This document shows positions 1 to 41,752 of a stretch of 41,752 nucleotides of DNA, piece after piece. Each line of letters starts with the position of its first letter. Position 1 is the stretch's first letter. The notes under the pieces are model-generated. The model saw only the letters and a program-made list of their open reading frames with translations. It was not told the origin of the DNA and did no database searches. The stretch is taken from positions 1 through 41,752 of the forward strand of contig WHTT01000057.1 in assembly GCA_009377605.1 (NCBI GenBank), written 5' to 3'. This stretch comes from Luteitalea sp. Its GTDB lineage: Bacteria > Acidobacteriota > Vicinamibacteria > Vicinamibacterales > Vicinamibacteraceae. The position numbers and the translations under genes were made by a program.

Positions 1-1
1 C

Positions 2-1143
2 GGAACCGGACCGGCGCTCGCCGGCGTGGTTGCGAAGCCGGGCTCGAGCGATTGGGGTCTTTTCCGTAGCATCAGCCGCGGCGTGCCTGGAACAGCGATG
101 CCGCCGCAGCAGCTATCGGACGAATCGGTCTGGCAGCTCGTCACATACGTGCGATCGCTCACGGCTGCCGAGGCTGCTCCCCGACGTGCCGAGCTCGAGG
201 CGTCGCGACGTGCAACGCCGACGGTGAGCGGCAACCGCCTCCTCCGCACCGACGCGGAGCCAGGCAACTGGCTGACCTACTCCGGTGCATATCACGGCGG
301 GCGACACAGCCGGCTGACGGAGATGACAGCGGGAAACGTGACCCAGTTGAAGCTCGCCTGGGCGGTCCAACTCCCAACACGCGGAGAGAAGTACGCTGGC
401 ATTTTCAGTTCACGCCTCACGACGAGCACGACTGGGGGGCCGCGCAGATTCCGATGTTGGCCGATCTCGACCTGGGAAACGTGAGACGACGTCTCCTGCT
501 CTGGGCCAATCGAAACGCCTTCTACTACGTGCTCGATCGCGAGACGGGCGACTATCTGCACGGGACGCCGTTTGCGAGGCAGAACTGGGCCGTGCGCCTC
601 GATCAAGCTGGGCGTCCGCAGGTACGGCCGGACGCACGGCCAAGCGAGCAAGGCCCCCTCGTGTATCCGGGCGTCACGGGCGGCACCAACTGGTGGTCGC
701 CGTCGTTCAGCCCGGAGACCCGTCTCGTCTATGTGCCGGTGCTCGAGCGCCCGAACCTGTTCTTCCAGGACGACGCGCCATGGGTCCAGGGCGAGCTGTT
801 CCTGGGCGGCGCCACCCAGCAGGTGCCGCACCTGCCGTGGTACAAGGCAGTGCGGGCTCTCGACGCGCTCGATGGTGCGCTGAAGTGGGAGTACCGCTTG
901 CCAGAGGACGACAAGGGCGATATGGGTGGGGTGCTCTCGACCGCCGGAGGCCTGGTCTTCGCCGGCAACAACACGATCTTCTACGCGCTCGACGCCCACA
1001 CGGGCCGCGAGCTCTGGAGCTCGTCGCTCGGCGGGCGGATTATCGCGGCGCCCGTCACCTTCGAGGTCGACGGCCGACAAATGGTCACCATCGCCGCGGG
1101 CCAAACGCTGTTTACGTTCTCCCTACCGGAGCAGCTCCCTTGA
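2..1143 (+). pseudogene. Cytochrome c/PQQ-dependent dehydrogenase, internally deleted and 5'-truncated by the window edge
   Basis: The reading frame enters from the left edge. It begins with the end of a cytochrome c domain (GTGPALAG, then PGTAMPP, whose Met would be the haem ligand). A quinoprotein N-terminus follows (W-x-Y-S-G, NVTQLKLAWAVQLP). This frame stops at 484. From about 397 a second frame encodes the quinoprotein C-terminal half: WHFQFTPHDEHDW, ANRNAFYYVLDRETG, GGTNWWSPSFSP, GVLSTAGGLVFAGNN, IAAGQTLF. In family members roughly 200 residues, several propeller blades, separate LAWxxQLP from WHFQFTPHD. They are absent here and the frame changes at the junction (about 381-397). The ancestral product would be a periplasmic quinoprotein alcohol or sugar dehydrogenase feeding electrons to its own haem. 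As it stands the gene cannot make a complete propeller. A short-read assembly collapse is the alternative explanation. Confidence 0.8.
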
Positions 1144-1268
1144 TCCCTTGATCCCTTGATCCCTTGATCCCTCGATCCCTCGATCCCTCGATCCCTCGAT
1201 CCCTTGATCCCTTGATCCCTCGATCCCTCGATCCCTCGATCCCTTGATCCCTTGATCCCTTGATCCCT
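1141..1268. repeat. Tandem array of 16 octamers (YGATCCCT)
   Basis: Sixteen perfect 8-bp units follow one another without interruption. The only variation is the first base: four T units, four C, two T, three C and three T. The array begins on the TGA stop of the plus-strand quinoprotein remnant and its last base is part of the TAA stop of the minus-strand arylsulfotransferase. It therefore makes up the whole gap between two convergent genes. Each unit holds a GATC site. No hairpin is obvious, so a simple terminator role is not supported. Confidence 0.97.
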
Positions 1269-3049
1269 TAATACTCATACATACTCCTGAGCCGAAGCGT
1301 GCGGTAGGCGGCAATCCCTGCGCGAAGACCGAAGGTGGCGCCACTGCCGGCTCCGAGCTCCGTCAGGTCGCTGAAGCGGGCCTCCACCGATCCCGAGCCG
1401 AAGGCAAAGTTCCCATTCGATAGCTGCTGCGCGCTGCCGAGACGGTCCGAGTAGACGCCCAGGTCTGCGTTGACGCGGAGCGTGGCAATCCCGCGCGCCT
1501 CGTCGAGAGCGTAGACCTGCCCACGGCTATTGCACGATCCCTCGGCGTTGGCGCACCGGGTGTTGCCGTTGTCGTAGACCGCGATCGTCGTGGGGTTGAT
1601 ATAACTCGCGTCGTGCTGGTGGCTGAACCACGGATGTGGATCCTGCGAAACGACCGTGAAATCGCCGTCCTGGCCGAGCCGCCAGATGACGTCGCCCGAG
1701 CCCATGCCGTCGCGGTAGTCCACCTTCACGATCCAGTCCTGATGCCGCATCGAGATGATGAGGTTCCCGTCCGCAGGCGCATAGGCCAGCGAGTTGGAGT
1801 GCAGCCAATCGTGCGCGAACGGTGACGAGGCGGCGCAAGCCGCCCCGTATGCGGCGAGGCAGTTCTCGTTCAACACGGCTGCGCGGCTCGTGTCGAGGTG
1901 ATCGAATGCGTTCCAAGTCCACGCTACTTGCAGATTCGCGTCGAGGGCAATCACCATGTCGGCGAGCATCGGCTGGTCTGGGAGCACGCCGGACCGCTCG
2001 AGCATCCCGAGCACGAGCGTCTGACCGTTGGGGAAGCGGACCGCGTCATGATGCAGGGCACGCACCGCCTCGTCGCCGCGCGCGCGAAGCTGCTCGTTGA
2101 TGCGCGACATCGGTGTCTGACGAATCGTGTTGCCGGCGAGGTCGATCTCCACGAGCACATGGTCCCGCCCATTGCAGCACGCTGCTAACATCAGCATGCT
2201 TCCGCCTGGCACCGGGCGCGTCACGTAGGCAAAGGTTCCTCGAACGGCGAGGCGATCGTAGTACCAGATCAGGCGCCCTGCGAGATCGGTGGCAATTGGG
2301 AAATTGCTGGTCGGCCTGGCCGCGTCGAGGACGGCATGCAAAACGACGGCCTCCCGCGAGCTGGTCTCCAGATCAGGTGGATCCAGGACCTCCATGCCTG
2401 GCATGGTGATCGGCGAACTGCCGGTCGTGAACTGCGTGACCTGGCTCCTGAGCGTCACGAAGCCTTCAGTGACAGCGTGCCGCATCCAATATGTCTGTTG
2501 AGGACGCATCCCGGCAACGTAGAAGCTCAGGCTCCGATCCGCGACGCAGTCCTTGGTGCTCGTGCGCGTCCAGGAGAAGCTGGCCTCCTCGGCGAGCTCC
2601 ACGAACACTCGCTTGCCCTCCGAGCAGGGCGGCACGTTATAGAGCGCAACCAGCGGATGGCTCGTCGTCGTCACAACGGCTCGCGAGCCCGTTGTGCGTG
2701 AGACGATCGTGAACGGTGCCACCCGCTCGACCCGTGTGAGACCAGCTCGGGCCACTACTCTGATTGAGAACACACCTTCGTCGAGCGGTGTCCAGGAGAA
2801 AGCGTTCACATCCTGAAAGTCTCTGACGATGACGTAGTCGCCCGTCTCGTGGGCGATGCTGAACTGGTACTTGCTCGTCGCCGGCGCCGTTGCGCTGGCC
2901 GTCCAGACGATTCTCGTCCCGACGGGTTGATGTGACGGCAGATTGGGACTGAGATCGAGGCTATCGGCGCGCGGCTGACCCGTTACGAGGACTGATACGA
3001 CCGCGACCGCGAACAACAACCGCACCCACCGGAACAGCCACCGAGCCAT
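1268..3049 (-). CDS. Periplasmic aryl-sulfate sulfotransferase family protein
   Basis: The protein has 593 residues. ATG at 3049 was chosen because GGGGGAG precedes it by 4 nt and it gives a typical signal peptide (MARWLFRWVRLLFAVAVV...). The longer frame to 3118 has no such features. The N-terminal third looks like Ig/fibronectin-type beta domains. The rest matches the arylsulfotransferase propeller: HHDAVRFPNGQTLVLG, then DWLHSNSLAY with a downstream SMRHQ, then WFSHQHDASYI and YDNGNTRC. The conserved His and Arg positions correspond to those used by AssT enzymes, which pass sulfate from one phenolic ester to another through a sulfo-histidine without PAPS. Three or more Cys residues in the propeller may form disulfides. 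The natural substrate cannot be told from the sequence. No DsbA/DsbB partner lies nearby. Confidence 0.8.
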   Translation of the reverse strand: MARWLFRWVRLLFAVAVVSVLVTGQPRADSLDLSPNLPSHQPVGTRIVWTASATAPATSKYQFSIAHETGDYVIVRDFQDVNAFSWTPLDEGVFSIRVVARAGLTRVERVAPFTIVSRTTGSRAVVTTTSHPLVALYNVPPCSEGKRVFVELAEEASFSWTRTSTKDCVADRSLSFYVAGMRPQQTYWMRHAVTEGFVTLRSQVTQFTTGSSPITMPGMEVLDPPDLETSSREAVVLHAVLDAARPTSNFPIATDLAGRLIWYYDRLAVRGTFAYVTRPVPGGSMLMLAACCNGRDHVLVEIDLAGNTIRQTPMSRINEQLRARGDEAVRALHHDAVRFPNGQTLVLGMLERSGVLPDQPMLADMVIALDANLQVAWTWNAFDHLDTSRAAVLNENCLAAYGAACAASSPFAHDWLHSNSLAYAPADGNLIISMRHQDWIVKVDYRDGMGSGDVIWRLGQDGDFTVVSQDPHPWFSHQHDASYINPTTIAVYDNGNTRCANAEGSCNSRGQVYALDEARGIATLRVNADLGVYSDRLGSAQQLSNGNFAFGSGSVEARFSDLTELGAGSGATFGLRAGIAAYRTLRLRSMYEY

Positions 3050-3154
3050 AACGCTCCCCCTTTCGGAGTGGGCCTGAACGAACTGATCACGACAGACGCG
3101 CTCCACTGTACACCGCAAACGCGGTAGCCGACGGGACGTCGACTGCGGCTCCGT

Positions 3155-4366
3155 TTAGCTGAACGGTTTGGCGAGCTCGAGCAAGATCACCTGCAGCCGG
3201 ACGTCCTCCCGCTTGGGACCGCGTCCCTGATCCACGCCCATCGTTCCCGCCAAGTAGCGGCCATCCGGGCTGAAATCGGAGGCGGCCACCAGGACGCGCT
3301 TGCCCACGTATTCCGCTGCCTCAGGGTCGTTGAAGCGCGTGAGCCGCTCTGTCCGCTTGCCACTCGAATCCATCATGTAGTACTCGCGTTGCACGGGTTG
3401 AGCGAACCAATCACCACGGGCGCGATCGAATCGATACCGCGAATCGCGGTTTGACATGTAGATAATCTGCCCATTGCGTGCAACCGCGCCATCCTCATCC
3501 CAGGAGCTCGGGGAGTTGGTCAGGTTCACGAAGCGCCCCGATGCTGCCTCCAGCACGTACAGGTCCATGCCATATTCGTGCTGGCCATCCAGATTACCGG
3601 CGACCAAGAGCCGCCGCGAGTCGACGAAGCCCATCGCGGTCACGTAGTTTCCTTCCTCCGGTGTGAAGAGCACGCGCTCATCCCGCAGGCGCGGACGCCC
3701 GGCCTCGACGATGAAGTCGGCAGCCTTGAGCCGCCACTTGCCCCAGTTGTGGTGGCCCCCTTCCGCATAGCGCTCGGTCCACACGAACGTTCGGCCGTCG
3801 AGCCCGAACACGGGGTTGACCGACGCGAAGGACGGCACGCGGTCAGTCAGTCTCCGCTTGATTGGGATATCGGTGAGCTGCCAAAAGTGACGCCCTTTCG
3901 TGCCCGTCGCGTAGAAGTTCGAATACAGGCCGACACCCGGGTCGCCGAGAGGCTTCAGCAGGCGACCGAAGTGGCGAGACGACTCAGACGTGAACACCAC
4001 GAATCGTCCCGACGGATCGAAGCGCGCGTTCCCGTTGTGCCGTTGGTTGATGCCCTCGCGGCCATCGGTGAGGCTGGCAACGATCTCCCCCTGCAGGTTG
4101 CAGATGAATACATCAGCGAAGCCATCTCCCTCATAACGGTCGAAGACCACCAACTTTCCATCTGGCGAGAAGCGCGGTCTGGCCCCGGATTCCTGAAGTA
4201 TGCGGATGGACTTGATGCGTGCGGTTTTCGGGAAGACCTGCGCGCTCGCTGCAGACGGCCAACCGCGGCGCTTACTATGCTGAGTGGCTGAGCTCGTGCG
4301 TTGCTGCGCGACGCCCGCAAGCAGCAGGAAGAGCAGCGTTCGTCGGTCGAGCCGGTAAGTCTCCAA
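3155..4366 (-). CDS. Secreted TolB-like beta-propeller (PD40 repeat) protein
   Basis: The protein has 403 residues. The only plausible start is TTG at 4366; no ATG or GTG start was identified upstream of the conserved part. A basic-hydrophobic N-terminus (DRRTLLFLLLAGVA) looks like a signal peptide. PD40/WD40-like blades follow, recognisable as RFSPDGKLVVFDRYEG, RFDPSGRFVVFTSES, VFGLDGRTFVWTE, ARNGQIIYMSNRDS and DFSPDGRYLAGTMG. These six-bladed TolB-type propellers usually bind other proteins or peptidoglycan-associated partners; no enzymatic residues are evident. The gene is divergent from the 5'-nucleotidase at 4461, with 94 bp between the starts, and lies 105 bp upstream of the sulfotransferase on the same strand. 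The function is not known. Confidence 0.75.
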   Translation of the reverse strand: METYRLDRRTLLFLLLAGVAQQRTSSATQHSKRRGWPSAASAQVFPKTARIKSIRILQESGARPRFSPDGKLVVFDRYEGDGFADVFICNLQGEIVASLTDGREGINQRHNGNARFDPSGRFVVFTSESSRHFGRLLKPLGDPGVGLYSNFYATGTKGRHFWQLTDIPIKRRLTDRVPSFASVNPVFGLDGRTFVWTERYAEGGHHNWGKWRLKAADFIVEAGRPRLRDERVLFTPEEGNYVTAMGFVDSRRLLVAGNLDGQHEYGMDLYVLEAASGRFVNLTNSPSSWDEDGAVARNGQIIYMSNRDSRYRFDRARGDWFAQPVQREYYMMDSSGKRTERLTRFNDPEAAEYVGKRVLVAASDFSPDGRYLAGTMGVDQGRGPKREDVRLQVILLELAKPFS

Positions 4367-4406
4367 TATGGCCCTACATTGTTACTGTACCAGGCCGAGC
4401 CGATGT

Positions 4407-4429
4407 CACCTCGTTATAATCGTGCGGTG
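4407..4429 (+). promoter_or_regulatory. Promoter-like motif with TATAAT, ahead of the 5'-nucleotidase
   Basis: A perfect TATAAT lies at 4415-4420 inside CACC-T-CGT-TATAATC-G-TG-CG-GTG. The same arrangement recurs at 6052-6073 before the HtrA gene. No good -35 box is found 16-18 bp upstream. The site is 41 bp before the ATG at 4461. Confidence 0.4.
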
Positions 4430-4460
4430 TAACCCCGCGGTTCGGTCCTGCAAGCGCATC

Positions 4461-6026
4461 ATGAGGCTCTTCAGCGCGAAGTCACTTATCGCCCTCACGA
4501 CCCTGACACTCCTGCTGGGATCCGCGACTGGTGAAGGCGACGCGGGCAGCACCGGTAAGCCTCCTGAGGCGACCGTCCTCACCCTTCTGCACACGAATGA
4601 CCTTCACGGCAGCATCATCTATCCCGGCGAGCCGCGTGGCATTGCAACGTTGGCGCGGCGGATCCGTAAGGAGATGCCGCACGTCTTGTTGCTGGACAGT
4701 GGCGACATCATCCATGGCACCCCGGCGGAGAAGCTGTTGGAGGGTCGGCCCGTTATTGCCGCAATGAACGCGGCGGGATACGACGCGGCCGCTGCCGGGA
4801 ACCATGAGTTCGACTGGGGACAGCGCATTGCTCGGAATGCGATCGCCGCCGCAGCCTTCCCTATTCTCTCGGCGAACGTCGTCGACGCTGCTTCGGGAGA
4901 GCCCTGGGGCGGCCTCCAACCCTTCATCGTCCAGGAGGCGGGTGGCGTTCGGATCGCGATCTTCGGGCTCACCACTCATCGCACGCCGGAGATCCAGTGG
5001 CCCCGCACCATCGAAGGGATCGACTTCCGCGATGCCATCGAGGCCGCACGCGTGCTGGTCCCGCGACTACGCGAGTTCGAAAGAGCGGACGTGGTCGTCG
5101 CGCTTACGCACCTCGGTGTAGAGACAGATCGGGAGCTGGCAGCGTCTGTGCCAGGTATCGACGTGATCCTGAGTGGTCACTCCCACACGCGACTCGAGCA
5201 GCAGGTGTGGGTGGGCAAGACACTCATCGCCCAGACTGGATCCGCCGCCGGACATCTTGGGCGGATCGACCTGCTGATCAGACGTGATGACAAAGACTCC
5301 GGGGTCATTGCAATCAATGGACAGGGCGGGCGGTGGTGGGGCCGCGACGGCGTGTCGGCTCCGCTGGGGCGGGAGTATCCGACTCAACCCCTGATCGCCT
5401 TGACCGCATCCGAGGAGGACGACCCGGCCGTCAGCGCCGCGTATCACCCGTTTGTCGAGCGGGTCCAGAGACACCTCGACGAGGAGTTGACCAGCGCCCT
5501 CGAGCCGCTTCCGGCCGACGGAGTGGAGCACGAGGAGATCGCGCTCGGCCAGCTGCAAGCCGACGCCGTGCGGGCCTTCACCAACGCGGACATCGGACTG
5601 AGCGCCCTCTACAGCCTGAACCCGTCCGGCCTCTCGCCAGGACCCGTGCGGGTAAGCGATGTCTATGAGCTCTTCGGAGGTTATACGCGCCAGCACCTTG
5701 TCGTGGTCCGCGCTCCAGGCGCTCGCATTACTGAGATGTTGGACGCGGCGAACGACGGCGTCGTCCGTCTTCATCTGTCTGGGGCACAGGTTCGCGACGA
5801 TGTGTTGCACATCGGTGATGCACCGCTCGACGCGAACCAGCGCTACACGGTTGCAAGCGCCGCGCACATCATCCAGGAGCACCTGCTGGGTAAGGAAGGT
5901 GTTGCCGTGATGAGCGACAACCCCGAGGCAGCCGCTATTCGCGACGCCACGATCGCGTACCTGCGCGGGCATCCTCCGCTCGAGAACGTCGTGCGGCCAC
6001 AGCTGACCAGCGTCGCGGTACCGTGA
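4461..6026 (+). CDS. 5'-nucleotidase/2',3'-cyclic phosphodiesterase, UshA family
   Basis: The protein has 521 residues. The ATG at 4461 gives a signal peptide (MRLFSAKSLIALTTLTLLLG); the frame stays open upstream to 4368, but that part lacks signal-peptide character. The metallophosphoesterase motifs appear in order: TLLHTNDLHG (Asp47, His49), LLDSGDIIHGTP, AGNHEFDWG, ALTHLGVETD and LSGHSHT. The C-terminal half is the substrate-specificity domain (GQLQADAVRAFTNADIGL, YELFGGY). UshA-type enzymes hydrolyse nucleotides or UDP-sugars outside the inner membrane to recover nucleoside and phosphate. The stop overlaps the GTG start of the HtrA gene by 3 nt, so the two are probably co-transcribed, although a promoter-like motif also sits at the junction. 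Confidence 0.88.
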   Translation: MRLFSAKSLIALTTLTLLLGSATGEGDAGSTGKPPEATVLTLLHTNDLHGSIIYPGEPRGIATLARRIRKEMPHVLLLDSGDIIHGTPAEKLLEGRPVIAAMNAAGYDAAAAGNHEFDWGQRIARNAIAAAAFPILSANVVDAASGEPWGGLQPFIVQEAGGVRIAIFGLTTHRTPEIQWPRTIEGIDFRDAIEAARVLVPRLREFERADVVVALTHLGVETDRELAASVPGIDVILSGHSHTRLEQQVWVGKTLIAQTGSAAGHLGRIDLLIRRDDKDSGVIAINGQGGRWWGRDGVSAPLGREYPTQPLIALTASEEDDPAVSAAYHPFVERVQRHLDEELTSALEPLPADGVEHEEIALGQLQADAVRAFTNADIGLSALYSLNPSGLSPGPVRVSDVYELFGGYTRQHLVVVRAPGARITEMLDAANDGVVRLHLSGAQVRDDVLHIGDAPLDANQRYTVASAAHIIQEHLLGKEGVAVMSDNPEAAAIRDATIAYLRGHPPLENVVRPQLTSVAVP

Positions 6027-7540
6027 CGACCTCGTCTGCTTGTGACGATATCACCACGTATAATCTTGACGTGTTCTCTTCCACGACTCGGTCCTTCAAG
6101 ATTCCACTTCTGCCGGCAAGCCTCCTGCTCCTGCTGGCGGCTACATCGTCGGCCTCCGCGCAAGAGGCTCCTGCGTCTGGTCCGACGAGTCAATCGACGC
6201 CCCCTTCGTCCCAGGGTGCTTCGCGAAGCTTGCCGCAGATCAGCCAAGGTTTCGGGAAGCTGGTCTCGGCCGTCTCGCCCAGCGTGGTGCAGGTCCTCGC
6301 CACTGGCTACGGCGCCACGCCGGAGCGCGAGGGCGCTTCCGGCGTGGTCTCGACCCAGCGGGCTGGTGGCTCGGGCGTCGTTCTTCACGCCGACGGCTAC
6401 ATCGTGACGAACGCGCATGTCGTGGCCAACGCCCGACGCGTGCGGGTCGTGCTGCCGCCGCCAGCCGCTGCCGGACAGTCGATTGTTCGCCCGACCGGGG
6501 CCATACGCGACGCCACGCTCGTCGGGTTGGACCGCGAGACGGATCTTGCGGTGCTGAAGATCGACGAGAAGGGCTTGTCGCCGTTGCCACTCGCGGACTC
6601 GGACGAGCTCGGCCCTGGACATCTGGTCATGGCGTTCGGCAGTCCCCTCGGCTTGGAGAACTCGGTCACGCTGGGCGTTGTGAGCGCGCTCGGACGACAG
6701 CGGGCGCCAGACGACCCGATGGTGTACGTGCAGACGGATGCCCCGATCAATCCCGGCAGCAGCGGTGGTCCTCTCGTTGACGCCTCAGGGCATGTTGTGG
6801 GCATCAACACGTACATCATCTCGCGGTCGGGCGGGAACGAAGGCGTCGGCTTCGCAGTGCCCAGCAACATCGTTCGTACGGTCTTCGAGCAGTTGCAGAC
6901 GACGGGCCGCGTGCGACGGGGGACGCTGGGCGTGCTCGCTCAAACCATCACGCCCACCATGGCGGCTGGCCTCGGCCTCGAGCAGACAGGCGGCGTCATT
7001 CTCGCGGACGTGGCGCCAGGCGGGCCCGGCGCGGCGGCGCAGCTACAGCCGGGAGATGTCGTGCTCTCACTCGATGGCCGTCCGATGGAGAACGCACGCC
7101 AATTCGACGTGAACCTGTACTCGCATCGCGTCGGCGATCGCGTGACGCTCGAAGTCCAGCGGAAGGGTGCCACGCTTCGGGCGACCGCAGCCATCGCCGA
7201 GCGTCCAGACGACCCCGCCCGGTTTGCCGACCTCGTTCACCCAACCAAGAACCTCATTGCACGCTTGGGCGTTCTGGGTATCGGGATAGATGCCACCGTC
7301 GCCAAGCAGCTTCCACGGCTGCGCGCCCCTGGCGGAGTGCTGGTTGCGGGGCTCCTTGCGGGAACCCCTGGCGAAGGCGGTCTCGAAGCAGGGGATGTGA
7401 TCGTGGCGCTGAACGGAACGCCGGTCGGCAACCTCGCCGACCTTCGTACGAGAGTCGACGCGCTACCTGCGGCAGGCGCATGCGTGCTGCAGGTGCAACG
7501 TGCTCAGGTAATGCTGTACGTCGTGTTGGAGTTGGAGTGA
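6023..7540 (+). CDS. HtrA/DegP-type serine protease with two PDZ domains
   Basis: The protein has 505 residues from the GTG at 6023. A second in-frame GTG at 6071 would give a more ordinary signal-peptide length, with hydrophobic core LPASLLLLLAA and cleavage near SASAQ. The S1C triad is complete: His132 (VTNAHVV), Asp174 (DRETDLAVLKI) and Ser247 (NPGSSGGPL). Two PDZ domains follow at about 285-395 (GVILADVAPGGPGAAAQLQPGD) and 415-500 (GVLVAGLLAGTPGEGGLEAGD). Such proteases degrade or refold damaged envelope proteins. The Ser/Pro/Gln-rich linker at 48-68 is low complexity. The upstream nucleotidase overlaps the start. A TATAAT at 6059-6064 could give a transcript that begins at or very near the GTG at 6071, which would be leaderless. 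Confidence 0.92.
   Translation: MTTSSACDDITTYNLDVFSSTTRSFKIPLLPASLLLLLAATSSASAQEAPASGPTSQSTPPSSQGASRSLPQISQGFGKLVSAVSPSVVQVLATGYGATPEREGASGVVSTQRAGGSGVVLHADGYIVTNAHVVANARRVRVVLPPPAAAGQSIVRPTGAIRDATLVGLDRETDLAVLKIDEKGLSPLPLADSDELGPGHLVMAFGSPLGLENSVTLGVVSALGRQRAPDDPMVYVQTDAPINPGSSGGPLVDASGHVVGINTYIISRSGGNEGVGFAVPSNIVRTVFEQLQTTGRVRRGTLGVLAQTITPTMAAGLGLEQTGGVILADVAPGGPGAAAQLQPGDVVLSLDGRPMENARQFDVNLYSHRVGDRVTLEVQRKGATLRATAAIAERPDDPARFADLVHPTKNLIARLGVLGIGIDATVAKQLPRLRAPGGVLVAGLLAGTPGEGGLEAGDVIVALNGTPVGNLADLRTRVDALPAAGACVLQVQRAQVMLYVVLELE
6052..6073 (+). promoter_or_regulatory. Second copy of the TATAAT-containing motif
   Basis: CACC-A-CGTA-TAATC-T-TG-AC-GTG resembles the motif at 4407-4429 with one base fewer. 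Its terminal GTG is an in-frame alternative start of the HtrA gene. No convincing -35 box was found. Confidence 0.4.
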
Positions 7541-7571
7541 CGCGATCGCTGCGCGCTAGTGGGATCGCGTC

Positions 7572-7601
7572 TTGGTCGCCTGCAGGGCCGTGTGCTATAT
7601 T
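7572..7601 (+). promoter_or_regulatory. Probable promoter of tRNA-Phe
   Basis: TTGGTC (7572-7577), an 18-bp spacer and TATATT (7596-7601) preceded by TGC (an extended -10) lie 16 bp before the tRNA 5' end. Confidence 0.55.
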
Positions 7602-7617
7602 TTTCTTTCTGCCTCGT

Positions 7618-7693
7618 GCCGAGGTAGCTCAGTTGGTAGAGCACGTGACTGAAAATCACGGTGTCGGCAGTTCGATTCTGCCCCTCGGCACCA
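7618..7693 (+). tRNA. tRNA-Phe (GAA)
   Basis: This is a full cloverleaf of 76 nt. The acceptor GCCGAGG pairs with CCTCGGC, followed by discriminator A and an encoded CCA. The D-arm is AGCTCAGTTGGTAGAGC. The anticodon stem CGTGA/TCACG holds loop CTGAAAA, giving anticodon GAA. The T-arm is GGCAG-TTCGATT-CTGCC. There is no intron. Confidence 0.98.
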
Positions 7694-8009
7694 TTTGACT
7701 CCTCCCTTAGTGTTTCGCTCGCATGTTGCCCACACGGGAATGAGCCAATTGGCTTCCAGCGAGTCATCCGTGACAGAGCTTTTACGTGCATCCCGGCAGC
7801 GTTCGTGCGATACTTTTGAAGAGCGCCGAGCCTGGACGCGCTGGGTCAGGTCGAGCGTATCGAGTGACCGTCGCGGCATCCGTTCGATGTCGCGGCTGAC
7901 CGCGCGCGGTGTCGCCCTCATTGGGGCCCAGACGCCCACCAAAACCGCCGCGGTCTCGTTGACTGGCGCGCTGGTCTTCGCCTAGTCATTTCCAGCTTTT
8001 GCCGCACCT
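7694..8009. other. Intergenic stretch without a recognisable gene
   Basis: These 316 bp separate the tRNA from the MFS gene. A 96-codon plus-strand frame fills most of it but has no recognisable domain, ribosome-binding site or signal. No strong hairpin or T-run was seen. Confidence 0.6.
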
Positions 8010-9248
8010 ATGGTCGCGTTACTTACGGGTCATGCCCGTCGTCTCTCATTTGGTCTCTTCACCGCGTTCGCTTCGAGCTTTGGTCAAACGTTCTTCATTG
8101 CCCTGTCCGTGCCTTACATCCTGGCGGAGCTCGCCATGGGGGAAGGCCGCTTCGGCATTGTCTATGCGCTGGCGACCCTGACGAGCGGCCTGTCGCTGCC
8201 GGTCGTTGGCCGGCTCATCGACCGTATGCCGCTCCGTTTGTACACATCAGTCGCCGTCGTGGGACTGTGTGCCGCCGCGTTGGCCATGGCGTTCGCGCAG
8301 CATACACTCGCCCTCGCTGCCGCCATTCTGGGACTGCGCCTCGCGGGACAGGGTGTGATGGGCCACATCTCGCAGACCGTCATGGCCCGCGACTTCACGC
8401 GCAATCGCGGCAAGGCGCTGGGTCTTGCCGGCCTCGGTTACCCGCTGGGAGAAGCCTTGCTGCCCGGGCTGTTCGTTGCTGCCGCGTCGTTGATGGGCTG
8501 GCGCGGAGCCTGGCTCGCCATCGCGGTGTTCGCCGTGGTCGTCCTGTTGCCGGCCGGGATGTTCCTCGGCCACTCGCCACGTCGCTCGGAAGCCGACAAC
8601 GGCGAGCACGCGTCCCGCGTCGCGCCCGAGCAGCTCACGTTCCGTGATCTCATCAGCGACCGGCGTTTCCGCCTCGTCTTGCCAGTCGTCATGGTCACGC
8701 CCCTGCTGCTGACGGCGCTGTTCCTCTACAACGCCGTGCTCGGTCAAGCAAAGGGCTGGTCACCAGCCTGGCTCGCCACCGCCTTCACCGGTTACGCCGT
8801 CTGCCGTGCCCTGGCGTCGCTCGGTGTCGGGCCGGTCATCGACCGTTGGACGGCTCGGGGCGTGTTGCCGCTACATATCGCACCGCTTTTCCTTGGCCTG
8901 GCGATCCTGAGTGCGGGCACCGCCAATTGGGTTGCGTTGGCATATCTCTGCCTCGTCGGGTTGACCTCCGGCGCGAGCAGCAGCGTGATGTCAGCGCTCT
9001 GGGCCGAGATGTACGGGGCCTCTCAGGTGGCTGCGGTTCGCAGCGTAACGGCGGGTCTCACGATCATCAGCACCGCCATCAGCCCGCCCATCATCGGCCT
9101 GCTCCTCGAGCGCGGTGTCGGATTCGACGCGATCCAGTACGGGGGCATGCTCTTGACGCTCGGAGCGTCGGCGCTCGCCTGGCGGGTCGTCCGTCGCGAT
9201 CGTTCCAGCCCTGAATCCGCGCTATCCCAATCCGACATCGCCGCGTAA
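8010..9248 (+). CDS. Major facilitator superfamily transporter
   Basis: The protein has 412 residues with about twelve hydrophobic segments and a central cytoplasmic loop near residues 190-215 (GHSPRRSEADNGEHASRV). The loop between helices 2 and 3 carries the MFS motif-A-like GRLIDRMPLRLY, and the equivalent loop of the second half is GPVIDRWTARGVLP. A polar stretch in the middle of the N-half (GLRLAGQGVMGHISQTVMARDFTRNRGKALG) resembles monocarboxylate/oxalate-formate-type MFS proteins. Substrate and direction cannot be decided. The ATG at 8010 has only a weak ribosome-binding site. The gene stands alone between tRNA-Phe and the TonB receptor promoter at 9324 and may not belong to either neighbour. 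Confidence 0.85.
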   Translation: MVALLTGHARRLSFGLFTAFASSFGQTFFIALSVPYILAELAMGEGRFGIVYALATLTSGLSLPVVGRLIDRMPLRLYTSVAVVGLCAAALAMAFAQHTLALAAAILGLRLAGQGVMGHISQTVMARDFTRNRGKALGLAGLGYPLGEALLPGLFVAAASLMGWRGAWLAIAVFAVVVLLPAGMFLGHSPRRSEADNGEHASRVAPEQLTFRDLISDRRFRLVLPVVMVTPLLLTALFLYNAVLGQAKGWSPAWLATAFTGYAVCRALASLGVGPVIDRWTARGVLPLHIAPLFLGLAILSAGTANWVALAYLCLVGLTSGASSSVMSALWAEMYGASQVAAVRSVTAGLTIISTAISPPIIGLLLERGVGFDAIQYGGMLLTLGASALAWRVVRRDRSSPESALSQSDIAA

Positions 9249-9323
9249 GCGGGTGAGAAAAAATACGCCGTTCCAAAGAGCTCATCCGTGTCTCACCGAG
9301 AACAGCGGTACGAGCGATAAGAG

Positions 9324-9352
9324 TTGACAGGTCGCGGTCGTGCGACCATAAT
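9324..9352 (+). promoter_or_regulatory. Sigma-70 promoter with palindromic operator, ahead of the first TonB receptor
   Basis: TTGACA (9324-9329), 17 bp and CATAAT (9347-9352) form a near-consensus promoter. The spacer contains the perfect inverted repeat GGTCG-TG-CGACC (9336-9347). The overlapping TCGT-GCG-ACCA (9338-9348) fits the TGNT-N3-ACCA pattern, with one change, seen at 21677, 21837 and 27203. The receptor ATG is 187 bp downstream, which leaves a long leader. Confidence 0.65.
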
Positions 9353-9538
9353 CCCGCCTTCAGATACCACATATCGACACCATTGCGCGGTGGGCGCGCC
9401 TTGGCCCGTCGCGGAGCCTTTTCACCGTCACGACGCAGCTGCTCCATCTGATGTCGCAGTCGATCGTGAGATCGTGCCCGCGCCCTGGGCCACGCGCGCC
9501 CACGAGCCGGGCATGGGCCTCACAAGGGGAGGTCTTCC

Positions 9539-12500
9539 ATGTCGATTCGCGCTTCGGTCATAACGAGCCTCGTTCTTCTCGTGCTGGCGGGACGACCAGC
9601 TGGCGCGCAGTCTACCTTCGGCGCCATCACCGGCCTGGTCACCGATAGCTCCGGGGCTGTCGTCCCCGGTGCGACGGTTGTCGCCGCCAACAGCGCGACC
9701 GGCATGCGCGCAGAAACCGTGACGTCGGACACGGGCAACTATGTGATTCCGAACCTGCAGGTCGGCTCGTACGAGCTCAGCGTCTCGCTGTCGGGCTTCC
9801 AAACGTGGTCGCGCACGGGCATCCATCTCGCCAGCAACGACAACGTGCGCATCAACGCCACGCTGGAGGTCGGTGCGGCGAGCGAGCGTGTCGAGGTGAC
9901 CGGAGGCCCGCCGCCTCTCAGGACCGAGTCCAGCGAAGTCTCGACGACGATGGACAACAAGCTGGTGCAGGACGTGCCGGTGGCGGTCGGGGGCATTGGT
10001 GGAGGGCTGCGCAACGCCTTCAGCGCGATGATGATGATGCCGCAAGTCAAGAGCGGCAATGGCCAAGGCGCGTGGGACGACTTTCAAATTGGAGGCGGGC
10101 AGCAGCACGACTGGAACGTCAGCGTCGACGGCCTGTCGGTCGAGATGGGCTGGCGCAATCACGTCGGCTACATGAATCGCGTCACGCCCTCGATAGACGG
10201 CACCGAGGAGTTCCGCATCGACACCGCGACGTTCAAGGCGGAAGACAGCCGTGCCAGCGGCGGCAAGATCACCGTGACTACCAAGTCTGGCACCAACGAG
10301 CTGCGCGGCAGCCTCTTCGATTACTACCAGAACGACGTCTTCAACGCGAACAGCTGGCTCAACAACAAGCTGGGCGTCGCGAAGCCGGATCAGGAGCGAC
10401 ACGACTTCGGCGGCACGCTCGGCGGGCCTGTCCTTATTCCAGGGCTGTACAACGGCAGAAACAAAACATACTTCTTCTTCTCCTATGAGGGGTATCGGGA
10501 ACCGCAAACATCCGGCGCGAGCGAGAGCACCGTTCCGCTTCCAGAGATGATCAACGGTGACTTTTCGAATTGGACAGATGCCGAAGGCCGCATGATTCCC
10601 ATCTATGACCCGGCAACGACCCGCAGCGACGGAGCGGGTGGCTTCGTTCGCGATCCGTTCCCCGGCAACACCATCCCGCAGGACCGGCTGAGCTCGCTCT
10701 CGAACGCCATCGCCGAGTACTATCCGGCGCCGAACGCCGAAGGGCTCGTCCGCAACTACGTTGCCCCTGGGACGGAGCCAAAGGAGCGGATCGAGAACTC
10801 CTTTCTGCTGAAGGTCGACCACAATTTCGGCATCAAGAATCGCCTGTCGGTGACCTACAACCAGAACGGCACGCACTTCACGAACGCTTACGACTCGGAT
10901 CCCGCCAACCCCAATAATTGGGCCGGTCTCGCCTATCCGCTCTCGGGCCGGAAGTATTTCAACGGCGATCAGTACTACGGTTACGTGTTCCGCCTGAACG
11001 ATACACACGTGTTCAGCCCCACCGTGGTCAATACCCTGACAATTGGCGCGCATCGCATCACACACCCGGAGCACGACATCACGGCCGAGCGTTTTGGTCA
11101 GAACTGGGGTGATATCCTCGGCGGCGCTGTGCCGAACAATCCCGGCTACAACACCAGCTTCCCTTCCGTGAACTTTCGAAACGACAACTTCACCGGCTGG
11201 GACAGCTCCAAGCTCTGGGACGAGTATCACACCGTCTACGGTCTGAACGAGAGCGTCACCTGGGTGAAGAACAATCACAGCTTCAAGTTCGGCTACAGCT
11301 ACCAGATGATGTTGCTCAACACGAACAACCGTAACACTTCGGCCGGCAACTTCGGGTTCGACCGCTTGAGCACTGCCATCCCCGGCGACAATACCGGCAC
11401 CTCGGGCAGCGCGTTCGCCAGCTTCATGCTCGGTGAGGTGTACAGTGGCGGTTTCACGGTGCCGAACACGCAAATGTTGCGGTTCCCTTACCACGCATTC
11501 TTCGTGCAAGACGATTGGAAGATTACGCCGCGGCTCACGATGAACGTCGGCATCCGTTACGAGATCAACATGAGCGCCTACGAGAAGCGTGACCGGATGT
11601 CCTACTTCGACCCGAATCTTCCAAATCCTGCGGCAAGCGGCTATCCGGGGGCGCTGCGATTCCTCGGTGACGGTGAAGGGCGCGAGGGGCGCCGCAACCT
11701 CTATGACAACGCGGGCGGCTGGGGCCCTCGACTCGGCCTGGCGTATCAGCTCAGTGACGACACCGTGATCCGCAGCGCTGGTGGCATCTTCTACGGAACC
11801 AACAAGGCTCCAGGCCTTGCGGGCGCCAATGACGGCTTCACCAACTCGCCAGGCTGGGATTCCCAGAACGAAGGTGTCACCTCTGCGTTCCAATGGGATG
11901 AGGGATTTCCGTCGTGGGAGGCGCCGCCGATTCTCGATCCCGGCTTCAGGGCTGGTTTCAGTGTGCCGTGGTACGACGCGGAAGAGGCCGGCCGGCTTCC
12001 GATGACGACGAGTTGGAACCTGGCGGTCTCACATGCTCTGCCCCACGATTTCGTGTTGGACGTGACGTATACCGGAAGCCGGGGCACTCACCTCCCCTCC
12101 GACCGCGTGAACGTCATGCAGATCGATCCGCAATACGCGCATCTCGGCGACTTGCTGAACAAGCCCATCGATGATCCAGAGGTGGTGGCGCTCGGCTTCG
12201 AGCCGCCGTTTGCGAACTTCAAGCAGCTCCTCGGCGACGCTGCGACGCTGGGGCAGTCATTGCGCGCCTTCCCGCAGTATCGGGGTGTCGGCACGGGCGG
12301 CATGATGAACCACAGTGGCAGCTCCTCGTACAACGCGCTGATCGTGAAGGGCACCAAGCGCTTCTCGGGCGGTCTCACGCTGCTTGCGAGCTATACCTGG
12401 TCGAAGCTCCTCACGGATGCAGACTCGTCGGATCCCTGGATTGCCGGCGTGGTGGGCAGCGGACGCGGCGCGGGAGCGGCACAAAACCACTACGACCGCC

Positions 12501-13099
12501 GACCGGAAAGATCCTACGGCGTCCTCGACCTGCCCCACGTCTTCAAGCTCACCGGCAGTTACGATTTACCCTTTGGCCGGGAGCGACGATACGTGAGCTC
12601 CGGCCTGATGAGCCATCTCGTCGGCGACTGGAACCTCAGCGCATTCACGTTCTACCAGAGCGGCTATCCCATGGGCGTTGTAGATGCCGCATATCAGAAC
12701 CATCTCCACGGCGGCCCCCCGCGCCCCAACGTCGTTTCCAACGATTGGCGGGCGCCGATCGCCGGTGACGAGTTCGACCCCTCGGTTGACAACTTCTTCA
12801 ACGTCGACGCGTTCGAGCGCCGGACCGATCCAGCCGCTGAGCCGTTTGGCAACGCGCCGCGCCTGAACGGCGAGACGCGATCGTTTCCGACGTTTCGCAC
12901 GAATCTCTCGATCAGCAAGGCGTTCCCGATGCTGGCGCGCGCGCGCGCCGCAGTGCGGCTCGAGATCTTCAACCTCTTCAACCAGAAGACATGGGCGAAT
13001 CCTGGTACCGATCTCTCCAACAGTGAGTTTGGCGTGATCACCAACACCGCCGGCGGCAGCAATCGCACCATGCAGCTTGGCCTGAAGATCGACTTCTAA
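9539..13099 (+). CDS. TonB-dependent receptor with N-terminal carboxypeptidase-regulatory domain (Oar type)
   Basis: The protein has 1186 residues. The ATG follows AGGGGAGG at a good distance. The signal peptide ends near residue 23 (RPAGAQS). A carboxypeptidase-regulatory-like fold follows at about 27-115 (GAITGLVTDSSGAVVPGATV, GNYVIPNLQVGSYELSV), then a plug region (about 120-250). A long beta-barrel completes the protein and ends in the outer-membrane-type terminus LGLKIDF. Such receptors import bulky ligands, often glycan fragments, across the outer membrane using TonB energy. There is no SusD-like lipoprotein beside it. The mannonate-dehydratase homologue starts 63 bp downstream on the same strand, which suggests a sugar-acid-containing ligand. 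The probable promoter is at 9324. Confidence 0.88.
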   Translation: MSIRASVITSLVLLVLAGRPAGAQSTFGAITGLVTDSSGAVVPGATVVAANSATGMRAETVTSDTGNYVIPNLQVGSYELSVSLSGFQTWSRTGIHLASNDNVRINATLEVGAASERVEVTGGPPPLRTESSEVSTTMDNKLVQDVPVAVGGIGGGLRNAFSAMMMMPQVKSGNGQGAWDDFQIGGGQQHDWNVSVDGLSVEMGWRNHVGYMNRVTPSIDGTEEFRIDTATFKAEDSRASGGKITVTTKSGTNELRGSLFDYYQNDVFNANSWLNNKLGVAKPDQERHDFGGTLGGPVLIPGLYNGRNKTYFFFSYEGYREPQTSGASESTVPLPEMINGDFSNWTDAEGRMIPIYDPATTRSDGAGGFVRDPFPGNTIPQDRLSSLSNAIAEYYPAPNAEGLVRNYVAPGTEPKERIENSFLLKVDHNFGIKNRLSVTYNQNGTHFTNAYDSDPANPNNWAGLAYPLSGRKYFNGDQYYGYVFRLNDTHVFSPTVVNTLTIGAHRITHPEHDITAERFGQNWGDILGGAVPNNPGYNTSFPSVNFRNDNFTGWDSSKLWDEYHTVYGLNESVTWVKNNHSFKFGYSYQMMLLNTNNRNTSAGNFGFDRLSTAIPGDNTGTSGSAFASFMLGEVYSGGFTVPNTQMLRFPYHAFFVQDDWKITPRLTMNVGIRYEINMSAYEKRDRMSYFDPNLPNPAASGYPGALRFLGDGEGREGRRNLYDNAGGWGPRLGLAYQLSDDTVIRSAGGIFYGTNKAPGLAGANDGFTNSPGWDSQNEGVTSAFQWDEGFPSWEAPPILDPGFRAGFSVPWYDAEEAGRLPMTTSWNLAVSHALPHDFVLDVTYTGSRGTHLPSDRVNVMQIDPQYAHLGDLLNKPIDDPEVVALGFEPPFANFKQLLGDAATLGQSLRAFPQYRGVGTGGMMNHSGSSSYNALIVKGTKRFSGGLTLLASYTWSKLLTDADSSDPWIAGVVGSGRGAGAAQNHYDRRPERSYGVLDLPHVFKLTGSYDLPFGRERRYVSSGLMSHLVGDWNLSAFTFYQSGYPMGVVDAAYQNHLHGGPPRPNVVSNDWRAPIAGDEFDPSVDNFFNVDAFERRTDPAAEPFGNAPRLNGETRSFPTFRTNLSISKAFPMLARARAAVRLEIFNLFNQKTWANPGTDLSNSEFGVITNTAGGSNRTMQLGLKIDF

Positions 13100-13162
13100 T
13101 CACCATGCTGTCCACTTATCTGTCTCCGCACGTAGCGCCGGTCGTCTCAAGGAACGTGCGCT

Positions 13163-14293
13163 ATGAGCTCTGATTTCTCCCGTCGCAGGCTGCTCGAAGC
13201 CATGGGTGCGGCAGCCGTCCTGGCATCGACGTCGCCTGCGCGCTCACAGCCGACTCAACCGACCTTCTCCCGGATGCCGTCCGAGGGCAAGGACACGCCC
13301 AAGATCTGCCTGGGAGCATGGGGACGGATCGATGACGCCGGGATGCGCGCGTTCAACCAGATTGGCGTCGACTACGTCCTGACCGGTGGGCCGAGGAACA
13401 CTCCGTGGGAAGAGGCGGAGCTCCGCGCCCGGATCGAGCGCTTCAAGGCGGCGGGCCTGACGCTGTGCAACATGATGATCTCCGGGTTCAACGACGTGAT
13501 CTGGGGCAAGCCAGGCGCGGACCAGCAGATCGAGGCTGTGATCGCCTCCATTCGTGCAGCGGGAGCCGCCGGCTTACCGGTCATCGAGTACAACTTCTAC
13601 GCCCATCGCCTCACGGAGGGCTACAAAGAGGAGCTCGGCCGCGGCGGTGCCGGCTACACCGCGTACGACTATGAACAATCGAAGGCCCTGCCGCCACGCG
13701 AGGATGTAGGAACGCACACCCGCGCCGAGCAACTGAAGCGTGCCGAACAGTTCCTGAAGGCCATCGTGCCGGAAGCGGAAAAGGCCAACGTCCGCTTGGC
13801 TCTGCACCCCAACGATCCGCCGGTGCCCCTCAGCCGCGGCTCCGAACAGATCATGGCCACCTTCGAGCACTGGAAAGAGTACCTGGATCTCGTGAAGAGC
13901 CCGTACAACGGTATGACGTTCGACTGCGGCGGCGTGACGCGGGAGCTGGGCGAGGATCCGGTGGCCGTCTGTCGCTACTTGGGTGAAAGGGACTGCATCA
14001 ACCACGTTCACTTTCGCAACGTCGTGGTCAGGACACCGTATGTCGACTACACGGAGGTGTTCCCAGACGAGGGCCAGGTGGACATGTTCGGGGTGATGAG
14101 AGAGCTCGTTCGGCAGAAGTATCCGCGCGCTATCTACCCCGAGCACCCGCGTGCGATCGACCTGGACCGGGATCGCGGCAAGATCGAGAATCAATATCCC
14201 GGCGGCGGCGGCTTCGCGGGTGAGATCTACAACGTCGCCTATACCAGGGCCATGCTACAGGCGGCTCTCAGCGGAGCCGAAGCACCAATGTGA
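13163..14293 (+). CDS. Mannonate dehydratase (UxuA) family TIM-barrel protein with Tat-like signal
   Basis: The protein has 376 residues. The N-terminus SRRRLLEAMGAAAVLAS, followed by ARS, is a textbook twin-arginine signal. UxuA-like landmarks follow: LALHPNDPP (215-220), Cys255 in TFDCGG, NHVHFRNV (281-287), FPDEGQVDM (300-308) and AYTRAMLQAA near the end. UxuA converts D-mannonate to 2-keto-3-deoxygluconate with a divalent metal in the cytoplasm. A Tat signal implies that this homologue is exported folded, possibly with its metal. The sequence around Cys255 departs from the usual UxuA pattern, so dehydration of mannonate is not certain. An epimerase-like role on another sugar acid is possible. 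It is probably co-transcribed with the TonB receptor upstream and converges on the hexuronate transporter with only 13 bp between. Confidence 0.75.
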   Translation: MSSDFSRRRLLEAMGAAAVLASTSPARSQPTQPTFSRMPSEGKDTPKICLGAWGRIDDAGMRAFNQIGVDYVLTGGPRNTPWEEAELRARIERFKAAGLTLCNMMISGFNDVIWGKPGADQQIEAVIASIRAAGAAGLPVIEYNFYAHRLTEGYKEELGRGGAGYTAYDYEQSKALPPREDVGTHTRAEQLKRAEQFLKAIVPEAEKANVRLALHPNDPPVPLSRGSEQIMATFEHWKEYLDLVKSPYNGMTFDCGGVTRELGEDPVAVCRYLGERDCINHVHFRNVVVRTPYVDYTEVFPDEGQVDMFGVMRELVRQKYPRAIYPEHPRAIDLDRDRGKIENQYPGGGGFAGEIYNVAYTRAMLQAALSGAEAPM

Positions 14294-14306
14294 CGGATGT
14301 CGGCTA

Positions 14307-15572
14307 TTAGGTGCGCGCGTATTCCGGCTCGGACACTACCAGCGGCTCCACGCGACGGATGGTCGCCAAGATCAGGAAAAACGCCGCGACGTGAAACGTG
14401 CTGACCAGCCCAAAGACCGTCGCGTACCCAAATCCGTTGTCCAGCAGGTACCCAACCACCAAGTTGAAGACGACCCCGCCAAGCGCGCCGCCGAGGCCCA
14501 CCAGCCCCGCTACGGATCCCACCACACTTCGCGGAAAGATGTCCGCCGGCACGATCATGACCAGGGTCGACCATGATTGCTGGCCGAAGAAGGCGATGCT
14601 GAAGAGGACAATCGCCCATTCCACCGGCACCTGCGGCACGAAGACGATCAGCGGCATCACGGCCGCGCTCGCGCCCAACGCCACCTTGCGAGACACGTTC
14701 AACGACTTGCCGCGGCCCAGCAGCCAGCCGGAGAACCAGCCGCCGGCGATACAGCCAACGCCGGCCGCCGCGTACGGGATCCACGCGTAGGTCCCCACCT
14801 GTGACGTGTCGAAACCGCGCACGTCGTACAGATACTTGGGCAACCAGAAGAGATAGAAGTACCAAGCCGCATCGCTGAGAAACTTTGCGAGCACGAGTCC
14901 CCACACCTGGACGAACGAGAACAGACGAAACCAGGAGATCGGGGCCGCCGTGGCGCTCGCGTCCGCGAACACTTCCTCGATTTCGCTGCGCTCGCTGGTG
15001 CTCAAGCGGGCATGCACGGCAGCCGGAAAATAGTCGCGCAGCCACCAGACGGTCCAGATGAGACCCACCACGCCAACGGCGAGGAACACCCAGCGCCAGC
15101 CAGCGCCGGCAATGATGGCCGCGATCGCCGGCGGGGCGATCACCGCCCCAACCGCCGTGCCGGCGTTGATGATCCCCATGGCCAGGGACCGCTCGCGCGC
15201 GGGAAACCACTCGGCGACCGCCTTGGTCGCGGCGGGAAATCCGCCGCCTTCGCCCACGCCGAGCAGGAATCGAAAGGTGGCCAGCGTGGCGAAACTGGTG
15301 GCCAGGCCGTGAGCCGCGCACGCCAACGACCAGAAGACCATGATGAGCGCGAATCCCCGCCGGGTGCCCAGCAGATCGAGCAAGCGGCCCCCGCCGGCGT
15401 ACATCGCCGCATACGCGATCAAGAATGCCGCCTGCAGCTGCGAGAACTGGGTATTGGAGATCGGGATGTCGCGCTGAATCGCCGCAATCGCCACCGGGAC
15501 CGTCTGACGATCCAAATAGCTGATCGCGATAGCCGCGCTGATCAGGAACGCAATTTGCCACCGTAGTCGCAT
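14307..15572 (-). CDS. exuT: Hexuronate transporter, MFS anion:cation symporter family (ExuT-like)
   Basis: The protein has 421 residues with twelve hydrophobic helices. Family signatures are SYLDRQTVPVAIAAIQRD in helix 1, FRFLLGVGEGGGFPAATKAVAEWFP, the GINAG/GTAVGAVIAPP region, and AWYFYLFWLPKYLYDVRGFD at the start of the second half. ExuT-type carriers bring glucuronate and galacturonate into the cytoplasm with protons. The start lies 12 nt after the stop of the GntR regulator on the same strand, so the two form a regulator-transporter operon. The gene ends 13 bp from the convergent mannonate-dehydratase gene. A related substrate, such as another sugar acid, cannot be excluded. Confidence 0.85.
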   Translation of the reverse strand: MRLRWQIAFLISAAIAISYLDRQTVPVAIAAIQRDIPISNTQFSQLQAAFLIAYAAMYAGGGRLLDLLGTRRGFALIMVFWSLACAAHGLATSFATLATFRFLLGVGEGGGFPAATKAVAEWFPARERSLAMGIINAGTAVGAVIAPPAIAAIIAGAGWRWVFLAVGVVGLIWTVWWLRDYFPAAVHARLSTSERSEIEEVFADASATAAPISWFRLFSFVQVWGLVLAKFLSDAAWYFYLFWLPKYLYDVRGFDTSQVGTYAWIPYAAAGVGCIAGGWFSGWLLGRGKSLNVSRKVALGASAAVMPLIVFVPQVPVEWAIVLFSIAFFGQQSWSTLVMIVPADIFPRSVVGSVAGLVGLGGALGGVVFNLVVGYLLDNGFGYATVFGLVSTFHVAAFFLILATIRRVEPLVVSEPEYART

Positions 15573-15584
15573 GGCGATCTTTTC

Positions 15585-16364
15585 TCAGCGCTTCCGCGCT
15601 CGCAGCCGGGTCGGCTGCATCGCGAGCTCTGAGATCCGGTTCTGAAGATGCAGGCTTTGCTGCCGTTCGTTGACACGGGCAAGCAGAATGTTGACGTCGG
15701 CCAGGTGCTCGGCCGTGCGCTTGCGGGCTTCCTCCGGATTGCCTTGGGCAATCGCGGCGTAGATGCGCTGGTGGAACTGCAACGTGTGATCAACCGATAC
15801 CAGGTGTGAGGTCATCTCGATGAGGCTCTGGAGCGACCGATGGACGACCGTGAACAGCATGCTGCACACGCGGCTCCCCGCGGCCTCGAAGATGATCTTG
15901 TGGAACTCCAGATCGTGCTGCGTGATCAGGACGTGATGCCCTTCGCTCGCCTTCATCGCCTCCATTTCGTGGCGCAACGCGGCGTGATCCTTGGCCGTCG
16001 CGTGAATCGCCGCGCGCGCGGCGAGCTGAGGCTCCACGATAATGCGTGCCTCCATGAGCTCCTGGAACGAGATCCCGTTCAGCAGGATGAGGAACTCCAG
16101 CGGCTCGCCGAGCACGGAGCTGGCCCCACTGGTGAGATACGTTCCGTCGCCCACGCGCTGCGAAATCACGCCAATGATCTCCAGCACCTTCAGTGCCTGG
16201 CGCAGCGATGAGCGACTGACCTGGAATTGCTCCGCCAGCTCGCGCTCCGCCGGCAGCCGGGCGCCAGAGCGAAGCGTGCCCTCCGAGATGAGCCGCTTGA
16301 ACGTCGTGAGTACCCGTACCGTGACGTCTTCCTTGGAGACCGATGCTGGCCGTCCGTGTGGCAT
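15585..16364 (-). CDS. GntR-family transcriptional regulator, FadR/FCD subfamily
   Basis: The protein has 259 residues. The winged helix-turn-helix spans about 15-80 (LRSGARLPAERELAEQF, SRSSLRQALKVLEIIGVI, RVGDGTYLT). An all-helical FCD ligand domain follows (about 95-230), with the His-bearing helices LEFHKIIFEAAGS, HQRIYAAIAQGNPEEARKR and AEHL that usually hold a metal. Relatives such as UxuR, ExuR and LldR bind sugar acids or hydroxy acids and sites of the form TGGT-N3-ACCA. Such sites occur at several promoters in this window, so this protein is the best candidate to control the TonB, GH and dehydratase genes. It is followed after 12 nt by the hexuronate transporter. The palindrome at 16420-16430 lies 56 bp upstream and may serve autoregulation. 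Confidence 0.85.
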   Translation of the reverse strand: MPHGRPASVSKEDVTVRVLTTFKRLISEGTLRSGARLPAERELAEQFQVSRSSLRQALKVLEIIGVISQRVGDGTYLTSGASSVLGEPLEFLILLNGISFQELMEARIIVEPQLAARAAIHATAKDHAALRHEMEAMKASEGHHVLITQHDLEFHKIIFEAAGSRVCSMLFTVVHRSLQSLIEMTSHLVSVDHTLQFHQRIYAAIAQGNPEEARKRTAEHLADVNILLARVNERQQSLHLQNRISELAMQPTRLRARKR

Positions 16365-16419
16365 TGGCGACGTTCATCCTCATACACGCGCACGTGCACT
16401 GATAGCGTCATTGGCCGCG

Positions 16420-16430
16420 CGGTCTGACCG
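16420..16430. promoter_or_regulatory. Possible autoregulatory operator of the GntR gene
   Basis: CGGT-CTG-ACCG is an 11-bp palindrome with the spacing of the TGGT-N3-ACCA sites elsewhere in the window. It lies 56 bp upstream of the regulator start. No good promoter boxes are visible around it. Confidence 0.35.
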
Positions 16431-16497
16431 TGGCGGTCCGCCGAAGCTTCATGCGAAGGCGGAAGACCGCGCGCTACAGACTCTCGGAGACGAGCCC

Positions 16498-18212
16498 TTA
16501 CCGCCGAAGAGAGGCGCTCGTTGTCCGTGCGCCCGCTGTCCAGTGGCCAGGCGCTGTCACCTCGAACTGGCCCTTCAGGCGGATCTCCTCCGAGGAGCTG
16601 CCCACCATCACATCGAAGACGCCAGGCTCGACGATCCAGGCTTTCTTGCCCATGTCCCAGAACGCCAGCTGTTCGGAGGGCACCGAGAAGCTGACCGTCT
16701 TCGTTTCTCCCGGCTTCAGCGTGATGCGCTCGAACGCTACCAACTGCCTGCTCGGCCGCTTGACGCTCGCCTCGACGTCGTGGACGTACAACTGCACGAC
16801 CTCATCACCCGCACGCTGTCCGCTGTTCTGGACGTCGACACGGACGTCCAACGGTCCGTCGGGCACGTCATTGGATATGTTCAGGTTCGTGTAGTCGAAG
16901 GTCGTGTAGCTGAGCCCGTGTCCGAACACGTACTCGGGCTCACCCTCGAAATACATGTACGTGAAGCCCTTGGTGATATCGTACTCCATCATCGGCGGTA
17001 TATCCCGCACCGACCGGTACACCGTATAGGGCAGCCTGCCGGCCGGGTTGTAGTCGCCGAACAGGACGTCAGCGATCGCCGTGCCGCCTTCCTCGCCCGC
17101 CCAGAACATATCGAGAACCGCCGGCGCTTCGGGCGGTTGCTGGCTGGGGCCTCCGCGGCCGCTGGCGAGTGAGACTGGCCCACCATTCTGGAGCACGATC
17201 ACGCTTCTCGGATTGACCTCCAGAACGCGTCGCACGAGCTCGAGCTGCACGGGCGGCACATTCAGGTAGTTGCGGTCGATGCCTTCTCGTTCCAGCAACT
17301 CGTTGATCCCCACGAACAGGATCGCCACATCCGCCTTCTGCGCAGCGGCGACTGCTTCGGCATAGCTGGCTTCCGGATCGTCGGTCTCGAGAATCCCGCT
17401 GCCGCGTGCATACAGCACCTGGGTGCTCGCCCCCACTTTCTTCTTGATGCCGTCGAGCGGCTTGACGAAGACGGAGTACTCCCCCGTGTAGTTCGGCCCC
17501 GTCTGAGCGACATCCGCAAAGGGACCAATCACGGCAATGGTCTCGAGGCGGCTCCTGTCGAGCGGCAGGACATTGTCCTCGTTGGTGAGCAGCACAATCG
17601 ATTCCTGTGCCAGGCGCAGCGCGAGCTGCCGGTGGGCCGGCGAATCGATGACGTCCGGCGTGAGCTTGGTGTAGGGCACCATCTCCGGCGGGTCGAACTC
17701 ACCCAACCGAAACCGCACCTTCAGCACGCGTCGCAGCGCCTGGTCGATATGCTCCTCCGTCAGCAGTCCCTGCTCGACCGCTTTCGGCAAGACTTCGACA
17801 TACGCCGAATTGTCGAGATCGCTGCCCACGAGTTGTGGATAGCCCTGCCCTCGTCGGCAATGGCGGCAGCCACCTCGTGCACCAATGCCGGATTCCATGT
17901 CGCCGCCATACTGATCGGCACCGGAAACATCGTCGTGGGCTGCGTCCACACGATCCCGTGGAGGCTCTGGTTCCAGCCGTTCATCACCGGAATTCGCAGC
18001 CGCTCGATCGCGGGCGCGGTCGTGCCCAGCAACGAGACCTTTTCCGGCAGGGTCATGCGCGCGATCAGGTCGTCGACGCGCCTGTCAAGTGGTTGTGACG
18101 GGTCGAGGTACATGAGTGGTGCGGAGGCGTCAACGGAACTGGCCTGTTGAGCGCTCACCAACCACGGCACCGCAGCAACCAGCACGAGAATCGGCAACAT
18201 CAACTTCTTCAT
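16498..18212 (-). pseudogene. GH3 family glycoside hydrolase disrupted by an internal deletion
   Basis: The first part (18212 to about 17830) gives a signal peptide (MKKLMLPILVLVAAVPWLVS) and the start of a GH3 barrel up to ADEGRAIHN. The matching C-terminal part (about 17835 to 16498) resumes in another frame at VGSDLDNSAYVEVLPKAVEQG. It runs through the second GH3 domain and the fibronectin-like end (VDVQNSGQRAGDEVVQLYVHD). In the intact paralogue at 23019-25343 the same two blocks are about 192 residues apart. The missing piece holds the substrate-pocket motif LKHYAVN and the nucleophile Asp, so the remnant should be inactive. The junction TCGTGGGC could pair with both flanks, which suggests slippage between short repeats. 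It lies 33 bp downstream of the TonB receptor gene, in the same operon. Confidence 0.88.
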
Positions 18213-18245
18213 GGTGTCCGCTCCTGGCGTCGCGAGAAGCTTCCG

Positions 18246-21200
18246 CTAAAAGATGTATTTCAAGGCGAACTGGATCTGTCTCGCCTCGTTCGACGTGCTG
18301 GTCACCCGCCCGCCAGCCGCTGTGTCGACCTGCGTGTTCGGCGCGGCGAAATAGGGTGAGTTGAGGAGGTTGAACGCCTCCGCCCGGAGCTCGAGCGTCG
18401 AGCCGGCAGTCACGGCGAACTGTTTGAACAGCGAGGCATCCACGTTCCACTGGTGCTCGGCCCTGAGGATCCTCCTGCCGGAATCGCCGAACGTGAACTC
18501 ATCGGGTACAGCGAAGGCGCTCTTGTCGAACCAGGCGTCCAACGTTGGATTGTCAGCTTTGCCCGCACCAATCCGGTTGGGCCGCTGGCCGCCAACGCCG
18601 ATATTGGCGACGTCGCGCGATATCGTGGGTGTGAACGGGAGGCCGCTGCGGTAGTTGACGATGCTCTGCAACTGCCACCCGCCGACGAGGGCGTGGGCGA
18701 GGCCCCCTGCGTCCCCGAGCAGCGGCTTACCCCTTCCGAACGGCAACTCGTAGCCGAAGCTCAACGCAAGGCTATGGGGAACATCGAAGACCGACGGTCC
18801 CCGATCGTAGGTGAAGTTCCCACCCGCTTCTGGCGCGGGCTGCCTCGTCAAGCTCTTCGAGAACGTGTACGACACGAGATACCAGAGGCCCGCAGACGCT
18901 CTCCGCTGGAGCTTGGCTTGCAGAGCGTGATAATCGCTCGACAGGGCCTGACTGTGAACGCTCACGTTGCCGAAGCGCGGATACGGTCTGCGATCCTGAA
19001 CGCTCCCTGGCCCAGCCTCCGGAATGTTGATCGGCTCGGCCTGCTGCTGGTGCGAGCCCTTGGTGCCGACGTAGTTCAGCTCCAACATCGTGCCGCCGAC
19101 GAGCTCCTGCTGAATCCCAAGGTTCCAGCGCTGGTCATAGCCCATGCTCGCGTTCAACGGGAGCGGGTTCCAGTTCACGGTTCCCACCGAGGCGCCGAAG
19201 GGCGCGCCGAGATAGAAGTCTTCCAACGTTCGTGTGGGCACGACGTTCTGGGTGGCTGAGACGCTCTCGCTCAGACTGAACGGAATGAAGTGGAAGTTCA
19301 GGCGCCCGCTCGTCCCTTCCGACTCGTAGAAGACGCCGTAGCCGCCACGAACGACCGTGCGGTCGCCGTACGGCCGCCACGCAAACCCAAAGCGGGGCGC
19401 AAACTGCCGCTTGTCGGTTGCGGTGAGGTTGAGCGGCACGCCTGCCTGACTGCTGGTCTGGATCAGGTCCCCGAACAAGGCGGAGCCGACGTCTGCGAGA
19501 GGCTGGGCATCGAGATCGATCTGGTCGGTCTTGCTGGAGACGATGATCGGTCTGTCCCGGCTGGGATCGAATGCCGCCGCCTGGTTCCGGTACCCGGTGA
19601 GCCAGGGCGTGAACTCGTATCGCAAGCCAAGATTCAGCGTCAGCGTATTGGTGACCTTCAGGTCATCCTGGACGAACACATGCCAATAGGTTCCGGACCC
19701 GCCCCACCAGGTGGCTGGATTCGAGCGCGTGGAGTTGGCCGGATAGCCGAGCATCCAGTCGGCGAACCCGTCGCCGGTGCCAGAAGCAGAAGAGGGATTC
19801 TGCGTCATCACGCCGGTGAAGTCGAAGACGCCGTTGTGGCTCCGCGCGTCGGTGAACAGGATGTTCCGGCGATAGATGCGCCCGCCGAACTTGAGAATGT
19901 GCTTGCCCATGATCCACGTGAGGTTGTCGGTGATCTCGTACTCGCCCCGGTCCTGCCATTTCGGCCGCCCGTCGCCCGCGTTTCCCGAGAAGCCCTCGTA
20001 GCCTGAGAACGAGAAGGCCGGCAAGCTGGCAATGTTCGGGTCCTGAATGCCTTCCAGGCCGGTGACGCCGGCCTGCTGCAGCAGTCGCGTGCCCTCGCCT
20101 TGGAAGTACGCCGTGGACCGATACTCGCCGTACATGCGGCTGATCCGAAGCTCGTGAATCATCCGGGAGCCGAGATTCGACGTCATCGCAACCGCGAGGT
20201 TCCAGGCCGGGCCCTCCAGGCGGGTGGACCCGAGTGCCGGGAACGCGCTGGGCGTCTCCTCGGCCGTCTGGTGGCGGCTGAACCGCGCAAACAGCTTGTT
20301 GTTGGTCGTGATCTGCTGATCCAATCGAATCGTCACCTGGTTCGCGTCGAACTCGGTGGTCGGCGTGGACACGAACGTCCCGTCTGGCGAGTTCGGCAGG
20401 GGGATGTACTGGTTGAAGTACTGCGCCTGAGGCGAGAGCCGATCTTGCGGGATGACGTTCCCCGGGAACTGACCCCGCACCGCGCCGCTGCTGGAGGGAC
20501 CCGGCACAGTGGTCAGCGGATCGTAGATCGGCGCAAGGCCACTGAAGTCCCCCATTCGCTGCGCCGCCGTGGGGACGATGCTGACGTCCACGTTGCCTTT
20601 CTTCTGTCGCTGCCCCTCATAGCTGACGAAGAAGAACGTTCTGTTCCTGCCGTTGTAGACGCCTGGAATCCAGAGGGGACCGCCAAGCGTGCCGCCGAAT
20701 TGGTTGCGCTCCAACGGCTCCTTCGTCTGCGCGAAGAAGTTCCGCGCATCGAATGCGTCGTTGCGGACGAACTCGAACAGGCTGCCGTGAAACGCGTTCG
20801 TGCCAGACTTCGTCGTGGCGTTGAACGTCCCGCCGGCGCCGTGAAACTCGGCTGAGTAGGCATTCTGCTGAATGCTGAATTCCTGCAGGGCGTCGATCGA
20901 CGTTTGGATCCAGGTACCGCCTTGGTGTTCCTCGGTGATGTCGACGCCGTCGAGGAGGAACCTCGTCTGCCAGCCGCTCACGCCCCCGATGACGTTGCCG
21001 TTCACCGCTTCCGGCCGCACCGTCTGCACGTTGCCGGTCGGCGCGAGCAGTGTCGCCCCTGGGGTGAGCCGTGCCAGCTCGTGGAAGCCCCTGCCATTCA
21101 ATGGCAAATCCACGATTTGCTCGTTGGAGATGACCTGGCTCAGCGAGGCGGACTCGGTGTTGAGCAAGGGAACATCAGCGGTGACCTGCACCTCGGTGGA

Positions 21201-21560
21201 TATCGTGCCGAGGTCGAGCGCCAGATCCACGCGAGCCGACTGACCGACCGTCAAAACGATGCCGTCCCGGACGGTCTTTTGAAAGCCCTCGAGCACCGCG
21301 CTCACACGGTAGGTCCCAGGGTCGAGCGGCGTGACGACGTAGTTGCCCTGAGAATCGGTGACCACCGTCCTGGAGAGGTTCGTGGCGAGATTCGTCACGG
21401 TGACGGTAGCCCCGGGAATGCCAGCCACCTGGGCATCAGAGACACTTCCCAGGATGCGCCCGGACTGGAGCTGCGCAACGAGTGGGGTGCCGCCGGCCCA
21501 GAGCCAGACAACGAGTAGTAGCGGAAGGGCGTGGCACCGCTTCCGAGCTCCGGCGTGCAT
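18246..21560 (-). CDS. TonB-dependent receptor with N-terminal carboxypeptidase-regulatory domain (second copy)
   Basis: The protein has 1104 residues. ATG at 21560 was chosen because AGGAAGGAA precedes it and a signal peptide follows (CHALPLLLVVWLWAGGTPLVAQ); the frame continues to 21644 without these features. The regulatory beta-sandwich spans about 35-120 (GRILGSVSDAQVAGIPGATV, GNYVVTPLDPGTYRV). The plug holds VDLPLNGRGFHELARLTPGA, and the barrel ends in QIQFALKYIF. Like the copy at 9539 it has no SusD partner, and it is diverged from that copy. It is followed by the broken GH3 gene. Its promoter, TTGACA-N18-TATCAT, overlaps a candidate GntR operator. The ligand is probably a plant- or microbe-derived oligosaccharide. 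Confidence 0.88.
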   Translation of the reverse strand: MHAGARKRCHALPLLLVVWLWAGGTPLVAQLQSGRILGSVSDAQVAGIPGATVTVTNLATNLSRTVVTDSQGNYVVTPLDPGTYRVSAVLEGFQKTVRDGIVLTVGQSARVDLALDLGTISTEVQVTADVPLLNTESASLSQVISNEQIVDLPLNGRGFHELARLTPGATLLAPTGNVQTVRPEAVNGNVIGGVSGWQTRFLLDGVDITEEHQGGTWIQTSIDALQEFSIQQNAYSAEFHGAGGTFNATTKSGTNAFHGSLFEFVRNDAFDARNFFAQTKEPLERNQFGGTLGGPLWIPGVYNGRNRTFFFVSYEGQRQKKGNVDVSIVPTAAQRMGDFSGLAPIYDPLTTVPGPSSSGAVRGQFPGNVIPQDRLSPQAQYFNQYIPLPNSPDGTFVSTPTTEFDANQVTIRLDQQITTNNKLFARFSRHQTAEETPSAFPALGSTRLEGPAWNLAVAMTSNLGSRMIHELRISRMYGEYRSTAYFQGEGTRLLQQAGVTGLEGIQDPNIASLPAFSFSGYEGFSGNAGDGRPKWQDRGEYEITDNLTWIMGKHILKFGGRIYRRNILFTDARSHNGVFDFTGVMTQNPSSASGTGDGFADWMLGYPANSTRSNPATWWGGSGTYWHVFVQDDLKVTNTLTLNLGLRYEFTPWLTGYRNQAAAFDPSRDRPIIVSSKTDQIDLDAQPLADVGSALFGDLIQTSSQAGVPLNLTATDKRQFAPRFGFAWRPYGDRTVVRGGYGVFYESEGTSGRLNFHFIPFSLSESVSATQNVVPTRTLEDFYLGAPFGASVGTVNWNPLPLNASMGYDQRWNLGIQQELVGGTMLELNYVGTKGSHQQQAEPINIPEAGPGSVQDRRPYPRFGNVSVHSQALSSDYHALQAKLQRRASAGLWYLVSYTFSKSLTRQPAPEAGGNFTYDRGPSVFDVPHSLALSFGYELPFGRGKPLLGDAGGLAHALVGGWQLQSIVNYRSGLPFTPTISRDVANIGVGGQRPNRIGAGKADNPTLDAWFDKSAFAVPDEFTFGDSGRRILRAEHQWNVDASLFKQFAVTAGSTLELRAEAFNLLNSPYFAAPNTQVDTAAGGRVTSTSNEARQIQFALKYIF

Positions 21561-21675
21561 GGTCGTTCCTTCCTGGGCCGACATCCGCGATGCCGGTCCC
21601 GCAGGGGTGGACTGCTGCCATGGCGCTGGCCTTGCGGCGAACACCGAGCAGTCCAGAGGGAGTGTTGAAGGCGTA

Positions 21676-21705
21676 ATGATACGACCAATAGAAGGCGGGT
21701 GTCAA
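21676..21705 (-). promoter_or_regulatory. Promoter and operator of the second TonB receptor
   Basis: On the minus strand TTGACA (21705-21700), 18 bp and TATCAT (21681-21676) form a good sigma-70 promoter. The candidate operator TGGT-CGT-ATCA (21687-21677) ends inside the -10 box. The 15-mer AATGATACGACCAAT (plus strand) recurs exactly at 27201-27215 in the same position relative to another promoter. Confidence 0.75.
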
Positions 21706-21818
21706 CGGGAAATGACCGCAGCAATCCAGTGCCTATTCATAGGCCATTTTGCTCTACTCTGCCAGTCGTTCCGCGACGGATGCCCCGTGAGTGGCGGCCT
21801 CAAAGCCCCGAAAAACAC

Positions 21819-21848
21819 TTCCAATGATCCCTTACTTGGTTCTACCAT
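21819..21848 (+). promoter_or_regulatory. Promoter and perfect TGGT-N3-ACCA operator ahead of the rhamnonate dehydratase-like gene
   Basis: TTCCAA (21819-21824), 18 bp and TACCAT (21843-21848) form a plausible promoter. TGGT-TCT-ACCA (21837-21847) is a perfect GntR/FadR-type palindrome. It ends in the -10 box exactly as at 21676 and 27202. The start codon is 38 bp downstream. Confidence 0.6.
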
Positions 21849-21885
21849 TACGACGATCAAACGGGACGGACCGGAAGGCAGCCAG

Positions 21886-23058
21886 ATGAAGATTACAGAG
21901 ATGCGCACCAGGGTAGTTGAATGGCGCGGGGAGCACGTCTCTCCTCAGCCGCATTTCTGCACCAATCCCATGGACCTCCTCAACCTCGATGGGGATTCGA
22001 TGGCCGGCTTCCGCTTCCACGGCTGGCTCATCGTCGAGATCTTCTCGGACGATGGTCACGTCGGCATTGGCAATGCGGCACTCGCGCCACGTGTCACGAA
22101 GCAGGTCATCGACCTCTATCTCGAGCCGCTCTTGATCGGGCAGGACCCATTCGACACCGAGCTCTTGTGGCAGCGCATGTATCGCCACACGATGGCGTTC
22201 GGTCGAAAGGGCATCGGCATGGCGGCGATCAGCGCCGTCGATATCGCCATCTGGGATTTGCTGGGGAAGGCGCTCGGGCAGCCGGTGTTTCGCCTCCTGG
22301 GAGGTCGAACCAAGAAGCGCATTCCGGTGTACGCCAGCCGCTTGTACAGCCAGCCGCTGGAACAGCTCGCGGCTGAAGCCGAGGGTTACAAGCGGGATGG
22401 CTACAGAGCGATGAAGCTCCGCTTCGGCTGGGGACCGGTGGACGGAGCCGCCGGGATGCAGAAGAACGTGGAGCTGGTGCGCACCGTACGAGACGTGATC
22501 GGCTACGACATCGACTTGATGGCGGACGCCTACATGGGCTGGACGCTCGACTATGCCTGCCGCATGCTGCCACGGCTCGAGCCCTATCAGCTACGGTGGC
22601 TGGAAGAGCCGGTCATTCCGGACGACATTGCCGGCTACGCCGCGCTGAAGGCGCTCGGCACGGTGCCCATCGCTGGCGGTGAGCACGAGTTCACGCTGTA
22701 CGGCTTCCGCCAGCTCCTGGATGCGCACGCGGTTGATTACATTCAGTTCGATACCAACCGGGTAGGCGGCATCAGCCAGGCGCGGAAGATTGCCGCGCTC
22801 GCGGAGGCCTACGCTGTGCCGGTCATCCCCCACGCCGGCCAGATGCACAATTTTCACGTGGTGATGGCCAGCTTGAACGCTCCCATGGCGGAGTTCTTTC
22901 CGGTCGTGAACGTCGAGGTGGGCAACGAGCTCTTTTGGTACATCTTCAAAGGTGAGCCGACACCGGTGAACGGCTTCATCGATCTCGACGACACCGTACC
23001 CGGCTTCGGCGTGACGATTCAGGAAGCGGCCCTCGACCGATTCGAGGTCATGGAGTAA
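21886..23058 (+). CDS. L-rhamnonate dehydratase-like enzyme, enolase superfamily
   Basis: The protein has 390 residues. ATG at 21886 is preceded by GGAAGG with 8 nt spacing; the open frame upstream of it lies over the promoter region. It has an N-terminal capping domain and a TIM barrel with Lys177 in MKLRFG, metal ligands Asp214 (ADAYMGWT), Glu240 (WLEEP) and Glu266 (GGEHEF), and His316 (PHAGQMHN). The ending MAEFFP, VEVGNELFWYIFKGEP is characteristic of the rhamnonate dehydratase group. These enzymes convert L-rhamnonate, and sometimes L-mannonate or L-lyxonate, to the 2-keto-3-deoxy acid. The gene is transcribed away from the TonB receptor, with a separate operator. Its last 40 bp overlap the 3' end of the convergent GH3 gene. 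Confidence 0.82.
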   Translation: MKITEMRTRVVEWRGEHVSPQPHFCTNPMDLLNLDGDSMAGFRFHGWLIVEIFSDDGHVGIGNAALAPRVTKQVIDLYLEPLLIGQDPFDTELLWQRMYRHTMAFGRKGIGMAAISAVDIAIWDLLGKALGQPVFRLLGGRTKKRIPVYASRLYSQPLEQLAAEAEGYKRDGYRAMKLRFGWGPVDGAAGMQKNVELVRTVRDVIGYDIDLMADAYMGWTLDYACRMLPRLEPYQLRWLEEPVIPDDIAGYAALKALGTVPIAGGEHEFTLYGFRQLLDAHAVDYIQFDTNRVGGISQARKIAALAEAYAVPVIPHAGQMHNFHVVMASLNAPMAEFFPVVNVEVGNELFWYIFKGEPTPVNGFIDLDDTVPGFGVTIQEAALDRFEVME

Positions 23059-25343
23059 GCAGAAGTGCGCGAGGCCTGTTCGCCCGCCGTCCGTTCACCA
23101 GGCGTCGTCACCTCGAACCGGCCTTTCAGGCGGATGTCCTCCGACGAGCTGCCCACCAGCACCTCGAACGCTCCCGGCTCCACGACCCACGCTTGCTTCG
23201 GTGTGTCCCAGAACGCCAGATGTTCGGCTGACACGGTGAAGCTGACGGTCTTCTTCTCGCCAGGTTGCAGCGCGAGTCGCTCGAACGCCACGAGCTGCTT
23301 GGTCGGACGTTTCACGCCGGCCTCGACGTCGTGCACATAGAGCTGAACGACCTCGTCACCGGCGCGCTGGCCGCTATTCTGCACATCCACCTGAAGCTGC
23401 ACTCGTCCGTCGCCCGGAATCCGCGTGGAGCCTAAGCTCAAGTTCGTATAGTCGAACGTGGTATAGCTGAGCCCGTGGCCGAACGCATGCTCCGGCTGGC
23501 CATCGTAGTACAAATAGGTGAATCCCTTGGTGACGTCGTACTCATCCATAGGAGGCAGCTGTTCGAAGGTGTCCCCCGAGCCCGAATTGGAGGCGGCCCT
23601 GTTGTCGTACACCGTATATGGCAGTCTGCCACCCGGGTTGTAGTCGCCGAACAACACCTCGGCAATCGCGGTGCCTCCTTCCTCACCCGCCCAGAACATG
23701 TCGAGCACTGCCGGCGCCGCGAGTGGCTCATCATCGCCTCCGCCACCGACGAGTGACACCGGGCCGCCGTTGAGCAGGACGATCACCGTCCTGGGGTTGG
23801 CATCCAAGACCCTTCGCGCGAGATCCATCTGTACCGGTGGCAGGCCCAGAAACGAGCGGTCGAGCCCTTCCCGCTCCAGCATTTCGTTGGTGCCGACGAA
23901 GAGAATGGCGACGTCCGCCTTCTTCGCCACGGCCACGGCCTCGGCCGCATTCGCCTCCGCATCTTCCGATTCCACGATGCCACTGCCGCGTGCATAGAGC
24001 ACCCGAGCGCTCGTCTCCACCGCCTGCCGAATGCCGTCGAGTGGCTTGACGAACGTCGAGTACAGCCCCGTATAGTTCGGTCCCGTCTGGGCGAAATCGG
24101 CAAAGGGGCCAATCACCGCGATGGTCTCGAGGCTGTTCCTGTCCAGCGGCAGGAAGTGGTCCTCGTTGGTCAACAGCACGATCGATTCCCGGGCCGCGCG
24201 CAGCGCGAGCTGCCGGTGCGCTGGGGAATCGATCACGTCCGGAGAAATCTTGGTGTAAGGCACCATCTCGGGCGGATCGAGCTCCCCCAACCGGAGCCTG
24301 ACCTTCAGAACCCTGCGCAAAGCCCGGTCTATGTCCTTCTCGGTCAGGAACCCTTGCTCGACGGCTTTCGGCAGCACGATCGCGTAGTCGCGATTGTCGA
24401 GGTCGCTACCCGCGAGAATCGTCTTCGCGGCGGCTTCCTCGATCGTCGTGTACTTCCTGTGCCCGGTCACCAGGCGGGGCACGGCGCCGCTATCGGGCAC
24501 CACGAACCCATCGAACTTCCACTCGCCGCGGAGGACGTCGGTCAGGAGCCACTTGTGCTCGGCGCCCGGCACATCGTTGATCGCGTTGTAGGACGACATG
24601 ATTGATTGTGCCTTCCCCTCCACGATCCCCGCCCTGAAATGAGGGAGGAAGTACTCTCTCAGCATGCGCTCGCTCACGTCGACGTCGAGCTTGATTCGAT
24701 CGCGCTCCTGATTGTTGACCGCGTAGTGCTTGAGCGTCGACGCCAGCTTCAGGTACTTCGGGTGGTCCCCCTGCATGCCCTTCACGTACGCGACAGTCAT
24801 CCGTGACACCAGGAACGGGTCTTCGCCGAACGCCTCCCAGATCCTGCCCCAGCGCGGGTCGCGGCTGATGTTGATCACCGGCGAGCGATAGACCAGGCCG
24901 TTGTGCCGTACGCGCTCCCCGCTCGCCGTCGTTGTCACGAGCTGCCCGCGCGGGTCTGGCTCCGTCGTGCCACTGACGGTGGGCCAGTAGTTGTGGACAG
25001 CCCTCCCCTCGTCGGCGATGGCGGCCGCCACCTCGTGCACCAACTGCGGATTCCAGGTCGCCGCCATGCCAATCGGCACCGGGAACATCGTCGTCGGCTT
25101 GGTCCAGACGATCCCGTGCAGGCTTTGGTTCCAGCCATTCATCACGGGAATCTTCAGGCGCTCGATGGCGGGGGCGGTCGTGCTCAGCAGCGACGTCTTC
25201 TCCTCCAGGGTCAAGCGCCGCATCAGGTCCTCGACTCGTTGGTCGATTGGCTGCGACGGGTCGAGGTAGATGGGCTGCTGACCGCTCACCACGAGCGGAG
25301 CGGTCACGATCACGATGAGAATCGCTGGCCAGAAGCGCTTCAT
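23019..25343 (-). CDS. GH3 family glycoside hydrolase (beta-glucosidase/beta-xylosidase type)
   Basis: The protein has 774 residues and is intact. A signal peptide (FWPAILIVIVTAPLVVSGQQP) is followed by the (beta/alpha)8 domain with RDPRWGRIWEAFGEDP, LKHYAVN (Lys205-His206) and the nucleophile Asp284 in VVPDSGAV. Next come the alpha/beta sandwich with GPFADFAQTGPNYTG and VLYARGSGI, and a C-terminal fibronectin-III-like domain (VDVQNSGQRAGDEVVQLYVHD). GH3 enzymes release beta-linked sugars from the non-reducing end with retention. The start is 15 bp after the GH39 stop, so they form an operon, and the enzymes may act in sequence on one oligosaccharide in the periplasm. The broken gene at 16498-18212 is a close paralogue. 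Sugar specificity cannot be read from the motifs alone. Confidence 0.9.
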   Translation of the reverse strand: MKRFWPAILIVIVTAPLVVSGQQPIYLDPSQPIDQRVEDLMRRLTLEEKTSLLSTTAPAIERLKIPVMNGWNQSLHGIVWTKPTTMFPVPIGMAATWNPQLVHEVAAAIADEGRAVHNYWPTVSGTTEPDPRGQLVTTTASGERVRHNGLVYRSPVINISRDPRWGRIWEAFGEDPFLVSRMTVAYVKGMQGDHPKYLKLASTLKHYAVNNQERDRIKLDVDVSERMLREYFLPHFRAGIVEGKAQSIMSSYNAINDVPGAEHKWLLTDVLRGEWKFDGFVVPDSGAVPRLVTGHRKYTTIEEAAAKTILAGSDLDNRDYAIVLPKAVEQGFLTEKDIDRALRRVLKVRLRLGELDPPEMVPYTKISPDVIDSPAHRQLALRAARESIVLLTNEDHFLPLDRNSLETIAVIGPFADFAQTGPNYTGLYSTFVKPLDGIRQAVETSARVLYARGSGIVESEDAEANAAEAVAVAKKADVAILFVGTNEMLEREGLDRSFLGLPPVQMDLARRVLDANPRTVIVLLNGGPVSLVGGGGDDEPLAAPAVLDMFWAGEEGGTAIAEVLFGDYNPGGRLPYTVYDNRAASNSGSGDTFEQLPPMDEYDVTKGFTYLYYDGQPEHAFGHGLSYTTFDYTNLSLGSTRIPGDGRVQLQVDVQNSGQRAGDEVVQLYVHDVEAGVKRPTKQLVAFERLALQPGEKKTVSFTVSAEHLAFWDTPKQAWVVEPGAFEVLVGSSSEDIRLKGRFEVTTPGERTAGEQASRTSAYSMTSNRSRAAS

Positions 25344-25358
25344 GGCGTCGGCAGCCTT

Positions 25359-27125
25359 TCACCACTCGATGACCAAGAGGGAGACCGCACGGCGTGGCAG
25401 TGTGAAGCGGACCGTGGCGTGTGACCGTGCAATGTCGATCGTGGACGGCCCATCCATCAACGCGAGCTGGCTCGCCTTCTCGAGCGCGGCGTACTGCGCC
25501 TGGTCCGGTTTTGCCGGCGAGCCCATGCGCTGCCACGCCGTGTAGGCGTTGCTGTGCTCGGCGTCCACACGGAAGTGGCTGAGGCGCGCCGGCTGCTCCG
25601 TCTCGGGTAGGCCGTCCATCGTCAGCTCTACTTCCGTCGCTGGCCCCGGCACGTCATCGTCATGGTAGTGCCACGCGAGGATGGTGATTCGATCATCGTC
25701 GCGGCTCGCGAGCGCGGACACATCCGGCTGTCCACGGACCCCGTTCTCGATGATCTCGTCCAACGGTACGGCGGCATCGCTGGTCGCCGCCACGCGCCGG
25801 CGGCCCATCTGACTGAACATCCGAAAGACGTTCAGGACCGGCTTGTCGACGCCGTTTGTCGCCAGCGAGCGAAAGCCAGCGAAGTACGGCTGGTCCTCGA
25901 ACTCGAAGGCCCACGTGAGGGCACCTTCGAAATTGACGTCGTAGCGGTCCGCGAGGTCGTGCTTCCGCGCAAAGCTTGCCGCCGTGTAGCTCGAGTACAT
26001 CGTCGTGTTGCGGTACGCCAGCTGCTCCCCCTGGCACGCGGCACAGCCCTCGGGATCCGACTCGCCAATCACTATCGGTGTGGACTTCAACTCTGGATAC
26101 GAGGCGATCAGGCGGAAGCCTTCGTCAATCGTGGCGAGCTGATTGGAAATCCCCATGCGGACGTGACCGTCCTCGAACGAGGGGCGTCCCTTGGCGTGGA
26201 ACGACACGAAGTCGAGCGGCGTCCCCGTACGACCGGTGGCGTGATTCTTGCCGCGCAGGACGTGCTCGATGAAGCTGCGCATGAAGTCTCCGCCGTGGCC
26301 AGCCGTGTCAGGACCGCCAACCCGCGCCGTCGGGAGCGCCCGGCGCACTCCCGCGATGGCGTAGTCGTGCAGTTTGTGGAACTCCTCCGGCGTGCCGCGC
26401 CAGTAACCGATGTTCGCCTCGTTCCACGCCTGCCAGTACCACTGCTCCACTTCCTCGCGGCCGTACTTCTCGATGACATGCTTGGTCCAGGCGTACGCGA
26501 GATCTCCCCACTTCTCGTAGTCCTTGGGCGGATAGGCCCAACCGGTGTAGATCTCGTCGTACTTGGCCTTCGGTGTCCACTTGTGCTGGTACGGCTCCGG
26601 CTGGACCGACAGATCCTTTGGCATGAAGCCAATCTGGACGTAGGGCCTGACGCCCCCCTCCAGATACGCGTCGAAGATGCGGTCGAGGATCGTCCAGTCG
26701 TAGATGGGGTTGCCTTGCGCATCCTCACGATACGCGTTGGTCGATCCCCACTTCAGCGCCGGCGTGCCGTCGCCAGAGGTCAGTAGGTTGTGCGTCCGAA
26801 AGTAGACCTGCTGCGGTGACAGCCGTCCCAGCTCGGTGAGGAGCTTCTTACCGTTCTTCATGTAGGCGTAGTTGGGCTCGTCGGCACCAAAGAACCGCCA
26901 GATGCGGCGCAGGGCGCCCAGCTCCTTGCCGGCATCCACGTGGATCGCCACCGGAAACGTGTCGGATTGGGGCGCTTGGAGCGTCCCGGGAGCTGCGGTC
27001 AGTGCGCCAGCCAAGGCGAGGAAGCTGAAACCGGCCGCGAGCGCTAGACGTGCGACGGTGTGCGCCGCCACGCCGCGACGGGTCGCCGCGGTCATGGCGG
27101 GCTGGCGATGTCTCTCGAGCATCAT
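25359..27125 (-). CDS. GH39 family glycoside hydrolase
   Basis: The protein has 588 residues. The start at 27125 (two adjacent ATG codons) has GAGG upstream; the longer open frame to 27230 lies over the promoter and is rejected. A signal region (ARLALAAGFSFLALAGAL) precedes a TIM barrel. GH39 landmarks are WYWQAWNEANIGYW, with acid/base Glu236, and TPIVIGESDPEG, with nucleophile Glu355. A C-terminal beta-sandwich follows (VELTMDGLPETEQPARLSHFRVD). GH39 contains beta-xylosidases, alpha-L-iduronidases and related exo-enzymes. With a hexuronate transporter and sugar-acid dehydratases in the same region, either activity would make sense. It is the first gene of an operon with GH3 and is preceded by a promoter whose -10 box overlaps the shared operator. 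Confidence 0.82.
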   Translation of the reverse strand: MMLERHRQPAMTAATRRGVAAHTVARLALAAGFSFLALAGALTAAPGTLQAPQSDTFPVAIHVDAGKELGALRRIWRFFGADEPNYAYMKNGKKLLTELGRLSPQQVYFRTHNLLTSGDGTPALKWGSTNAYREDAQGNPIYDWTILDRIFDAYLEGGVRPYVQIGFMPKDLSVQPEPYQHKWTPKAKYDEIYTGWAYPPKDYEKWGDLAYAWTKHVIEKYGREEVEQWYWQAWNEANIGYWRGTPEEFHKLHDYAIAGVRRALPTARVGGPDTAGHGGDFMRSFIEHVLRGKNHATGRTGTPLDFVSFHAKGRPSFEDGHVRMGISNQLATIDEGFRLIASYPELKSTPIVIGESDPEGCAACQGEQLAYRNTTMYSSYTAASFARKHDLADRYDVNFEGALTWAFEFEDQPYFAGFRSLATNGVDKPVLNVFRMFSQMGRRRVAATSDAAVPLDEIIENGVRGQPDVSALASRDDDRITILAWHYHDDDVPGPATEVELTMDGLPETEQPARLSHFRVDAEHSNAYTAWQRMGSPAKPDQAQYAALEKASQLALMDGPSTIDIARSHATVRFTLPRRAVSLLVIEW

Positions 27126-27201
27126 GGGTGTCCTCGAGTGGGTCGTGGGCGGAACTGGAGACCGGTCTCCAAGATTCCGAGATATGTTGCGCGAGGCGGG
27201 A

Positions 27202-27230
27202 ATGATACGACCAATGTGAGGTGAAGTCAA
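27202..27230 (-). promoter_or_regulatory. Promoter and operator of the GH39-GH3 operon
   Basis: On the minus strand TTGACT (27230-27225), 17 bp and TATCAT (27207-27202) form a good promoter. TGGT-CGT-ATCA (27213-27203) overlaps the -10 box. The surrounding 15-mer AATGATACGACCAAT (27201-27215, plus strand) is identical to that at 21675-21689. The leader to the start codon is about 70 nt. Confidence 0.75.
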
Positions 27231-27288
27231 ATGCAGGATTGGTCGATATCAGGCGATAATCAGTACGTTATCCCCCAGAACGCCCTTA

Positions 27289-27299
27289 TGGTCTTACCA
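27289..27299. promoter_or_regulatory. Perfect TGGT-N3-ACCA site without an obvious promoter
   Basis: TGGT-CTT-ACCA fits the candidate GntR operator. It is 59-69 bp upstream of the GH39 -35 box, counted along the minus strand, and could be an auxiliary site for that operon. No matching -35/-10 pair was seen at it on either strand. Confidence 0.45.
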
Positions 27300-27693
27300 A
27301 TATGTACTCCGCAGGCTGTTGCCTTCACCCTCAGTCGGGGGCAGATCCGTGGTCCAGGCTCTCGCTAGATCTGTATGGACATCGACAGCCCACGCTGGAT
27401 AGCCGAGCGCTGCTCTCGCCCTTTGCTCGAGCGTGACGAAATCCGTGGCTGTGCTTTGCGACTCACATTCGCGTCATACCTACACGGTGGCCCCATCTCT
27501 GTATGCGGATGTGACGACACAACAAGCTCCACACTAGCACTGGTGAGGATCACCGATTCCCATTCCAAGCCGATTTTCCTGGCATTCTTTTGGTGCGCTC
27601 TGACCTGGTCCGGGTTTTGCCCTTGGAAGAGTCGACGCTGACTCGGCCACGCATGAGGCGGGCCGGAACGAGCCCTTCCGGGCACACAACCCC

Positions 27694-27753
27694 GAGCTCT
27701 CGCCCCGTCGAAAGGGGGGCGAGGGCTCAGCCTCGAGACGGAATCCTCGAGGC
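27694..27753 (+). promoter_or_regulatory. Two tandem hairpins in the leader of the small secreted protein
   Basis: Hairpin 1 pairs GAGCTCTCGCCCC (27694-27706) with GGGGCGAGGGCTC (27716-27728), 13 bp with one mismatch. Hairpin 2 pairs GCCTCGAG (27730-27737) perfectly with CTCGAGGC (27746-27753). The ribosome-binding site GAAAGGAG begins at 27754, directly after hairpin 2. There is no T-run, so a terminator is unlikely. The placement suggests control of translation or transcript stability. Confidence 0.6.
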
Positions 27754-27771
27754 GAAAGGAGCACGACCGTT

Positions 27772-28350
27772 ATGAAGCGGATCCTCATTGGCACGTGTAT
27801 CCTGGCTGCGAGTGCGTTTGCGGTTGCGGCTGGGACGACCCAGTCGGCAAGCGCCGCTGCGAGTCAGGTGGCCCTCCAAGAGCCCGCGGAGCCGCCACAG
27901 CAACCAGAGCCACCGGCGGAGCCGGAGCCGGCGCCGCCCACCGAACCGGCTCCGGAGCAGCCACCCACAGAGCCAGCTCCTCCGACCGACCCTGGAGCTC
28001 CCGCCGAGGCAGGCCCGGCGCCGGAGGCTGCATTGGGCGGGACCACGATCAAGGGCTGCCTCGAAAAGGGGGAGGAAGAAGGCACCTTCAAGCTGACCAA
28101 GGTGGTGTCGTCCGAGGGCGGCGAGGCGGATGCCGACGCGGCCGAGGACGTCACGCTCAAGGCCGCTGAGGGCGTCGACATGAGCTCATTGGCCGATCAC
28201 ATTGGTAGCACCGTCGAGGTGAGCGGCAGCTGGGCGGACGAGCCGGAAGGCGGAGAATCGGCTGTCGCCGAGGCTGGCGCCGTCGGGGGCGGTAAGACCT
28301 TTACACCGGCCTCCGCACAGCTCGTCTCCGACTCCTGCGAAGGCAACTAA
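27772..28350 (+). CDS. Small secreted protein with proline/glutamate-rich linker, function unknown
   Basis: The protein has 192 residues. AAAGGAG precedes the ATG. Residues 1-29 form a signal peptide (RILIGTCILAASAFAVAAG). Residues 36-85 are a Pro/Glu/Ala-rich linker of PEPPAEPEPAPP type. The C-terminal domain (about 88-190) runs TIKGCLEKGEEEGTFKLTKV ... LADHIGSTVEVSGSW ... TFTPASAQLVSDSC. It looks like a small beta-barrel (OB-like) fold closed by a disulfide between its two Cys residues. The mature protein is very acidic. Similar short secreted proteins with a GCL...C pattern occur in Acidobacteria, but no function is known to me. It is a single-gene unit, with two leader hairpins and its own terminator. 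Confidence 0.75.
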   Translation: MKRILIGTCILAASAFAVAAGTTQSASAAASQVALQEPAEPPQQPEPPAEPEPAPPTEPAPEQPPTEPAPPTDPGAPAEAGPAPEAALGGTTIKGCLEKGEEEGTFKLTKVVSSEGGEADADAAEDVTLKAAEGVDMSSLADHIGSTVEVSGSWADEPEGGESAVAEAGAVGGGKTFTPASAQLVSDSCEGN

Positions 28351-28374
28351 CGTCTCCAGACCGAATGGAGTGGA

Positions 28375-28412
28375 GGCGCCACAGGGCAAGGCCCCGTGGC
28401 GCCTTTTCTTTT
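28375..28412 (+). terminator. Rho-independent terminator
   Basis: GGCGCCAC (28375-28382) pairs perfectly with GTGGCGCC (28396-28403). The inner GGGC/GCCC lengthens the stem, and TTTTCTTTT follows. It lies 25 bp after the stop of the small secreted protein gene. Confidence 0.92.
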
Positions 28413-28445
28413 GCGCGGCACAACAAAGGTAAGGCGCAGCAACGA

Positions 28446-29018
28446 TCACGCGAAGACACAGCGCCGGCGCGCGCTCTCCCGTAGTCGCGCGAGATATTCT
28501 TGGCGCGGGATCTCGACCGCACCGAACTGCTCCAGGTGCGATGTCACCCATTGCACGTCCAGGAGCACATAGCCGCGTGCTCGTAACCGCTCGACCAGTG
28601 CGCAGAGCACGACCTTCGAAGCATCGGTCTCCCGGTGAAACATCGATTCGCCGAAGAACGCGCCGCGGAGACTCACGCCATACAGGCCGCCGACGAGCCG
28701 ATCCCCGCGCCAGGCCTCCATCGAGTGCGCAAAGCCCAGACGATGGAGCTCGGTGTAGCTCTCGATGATCTCCTGATTGATCCAGGTTTCGTGTCGGCGC
28801 CCGCAGGCCCGCATCACCGCCTCGAAGGCCCGATTCACACCGACGTCCAGCGTGCCGTGTCGGACGACGCGCGCGAGGCGCGTCGGTACGTGAAAGGTGT
28901 CGAGCGGCAGGATTCCGCGCGGATCCGGTGAAAACCACTCAACGCCGCGGCGGGCGTCGGTGCCCATGGGAAACCAGCCGGAGGCGTAGGCCCGAAGCAG
29001 GAGGTCGGGGTCGATCAT
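28446..29018 (-). CDS. aat: Leucyl/phenylalanyl-tRNA--protein transferase
   Basis: The protein has 190 residues, short but within the family range. Typical blocks are LLLRAYASGWFPMG, VEWFSPDPRGILPL, ETWINQEIIESYTELHRLGFAHSMEAW, LVGGLYGVSLRGAFFGESMFHRETDASK and LDVQWVTSHLEQFGAVEIPR. The enzyme moves Leu or Phe from aminoacyl-tRNA to the N-terminus of proteins that begin with Arg or Lys, which marks them for ClpS/ClpAP degradation in the cytoplasm. Its ATG overlaps the TGA of the histidine kinase by 4 nt, so translation is probably coupled. It is the last gene of a minus-strand operon. Confidence 0.92.
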   Translation of the reverse strand: MIDPDLLLRAYASGWFPMGTDARRGVEWFSPDPRGILPLDTFHVPTRLARVVRHGTLDVGVNRAFEAVMRACGRRHETWINQEIIESYTELHRLGFAHSMEAWRGDRLVGGLYGVSLRGAFFGESMFHRETDASKVVLCALVERLRARGYVLLDVQWVTSHLEQFGAVEIPRQEYLARLRESARRRCVFA

Positions 29019-30013
29019 GAATCGACGCTCGTCTCCTCGCCGGCAGTCACGCTCTGATCCAAGGGCAGCCGGATCAGGAAGGTGCTGCCGTGCCCACGTC
29101 CCTCGCTCGTTGCATCGACCGATCCCTGGTGGGCCTCGACCAGATGTCGCACGATCGCGAGGCCAAGGCCGAGACCGCCTTGCGACCGTGATCGCGACGA
29201 ATCAGCCTGAGAGAACCGTTCGAACATCGCGGGCACCCGTCCTGGCTCGATGCCGTCACCGGAGTCGGTCACACGAATGATGGCCTCCTCTGCCGTGTAG
29301 CCGAGGGCGATATCGATACGTCCACCAGTGGGCGTGAACTTGATGGCATTGGTCAGCAGATTCCAGAAGACCTGTTGGAGCCGCGCAGCGTCGCCGCGCA
29401 CGCGGGCCCCGCGCTCTTCCCGGCGCACGATCAGCGTGAGGCGCTTGTTGTCGGCGGCTGGCCGCACCGTCCCGAGCGCCGCGTCGAGGCACGCCCCCAG
29501 GTCCACGGCCTCCCACGCCTGCTGGAGCCGTCCCCGCGCCATGCGGGACACGTCGAGCAGATCCTTGACGAGACGAGCCTGTGCGCGCGCGTTCTGTTCG
29601 ATGGCTTCCAGCGCGCGCGGCACCACCTCCGGCTCGACGCGGCCCGCCCGGAGCATCTGTGCCCAGGCCAAGATCGCGTTGAGCGGCGTCCGCAGCTCGT
29701 GGGAGAGCGCCGCCAAGAACTCATCCTTGGCGAGTCTCGCCGCTTCCGCCGTCGCCTGCGCGCGTTCGGCCGCCTCGTGCAGCCGTGCGCGCTCGAGCGC
29801 CTGCGCTCCGAGGTGCGCATGGGCCTGCAGCAACATGGCTTGCAGATGTGTGATCCGCTCGACCTCCGCCTGCTGCGCCCGGCGGGCTCGACCGAGCGAG
29901 CGCGCCCAAAGCACCGCGATGAGACCGACGACGAGGGTCAAGCCGAGCAGCGCCCAGGTCAGCGCCGTCTCGGATGCGACACCGGTCGATATGTTGACGC
30001 TCAGTCTTGTCAC
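29015..30013 (-). CDS. Membrane-anchored sensor histidine kinase without a partner regulator
   Basis: The protein has 332 residues with a GTG start at 30013. One transmembrane helix (about 19-37, [19 protein letters not shown]) is followed by a helical, probably coiled-coil stretch to about 95. The HisKA domain carries His105 in [16 protein letters not shown]. The HATPase domain carries the N box ([11 protein letters not shown]), G1 (DSGDGIEPG) and G2 ([10 protein letters not shown]). There is no sizeable periplasmic sensor domain, so the signal is probably internal or from the membrane. No response regulator is encoded nearby. The gene sits 29 bp after the myo-inositol oxygenase stop and overlaps aat by 4 bp. 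What links these three functions is not clear. Confidence 0.9.
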
Positions 30014-30042
30014 GTGGCCGCCAGCAGTGCCCGGAGGAGGCG

Positions 30043-30870
30043 CTACCAGTGAAGTGGCTCTGGGAAGAACTCGTCGAGCAGGTCCTGATAGAACGGGGTC
30101 AAACTCTCCACGTCTGGCTTGCCATCGCCCTTCGAGTACAGATCAAAACGGTTGAACGCCTTGACCCACTTCTTCATCCGCCGATCCGTATCGGACGTGA
30201 GATAGTCGTACGCGCCTCCCTTGTGCCACGGATAGCACGAGTGGTAGCGGATCATGTAGAGCGCTTCTTCCGGGAGGCGATCCTTCATGACGTGGAAGAG
30301 GTACTCGTCGTGCCCCCACGAGAGGTGGACGTTCGACAGGCCGATCCCTTCTCGGTAGATGCCGTACTGCGTCGAGTACACAGGGTGGCGCCGGTCAGGG
30401 TTGTCTTCGAAGAGCTCAGGATAAACACACTTCTCCGAGAAGGCACAGCCAACGGGAAACGTGTCGCCCACAACGGCCCATTGGGGCTCGCCAAACAGAC
30501 ACAGAATCTTGCCGAGATCGTGAATCAGGCCGGTGACGATGAACCAGCGTGGCTGGTTGGCGCGACGGATGGCCTCGGCCGTCTGCATCGCATGCTCGAT
30601 TTGGGTGAGATCGATGTCCGGGTCGCTGTCGTCCACCAATGTATCGAGGAACTCCAACGCTTCCCAGGCGCGCATGCGCTTGCGGTTGAGCGGAAGATAC
30701 TCCGCTTTCCTGCCCAGGACGAAGTCGAGGGTCTGGTGCGCGTGGTTCAGACGATAGAATGCTCGTACCGACTCGCGCTCCTCCGCCGCATAGTTGCGAA
30801 ACTCCTCGGCCAGCTTCGGTTGATTGACTTTGTTCAGCGGTTGCGGTTCCTGCACGGCGTCCTCCGCCAT
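30043..30870 (-). CDS. Myo-inositol oxygenase
   Basis: The protein has 275 residues, close to the length of animal and plant MIOX. All six expected diiron ligands are present in order: His93 ([10 protein letters not shown]), His117-Asp118 (LIHDLGK), His187 (SWGHDEY), His210 (MIRYHS) and Asp243 (FNRFDLYSK). Other family blocks are [48 protein letters not shown] and the ending FPEPLHW. The enzyme uses O2 to open myo-inositol and form D-glucuronate in the cytoplasm. That product is the substrate of the hexuronate pathway hinted at by the transporter and mannonate-dehydratase genes 15 kb upstream. It is the first gene of an operon with a histidine kinase and aat. Bacterial MIOX is uncommon. Confidence 0.95.
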
Positions 30871-30984
30871 ATATCTGTCGACTCCTCAGCGTACTCCAAG
30901 ACGGCAGAAAAGGGGACGGGCGCCTTCTTCGGCGCGGAGCGGACGCGGCCGCCTCGGCGAGACAGCCCTACCCCGGAGGGTAGT

Positions 30985-31019
30985 GGCCAGGGGCCAGTGG
31001 TCAGTGGCCAGTGGTCAGT
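30985..31019. repeat. Five tandem heptamers (GGYCAGT)
   Basis: The units run GGCCAGG, GGCCAGT, GGTCAGT, GGCCAGT, GGTCAGT. The 14-mer GGCCAGTGGTCAGT is thus repeated twice exactly (30992-31005 and 31006-31019). It is non-coding and lies upstream of the MIOX start. Confidence 0.9.
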
Positions 31020-31220
31020 GGTAGGGTGAAGAAGTTGGATACAGTGTAAGATATTCCTCGCCTTCAAGGCTGAGCCAAGCCACTACCAGGCGGACTTTAG
31101 TCTACTCTACAGGTGTCTTATAGCGTCTGGGCGGCTGAACTTAACCCAACAGGCCCATCCGTATAAACCCCTTGTTCGACAATAGATTGACAAGCGTTAT
31201 CCACCATGGGGAAGCCTGTG

Positions 31221-31236
31221 TGGCGACTTTTTTGCA
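31221..31236 (+). promoter_or_regulatory. Sigma-54 (-24/-12) promoter
   Basis: TGGCGAC-TTTTT-TGCA has the GG and GC elements separated by exactly 10 bp and matches TGGCAC-N5-TTGCA well. It faces the sigma-54 activator gene, whose start is 292 bp downstream. Transcription would begin near 31247. Confidence 0.7.
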
Positions 31237-31527
31237 CAAGACACGGAGTCTTCTGGCTGCCTCGCACGGCCGGCCTCACGTGGCAGGGCCCGCTCGGCAG
31301 CAATCTTAGCGACTAATGATCCCTCGAATGAGCAACCTCCGGCACGTCCCGCGCCCTGTAACCCCGGCGCGACCGGTGACACCGGACCGATTAACCCACG
31401 TGCGCGCGTCAGTGCGCCCTCCCCCGTCGACGCTCGTCGTGCGAGCCGCGGCAGTCCATTCCACCGGCCGGCGAGCGGAGCACGCCGGTGTCCGAAGCGA
31501 CCTTAGTAGGTGCGAGAGCCAGAAGTC

Positions 31528-32598
31528 ATGAGGCACACGGATCAGTCGGAACTGATTGGCATCAGCCCTTCGATGATCGAGCTCAACCGGGAGCTCCAGC
31601 ACATCGCGAGGTCTGACGCCAAGGTGCTCGTTACCGGCGAGAGCGGCGTCGGTAAGGAGCTCGTCGCACGCGCCATCCACGTGCACAGCGCGCGGGCCGC
31701 CCGGCCGTTCATCGCCATGAACTGCGCGGGATTGCCGGAGACGTTGCTCGAGTCGGAGCTGTTCGGCCACGTGAAGGGCAGCTTCACCGGCGCGTACCGC
31801 GATAAGCCGGGCAAGCTGGAATCGGCACACGAGGGCTCGATCTTCCTCGACGAGGTCGGCGAGATGACCCTCCGCATGCAGGGACTGCTCCTGCGCTTCC
31901 TCGAAACAGGCGAGATCCAGAAGGTGGGTGCCGACCGTGGCGCCCGCGTGGTGAACGTGCGCATCATCGCGGCGACCAACCGCAACCTGCAGGATCTCAT
32001 CGCGCAGGGACACTTTCGCGAAGATCTCTTCTATCGGCTCAACGTGATCCACTTCTGGGTGCCGCCGCTGCGTGAGCGAAAGGACGACATCGCGCCGCTC
32101 TTGGAGCTGTTTCTCTCGCGCTTCTCCGCGCGGAATGGCCACGCGGTTCGCGGCTTCGAGAGCGATGCGCTCACGGCGCTGGTCGACTACTCCTGGCCGG
32201 GCAACGTCCGCGAGCTCGAGAACGTCATCGAGCGCATCGTCGTGACCGGGCGGTGCGAGACGGTCAGGTTGGAAGATCTTCCGATCGAGATTCGCGCGCA
32301 GCGCGGCGTCTCTGTCCGGCCGAAGCGGGAACGCCGGCGCACTGTTGCCGACGATCTCTACAAGCGGCTGATCGAGGAGCGCGAGTCGTTCTGGACGGCG
32401 GTGTATCCCCTATACATGAATCGGGAGATTACGCGCGCCAACCTACGCGAGGTGGTGCGACGGGGCCTGGAGACGGCGCGCGGCAACTACAAGATCGTCT
32501 GCCGCCTCTTCAACATGGATCAGGGCGACTACAAGCGGTTCCTCAACTTTCTCCGGAAGCACGACTGTCAACTGCCCTTCAAGGATTATCGACAGTAA
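31528..32598 (+). CDS. Sigma-54-dependent transcriptional activator lacking a receiver domain
   Basis: The protein has 356 residues from ATG 31528; a GTG at 31510 would add six. The AAA+ domain starts at once: Walker A GESGVGKE (37-44), the sigma-54 contact loop GSFTGA (84-89), Walker B GSIFLDEVGEM (103-113), then IIAATNRNL, FREDLFYRLNV and YSWPGNVRELEN. No receiver or sensor domain precedes it, so activity must be set by amount, ligand or partner. The C-terminus lacks an obvious Fis-type helix-turn-helix. It has a helical segment (RRGLETARGNYKIVCRLFNM, then YKRFLNFLRKH) that may bind DNA. It lies 2 bp before the ATPase gene and probably drives the exopolysaccharide operon, possibly including its own sigma-54 promoter. 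Confidence 0.9.
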   Translation: MRHTDQSELIGISPSMIELNRELQHIARSDAKVLVTGESGVGKELVARAIHVHSARAARPFIAMNCAGLPETLLESELFGHVKGSFTGAYRDKPGKLESAHEGSIFLDEVGEMTLRMQGLLLRFLETGEIQKVGADRGARVVNVRIIAATNRNLQDLIAQGHFREDLFYRLNVIHFWVPPLRERKDDIAPLLELFLSRFSARNGHAVRGFESDALTALVDYSWPGNVRELENVIERIVVTGRCETVRLEDLPIEIRAQRGVSVRPKRERRRTVADDLYKRLIEERESFWTAVYPLYMNREITRANLREVVRRGLETARGNYKIVCRLFNMDQGDYKRFLNFLRKHDCQLPFKDYRQ

Positions 32599-32600
32599 GT

Positions 32601-33629
32601 ATGTATGAATCCTTTTTCGGTCTCCGGGAGCGGCCGTTCGACCTCGCGGTGAACCCCCGCTTCATCCTTCTCACGCCGCGCCATCGCGAAGCGTTGAGCA
32701 CGTTGCGCTATGGCATCTCGGCGCCCCGGGGCTTGACGCTGCTGCTCGGTGACGCCGGCACGGGCAAGACAACGCTCGTGCGCGCCGCGCTCGCCGAAGA
32801 GTCGCGTCCGGAGAACCGGACGGTGCTCCTGAGCAACCCGACGCTCACGCGTGCGGAATTCTACGAGTTCATCGCACGCGGGTTCGAGATGAGCGAGGGC
32901 GCGGCGCGATCGAAGGCACGGTTTCTCATCGAGTTTCAGCGAACCGTTCAAGAGCGGCACGCGGCCGGCGGGCTGACGACGATGATCATCGATGAGGCGC
33001 AGAGCCTGCCGGACGAGCTCCTGGAGGAGGTCCGGCTGCTGGCGAACATCGAGACGTCCACCGTCAAGCTCTTGAACCTGGTGCTGGTCGGCCAGCCCGA
33101 GCTGGCGGATCGCTTGAACCGGTCGTCGCTGAGACAGCTCAAACAACGAATCACGCTGCGCTGGCAGCTCACGCCGCTCGATTTACGCGAGACGGCGGTG
33201 TATGTGGCGAGCCGCATTCGCGTGGCGGGCGGGAACGCAGGCGAGATCTTCACGCGTGAGGCCGTCGCCAACATCTATGAGGCGTCGGGGGGGCTGCCGC
33301 GCATCATCAACGTGATTTGCGACAACGCGTTGCTGGGCGGGTTCGCCGCGCAGGTCAAGCCGATCGACCAAGAGATCGTGCGGGAGATCTGCCGCGACTT
33401 CGACATCAGGGCGCCGGAGCAGTTCGACGAGCCGGGCTCCTGGCAGGGCAATGCCTCCTCGGAGCGTGGCAACGGCCAGCCGCGTCGCGCGGTCAGCGAC
33501 GGCGCGGGGGCCGGGGCCAGAGCTATCCAGCCCGACACCGCTCTGTCGAACGAACAGCCAGCCAATGTGGAGCCTCGCGTGCCCACGTTTGGCCAAGACG
33601 TGAAGAAGCGGAAGTTCTTCTTCTTTTAG
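32601..33629 (+). CDS. ExeA/GspA-like AAA ATPase of exosortase-type exopolysaccharide loci
   Basis: The protein has 342 residues. ATG at 32601 begins the conserved MYESFFGLRERPFDLAVNPRF; the open frame reaches upstream only as a shadow of the activator gene. Walker A is GDAGTGKT (50-57), followed by Walker B TTMIIDEAQ and the sensor region VLVGQPELADRL. The winged part is SGGLPRIINVICDNALL. These ATPases are standard members of XrtA/EpsH polysaccharide clusters; their exact job is not settled, but they may energise assembly or export. The last 60 residues are low complexity and end in KKRKFFFF, an odd basic-aromatic tail. The gene follows the activator after 2 bp and precedes the export gene by 29 bp. 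Confidence 0.88.
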   Translation: MYESFFGLRERPFDLAVNPRFILLTPRHREALSTLRYGISAPRGLTLLLGDAGTGKTTLVRAALAEESRPENRTVLLSNPTLTRAEFYEFIARGFEMSEGAARSKARFLIEFQRTVQERHAAGGLTTMIIDEAQSLPDELLEEVRLLANIETSTVKLLNLVLVGQPELADRLNRSSLRQLKQRITLRWQLTPLDLRETAVYVASRIRVAGGNAGEIFTREAVANIYEASGGLPRIINVICDNALLGGFAAQVKPIDQEIVREICRDFDIRAPEQFDEPGSWQGNASSERGNGQPRRAVSDGAGAGARAIQPDTALSNEQPANVEPRVPTFGQDVKKRKFFFF

Positions 33630-33658
33630 AACGGGCCACGCCCGACTGTGGTGATGAA

Positions 33659-34339
33659 ATGAGTATCCCTGATCGTCCTCGCGTCACGGCCCTCGTGAGC
33701 GCCGTTGCGGCGCTCCTACTCTGCTCTACTGTGGCAGCGGCGGGCCAGTCGCCGACGCCGCAAGCGGGTCAACCGACCCAGCCGCAGGAGAGCCCTGCCC
33801 CGACCGAGCCGGCGGCCGGCAACGGAGACGAGGCGCCGGCGGCCGACACGACCGTGGCGCCACCGCCGGATTACGTGATTGGGGCCGAAGATGTCCTCGG
33901 CGTGGTGTTCTGGCGCGAGAAGGAGATGTCCGGCGACGTGACGGTCCGCCCGGACGGGATGATCACGCTGCCACTCCTCCAGGACGTCCAGGCGGAGGGC
34001 CTGACGCCAGACCAACTGCGCGCACAGGTTCAAGAGGCGGCAGGCAAGTACATCCAAGACCCGTCTGTCACGGTTGTGGTCCGGAAGATCAACAGCCGGC
34101 GGGTGTTCATCAACGGCGAGGTCGGGCGACCCGGTGCGTACCCGTTGACGACGCCGCTCACGGTGCTGCAGTTGGTCGCGATTGCGGGCGGCCTCTCGGA
34201 GTTCGCCGACGCCGACGACATCAAGATCATGCGGCAGGACGGTGAGATCGTGGAGTTCAACTACAAGGATGTGGCGCGTGGCCGGAACATGGAGCAGAAC
34301 ATCCGCCTCAGGCCCGGTGACACGATCATCGTACCTTGA
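33659..34339 (+). CDS. Wza-like polysaccharide export protein
   Basis: The protein has 226 residues from ATG 33659. A signal peptide (ALVSAVAALLLCSTVAAAGQS) precedes a Pro/Gln/Ala-rich linker (30-68). The Poly_export domain follows (about 69-150: DYVIGAEDVLGVVFWREKEM, VRPDGMITLPLLQDV). One SLBB domain (about 155-220) carries RVFINGEVGRPGAYPLTTP. A clear lipobox is not seen. Wza-type proteins form the outer-membrane or periplasmic channel for the finished polymer. With a single SLBB domain it is shorter than Wza and like the export proteins of exosortase-type loci. After its stop comes a 55-bp palindromic element. Confidence 0.9.
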   Translation: MSIPDRPRVTALVSAVAALLLCSTVAAAGQSPTPQAGQPTQPQESPAPTEPAAGNGDEAPAADTTVAPPPDYVIGAEDVLGVVFWREKEMSGDVTVRPDGMITLPLLQDVQAEGLTPDQLRAQVQEAAGKYIQDPSVTVVVRKINSRRVFINGEVGRPGAYPLTTPLTVLQLVAIAGGLSEFADADDIKIMRQDGEIVEFNYKDVARGRNMEQNIRLRPGDTIIVP

Positions 34340-34377
34340 GCCCGGCGCTCACTTCTGTTGCCACACCGCACGTCCAC

Positions 34378-34432
34378 GTAGCGCAGGGCTTCAGCCCTGC
34401 CTACCGCGGGCAGGCCTCAAGGCCTGCGCTAC
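34378..34432. repeat. REP-like nested palindrome
   Basis: The outer arms GTAGCGCAGG (34378-34387) and CCTGCGCTAC (34423-34432) are perfect inverted repeats. Inside are two smaller hairpins, AGGGC-TTCA-GCCCT (34385-34398) and AGGCC-TCAA-GGCCT (34412-34425). The form resembles bacterial REP/BIME elements. It lies between two co-directional operon genes. Confidence 0.85.
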
Positions 34433-34452
34433 TTGAGATTCACGAAAGTACC

Positions 34453-35835
34453 ATGCACTTCTTCTGTCGCTTTCTAATCGTTCTAATCGCATCGAGCGTG
34501 GTCGTGGCGATACCGGCGTCCGCCGCAGCTCAGATTCAGTTGCCCGAGCAGCGTGACGTCTACGGCATCTATGGCGGCTATCCTCGACCGCGGGGGGAGC
34601 GGCTGCGCCAGGAGCTCGACCTGACCGTTGGCCTGCTTGGCGGATACGACGACACGGTGCGGCCCCAGGGAACCGTGGCGCCGCCGGTGGACGTGCGCTT
34701 GCAGCAGAGTGGCTACAACGGAGCGGCCAATGCGGCGCTGCGCTATTGGCGCGGCCGCAGCGACAATTGGTTCTCGCTGCAGGGTCGAGGCTACGTGAAC
34801 GGGTACAGTGCTCTCGACATCGGAGCGAGCACCGGCGGGGAATTCAGCGGGCAGGTACACAGGACACTCGGGCGCCGGGGAGCGCTTGACCTCTCGCAAA
34901 GCGTCAGCTCGGATCCCTTCTTTACTTTCAGCTCGTTCAGTCCGCTCGAGCCCATCGTCGGTCCAGGCGGCACGCCGGATAGTAACTCCCCCGAGCGCGG
35001 ATTGTTCGAGCGGCGTTCTTGGATGACGAACTCCTCCGTTCGGTTGGGCACACGCCTGGGCCGGCGCGATTCCGCCAACGTCTCCTACAACTTTTCGCGG
35101 CGGCAGTTCGCCGGCGACGATCGCGGAGACAATCAGGCCCACCGAGCCGGTGCCAGCTATCATCGTAACTTCGGCCGCAGACACGGATTTCGCGCGAGCT
35201 ATCAATTCTCGGACAGACAGTTCTTCGATTATGACGCGCGTGAGCGGCCTGCGACCACACACACCATTGAGGGGGGACCGGAGTTCCAGAAGCGGCTTTC
35301 GCCGTCGCGCAGCATGTTCTTTTCCTTCGGCCTGGGTGGGATACACGTCGAGACGCTATCTCGGGGAGAAGAACAGCAACCCCTCACATATTGGAAGCCG
35401 TTCGGGCAGGCAGCCTTTCGGATCGACATCGCGCGGAGCTGGACCCTCGGGACAAACTATCGGCGTGGCGTCACGCTCCTCGAGGGTGTGACCAGCGAGA
35501 CCTACTTCACAGATACGGCAAACGTCACGCTCAACGGCTACCTGACGCGCCGGGTTGACGTCGGCTTCGCGGGCGGATTCTCGCAGGGTCGACCACGTCG
35601 GGGTGACGACGGTGAGGTCGATCAGCTCCGAACCTATAGCGCCTCGGCGCAGGTCCGCGTCGCGCTTACTCGACACGCCGCCATCTTCTCCCAGTACTCA
35701 TACTACCGTTACCAATTTACAGATCCGTCGTCTCCCGCCCCGGGCTTCCCCCCAACCTTCGACCGCAATGCCGTGCGGGTGGGTGTGTCGCTCTGGGTCC
35801 CGTTGGCAGGCCGGTCCCGCGGAATCCGCCAGTAA
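34453..35835 (+). CDS. Outer-membrane beta-barrel protein of the exopolysaccharide locus
   Basis: The protein has 460 residues. ATG 34453 starts a signal peptide (FLIVLIASSVVVAIPASAAAQ); the frame upstream of it runs through the palindromic element. The rest has alternating aromatic/polar strands typical of a barrel: LDLTVGLLGGYDD, NWFSLQGRGYVNGYSA, ANVSYNFSRRQFAG, HGFRASYQFSDRQFF, AAIFSQYSYYRYQF. It ends in VRVGVSLWVPLAG plus a short tail. Barrels at this position in exosortase-type clusters are thought to take part in polymer export or attachment, but the function is unproven. Next to it is the chain-length protein, 38 bp downstream. No catalytic motifs were seen. Confidence 0.78.
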   Translation: MHFFCRFLIVLIASSVVVAIPASAAAQIQLPEQRDVYGIYGGYPRPRGERLRQELDLTVGLLGGYDDTVRPQGTVAPPVDVRLQQSGYNGAANAALRYWRGRSDNWFSLQGRGYVNGYSALDIGASTGGEFSGQVHRTLGRRGALDLSQSVSSDPFFTFSSFSPLEPIVGPGGTPDSNSPERGLFERRSWMTNSSVRLGTRLGRRDSANVSYNFSRRQFAGDDRGDNQAHRAGASYHRNFGRRHGFRASYQFSDRQFFDYDARERPATTHTIEGGPEFQKRLSPSRSMFFSFGLGGIHVETLSRGEEQQPLTYWKPFGQAAFRIDIARSWTLGTNYRRGVTLLEGVTSETYFTDTANVTLNGYLTRRVDVGFAGGFSQGRPRRGDDGEVDQLRTYSASAQVRVALTRHAAIFSQYSYYRYQFTDPSSPAPGFPPTFDRNAVRVGVSLWVPLAGRSRGIRQ

Positions 35836-35873
35836 GGACCAGTAGGAAACCGTCACAGGAAACGGACGAACTC

Positions 35874-37520
35874 ATGCTCCCCGGTCGTAAATACACCCCC
35901 GAAGACGTGCTCTCGCTCGTGTGGCAGCGCCGCTGGTTGATCCTTGTTCCGCTGTTCGTCTGCAGCTTTGCCGCATTGCTCTACTCCCGGTCGAAGCCTG
36001 ACCTCTATCAATCTCAGGCGCTCATTGGCGTGATACCTCAGCGGATCCCTGATTCGTACGTGCAGTCCACCGTCACCTCGAATGTACAAGAGCGCCTCCG
36101 CAGCCTGACACAGCAAATTCTCAGCCGCACCCGTTTGGAGCGGATTATCCAGGATTTCGGCCTCTATGGGACGCTCCAGGATGTTGCCCCGATGGAAGAT
36201 GTTGTCGACTCGATGCGCAACATCATCGAGGTCCAGGCCATCGGTTCCACGAATCGCCGGCAGGCGGGTGAGACGTTCCATGTCCGCTTCACCTACCCGG
36301 ATCCGCAGCTCGCCCAGCGTGTCACCGAGCGCCTGGCCTCGCTGTTCATCGAAGAGAACTCGCAAGAGCGCGAATCAGCCGCCGAATCGACCAATCAGTT
36401 CCTCGATGCGCAGCTCTCGGACGCGCGGGCCCGGCTGGAAGCTCAGGAGAAGAAGCTCGAGCAGTTTCGCGAGCAACACGCCGGACGCCTGCCCACACAG
36501 ATGCAGTCCAACCTGCAGGCCATCAACGGCATGCACATGCAGCTGCAGTCGACGCTCCAGACACTGGAGGGCCATCGTTCCCGCAGGCTGATGCTCCAGC
36601 AGCTCTACGGCGACGCAGCGGCAGAAGAGACTACGTCGACAACCGCCGAAGAGGGTGAGACCGAAAGCGCCTCGTCTGAGGATGAGTCAGAGTCCGGCGT
36701 CACCGTGCCAGAAGGTCTGCCGGTACCCACGAGTGGGCCCGCATCGCAGCAACTGGCTGCGGCGAAAACCGCGCTCGGTCAGGCGGAGCTGCGCCTGAAG
36801 CCGGAGCACCCGGACATCGTGCGGCTGAAGCGTCTCATCGGCGATCTCGAGCGCAAGGTGGCGGAGGACGCCAAGAATCCGCCGGACCCAAATGTGCAAC
36901 CGGCGCTCACGCCAGAGGAAGAACGACGCCAAGAGCGGTTGCGTCAGACGCGCGCAGAAATGGAAGCGCTCGATCGCCAGATCGGCTTCAGGGAATCGGA
37001 GGAGGAGCGAATTCGCGGGCGGATCGCCGAGTACGAGGCTCGCCTCGAGGCGGTGCCTGGCCTCGAATCGGAGTGGATACGGCTGACCCGCGACTACGAG
37101 ACGCTGCAGCGCCAGTACAGGTCGCTGCTGCAAAAGAGCGAGAACTCGAAAGTGGCGATGAATCTGGAGCGGCGGCAGATCAGCGAGCAGTTTCGGATCA
37201 TCGATGCCGCGCGGCTGCCAACGCGCCCGGTGAGCCCCAACCGTCTTCAGATCAGCGTCGCCGGCCTCGCTGCTGGGTTGCTGCTCGGGCTGGCGCTGGT
37301 CGCCCTCTTCGAGTGGCGTGACTCCAGCTTTCGCACGGACGGAGACGTGGTCGGCGTGCTGGCGCTGCCGGTTCTCGCGGTCATTCCGCATGTCGCAACG
37401 CGTGCCGAGCGGATGCGCGAGGCGCGCCGGCGGTTCTTGGTGACCTCGGCCGCCGTCGGCGCCCTGGTGGTTGCAGGCGGCACGTTCTGGTTTCTCGAGC
37501 TGTGGAAGTTCGTGAGATAG
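35874..37520 (+). CDS. Wzz-like polysaccharide chain-length determinant
   Basis: The protein has 548 residues. The N-terminal Wzz domain carries transmembrane helix 1 (about 20-38, RWLILVPLFVCSFAALLYSR) and QSQALIGVIPQRIPDSYV. Long coiled coils lie at about 165-240 and 285-435 (ARLEAQEKKLEQFREQH, EMEALDRQIGFRESEEERI), then the GNVR-like segment and PTRPVSPNRL before transmembrane helix 2 (about 465-485). An extra helix near the end (SAAVGALVVAGGTFWFLELW) is typical of the exosortase-associated subgroup. Residues 249-272 are a Thr/Glu/Ser-rich acidic insert that may be flexible. The protein sets polymer length from the inner membrane, working with the tyrosine kinase encoded 16 bp downstream. 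Confidence 0.92.
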   Translation: MLPGRKYTPEDVLSLVWQRRWLILVPLFVCSFAALLYSRSKPDLYQSQALIGVIPQRIPDSYVQSTVTSNVQERLRSLTQQILSRTRLERIIQDFGLYGTLQDVAPMEDVVDSMRNIIEVQAIGSTNRRQAGETFHVRFTYPDPQLAQRVTERLASLFIEENSQERESAAESTNQFLDAQLSDARARLEAQEKKLEQFREQHAGRLPTQMQSNLQAINGMHMQLQSTLQTLEGHRSRRLMLQQLYGDAAAEETTSTTAEEGETESASSEDESESGVTVPEGLPVPTSGPASQQLAAAKTALGQAELRLKPEHPDIVRLKRLIGDLERKVAEDAKNPPDPNVQPALTPEEERRQERLRQTRAEMEALDRQIGFRESEEERIRGRIAEYEARLEAVPGLESEWIRLTRDYETLQRQYRSLLQKSENSKVAMNLERRQISEQFRIIDAARLPTRPVSPNRLQISVAGLAAGLLLGLALVALFEWRDSSFRTDGDVVGVLALPVLAVIPHVATRAERMREARRRFLVTSAAVGALVVAGGTFWFLELWKFVR

Positions 37521-37536
37521 CGGGAAGGATTTTTAC

Positions 37537-38550
37537 ATGGGTCGTATCGATGAAGCACTTCGCCGCGCCGGCACCGGCGGCGCGTCGACGTTGGAGCGTG
37601 AGGAAGGCGACGGTCAGACGAGCGCACCACCGACGTCGCCGTGGGTGTTCCCAGGTGACGAGCTCCTTGGTCGGGCATCGATCGACGTGCCTGCACCGAG
37701 CCACGACGACGGCACCGGTGAAGGATCTGGGCCGGGCGTCGCCGACGGCCTTGCCCCGGGCGCAGTCGAGGGGCGACGGCACGCGAGAGCGTCGGCGTCG
37801 CGAGCGGCTCGGGTTCGCCGTACTCCTCGACAATCGGGCGAAGCCGGAGAGCTTGCGGTCTTTCGCGGTTTCAATCCCAGTGTGCTCGATCGCCTGGTGG
37901 TCAACGATCACACGACGCCGGCATTGGCAGAGCAGTTCCGCAAACTGGCGGCCACGCTCCACCACGCGCAGCTCTCGGACGGCATCAAGGTCATCATGGT
38001 GACGAGCGGCATGGCCGCAGACGGCAAGACGCTGACGGCCACCAATCTCGCGCTGACCTTGAGCGAGTCGTATCGGCGGGACGTTCTGCTCATCGATGCA
38101 GATCTGCGGCGTCCTTCGCTCCACGAGATCTTTCAGGTTCCCAACATCTCTGGGCTCAACGAGGGTCTCCAGGCGGCCGCTGACGAAAAGCTCTCGACGC
38201 TGCGGGTCACCGACACGCTCACGCTGCTTCCGGCGGGCCGACCGAACGCCGATCCGATGAGCTCGTTGACCTCTGACCGTATGCGCAGCATCATCGACGA
38301 GGCATCGACCAGCTTTCATTGGGTCATCCTCGACACCCCTCCGATCGGCCTCCTGGCGGATGCCAATCTCCTCGCCGACATGGTCGATGGGGCGCTGCTC
38401 GTCGTCCTCGCCGAGCGCACTCCCTACAAGGTCGTGAGCAAAGCCGTCGACACGGTGGGCCGCGATCGCATTCTGGGTGTGGTGCTGAATGGGTCGACGA
38501 CGCGGGAGGAAACGGAGTACTACGAGCGCCGGTACAGCGCTGAGTCCTGA
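37537..38550 (+). CDS. Bacterial tyrosine autokinase (CpsD/CapB type)
   Basis: The protein has 337 residues. The start MGRIDEALRRAG is conserved in the exosortase-associated group. The kinase core begins near 110: Walker A SGMAADGKT (157-165), Walker A' VLLIDADLRRP (183-193) and Walker B WVILDTPPIGLLAD. Three tyrosines in the last ten residues (EYYERRY) would be the phosphorylated cluster. The kinase pairs with the Wzz-like protein; its phosphorylation cycle controls polymer length and export. Residues 20-105 form a long low-complexity insert, first acidic and Gly/Pro-rich, then Arg/Ala-rich (RRHARASASRAARVRR). It has no counterpart in the usual domain. After the stop comes a cluster of palindromes. 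Confidence 0.9.
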   Translation: MGRIDEALRRAGTGGASTLEREEGDGQTSAPPTSPWVFPGDELLGRASIDVPAPSHDDGTGEGSGPGVADGLAPGAVEGRRHARASASRAARVRRTPRQSGEAGELAVFRGFNPSVLDRLVVNDHTTPALAEQFRKLAATLHHAQLSDGIKVIMVTSGMAADGKTLTATNLALTLSESYRRDVLLIDADLRRPSLHEIFQVPNISGLNEGLQAAADEKLSTLRVTDTLTLLPAGRPNADPMSSLTSDRMRSIIDEASTSFHWVILDTPPIGLLADANLLADMVDGALLVVLAERTPYKVVSKAVDTVGRDRILGVVLNGSTTREETEYYERRYSAES

Positions 38551-38552
38551 GC

Positions 38553-38662
38553 GGCGGGGCTTGGCCCCCGCCCTACCGCCAATTTCGACACCTTGCGGTG
38601 GAGATGGCCCTTTCAGGGCCGCCATTGAAATGCAGAAACTTTAGGGCGGAGCTGAAGGCTCC
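38553..38662. repeat. Cluster of four palindromes between operon genes
   Basis: In order: GGCGGGGC-TTG-GCCCCCGCC (38553-38572, one bulge), ACCGC/GCGGT (38576-38599), GGCCCT-TTC-AGGGCC (38606-38620) and GGAGC-TGAAG-GCTCC (38648-38662). There is no T-run. They resemble REP-type elements and the one at 34378 in style (short perfect arms, loops of TTCA/TTG type) but not in sequence. Confidence 0.75.
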
Positions 38663-38685
38663 CCGTAACGCTTTATGCAGGCCTT

Positions 38686-40074
38686 ATGTTACTGACGCGT
38701 CTAACCCGGCGAAGCACAGCGCTCGTTGTGGTCGAGCACCTGCTGATCGTTGCCTCTGTGCTTACGGCTGCCGTGATCAGGCTCGGCATCCCGTCAGACT
38801 GGACGCTGTTCTTCCGCCACTACGGCTGGTCCGCGAGCGTCGTCGCGGCCGTGCTGCAGCTCTGCCTCTATTACTCCGACATGTACGACTGGCGCAGGCT
38901 ACGCGACCAGCGCGTCCGGCTGGTGGGTCTCGTCCAGGCCTTGGGCGCGGCGTGCATCCTCCTCGCCCTCCTCTATTACTGGCTTCCGGTTCTGGTCATT
39001 GGCCGCGGTGTCTTCATCATTGCGACTTTCTTCATTCTGGTGCTCGTCGCCGGCTGGCGGCTGCTGTTCGAGCGGCTCTCGGCGTATCTCGGCCCGAGCG
39101 AGCGCCTGTTGATCTTGGGAACGAACCCGGCGGCCGTTCAGCTCGCCCGTGAGCTGTTCCAGCGCCGCCACGAGCTCGGTGTCGAGATCGTCGGCTTCGT
39201 CGATCCCGATTCCACCCGCGTGGGCGCCCCGCTTCTGAATCCTGGAATCATCGGTACTCCCGCAGACATTCCAGATATCGTTCACGCGCGGGAGGTCGAC
39301 CGCGTTGTCGTCAGCATGGCGGACTCCCGCGGAAAGCTTCGGATGGACGATCTGCTCGACATGAAGATGAAGCGCGGTGTGACGTTCGATTATCTCGCGA
39401 CGGTCTACGAGCAGTACACGGGCAAGATCGCGCTCGAGAACCTCAGGCCGAGCTGGTTCGTCTTCTCGAGCGGCTTCAATCGGCGTCCGGTGAGTTTGAT
39501 GTGCAAGCGCGGTATGGACGTGTGCGCGGCGCTAGTCGGACTGATCGTTGCAGCTCCCCTCCTCGCTCTCGTCGCCCTCGCCGTCAAGCTGAGCTCGCCA
39601 GGGCCTGTGCTGTACCGTCAGAATCGCGTCGGACGCAGCGGTACCGTCTTCACACTGGTCAAGTTCCGCTCCATGCGCGTCGATGCTGAGGCAACCAGCG
39701 GCGCCGTCTGGGCGCAGCTCAACGACCCCCGCGTGACACCCATTGGTCGGTACCTGCGCGTCACGCGCCTCGACGAGCTTCCCCAACTCTGGAATGTGCT
39801 TCGCGGCCAGATGAGCCTCGTTGGTCCTCGTCCGGAGCGGCCGGAGTTCATTGACGAGCTGACCAAGCGCATCCCCTTCTACGGGCAGCGCCACGTCATC
39901 CGGCCAGGCCTTACGGGATGGGCGCAGGTCCGCTACACCTACGGCGCGTCGGTCCAAGACGCCATGGAGAAGCTGCAACACGACCTCTTCTACGTCAAAC
40001 ATCTCTCGATTGCCCTGGACGCCTTCATCCTGTTCGCGACGCTGAAGACGGTGCTACTCGGGCGAGGGACGTAA
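38686..40074 (+). CDS. Priming undecaprenyl-phosphate sugar phosphotransferase
   Basis: The protein has 462 residues. There are four or five N-terminal transmembrane helices (to about 125), then a nucleotide-binding-like domain (LLILGTNPAAVQLARELF, GFVDPDS). The catalytic bacterial sugar transferase domain starts near 270: KRGMDVCAALVGLIVAAPLL, SSPGPVLYRQNRVGRSG, FTLVKFRSMRVDAE, LDELPQLWNVLRGQMSLVGPRPERPEF and RPGLTGWAQVRY. The enzyme puts the first sugar phosphate on undecaprenyl phosphate in the inner membrane and so starts each repeat unit. The protein resembles the exosortase-associated subgroup. Its stop is directly followed by the ATG of the deacetylase. Confidence 0.93.
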   Translation: MLLTRLTRRSTALVVVEHLLIVASVLTAAVIRLGIPSDWTLFFRHYGWSASVVAAVLQLCLYYSDMYDWRRLRDQRVRLVGLVQALGAACILLALLYYWLPVLVIGRGVFIIATFFILVLVAGWRLLFERLSAYLGPSERLLILGTNPAAVQLARELFQRRHELGVEIVGFVDPDSTRVGAPLLNPGIIGTPADIPDIVHAREVDRVVVSMADSRGKLRMDDLLDMKMKRGVTFDYLATVYEQYTGKIALENLRPSWFVFSSGFNRRPVSLMCKRGMDVCAALVGLIVAAPLLALVALAVKLSSPGPVLYRQNRVGRSGTVFTLVKFRSMRVDAEATSGAVWAQLNDPRVTPIGRYLRVTRLDELPQLWNVLRGQMSLVGPRPERPEFIDELTKRIPFYGQRHVIRPGLTGWAQVRYTYGASVQDAMEKLQHDLFYVKHLSIALDAFILFATLKTVLLGRGT

Positions 40075-40938
40075 ATGAACACGACACGGCACGCCGGGCC
40101 GATCGTCAACGCGATGAGCGTCGACGTGGAAGACTACTTCCACGTCTCGGCGCTCGCGTCGGCGGCGCCGCGCAGTGCCTGGGACTCGTTCGAGTCGCGA
40201 GTGGTGGCGAATACGGAGCGGCTCCTCACGCTGTTCGACACGGCGGGTGTTACGGCCACGTTCTTCACACTAGGCTGGGTAGCAGATCGACACCCGGCTC
40301 TCGTGCGGCGCATCGCGGCGCTGGGCCACGAGGTTGCCTCACACGGCTACGCACACGAGCTGGTGTACGACCTCAGCGCGGACCGCTTTCGCGAGGATAT
40401 CAGGCGAGCCAAGGCTACGCTCGAAGGGATCGTCGCGTCGCCGGTCGAGGGCTATCGTGCGCCCAGCTATTCGATAACGACACGCTCGCTCTGGGCGCTG
40501 GATGTGCTCGTCGAGGAAGGCCATACGTACGACGCAAGCATCTTCCCAATCCGCCACGACCGGTACGGTATCCCGAACGCGCCTCGACACATGCACCGGC
40601 TGCATCGTGCATCCGGCAGCCTTCTGGAAGCGCCGCCGTCAACGGTCCGTCTGACGCGCTTCAATCTGCCCATCGCGGGTGGCGGATACTTCCGGCTCCT
40701 CCCCTATCGCTACACGGCGTGGGGCCTTCGGCGGGTGAACCAGGGCGAGCGACAGCCTGTGTTCTTCTACTTGCATCCATGGGAGATCGATCCGGATCAG
40801 CCGCGCCTGCGGGCGGGCTGGCTCTCGCGGCAGCGGCACTATCGCAACCTGCACCGCACCGAGCAACGCCTCGTGCAACTGATGCGCGATTTTCGTTTTG
40901 CTCCCATGCGGAGAGTCCTCGAAAGTTTCGAATCGTGA
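40075..40938 (+). CDS. Polysaccharide deacetylase, DUF3473 type
   Basis: The protein has 287 residues. The NodB-like domain shows MSVDVEDYFHVS (catalytic and metal Asp), TATFFTLGWVADRHP, EVASHGYAHELVYDL (His-x3-His metal motif), VEGYRAPSYSI and FFYLHPWEIDPDQPR near the end, with a DUF3473 C-terminus. No signal peptide is present, so it should act in the cytoplasm on a lipid-linked or nucleotide-linked sugar. This agrees with other exosortase-locus deacetylases. It probably removes N-acetyl groups from a precursor sugar. The start follows the sugar transferase stop with no gap and the stop overlaps the acyl carrier protein ATG by one base. Confidence 0.92.
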   Translation: MNTTRHAGPIVNAMSVDVEDYFHVSALASAAPRSAWDSFESRVVANTERLLTLFDTAGVTATFFTLGWVADRHPALVRRIAALGHEVASHGYAHELVYDLSADRFREDIRRAKATLEGIVASPVEGYRAPSYSITTRSLWALDVLVEEGHTYDASIFPIRHDRYGIPNAPRHMHRLHRASGSLLEAPPSTVRLTRFNLPIAGGGYFRLLPYRYTAWGLRRVNQGERQPVFFYLHPWEIDPDQPRLRAGWLSRQRHYRNLHRTEQRLVQLMRDFRFAPMRRVLESFES

Positions 40939-41213
40939 TGCCCATGCAGCTCGAACAAGAACTTCGCCACTTCGTTGTCGATAACTTTCTCTTCGGGCAG
41001 GATGATGGCAGCTTGTCCGATGATGATTCGTTCATCGACAAGGGGATCGTCGATTCGACGGGCGTCCTCGAGCTCATCGGCTTCCTGGAGACCCGGTACG
41101 GAATCAAGGTCGAAGACGATGAGCTGGTGCCAGCCAACCTCGACACGCTCAACCGCCTGAGCGCGTTCGTGCAGCGCAAGCTCGACGACGCAGGAGGACA
41201 GCTTGCAAGTTGA
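40938..41213 (+). CDS. Acyl carrier protein of the exopolysaccharide locus
   Basis: The protein has 91 residues. The ATG at 40938 overlaps the previous stop; a second ATG at 40944 is possible. The phosphopantetheine attachment site is Ser40 in GIVDSTGVLELIGFLE, with DST instead of the usual DSL, as is common in ACPs of exosortase-type clusters. Acidic helices typical of ACPs surround it (QDDGSLSDDDSFIDKG, IKVEDDELVP). It presumably carries an acyl or aminoacyl group activated by the ligase encoded next. Its 3' end overlaps that ligase by 11 nt. Confidence 0.92.
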   Translation: MPMQLEQELRHFVVDNFLFGQDDGSLSDDDSFIDKGIVDSTGVLELIGFLETRYGIKVEDDELVPANLDTLNRLSAFVQRKLDDAGGQLAS

Positions 41214-41752
41214 GGAGTTTCTCGAGCACAGCGCTCGCCGGCTCCCCAACAAGACCGCCCTGGTCGTGGGCGAGCGCCGGCTGACCTATGCAGAGCTCGA
41301 TCGCCTGGCCAACCGTGTGGCGCACGGTCTCGTGCAACACGGCGTCTGCCGCGGCGACCGCGTCGCCATTTATCTCGAGAGCTCCGTCGAAGCGGTAGTC
41401 TCGATCTTCGGCGTCCTCATGCCGGTCAATCCGACGACGAAGGCCGACAAGCTGGCGTTCGTCTTGAGCAACTCGCGCGCGGCGGCGCTGGTGACCGACG
41501 TCAGGCGAAGTCAGGTGCTCGAAGAGACGAAGGATCGCACACCGCATCTTCGCGCGATGCTGGTCGCCGCGCCGCGCGGCACGGAGCGGGGTGACGGCCT
41601 TGCGGTGAGCGCGCTGGAAGACGTCTGCAGCCGCGACGAGTGGAGCGACCCGCCAGAGAAGCGTTGCATCGACATCGATCTCGCGGCGCTGATCTATACG
41701 TCCGGCTCGACCGGTCACCCCAAAGGCGTCATGCTCACGCATTTGAACATGG
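41203..41752 (+). CDS. AMP-forming acyl-CoA/acyl-ACP ligase, 5' part only
   Basis: The gene runs off the right edge; 183 codons are visible. The start is TTG at 41203, chosen because a perfect AGGAGG (41192-41197) lies 5 nt upstream and the family N-terminus follows (VEEFLEHSARRLPNKTAL). Recognised blocks are LTYAELDRLANRVAHGL, GDRVAIYLESSVEAVVSIFG and the AMP-binding P-loop YTSGSTGHPKGVMLTH. Such ligases activate a carboxylic acid with ATP and load it on CoA or a carrier protein; the ACP just upstream is the likely acceptor. Exosortase-A-associated ligases are found at this position. The AGGAGG lies inside the ACP coding region, so the overlap is functional. Confidence 0.92.
   Translation, partial: MQVEEFLEHSARRLPNKTALVVGERRLTYAELDRLANRVAHGLVQHGVCRGDRVAIYLESSVEAVVSIFGVLMPVNPTTKADKLAFVLSNSRAAALVTDVRRSQVLEETKDRTPHLRAMLVAAPRGTERGDGLAVSALEDVCSRDEWSDPPEKRCIDIDLAALIYTSGSTGHPKGVMLTHLNM

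Follow-up and report, generated by a model that had tools for sequence, protein, structure and literature searches.

SusC/SusD loci are controlled by SusR, hybrid two-component or ECF systems. The cargo of Oar-type TonB receptors is, to our knowledge, mostly unknown, and no receptor regulon in Acidobacteria was found in the published literature searched. In E. coli, repression by DgoR involves a pair of inverted repeats that lie close together and overlap the dgo promoter, with D-galactonate as the effector (PMC12288454). A GT-AC spacing of 3 nt is reported for DgoR, LldR and others, the N3-spaced TGGT/ACCA palindrome is given as the FadR-subfamily form, and the residues R28, S40, and G59 are described as correlating with a G/C pair at the second position of TKGT (Suvorova et al., PMC4494728). 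The HypR and HutC regulons of some Proteobacteria are predicted to cover a TonB-dependent transporter (PMC5343134).

The DNA analysed here, referred to as the window, is a whole stretch of 41,752 nucleotides from the 6.79-Mb draft genome of Luteitalea sp. It contains four palindromes (O1-O4) that, judged from their sequence, are most likely binding sites of the repressor encoded in the middle of the locus. The explanation that best accounts for the whole, and that we regard as probable, is a small local regulon in which a GntR repressor of the FadR/FCD kind acts on O1-O4. Such a regulon is an ordinary local gene switch, already known in kind.

Genes of the locus

14307-15572, minus strand: MFS permease related to DgoT, the D-galactonate transporter; lies immediately downstream of the regulator gene
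15585-16364, minus strand: GntR/FCD regulator, 259 aa, with HTH residues R28, R38, S40, and G59; proposed binder of O1-O4
18246-21584, minus strand: TonB_B, an Oar-type TonB-dependent receptor and the proposed target of O1; its ORF is listed from 21644 and the start was re-estimated
21886-23058, plus strand: acid-sugar dehydratase of the mandelate racemase/enolase type; O2 is its proposed operator
23019-25343, minus strand: GH3 glycosidase, closest to beta-xylosidases; second in the GH39-GH3 operon
25359-27125, minus strand: GH39 glycosidase, of the beta-xylosidase / alpha-L-iduronidase family; it opens the operon and lies under O3 and O4; start re-estimated

A codon-usage caller trained on the window supplied the starts of TonB_B and GH39 and the gene borders outside it; this caller missed a receptor on contig C3 in a longer stretch (L003) as against a shorter one (L242). 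The gene families suggest a substrate of the sugar-acid type, as the initial annotation had proposed. A TonB receptor, glycosidases, an inner-membrane permease, and a regulator stand together, as in a SusD-less carbohydrate locus of the kind called "CUT-like". The SusD lipoprotein that stands beside the receptor in a SusCD-type locus is absent, also in agreement with that annotation: the genome has no match to PF07980 and none to PF14322. Oar-type receptors are numerous in it, with at least 65 PF25183 matches scored (65 of 202 first-look candidates were scored).

Four sites share a 15-bp palindrome

21675-21689, minus strand: operator O1, ATTGGTCGTATCATT, covering the -10 box TATCAT (21681-21676) of the TonB_B promoter
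21676-21705, minus strand: TonB_B promoter, TTGACA-N18-TATCAT, 11 of 12 consensus bases
21835-21849, plus strand: operator O2, CTTGGTTCTACCATT, 36 bases upstream of the dehydratase start codon and aligned with a weak -10-like TACCAT
27201-27215, minus strand: operator O3, 15-mer identical to O1, covering the -10 box (27207-27202) of the GH39-GH3 promoter
27202-27230, minus strand: GH39-GH3 operon promoter, TTGACT-N17-TATCAT, 10 of 12 consensus bases
27287-27301, minus strand: operator O4, ATTGGTAAGACCATA, centre 86 bp upstream of the O3 centre
9338-9348, plus strand: TCGT-GCG-ACCA before the receptor gene TonB_A, fifth site of the initial annotation; its membership in the motif is not supported
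16420-16430, no strand assigned: site before the GntR gene, sixth of the initial annotation; not supported

The initial annotation described a shared operator TGNT-N3-ACCA at 21677-21687, 21837-21847, 27203-27213, and 27289-27299. The pattern occurs at exactly these places and at no others in the window. Two of the sites are full TGGT-N3-ACCA palindromes and the other two read TGGT-N3-ATCA. The same four places are the best in the window for a longer, 15-bp palindrome, ATTGGT-N3-AYCATT, which lends support to a predicted operator of the FadR type. Over the whole window, coding DNA included, the top four 15-mers score 22.3, 22.3, 20.0, and 19.3 bits with the matrix and the next one 11.8; among intergenic words of the window only, the score falls from 19.3 to 8.2 bits after the fourth site. 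In leave-one-out tests the matrix from the remaining sites recovers each of the four, and none of the 43,261 intergenic 15-mers in 21 further genome stretches (contigs C12, C41, and C3 not among them) scores as high as any site. The site score is reached by 3 or 4 words per test when the background is widened to 122,477 words, a set in which overlaps are counted and which takes in C12, C41, C3, and stretches chosen for their sites. The high-scoring words come from C41 (present twice), L018, L205, and L026, and the one on C41 precedes a receptor gene. The L018 word (18.0 bits) was not counted as an operator, as it resembles coding sequence with a late start call. Of the 6.79 Mb of the own genome, the letters covered amount to about 1.04 Mb (overlaps counted), and a large part of these was selected for proximity to sites.

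The two further sites fail against the same matrix. The site at 9338-9348 scores 1.8 bits, equalled or bettered by 137 of the 43,261 background words, and that at 16420-16430 scores -0.4 bits (296 of 43,261). By chance, the 4,758 intergenic words of the window should hold about 15 words like the former and about 33 like the latter. Therefore the motif covers one TonB receptor, not two: TonB_B, the dehydratase, and the GH39-GH3 operon stand as proposed targets, whereas TonB_A and its UxuA-like gene are not supported as members. The matrix scan gives no good site at the GntR gene's own promoter, the best word there being 8.2 bits at 16398.

The overlap of the sites with -10 boxes, also claimed initially, is seen at 21677 and 27203. 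At 21837 the geometry is the same but the -35 box is poor and the promoter scan did not list it, and at 27289 the scan listed no promoter. That two of the four sites sit on -10 boxes, together with a short pattern that is only mildly unusual, could suggest that the shared sequence is a mere promoter element (the extended -10 of strong promoters) or chance combined with selection by eye. We consider this very improbable, since O4 carries the motif where no promoter is listed, ATTGGTCG lies outside the -10 hexamer, and the 43,261 background words hold no match to any site's score. It is further countered by WTTGGTNNTAYCATT, which has two exact matches in the whole draft genome, both in the window at the O1 and O3 promoters; with at most one mismatch, three of five genome matches lie in the window, the pattern being derived from these same sites. 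Nor is the identity of the O1 and O3 15-mers due to a copied promoter, because their flanks match at only 15 of 60 bases.

The short palindrome in the genome and at receptor genes

Taken alone, the short pattern is weak, since the six strand-wise TGNT-N3-ACCA matches of the window (2.45 on average by chance) are reached in 6 of 100 shuffled windows; four sites give six matches as the two full palindromes match on both strands. Across the genome TGGT-N3-ACCA is not over-represented in number (54 sites vs 99 for the reversed pattern). As to whether the motif is as common in coding regions as in promoters, a question raised by the initial annotation, the answer is mixed. Coding DNA holds 32 of the 51 sites examined out of 54, but density is greater between genes: 19 of 51 are intergenic. 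For 35 control words matched in composition the figure is 39 of 263 (Fisher p = 4e-4), and the five other palindromes have 4 of 30 between genes (p = 0.02). The result persists (17 of 49, p = 4e-4) when a pair on contig C34 that sits in a direct-repeat array is dropped. The reversed word alone, however, shows no difference (5 of 17 intergenic, p = 0.39).

Another explanation is that the sites are operators of a non-GntR regulator, tied to TonB receptors and not to sugar acids. For example, in the sister genome G001, 10 of 17 intergenic sites of at least 12 bits lie upstream of a TonB receptor, compared with 16.7% of promoter-side positions, in 16 stretches that were chosen because they contain pattern matches; its contig C68 has several such sites and none of the genes on the whole-genome FCD list. 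Against this, the palindrome has the published FadR-subfamily form (PMC4494728), and in the own genome a perfect TGGT-N3-ACCA occurs in just 2 of 62 receptor upstream regions (59 usable; 0.12 expected per shuffle), ranking 24th among palindromic words there. One of the two regions is the window's own, where the palindrome is O2. Outside the window 63 receptor genes are listed, of which the survey took 60 (all but C3:110529, C41:7192, and C137:4187); 3 of the 60 have almost no upstream DNA. A general receptor promoter element is thus rejected for the own genome (2 of 59 usable regions), and a non-GntR regulator seems improbable. A further palindrome outside the survey, at C3:109591, has divergent receptor genes on either side and is a poor fit to the 15-bp motif (1.3 bits).

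The regulator

The protein encoded at 15585-16364 combines a GntR winged HTH (Pfam GntR, 59.9 bits, cut-off 27) with an FCD domain (76.4 bits, cut-off 24.3), as expected of a FadR/FCD regulator. Its recognition residues R28, S40, and G59 match the operators, and the four sites provide operators of the TKGT-N3-ACMA kind near target genes. In an alignment with E. coli FadR as the yardstick, just four of the genome's 12 aligned FCD proteins have the set R28/R38/S40/G59: the window's own (contig C57), two on C12 (C12a and C12b), and one on C1. With this match to TGGT/ACCA, the GntR protein is the most likely binder of O1-O4, the role for which the initial annotation had put it forward.

The best NCBIfam models for the regulator are LldR (119.7 bits, cut-off 311) and PdhR (105, cut-off 330), followed by UxuR (64.9, cut-off 442) and ExuR (57.2, cut-off 396). 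All scores lie far under the curated cut-offs, and the regulator is therefore none of these equivalogs; a DgoR model is absent among the NCBIfam matches listed for it. Among 60 relatives none of near-full length exceeds 38% identity, and a pattern-based scan of genome contigs, which detects close relatives only, gave none above 36%. These searches gave no close ortholog from which a phylogenetic footprint of the window's own sites could be drawn.

The sister genome and possible parallel loci

G001 keeps GH39 (83%) and the dehydratase (76%) adjacent, beside a different FCD protein that is without S40 and G59. Its locus has no match to TGGT-N3-ACCA or TGGT-N3-AYCA in 35 kb, and its best intergenic word with the full matrix, AATAGTATTATCATA, precedes the other FCD gene at 15.8 bits. 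Because of this near-match, the contrast between the species is one of core letters and not of presence or absence. The counterpart locus also contains a second GntR-HTH gene (L230, 15862-16653), which is not on the FCD list.

These data bear on the alternative that O1-O4 are real but bound by the C12a, C12b, or C1 regulator, within a wider sugar-acid regulon in which the local GntR controls another target. The three regulators share the R28/R38/S40/G59 set, and the C12 cluster has similar sites: its GntR with the residue set, DgoT-like permease, dehydratase, and TonB receptor are accompanied by two palindromes. C12a and C12b each have a counterpart in G001 whose HTH sequence is nearly identical, yet neither core pattern occurs at the GH39-dehydratase locus of that genome; given the 15.8-bit word with another core, this argument is not a strong one. 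We judge binding by one of these other regulators unlikely. The C12 palindromes are each conserved at 14 of 15 positions in G001, while the aligned intergenic letters are 60% identical. Equal conservation is seen in 18 of 262 15-column windows free of gaps, a count that includes the windows over the sites. With gaps counted, the figure for the C12/C8 pair is 33%; at a background of 60% the conservation is less striking.

Taken across the genus, these loci allow a tentative and rather doubtful generalization. SusD-less Oar-type receptors might stand in parallel sugar-acid loci, each with its own FCD regulator and with operators on or near receptor promoters, and regulators might be swapped between species along with the operator core letters. 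The comparison of the window with G001, the kept C12/C8 and C41/C78 pairs, and the site-rich G001 contigs C68, C19, and C24 are consistent with this. If it is true, regulator and operator core letters would be exchanged jointly between species.

A model for a probable local regulon

In the favoured reading, the local GntR repressor would act as follows. A GntR dimer would bind the four ATTGGT-N3-AYCATT operators. At O1 and O3 the bound dimer would cover the -10 box and block RNA polymerase at the TonB_B and GH39-GH3 promoters, and O2 may serve the same block for the dehydratase gene. O4, about eight helical turns (86 bp) above O3, could strengthen repression of the glycosidase operon through cooperation between the two. 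A sugar acid that enters via the receptor, is freed by the glycosidases, and is imported by the DgoT-like permease would be the presumed inducer: it would bind the FCD domain and release the repressor, and the dehydratase would then channel it into catabolism. Points against this model include the weak promoter at O2, the lack of a good site before the regulator's own gene, the near-match at the sister locus, the unremarkable number of the palindrome genome-wide, and the three other FCD proteins that could bind with the same recognition residues.

A validated operator would tie one receptor to catabolic genes and to an effector class, making its substrate testable. The three other FCD regulators of the genome are open to the same operator-based treatment.

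Comparison with known systems

As in SusC/SusD loci, a TonB-dependent receptor, glycosidases, an inner-membrane permease, and a local regulator are found together, but here the genome has no match to the two SusD families and the proposed regulator is a GntR protein. Like HypR and HutC, the locus may be a GntR regulon (predicted in those cases) that joins a TonB-dependent outer-membrane transporter to catabolic genes; those regulons belong to other taxa, with hydroxyproline/proline and histidine as substrates, and HutC is placed in another GntR subfamily (PMC5343134). The N3 spacing is shared with the LldR/PdhR/GlcC group (PMC4494728), and LldR and PdhR are the regulator's best NCBIfam matches, although far below the cut-offs and with a gene context of glycan and sugar acid instead of lactate or pyruvate. 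The locus is best read as a putative DgoR-like repressor regulon. As in E. coli, an FCD regulator has a DgoT-like permease as its neighbour, the locus also encodes an enolase-type dehydratase, and N3-spaced inverted repeats overlap a promoter. In contrast to DgoR, whose IR1 is TTGT-N3-ACAA (PMC12288454), the half-site here is TGGT, and the proposed targets include an outer-membrane receptor and glycosidases.

Genes of the locus

The genome of the host, Luteitalea sp., is a draft of 6.79 Mb in 382 contigs, and the window is the entire contig C57. The genes below were annotated by combining Pfam and NCBIfam matches with gene calls based on codon usage.

Main genes of the locus
8010-9248: MFS permease
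9539-13099: TonB_A, Oar-type TonB receptor
13163-14293: UxuA-like TIM-barrel protein
14307-15572, minus: DgoT-like MFS permease
15585-16364, minus: GntR/FCD regulator
16498-18212, minus: broken GH3 copy
18246-21584, minus: TonB_B, second Oar-type receptor
21886-23058, plus: mandelate-racemase-type dehydratase
23019-25343, minus: intact GH3, downstream of GH39
25359-27125, minus: GH39, upstream of GH3

The closest solved proteins to the dehydratase are 3sqs, 3stp, and 3ssz (547, 544, and 539 bits), the second of which is labelled a putative galactonate dehydratase; the NCBIfam cut-off for L-rhamnonate dehydratase is missed (244.8 versus 393 bits). The DgoT-like permease matches the D-galactonate transporter 6e9n at 159 bits and scores 245.8 against an NCBIfam cut-off of 395. 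The nearest relatives of GH39 and GH3 are beta-xylosidases. Together, these family matches point to a sugar acid as the likely substrate. The broken GH3 lacks residues 125-309 of the intact protein, with a frame change at the junction, and is 71% identical to it over residues 310-765 and 68% over 1-124; its remnant is a 483-aa ORF at 16498-17949.

A predicted 15-bp operator motif

The initial annotation proposed four to six shared operators within 9324-27299 and a sugar-acid regulon with Oar-type receptors but no SusD. The pattern TGNT-N3-ACCA occurs at exactly four places in the window, all intergenic with re-estimated gene starts. The count of this short pattern departs only mildly from chance (with strands counted separately, 6 matches versus a shuffle mean of 2.45, and 6 of 100 shuffles reach 6), and the case for operators rests instead on a longer 15-bp motif, ATTGGT-N3-AYCATT.

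Predicted operators
21675-21689, minus: O1, ATTGGTCGTATCATT
21835-21849, plus: O2, CTTGGTTCTACCATT
27201-27215, minus: O3, same 15-mer as O1
27287-27301, minus: O4, ATTGGTAAGACCATA

Each site was scored with a symmetrical matrix built without that site and without its identical twin. The background, drawn from 21 stretches elsewhere in the same genome, comprised 43,261 intergenic words; contigs C12, C41, and C3 were not among its sources. All four sites outscore every background word, and within the window no further intergenic word approaches their scores. In a larger set of 122,477 words (overlaps counted), which includes C12, C41, C3, and stretches chosen for their sites, each test finds 3 or 4 words that score as high as the sites; these lie on C41 (counted twice) and in stretches L018, L205, and L026, the one in L018 probably being coding sequence. 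When the whole window is scanned, coding DNA included, the four sites are the top four words, after which the score drops from 19.3 to 11.8 bits. Despite their identical 15-mer, O1 and O3 share only 15 of 60 flanking bases, and their promoters are otherwise unrelated. The operator prediction is sound for these four and narrower than first claimed: the proposed fifth and sixth sites, 9338 and 16420, were rejected, as 137 and 296 of the 43,261 background words score as high.

Two other features of the window were noted. A myo-inositol oxygenase gene lies at 30043-30870, minus (Pfam MIOX, 366.5 bits), 2.9 kb from GH39; enzymes of this family convert inositol to D-glucuronate. None of the window's top intergenic words for the operator matrix lies near it. 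Between two genes, 1136-1260 holds a run of 8-bp units, GGGATCAA / GGGATCGA, noticed as repeated 15-mers.

Operator placement in promoters

A consensus scan listed one promoter in each of two intergenic regions (shuffle expectation 0.1 and 0.2): TTGACA-N18-TATCAT before TonB_B (21705-21676, minus; 11/12 consensus) and TTGACT-N17-TATCAT before GH39 (27230-27202, minus; 10/12). In both, the operator covers the spacer end and the -10 box. O2 is aligned in the same way on a TACCAT hexamer, but the -35 box is poor and the scan listed no promoter there. Nor did it list one over O4, which lies upstream of O3 at a centre-to-centre distance of 86 bp.

The regulator

A GntR/FadR-type gene amid the sites had also been claimed, and the GntR/FCD gene at 15585-16364 bears this out, with residues matching the TKGT rule. 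Among the 13 FCD matches in the genome, 12 are alignable and four of these carry the Arg-28, Arg-38, Ser-40, and Gly-59 set: the regulator of the window, a C1 protein, and two C12 proteins. Suvorova et al. (PMC4494728) tie R28, S40, and G59 to a G/C pair at TKGT position two; Arg-38 is the Arg of the recognition helix that contacts G.

The palindrome across the genome

TGGT-N3-ACCA is not over-represented in number, because it occurs at 54 places genome-wide versus 99 for the reversed pattern. Its placement, which the initial annotation had suggested checking, gives a mixed result. Among 51 examined occurrences of the palindrome, 19 fall between genes. The share is lower for 35 words of matched composition in the DNA analysed, at 39 of 263 (Fisher p = 4e-4; also p = 4e-4 when removal of a direct-repeat pair leaves 17 of 49), and for the five other palindromes, at 4 of 30 (p = 0.02), but the reversed word, intergenic in 5 of 17 occurrences in the DNA analysed, does not differ from the palindrome (p = 0.39). 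Eleven other 20-kb stretches, picked by place and not content (9.7% intergenic), contain none. WTTGGTNNTAYCATT has two exact matches genome-wide, both within the window.

Related loci and the sister genome

On C12, two palindromes lie between divergently transcribed oxidoreductase genes; the cluster around them also encodes one regulator with the R28/R38/S40/G59 set, together with a DgoT-like permease, a dehydratase, and a TonB receptor. The cluster recurs on contig C8 of the sister genome G001 with both sites kept at 14 of 15 bases, where aligned intergenic letters are 60% identical (249/416) and 18 of 262 gapless 15-column windows, site windows counted in, are equally conserved. Less striking is TGGTATGACCA, kept at 12 of 15 bases before a receptor on C41 and on sister contig C78, where 40 of 205 gapless windows are as good. 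A second block before this receptor pair, AATGGTCTAACAAGTTGAAGCGAG (L243 8347-8370, L289 9382-9405), is better conserved than the palindrome.

In the sister counterpart of the window locus, GH39 (83%) and the dehydratase (76%) are kept side by side with a piece of DgoT-like permease between. The adjacent FCD gene is a different one, 31% identical and without S40 and G59, and both TGGT-N3-ACCA and TGGT-N3-AYCA are absent from the surrounding 35 kb. A matrix near-match, AATAGTATTATCATA (15.8 bits), lies directly before this FCD gene, and another is weaker (11.9 bits); from these near-matches, the locus may carry a related operator that differs in its core. The stronger one (8961-8975 of L230, on sister contig C37) overlaps a perfect palindrome, TATCATATGATA, at 8969-8980, before the gene start at 8986, which makes 8961-8980 a candidate operator of the replacement regulator. 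As a single comparison, the contrast between the two loci only mildly supports a link between regulator and core letters.

Receptors and SusD

In 16 site-selected stretches of G001, 10 of 17 sites of at least 12 bits lie upstream of a TonB receptor, versus 16.7% of promoter-side positions in those stretches, though several share one intergenic region and are not independent. In the window's own genome, the figures are 3 of 11 sites in site-biased stretches and, for the perfect palindrome, 2 of 62 receptor upstream regions. Outside these 62 regions, a perfect TGGT-N3-ACCA at C3:109591 (L003) is flanked by two divergently transcribed Oar-type receptor genes, and the bases around it do not match the window motif. 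From these counts, the operator belongs to certain receptor loci rather than to receptors as a class.

As initially supposed, the genome yields no match to either SusD family, PF07980 or PF14322. Oar-type receptors are very numerous, with at least 65 PF25183 matches (65 of 202 first-look candidates scored). Sister contig C68 (33 kb; pieces L275 1-15000 and L276 from 22000) carries several receptors and no gene of the whole-genome FCD list. It also has eight sites of the AAAGGT/ATGGT type between genes that score above 9 bits, and before one receptor two of these are spaced by 16 bp.

Proposed mechanism and comparison with known regulons

The motif, the two promoters, and the recognition residues are shown by computation; by inference, the GntR/FCD regulator most likely binds these operators as a repressor: a dimer on O1 and O3 would hide the -10 boxes, and a sugar acid bound to the FCD domain would release it. 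The arrangement resembles that of DgoR, for which PMC12288454 describes two inverted repeats overlapping the promoter and D-galactonate as effector; sugar-acid release is proposed here by that analogy. A literature search, mostly outside subscription journals, found no published case in this bacterial group. GntR regulons with a TonB-dependent transporter were already predicted for HypR and HutC (PMC5343134), and FadR-subfamily regulons of such form are well known; the locus adds one more predicted FadR-type regulon to this familiar form.

Follow-up and report, generated by a model that had tools for sequence, protein, structure and literature searches.

This study provided evidence that the open reading frame at 30043–30870 of the window (the whole stretch of DNA analysed, 41,752 nt) encodes a genuine bacterial myo-inositol oxygenase (MIOX), whose product would most likely be broken down by a stand-alone UxaC followed by a non-UxuB fructuronate reductase, in a genome that also carries a separate, partial iol locus; we assign this reading a probability of roughly 0.78. 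MIOX is best known from animals and plants and uses O2 to convert inositol to glucuronate. In the mechanism proposed here, the enzyme would act as a mixed-valent diiron HD-domain oxygenase on free myo-inositol and O2, and ring cleavage would yield D-glucuronate. Its catabolism would most likely begin with the UxaC-type isomerase, whose gene lies elsewhere in the genome, and continue through a reductase of another family than UxuB. The catalysis, the substrate and the direction of flux are inferred here.

Identity of the MIOX protein

The gene is intact and starts with ATG, as read from the sequence, and the following features were located:

30043–30870 (−): myo-inositol oxygenase (MIOX), 275 aa, assigned by PF05153, the PDB 2huo match, the ligand check, and an AlphaFold2 model compared by Foldseek with 2huo and 2ibn
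30882–30887 (−): probable ribosome-binding site GAGGAG, 11 nt ahead of the MIOX ATG, read from the sequence
30592–30594 (−): codon of ligand His93
30520–30522 (−): codon of ligand His117
30517–30519 (−): codon of ligand Asp118
30310–30312 (−): codon of ligand His187
30241–30243 (−): codon of ligand His210
30142–30144 (−): codon of ligand Asp243

The Pfam MIOX profile PF05153 matched the protein with 366.5 bits against a cut-off of 25 (E = 9e-110) over profile positions 2–249 of 249, and the matches to mouse MIOX (PDB 2huo) and human MIOX reached E = 3e-85 and E = 7e-82, respectively, with approximately 52% identity to both. The initial annotation had described a complete MIOX with all six diiron ligands, and both statements were borne out: the four His and two Asp residues (H93, H117, D118, H187, H210 and D243) align with the mouse ligands and are invariant across 58 aligned sequences, apart from the final ligand in a single truncated row. 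In addition, K121, D136 and S211 are invariant in 58/58 rows and align with mouse Lys127, Asp142 and Ser221, which we take to be active-site residues near the bound substrate.

The AlphaFold2 model (mean pLDDT 87.6) has the fold of mouse MIOX, with Foldseek TM scores of 0.87/0.93 against 2huo, and of 0.93–0.95 by target length against the mouse and human structures (2HUO/2IBN) at an rmsd of 1.6–1.7. The next matches after the MIOX structures were TmpB and PhnZ, both remote (TM of approximately 0.5 or less), and the model of the PhnZ-type HD-domain phosphonate oxygenases (TIGR03276) did not claim the protein, at 19.6 bits versus a cut-off of 214.6. The gene is the sole MIOX in its genome. These data indicate that the MIOX gene is real and probably functional, and, as judged from the sequence and the predicted fold, it is very likely to encode a complete MIOX making D-glucuronate. 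Mammalian MIOX (EC 1.13.99.1; PDB 2HUO, 2IBN) shares with the window protein whole-length homology, fold and ligands, whereas the window protein is bacterial, has a different and disordered N-terminus, and differs in its physiological partner enzymes.

Probable routes of glucuronate and inositol in the genome

Concerning the fate of glucuronate, the genome encodes a glucuronate isomerase, UxaC, on another contig, C47 (PRK02925, 543.6 bits versus a cut-off of 387). In a set of 100 relatives that includes the own genome, UxaC was above the cut-off in 9/10 MIOX-positive genomes versus 13/90 MIOX-negative ones; the co-occurrence gave a Fisher p of 2e-6 by genome and of 0.001 by genus, statistics that are inflated by shared ancestry. 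One MIOX-positive relative (G029) lacked UxaC. A UxuB-family fructuronate reductase (PF08125) was not found in the own genome and 19 relatives, while 7/14 control genomes were positive; therefore, the second step of glucuronate use, if present, uses another enzyme family. The initial annotation expected D-glucuronate to feed the same pathway as the uronate transporter; a glucuronate fate is backed instead by UxaC and its co-occurrence with MIOX, although not by a reductase of the UxuB family.

Inositol-1-phosphate synthase is present in the genome and is nearly universal in the order, so that inositol can be of internal origin. No clear inositol transporter was found in the own genome in a search with the SSS symporter linked to MIOX elsewhere; its closest homologue there (44%) lies near apparent rhamnose-use genes, a label read from the sequences.

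The genome also encodes part of the iol route, on contig C24:

C24:54000–73000 (locus L095), 1127–10060: partial iol locus with IolD, IolB, a LacI regulator, a large TonB-type-receptor-like protein and an IolE-like protein

IolD (901 bits versus a cut-off of 715) and IolB (300 bits versus 205) exceeded their cut-offs, and IolG and IolE gave only sub-cut-off matches in the own genome. MIOX is therefore not the only inositol gene of this genome. The standard iol pathway (IolG-IolE-IolD-IolB-IolC-IolJ) shares its substrate with MIOX, but its entry is an O2-independent dehydrogenase without homology to MIOX. The initial annotation presented MIOX as a route distinct from the usual IolG pathway; this contrast is true enzymologically but incomplete, because the same genome encodes part of the iol route too. 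Within the family, genome G005, which is without MIOX, encodes IolD, IolB and an IolE-like protein; IolD above the cut-off is missing in the other MIOX-positive members, whereas the window genome has both MIOX and IolD. Across the 100 relatives, MIOX and IolB showed neither attraction nor exclusion (p = 1.0). The presence of MIOX and IolD/IolB in one genome raises a simple testable question, namely when each of them is used.

Distribution and phylogeny of bacterial MIOX

MIOX was above the cut-off in 54/396 sampled Acidobacteriota genomes, and it was also detected in contigs, many of them metagenome bins, that carry the labels Planctomycetota, Verrucomicrobiota, Chloroflexota, Pseudomonadota and Bacteroidota. 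Among named relatives, Luteitalea sp. Dino_bin50 is nearest (87% identity over MIOX), which places the window in Vicinamibacteraceae (Acidobacteriota). In the tree, the window MIOX falls among Vicinamibacterales sequences, most Bacteroidota MIOX group in a clade of their own, and mouse and human MIOX sit apart on a long branch. The tree carries a long-branch warning, and its eukaryotic rows are the mouse and human sequences. A recent transfer from animals was rejected on the basis of the separate mouse/human branch. A mobile or phage origin was likewise rejected, given the Vicinamibacterales placement, no phage matches and three non-mobilizable plasmid matches.

Bacterial MIOX genes are already known and widespread. 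Flavobacterium johnsoniae MIOX, 45% identical to the mouse enzyme, is functional in E. coli together with Udh (PMC4551912), and it works in yeast, as cited in PMC12076931. The main Bacteroidota clade is approximately 40–46% identical to the window protein but is separate from its clade, and F. johnsoniae itself is outside the rows of the tree. In Francisella TX07-7308, MIOX lies in one operon (F7308_1388-1396) with uxaC, uxuA, kdgK and kdgA, and the inositol-glucuronate-UxaC route was proposed in 2012 (PMC3479022). The same route is proposed here, but the window MIOX is unlinked to such genes: it is flanked by a histidine kinase, aat and exopolysaccharide (EPS) genes, and UxaC is on another contig. 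A precedent within the phylum is the Granulicella tundricola protein WP_013572759.1 on plasmid pACIX901 (56% identity), already annotated as "inositol oxygenase family protein", which differs in lying within a cluster of a LacI regulator, a transporter, a TonB receptor and a phosphoinositide phospholipase C (PI-PLC). Based on the Francisella operon, the F. johnsoniae enzyme and the annotated Granulicella protein, the window MIOX is a well-founded annotation of a type already described.

The contexts in other bacteria are informative about the substrate. In 26 Bacteroidota loci, an SSS symporter (PRK10484/YidK type, Na+/solute) is found near MIOX, e.g., in L019 (10898–12472) and L053 (8283–9944). 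It adjoins MIOX in many members of the main Bacteroidota clade, unlike at the window MIOX, and it is a candidate inositol transporter. Several Terriglobia-type genomes and Granulicella carry MIOX with a LacI regulator, a RhaT/GlcU-like transporter, a TonB-type receptor and a Ca2+-dependent PI-PLC (PF16670, 459 bits); in those species, these clusters suggest that the substrate is inositol, which may derive from phosphoinositides. The location of MIOX beside Na+/solute symporters or in such clusters is as expected for inositol catabolism and supports it.

A literature search on MIOX in Acidobacteria returned nothing specific, and no biochemical study of a MIOX from Acidobacteriota came to light. 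The window gene extends a well-characterised eukaryotic-type enzyme to this soil-bacterial group, and the general picture of inositol metabolism is unchanged, as bacterial MIOX and the UxaC link were already reported. MIOX is the limiting enzyme in glucarate and glucuronate biotechnology, which MIOXs of the Acidobacteriota type could serve.

As further observations on these loci, MIOX lies near the Ca2+-dependent PI-PLC in L112 (9001–18274), L126, L131 and L113. MIOX in the Acidobacteriota PI-PLC loci also occurs with a large TonB-receptor-like protein, to which L112 and L131 add a LacI regulator and a sugar transporter. In the Catenovulum plasmid of this set, MIOX and PI-PLC stand with a TonB receptor, and the loci joining MIOX and PI-PLC are possible phosphoinositide-use clusters. 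A PfkB-family kinase adjoins MIOX in several lineages (L132, 9039–10010; L130; L137; L140; L015).

Genomic neighbourhood and alternative readings

The surroundings of MIOX in the window are as follows:

29015–30013 (−): sensor histidine kinase (HisKA + HATPase_c, by Pfam), 29 nt downstream of MIOX on the same strand
28446–29018 (−): aat, leucyl/phenylalanyl-tRNA--protein transferase, overlapping the kinase by 4 nt (TIGR00667, 200 bits, above the cut-off; synteny)
31510–40938 (+): sigma54-type regulator and XrtA/PEP-CTERM-type exopolysaccharide cluster, divergent from MIOX (NCBIfam)
13163–27230 (.): block of UxuA-like, MFS transporter, GntR/FCD, TonB receptor, MR/MLE dehydratase, GH3 and GH39 genes (Pfam/NCBIfam)

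The same-genus genome (G001) keeps aat, the kinase and MIOX in the same order beside the exopolysaccharide cluster. In the window, this cluster comprises an ATPase, an export protein, an outer-membrane protein, a chain-length determinant, a tyrosine kinase, a sugar transferase and a deacetylase. The gap between MIOX and the kinase is approximately 0.5 kb in that genome versus 29 nt in the window. In other members of the family and order, MIOX sits among unrelated genes. The sensor kinase is a neighbour, not necessarily a functional partner, and aat is a housekeeping neighbour. Several members of the exopolysaccharide cluster scored slightly under the NCBIfam cut-offs.

The initial annotation placed MIOX in one region with glucuronate genes. 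This holds only loosely: they share one contig, but the MFS transporter ends approximately 14.5 kb from MIOX, and several unrelated genes intervene. One could read MIOX and the UxuA-like, MFS, GntR and GH genes as one functional uronate region, since the block does contain a UxuA-family protein, an anion-type MFS transporter and an FCD regulator. We consider this quite unlikely. Approximately 14 kb or more separates MIOX from the UxuA-like, transporter and regulator genes, and the same-genus genome has MIOX with its real neighbours and no uronate/GH block within the approximately 20 kb examined on that side of MIOX. No uronate gene was found among the MIOX neighbours in Vicinamibacterales. Moreover, the UxuA-like protein passes Pfam but is below the NCBIfam mannonate dehydratase cut-offs, and the supposed uronate transporter has only a sub-cut-off match, its best being to the D-galactonate transporter family model. 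Given the same-genus genome, the MIOX contexts of the other members and these sub-cut-off genes, the linkage is coincidental on present evidence; the block was rejected as part of the MIOX system, and regulation or operon membership of MIOX with it is not supported. Adjacency suggests another role, in which MIOX would make the glucuronate needed for exopolysaccharide precursors, analogous to the plant route from inositol to UDP-glucuronate, and MIOX is indeed divergent from the XrtA-type cluster in the window genome and in G001 alike. This arrangement is, however, limited to the genus, other family members carrying MIOX elsewhere, and such a supply role appears very unlikely.

The preferred reading, a catabolic MIOX feeding UxaC, also has to be weighed against other substrates. 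Family-level homology cannot fix the inositol isomer, and PhnZ and TmpB illustrate that substrates differ across the wider HD-oxygenase fold, so that the enzyme might act mainly on another polyol or on isomers such as chiro- or scyllo-inositol. The close identity to mouse MIOX, the conservation of the tested active-site residues and the remoteness of the model from TmpB and PhnZ make this unlikely. A broader proposal is that, in Acidobacteriota, MIOX catalyses the first step of a little-described O2-dependent system scavenging phosphoinositides or inositol, represented in Acidobacteriaceae by the clusters with Ca2+-dependent PI-PLC, TonB receptor, LacI regulator and transporter, and that the window organism retains this system in dispersed form together with the partial iol route, one or the other being used according to oxygen. 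PI-PLC-C1 (PF16670) was not found in the own genome, and we regard this proposal as conceivable but doubtful.

Within the uronate/GH block, a second GH3 gene at 16498–18212 (−) shares approximately 70% identity with an intact GH3 (23019–25343). It lacks roughly residues 125–309, with a change of frame at the junction, and is probably a deletion pseudogene or an assembly fault.
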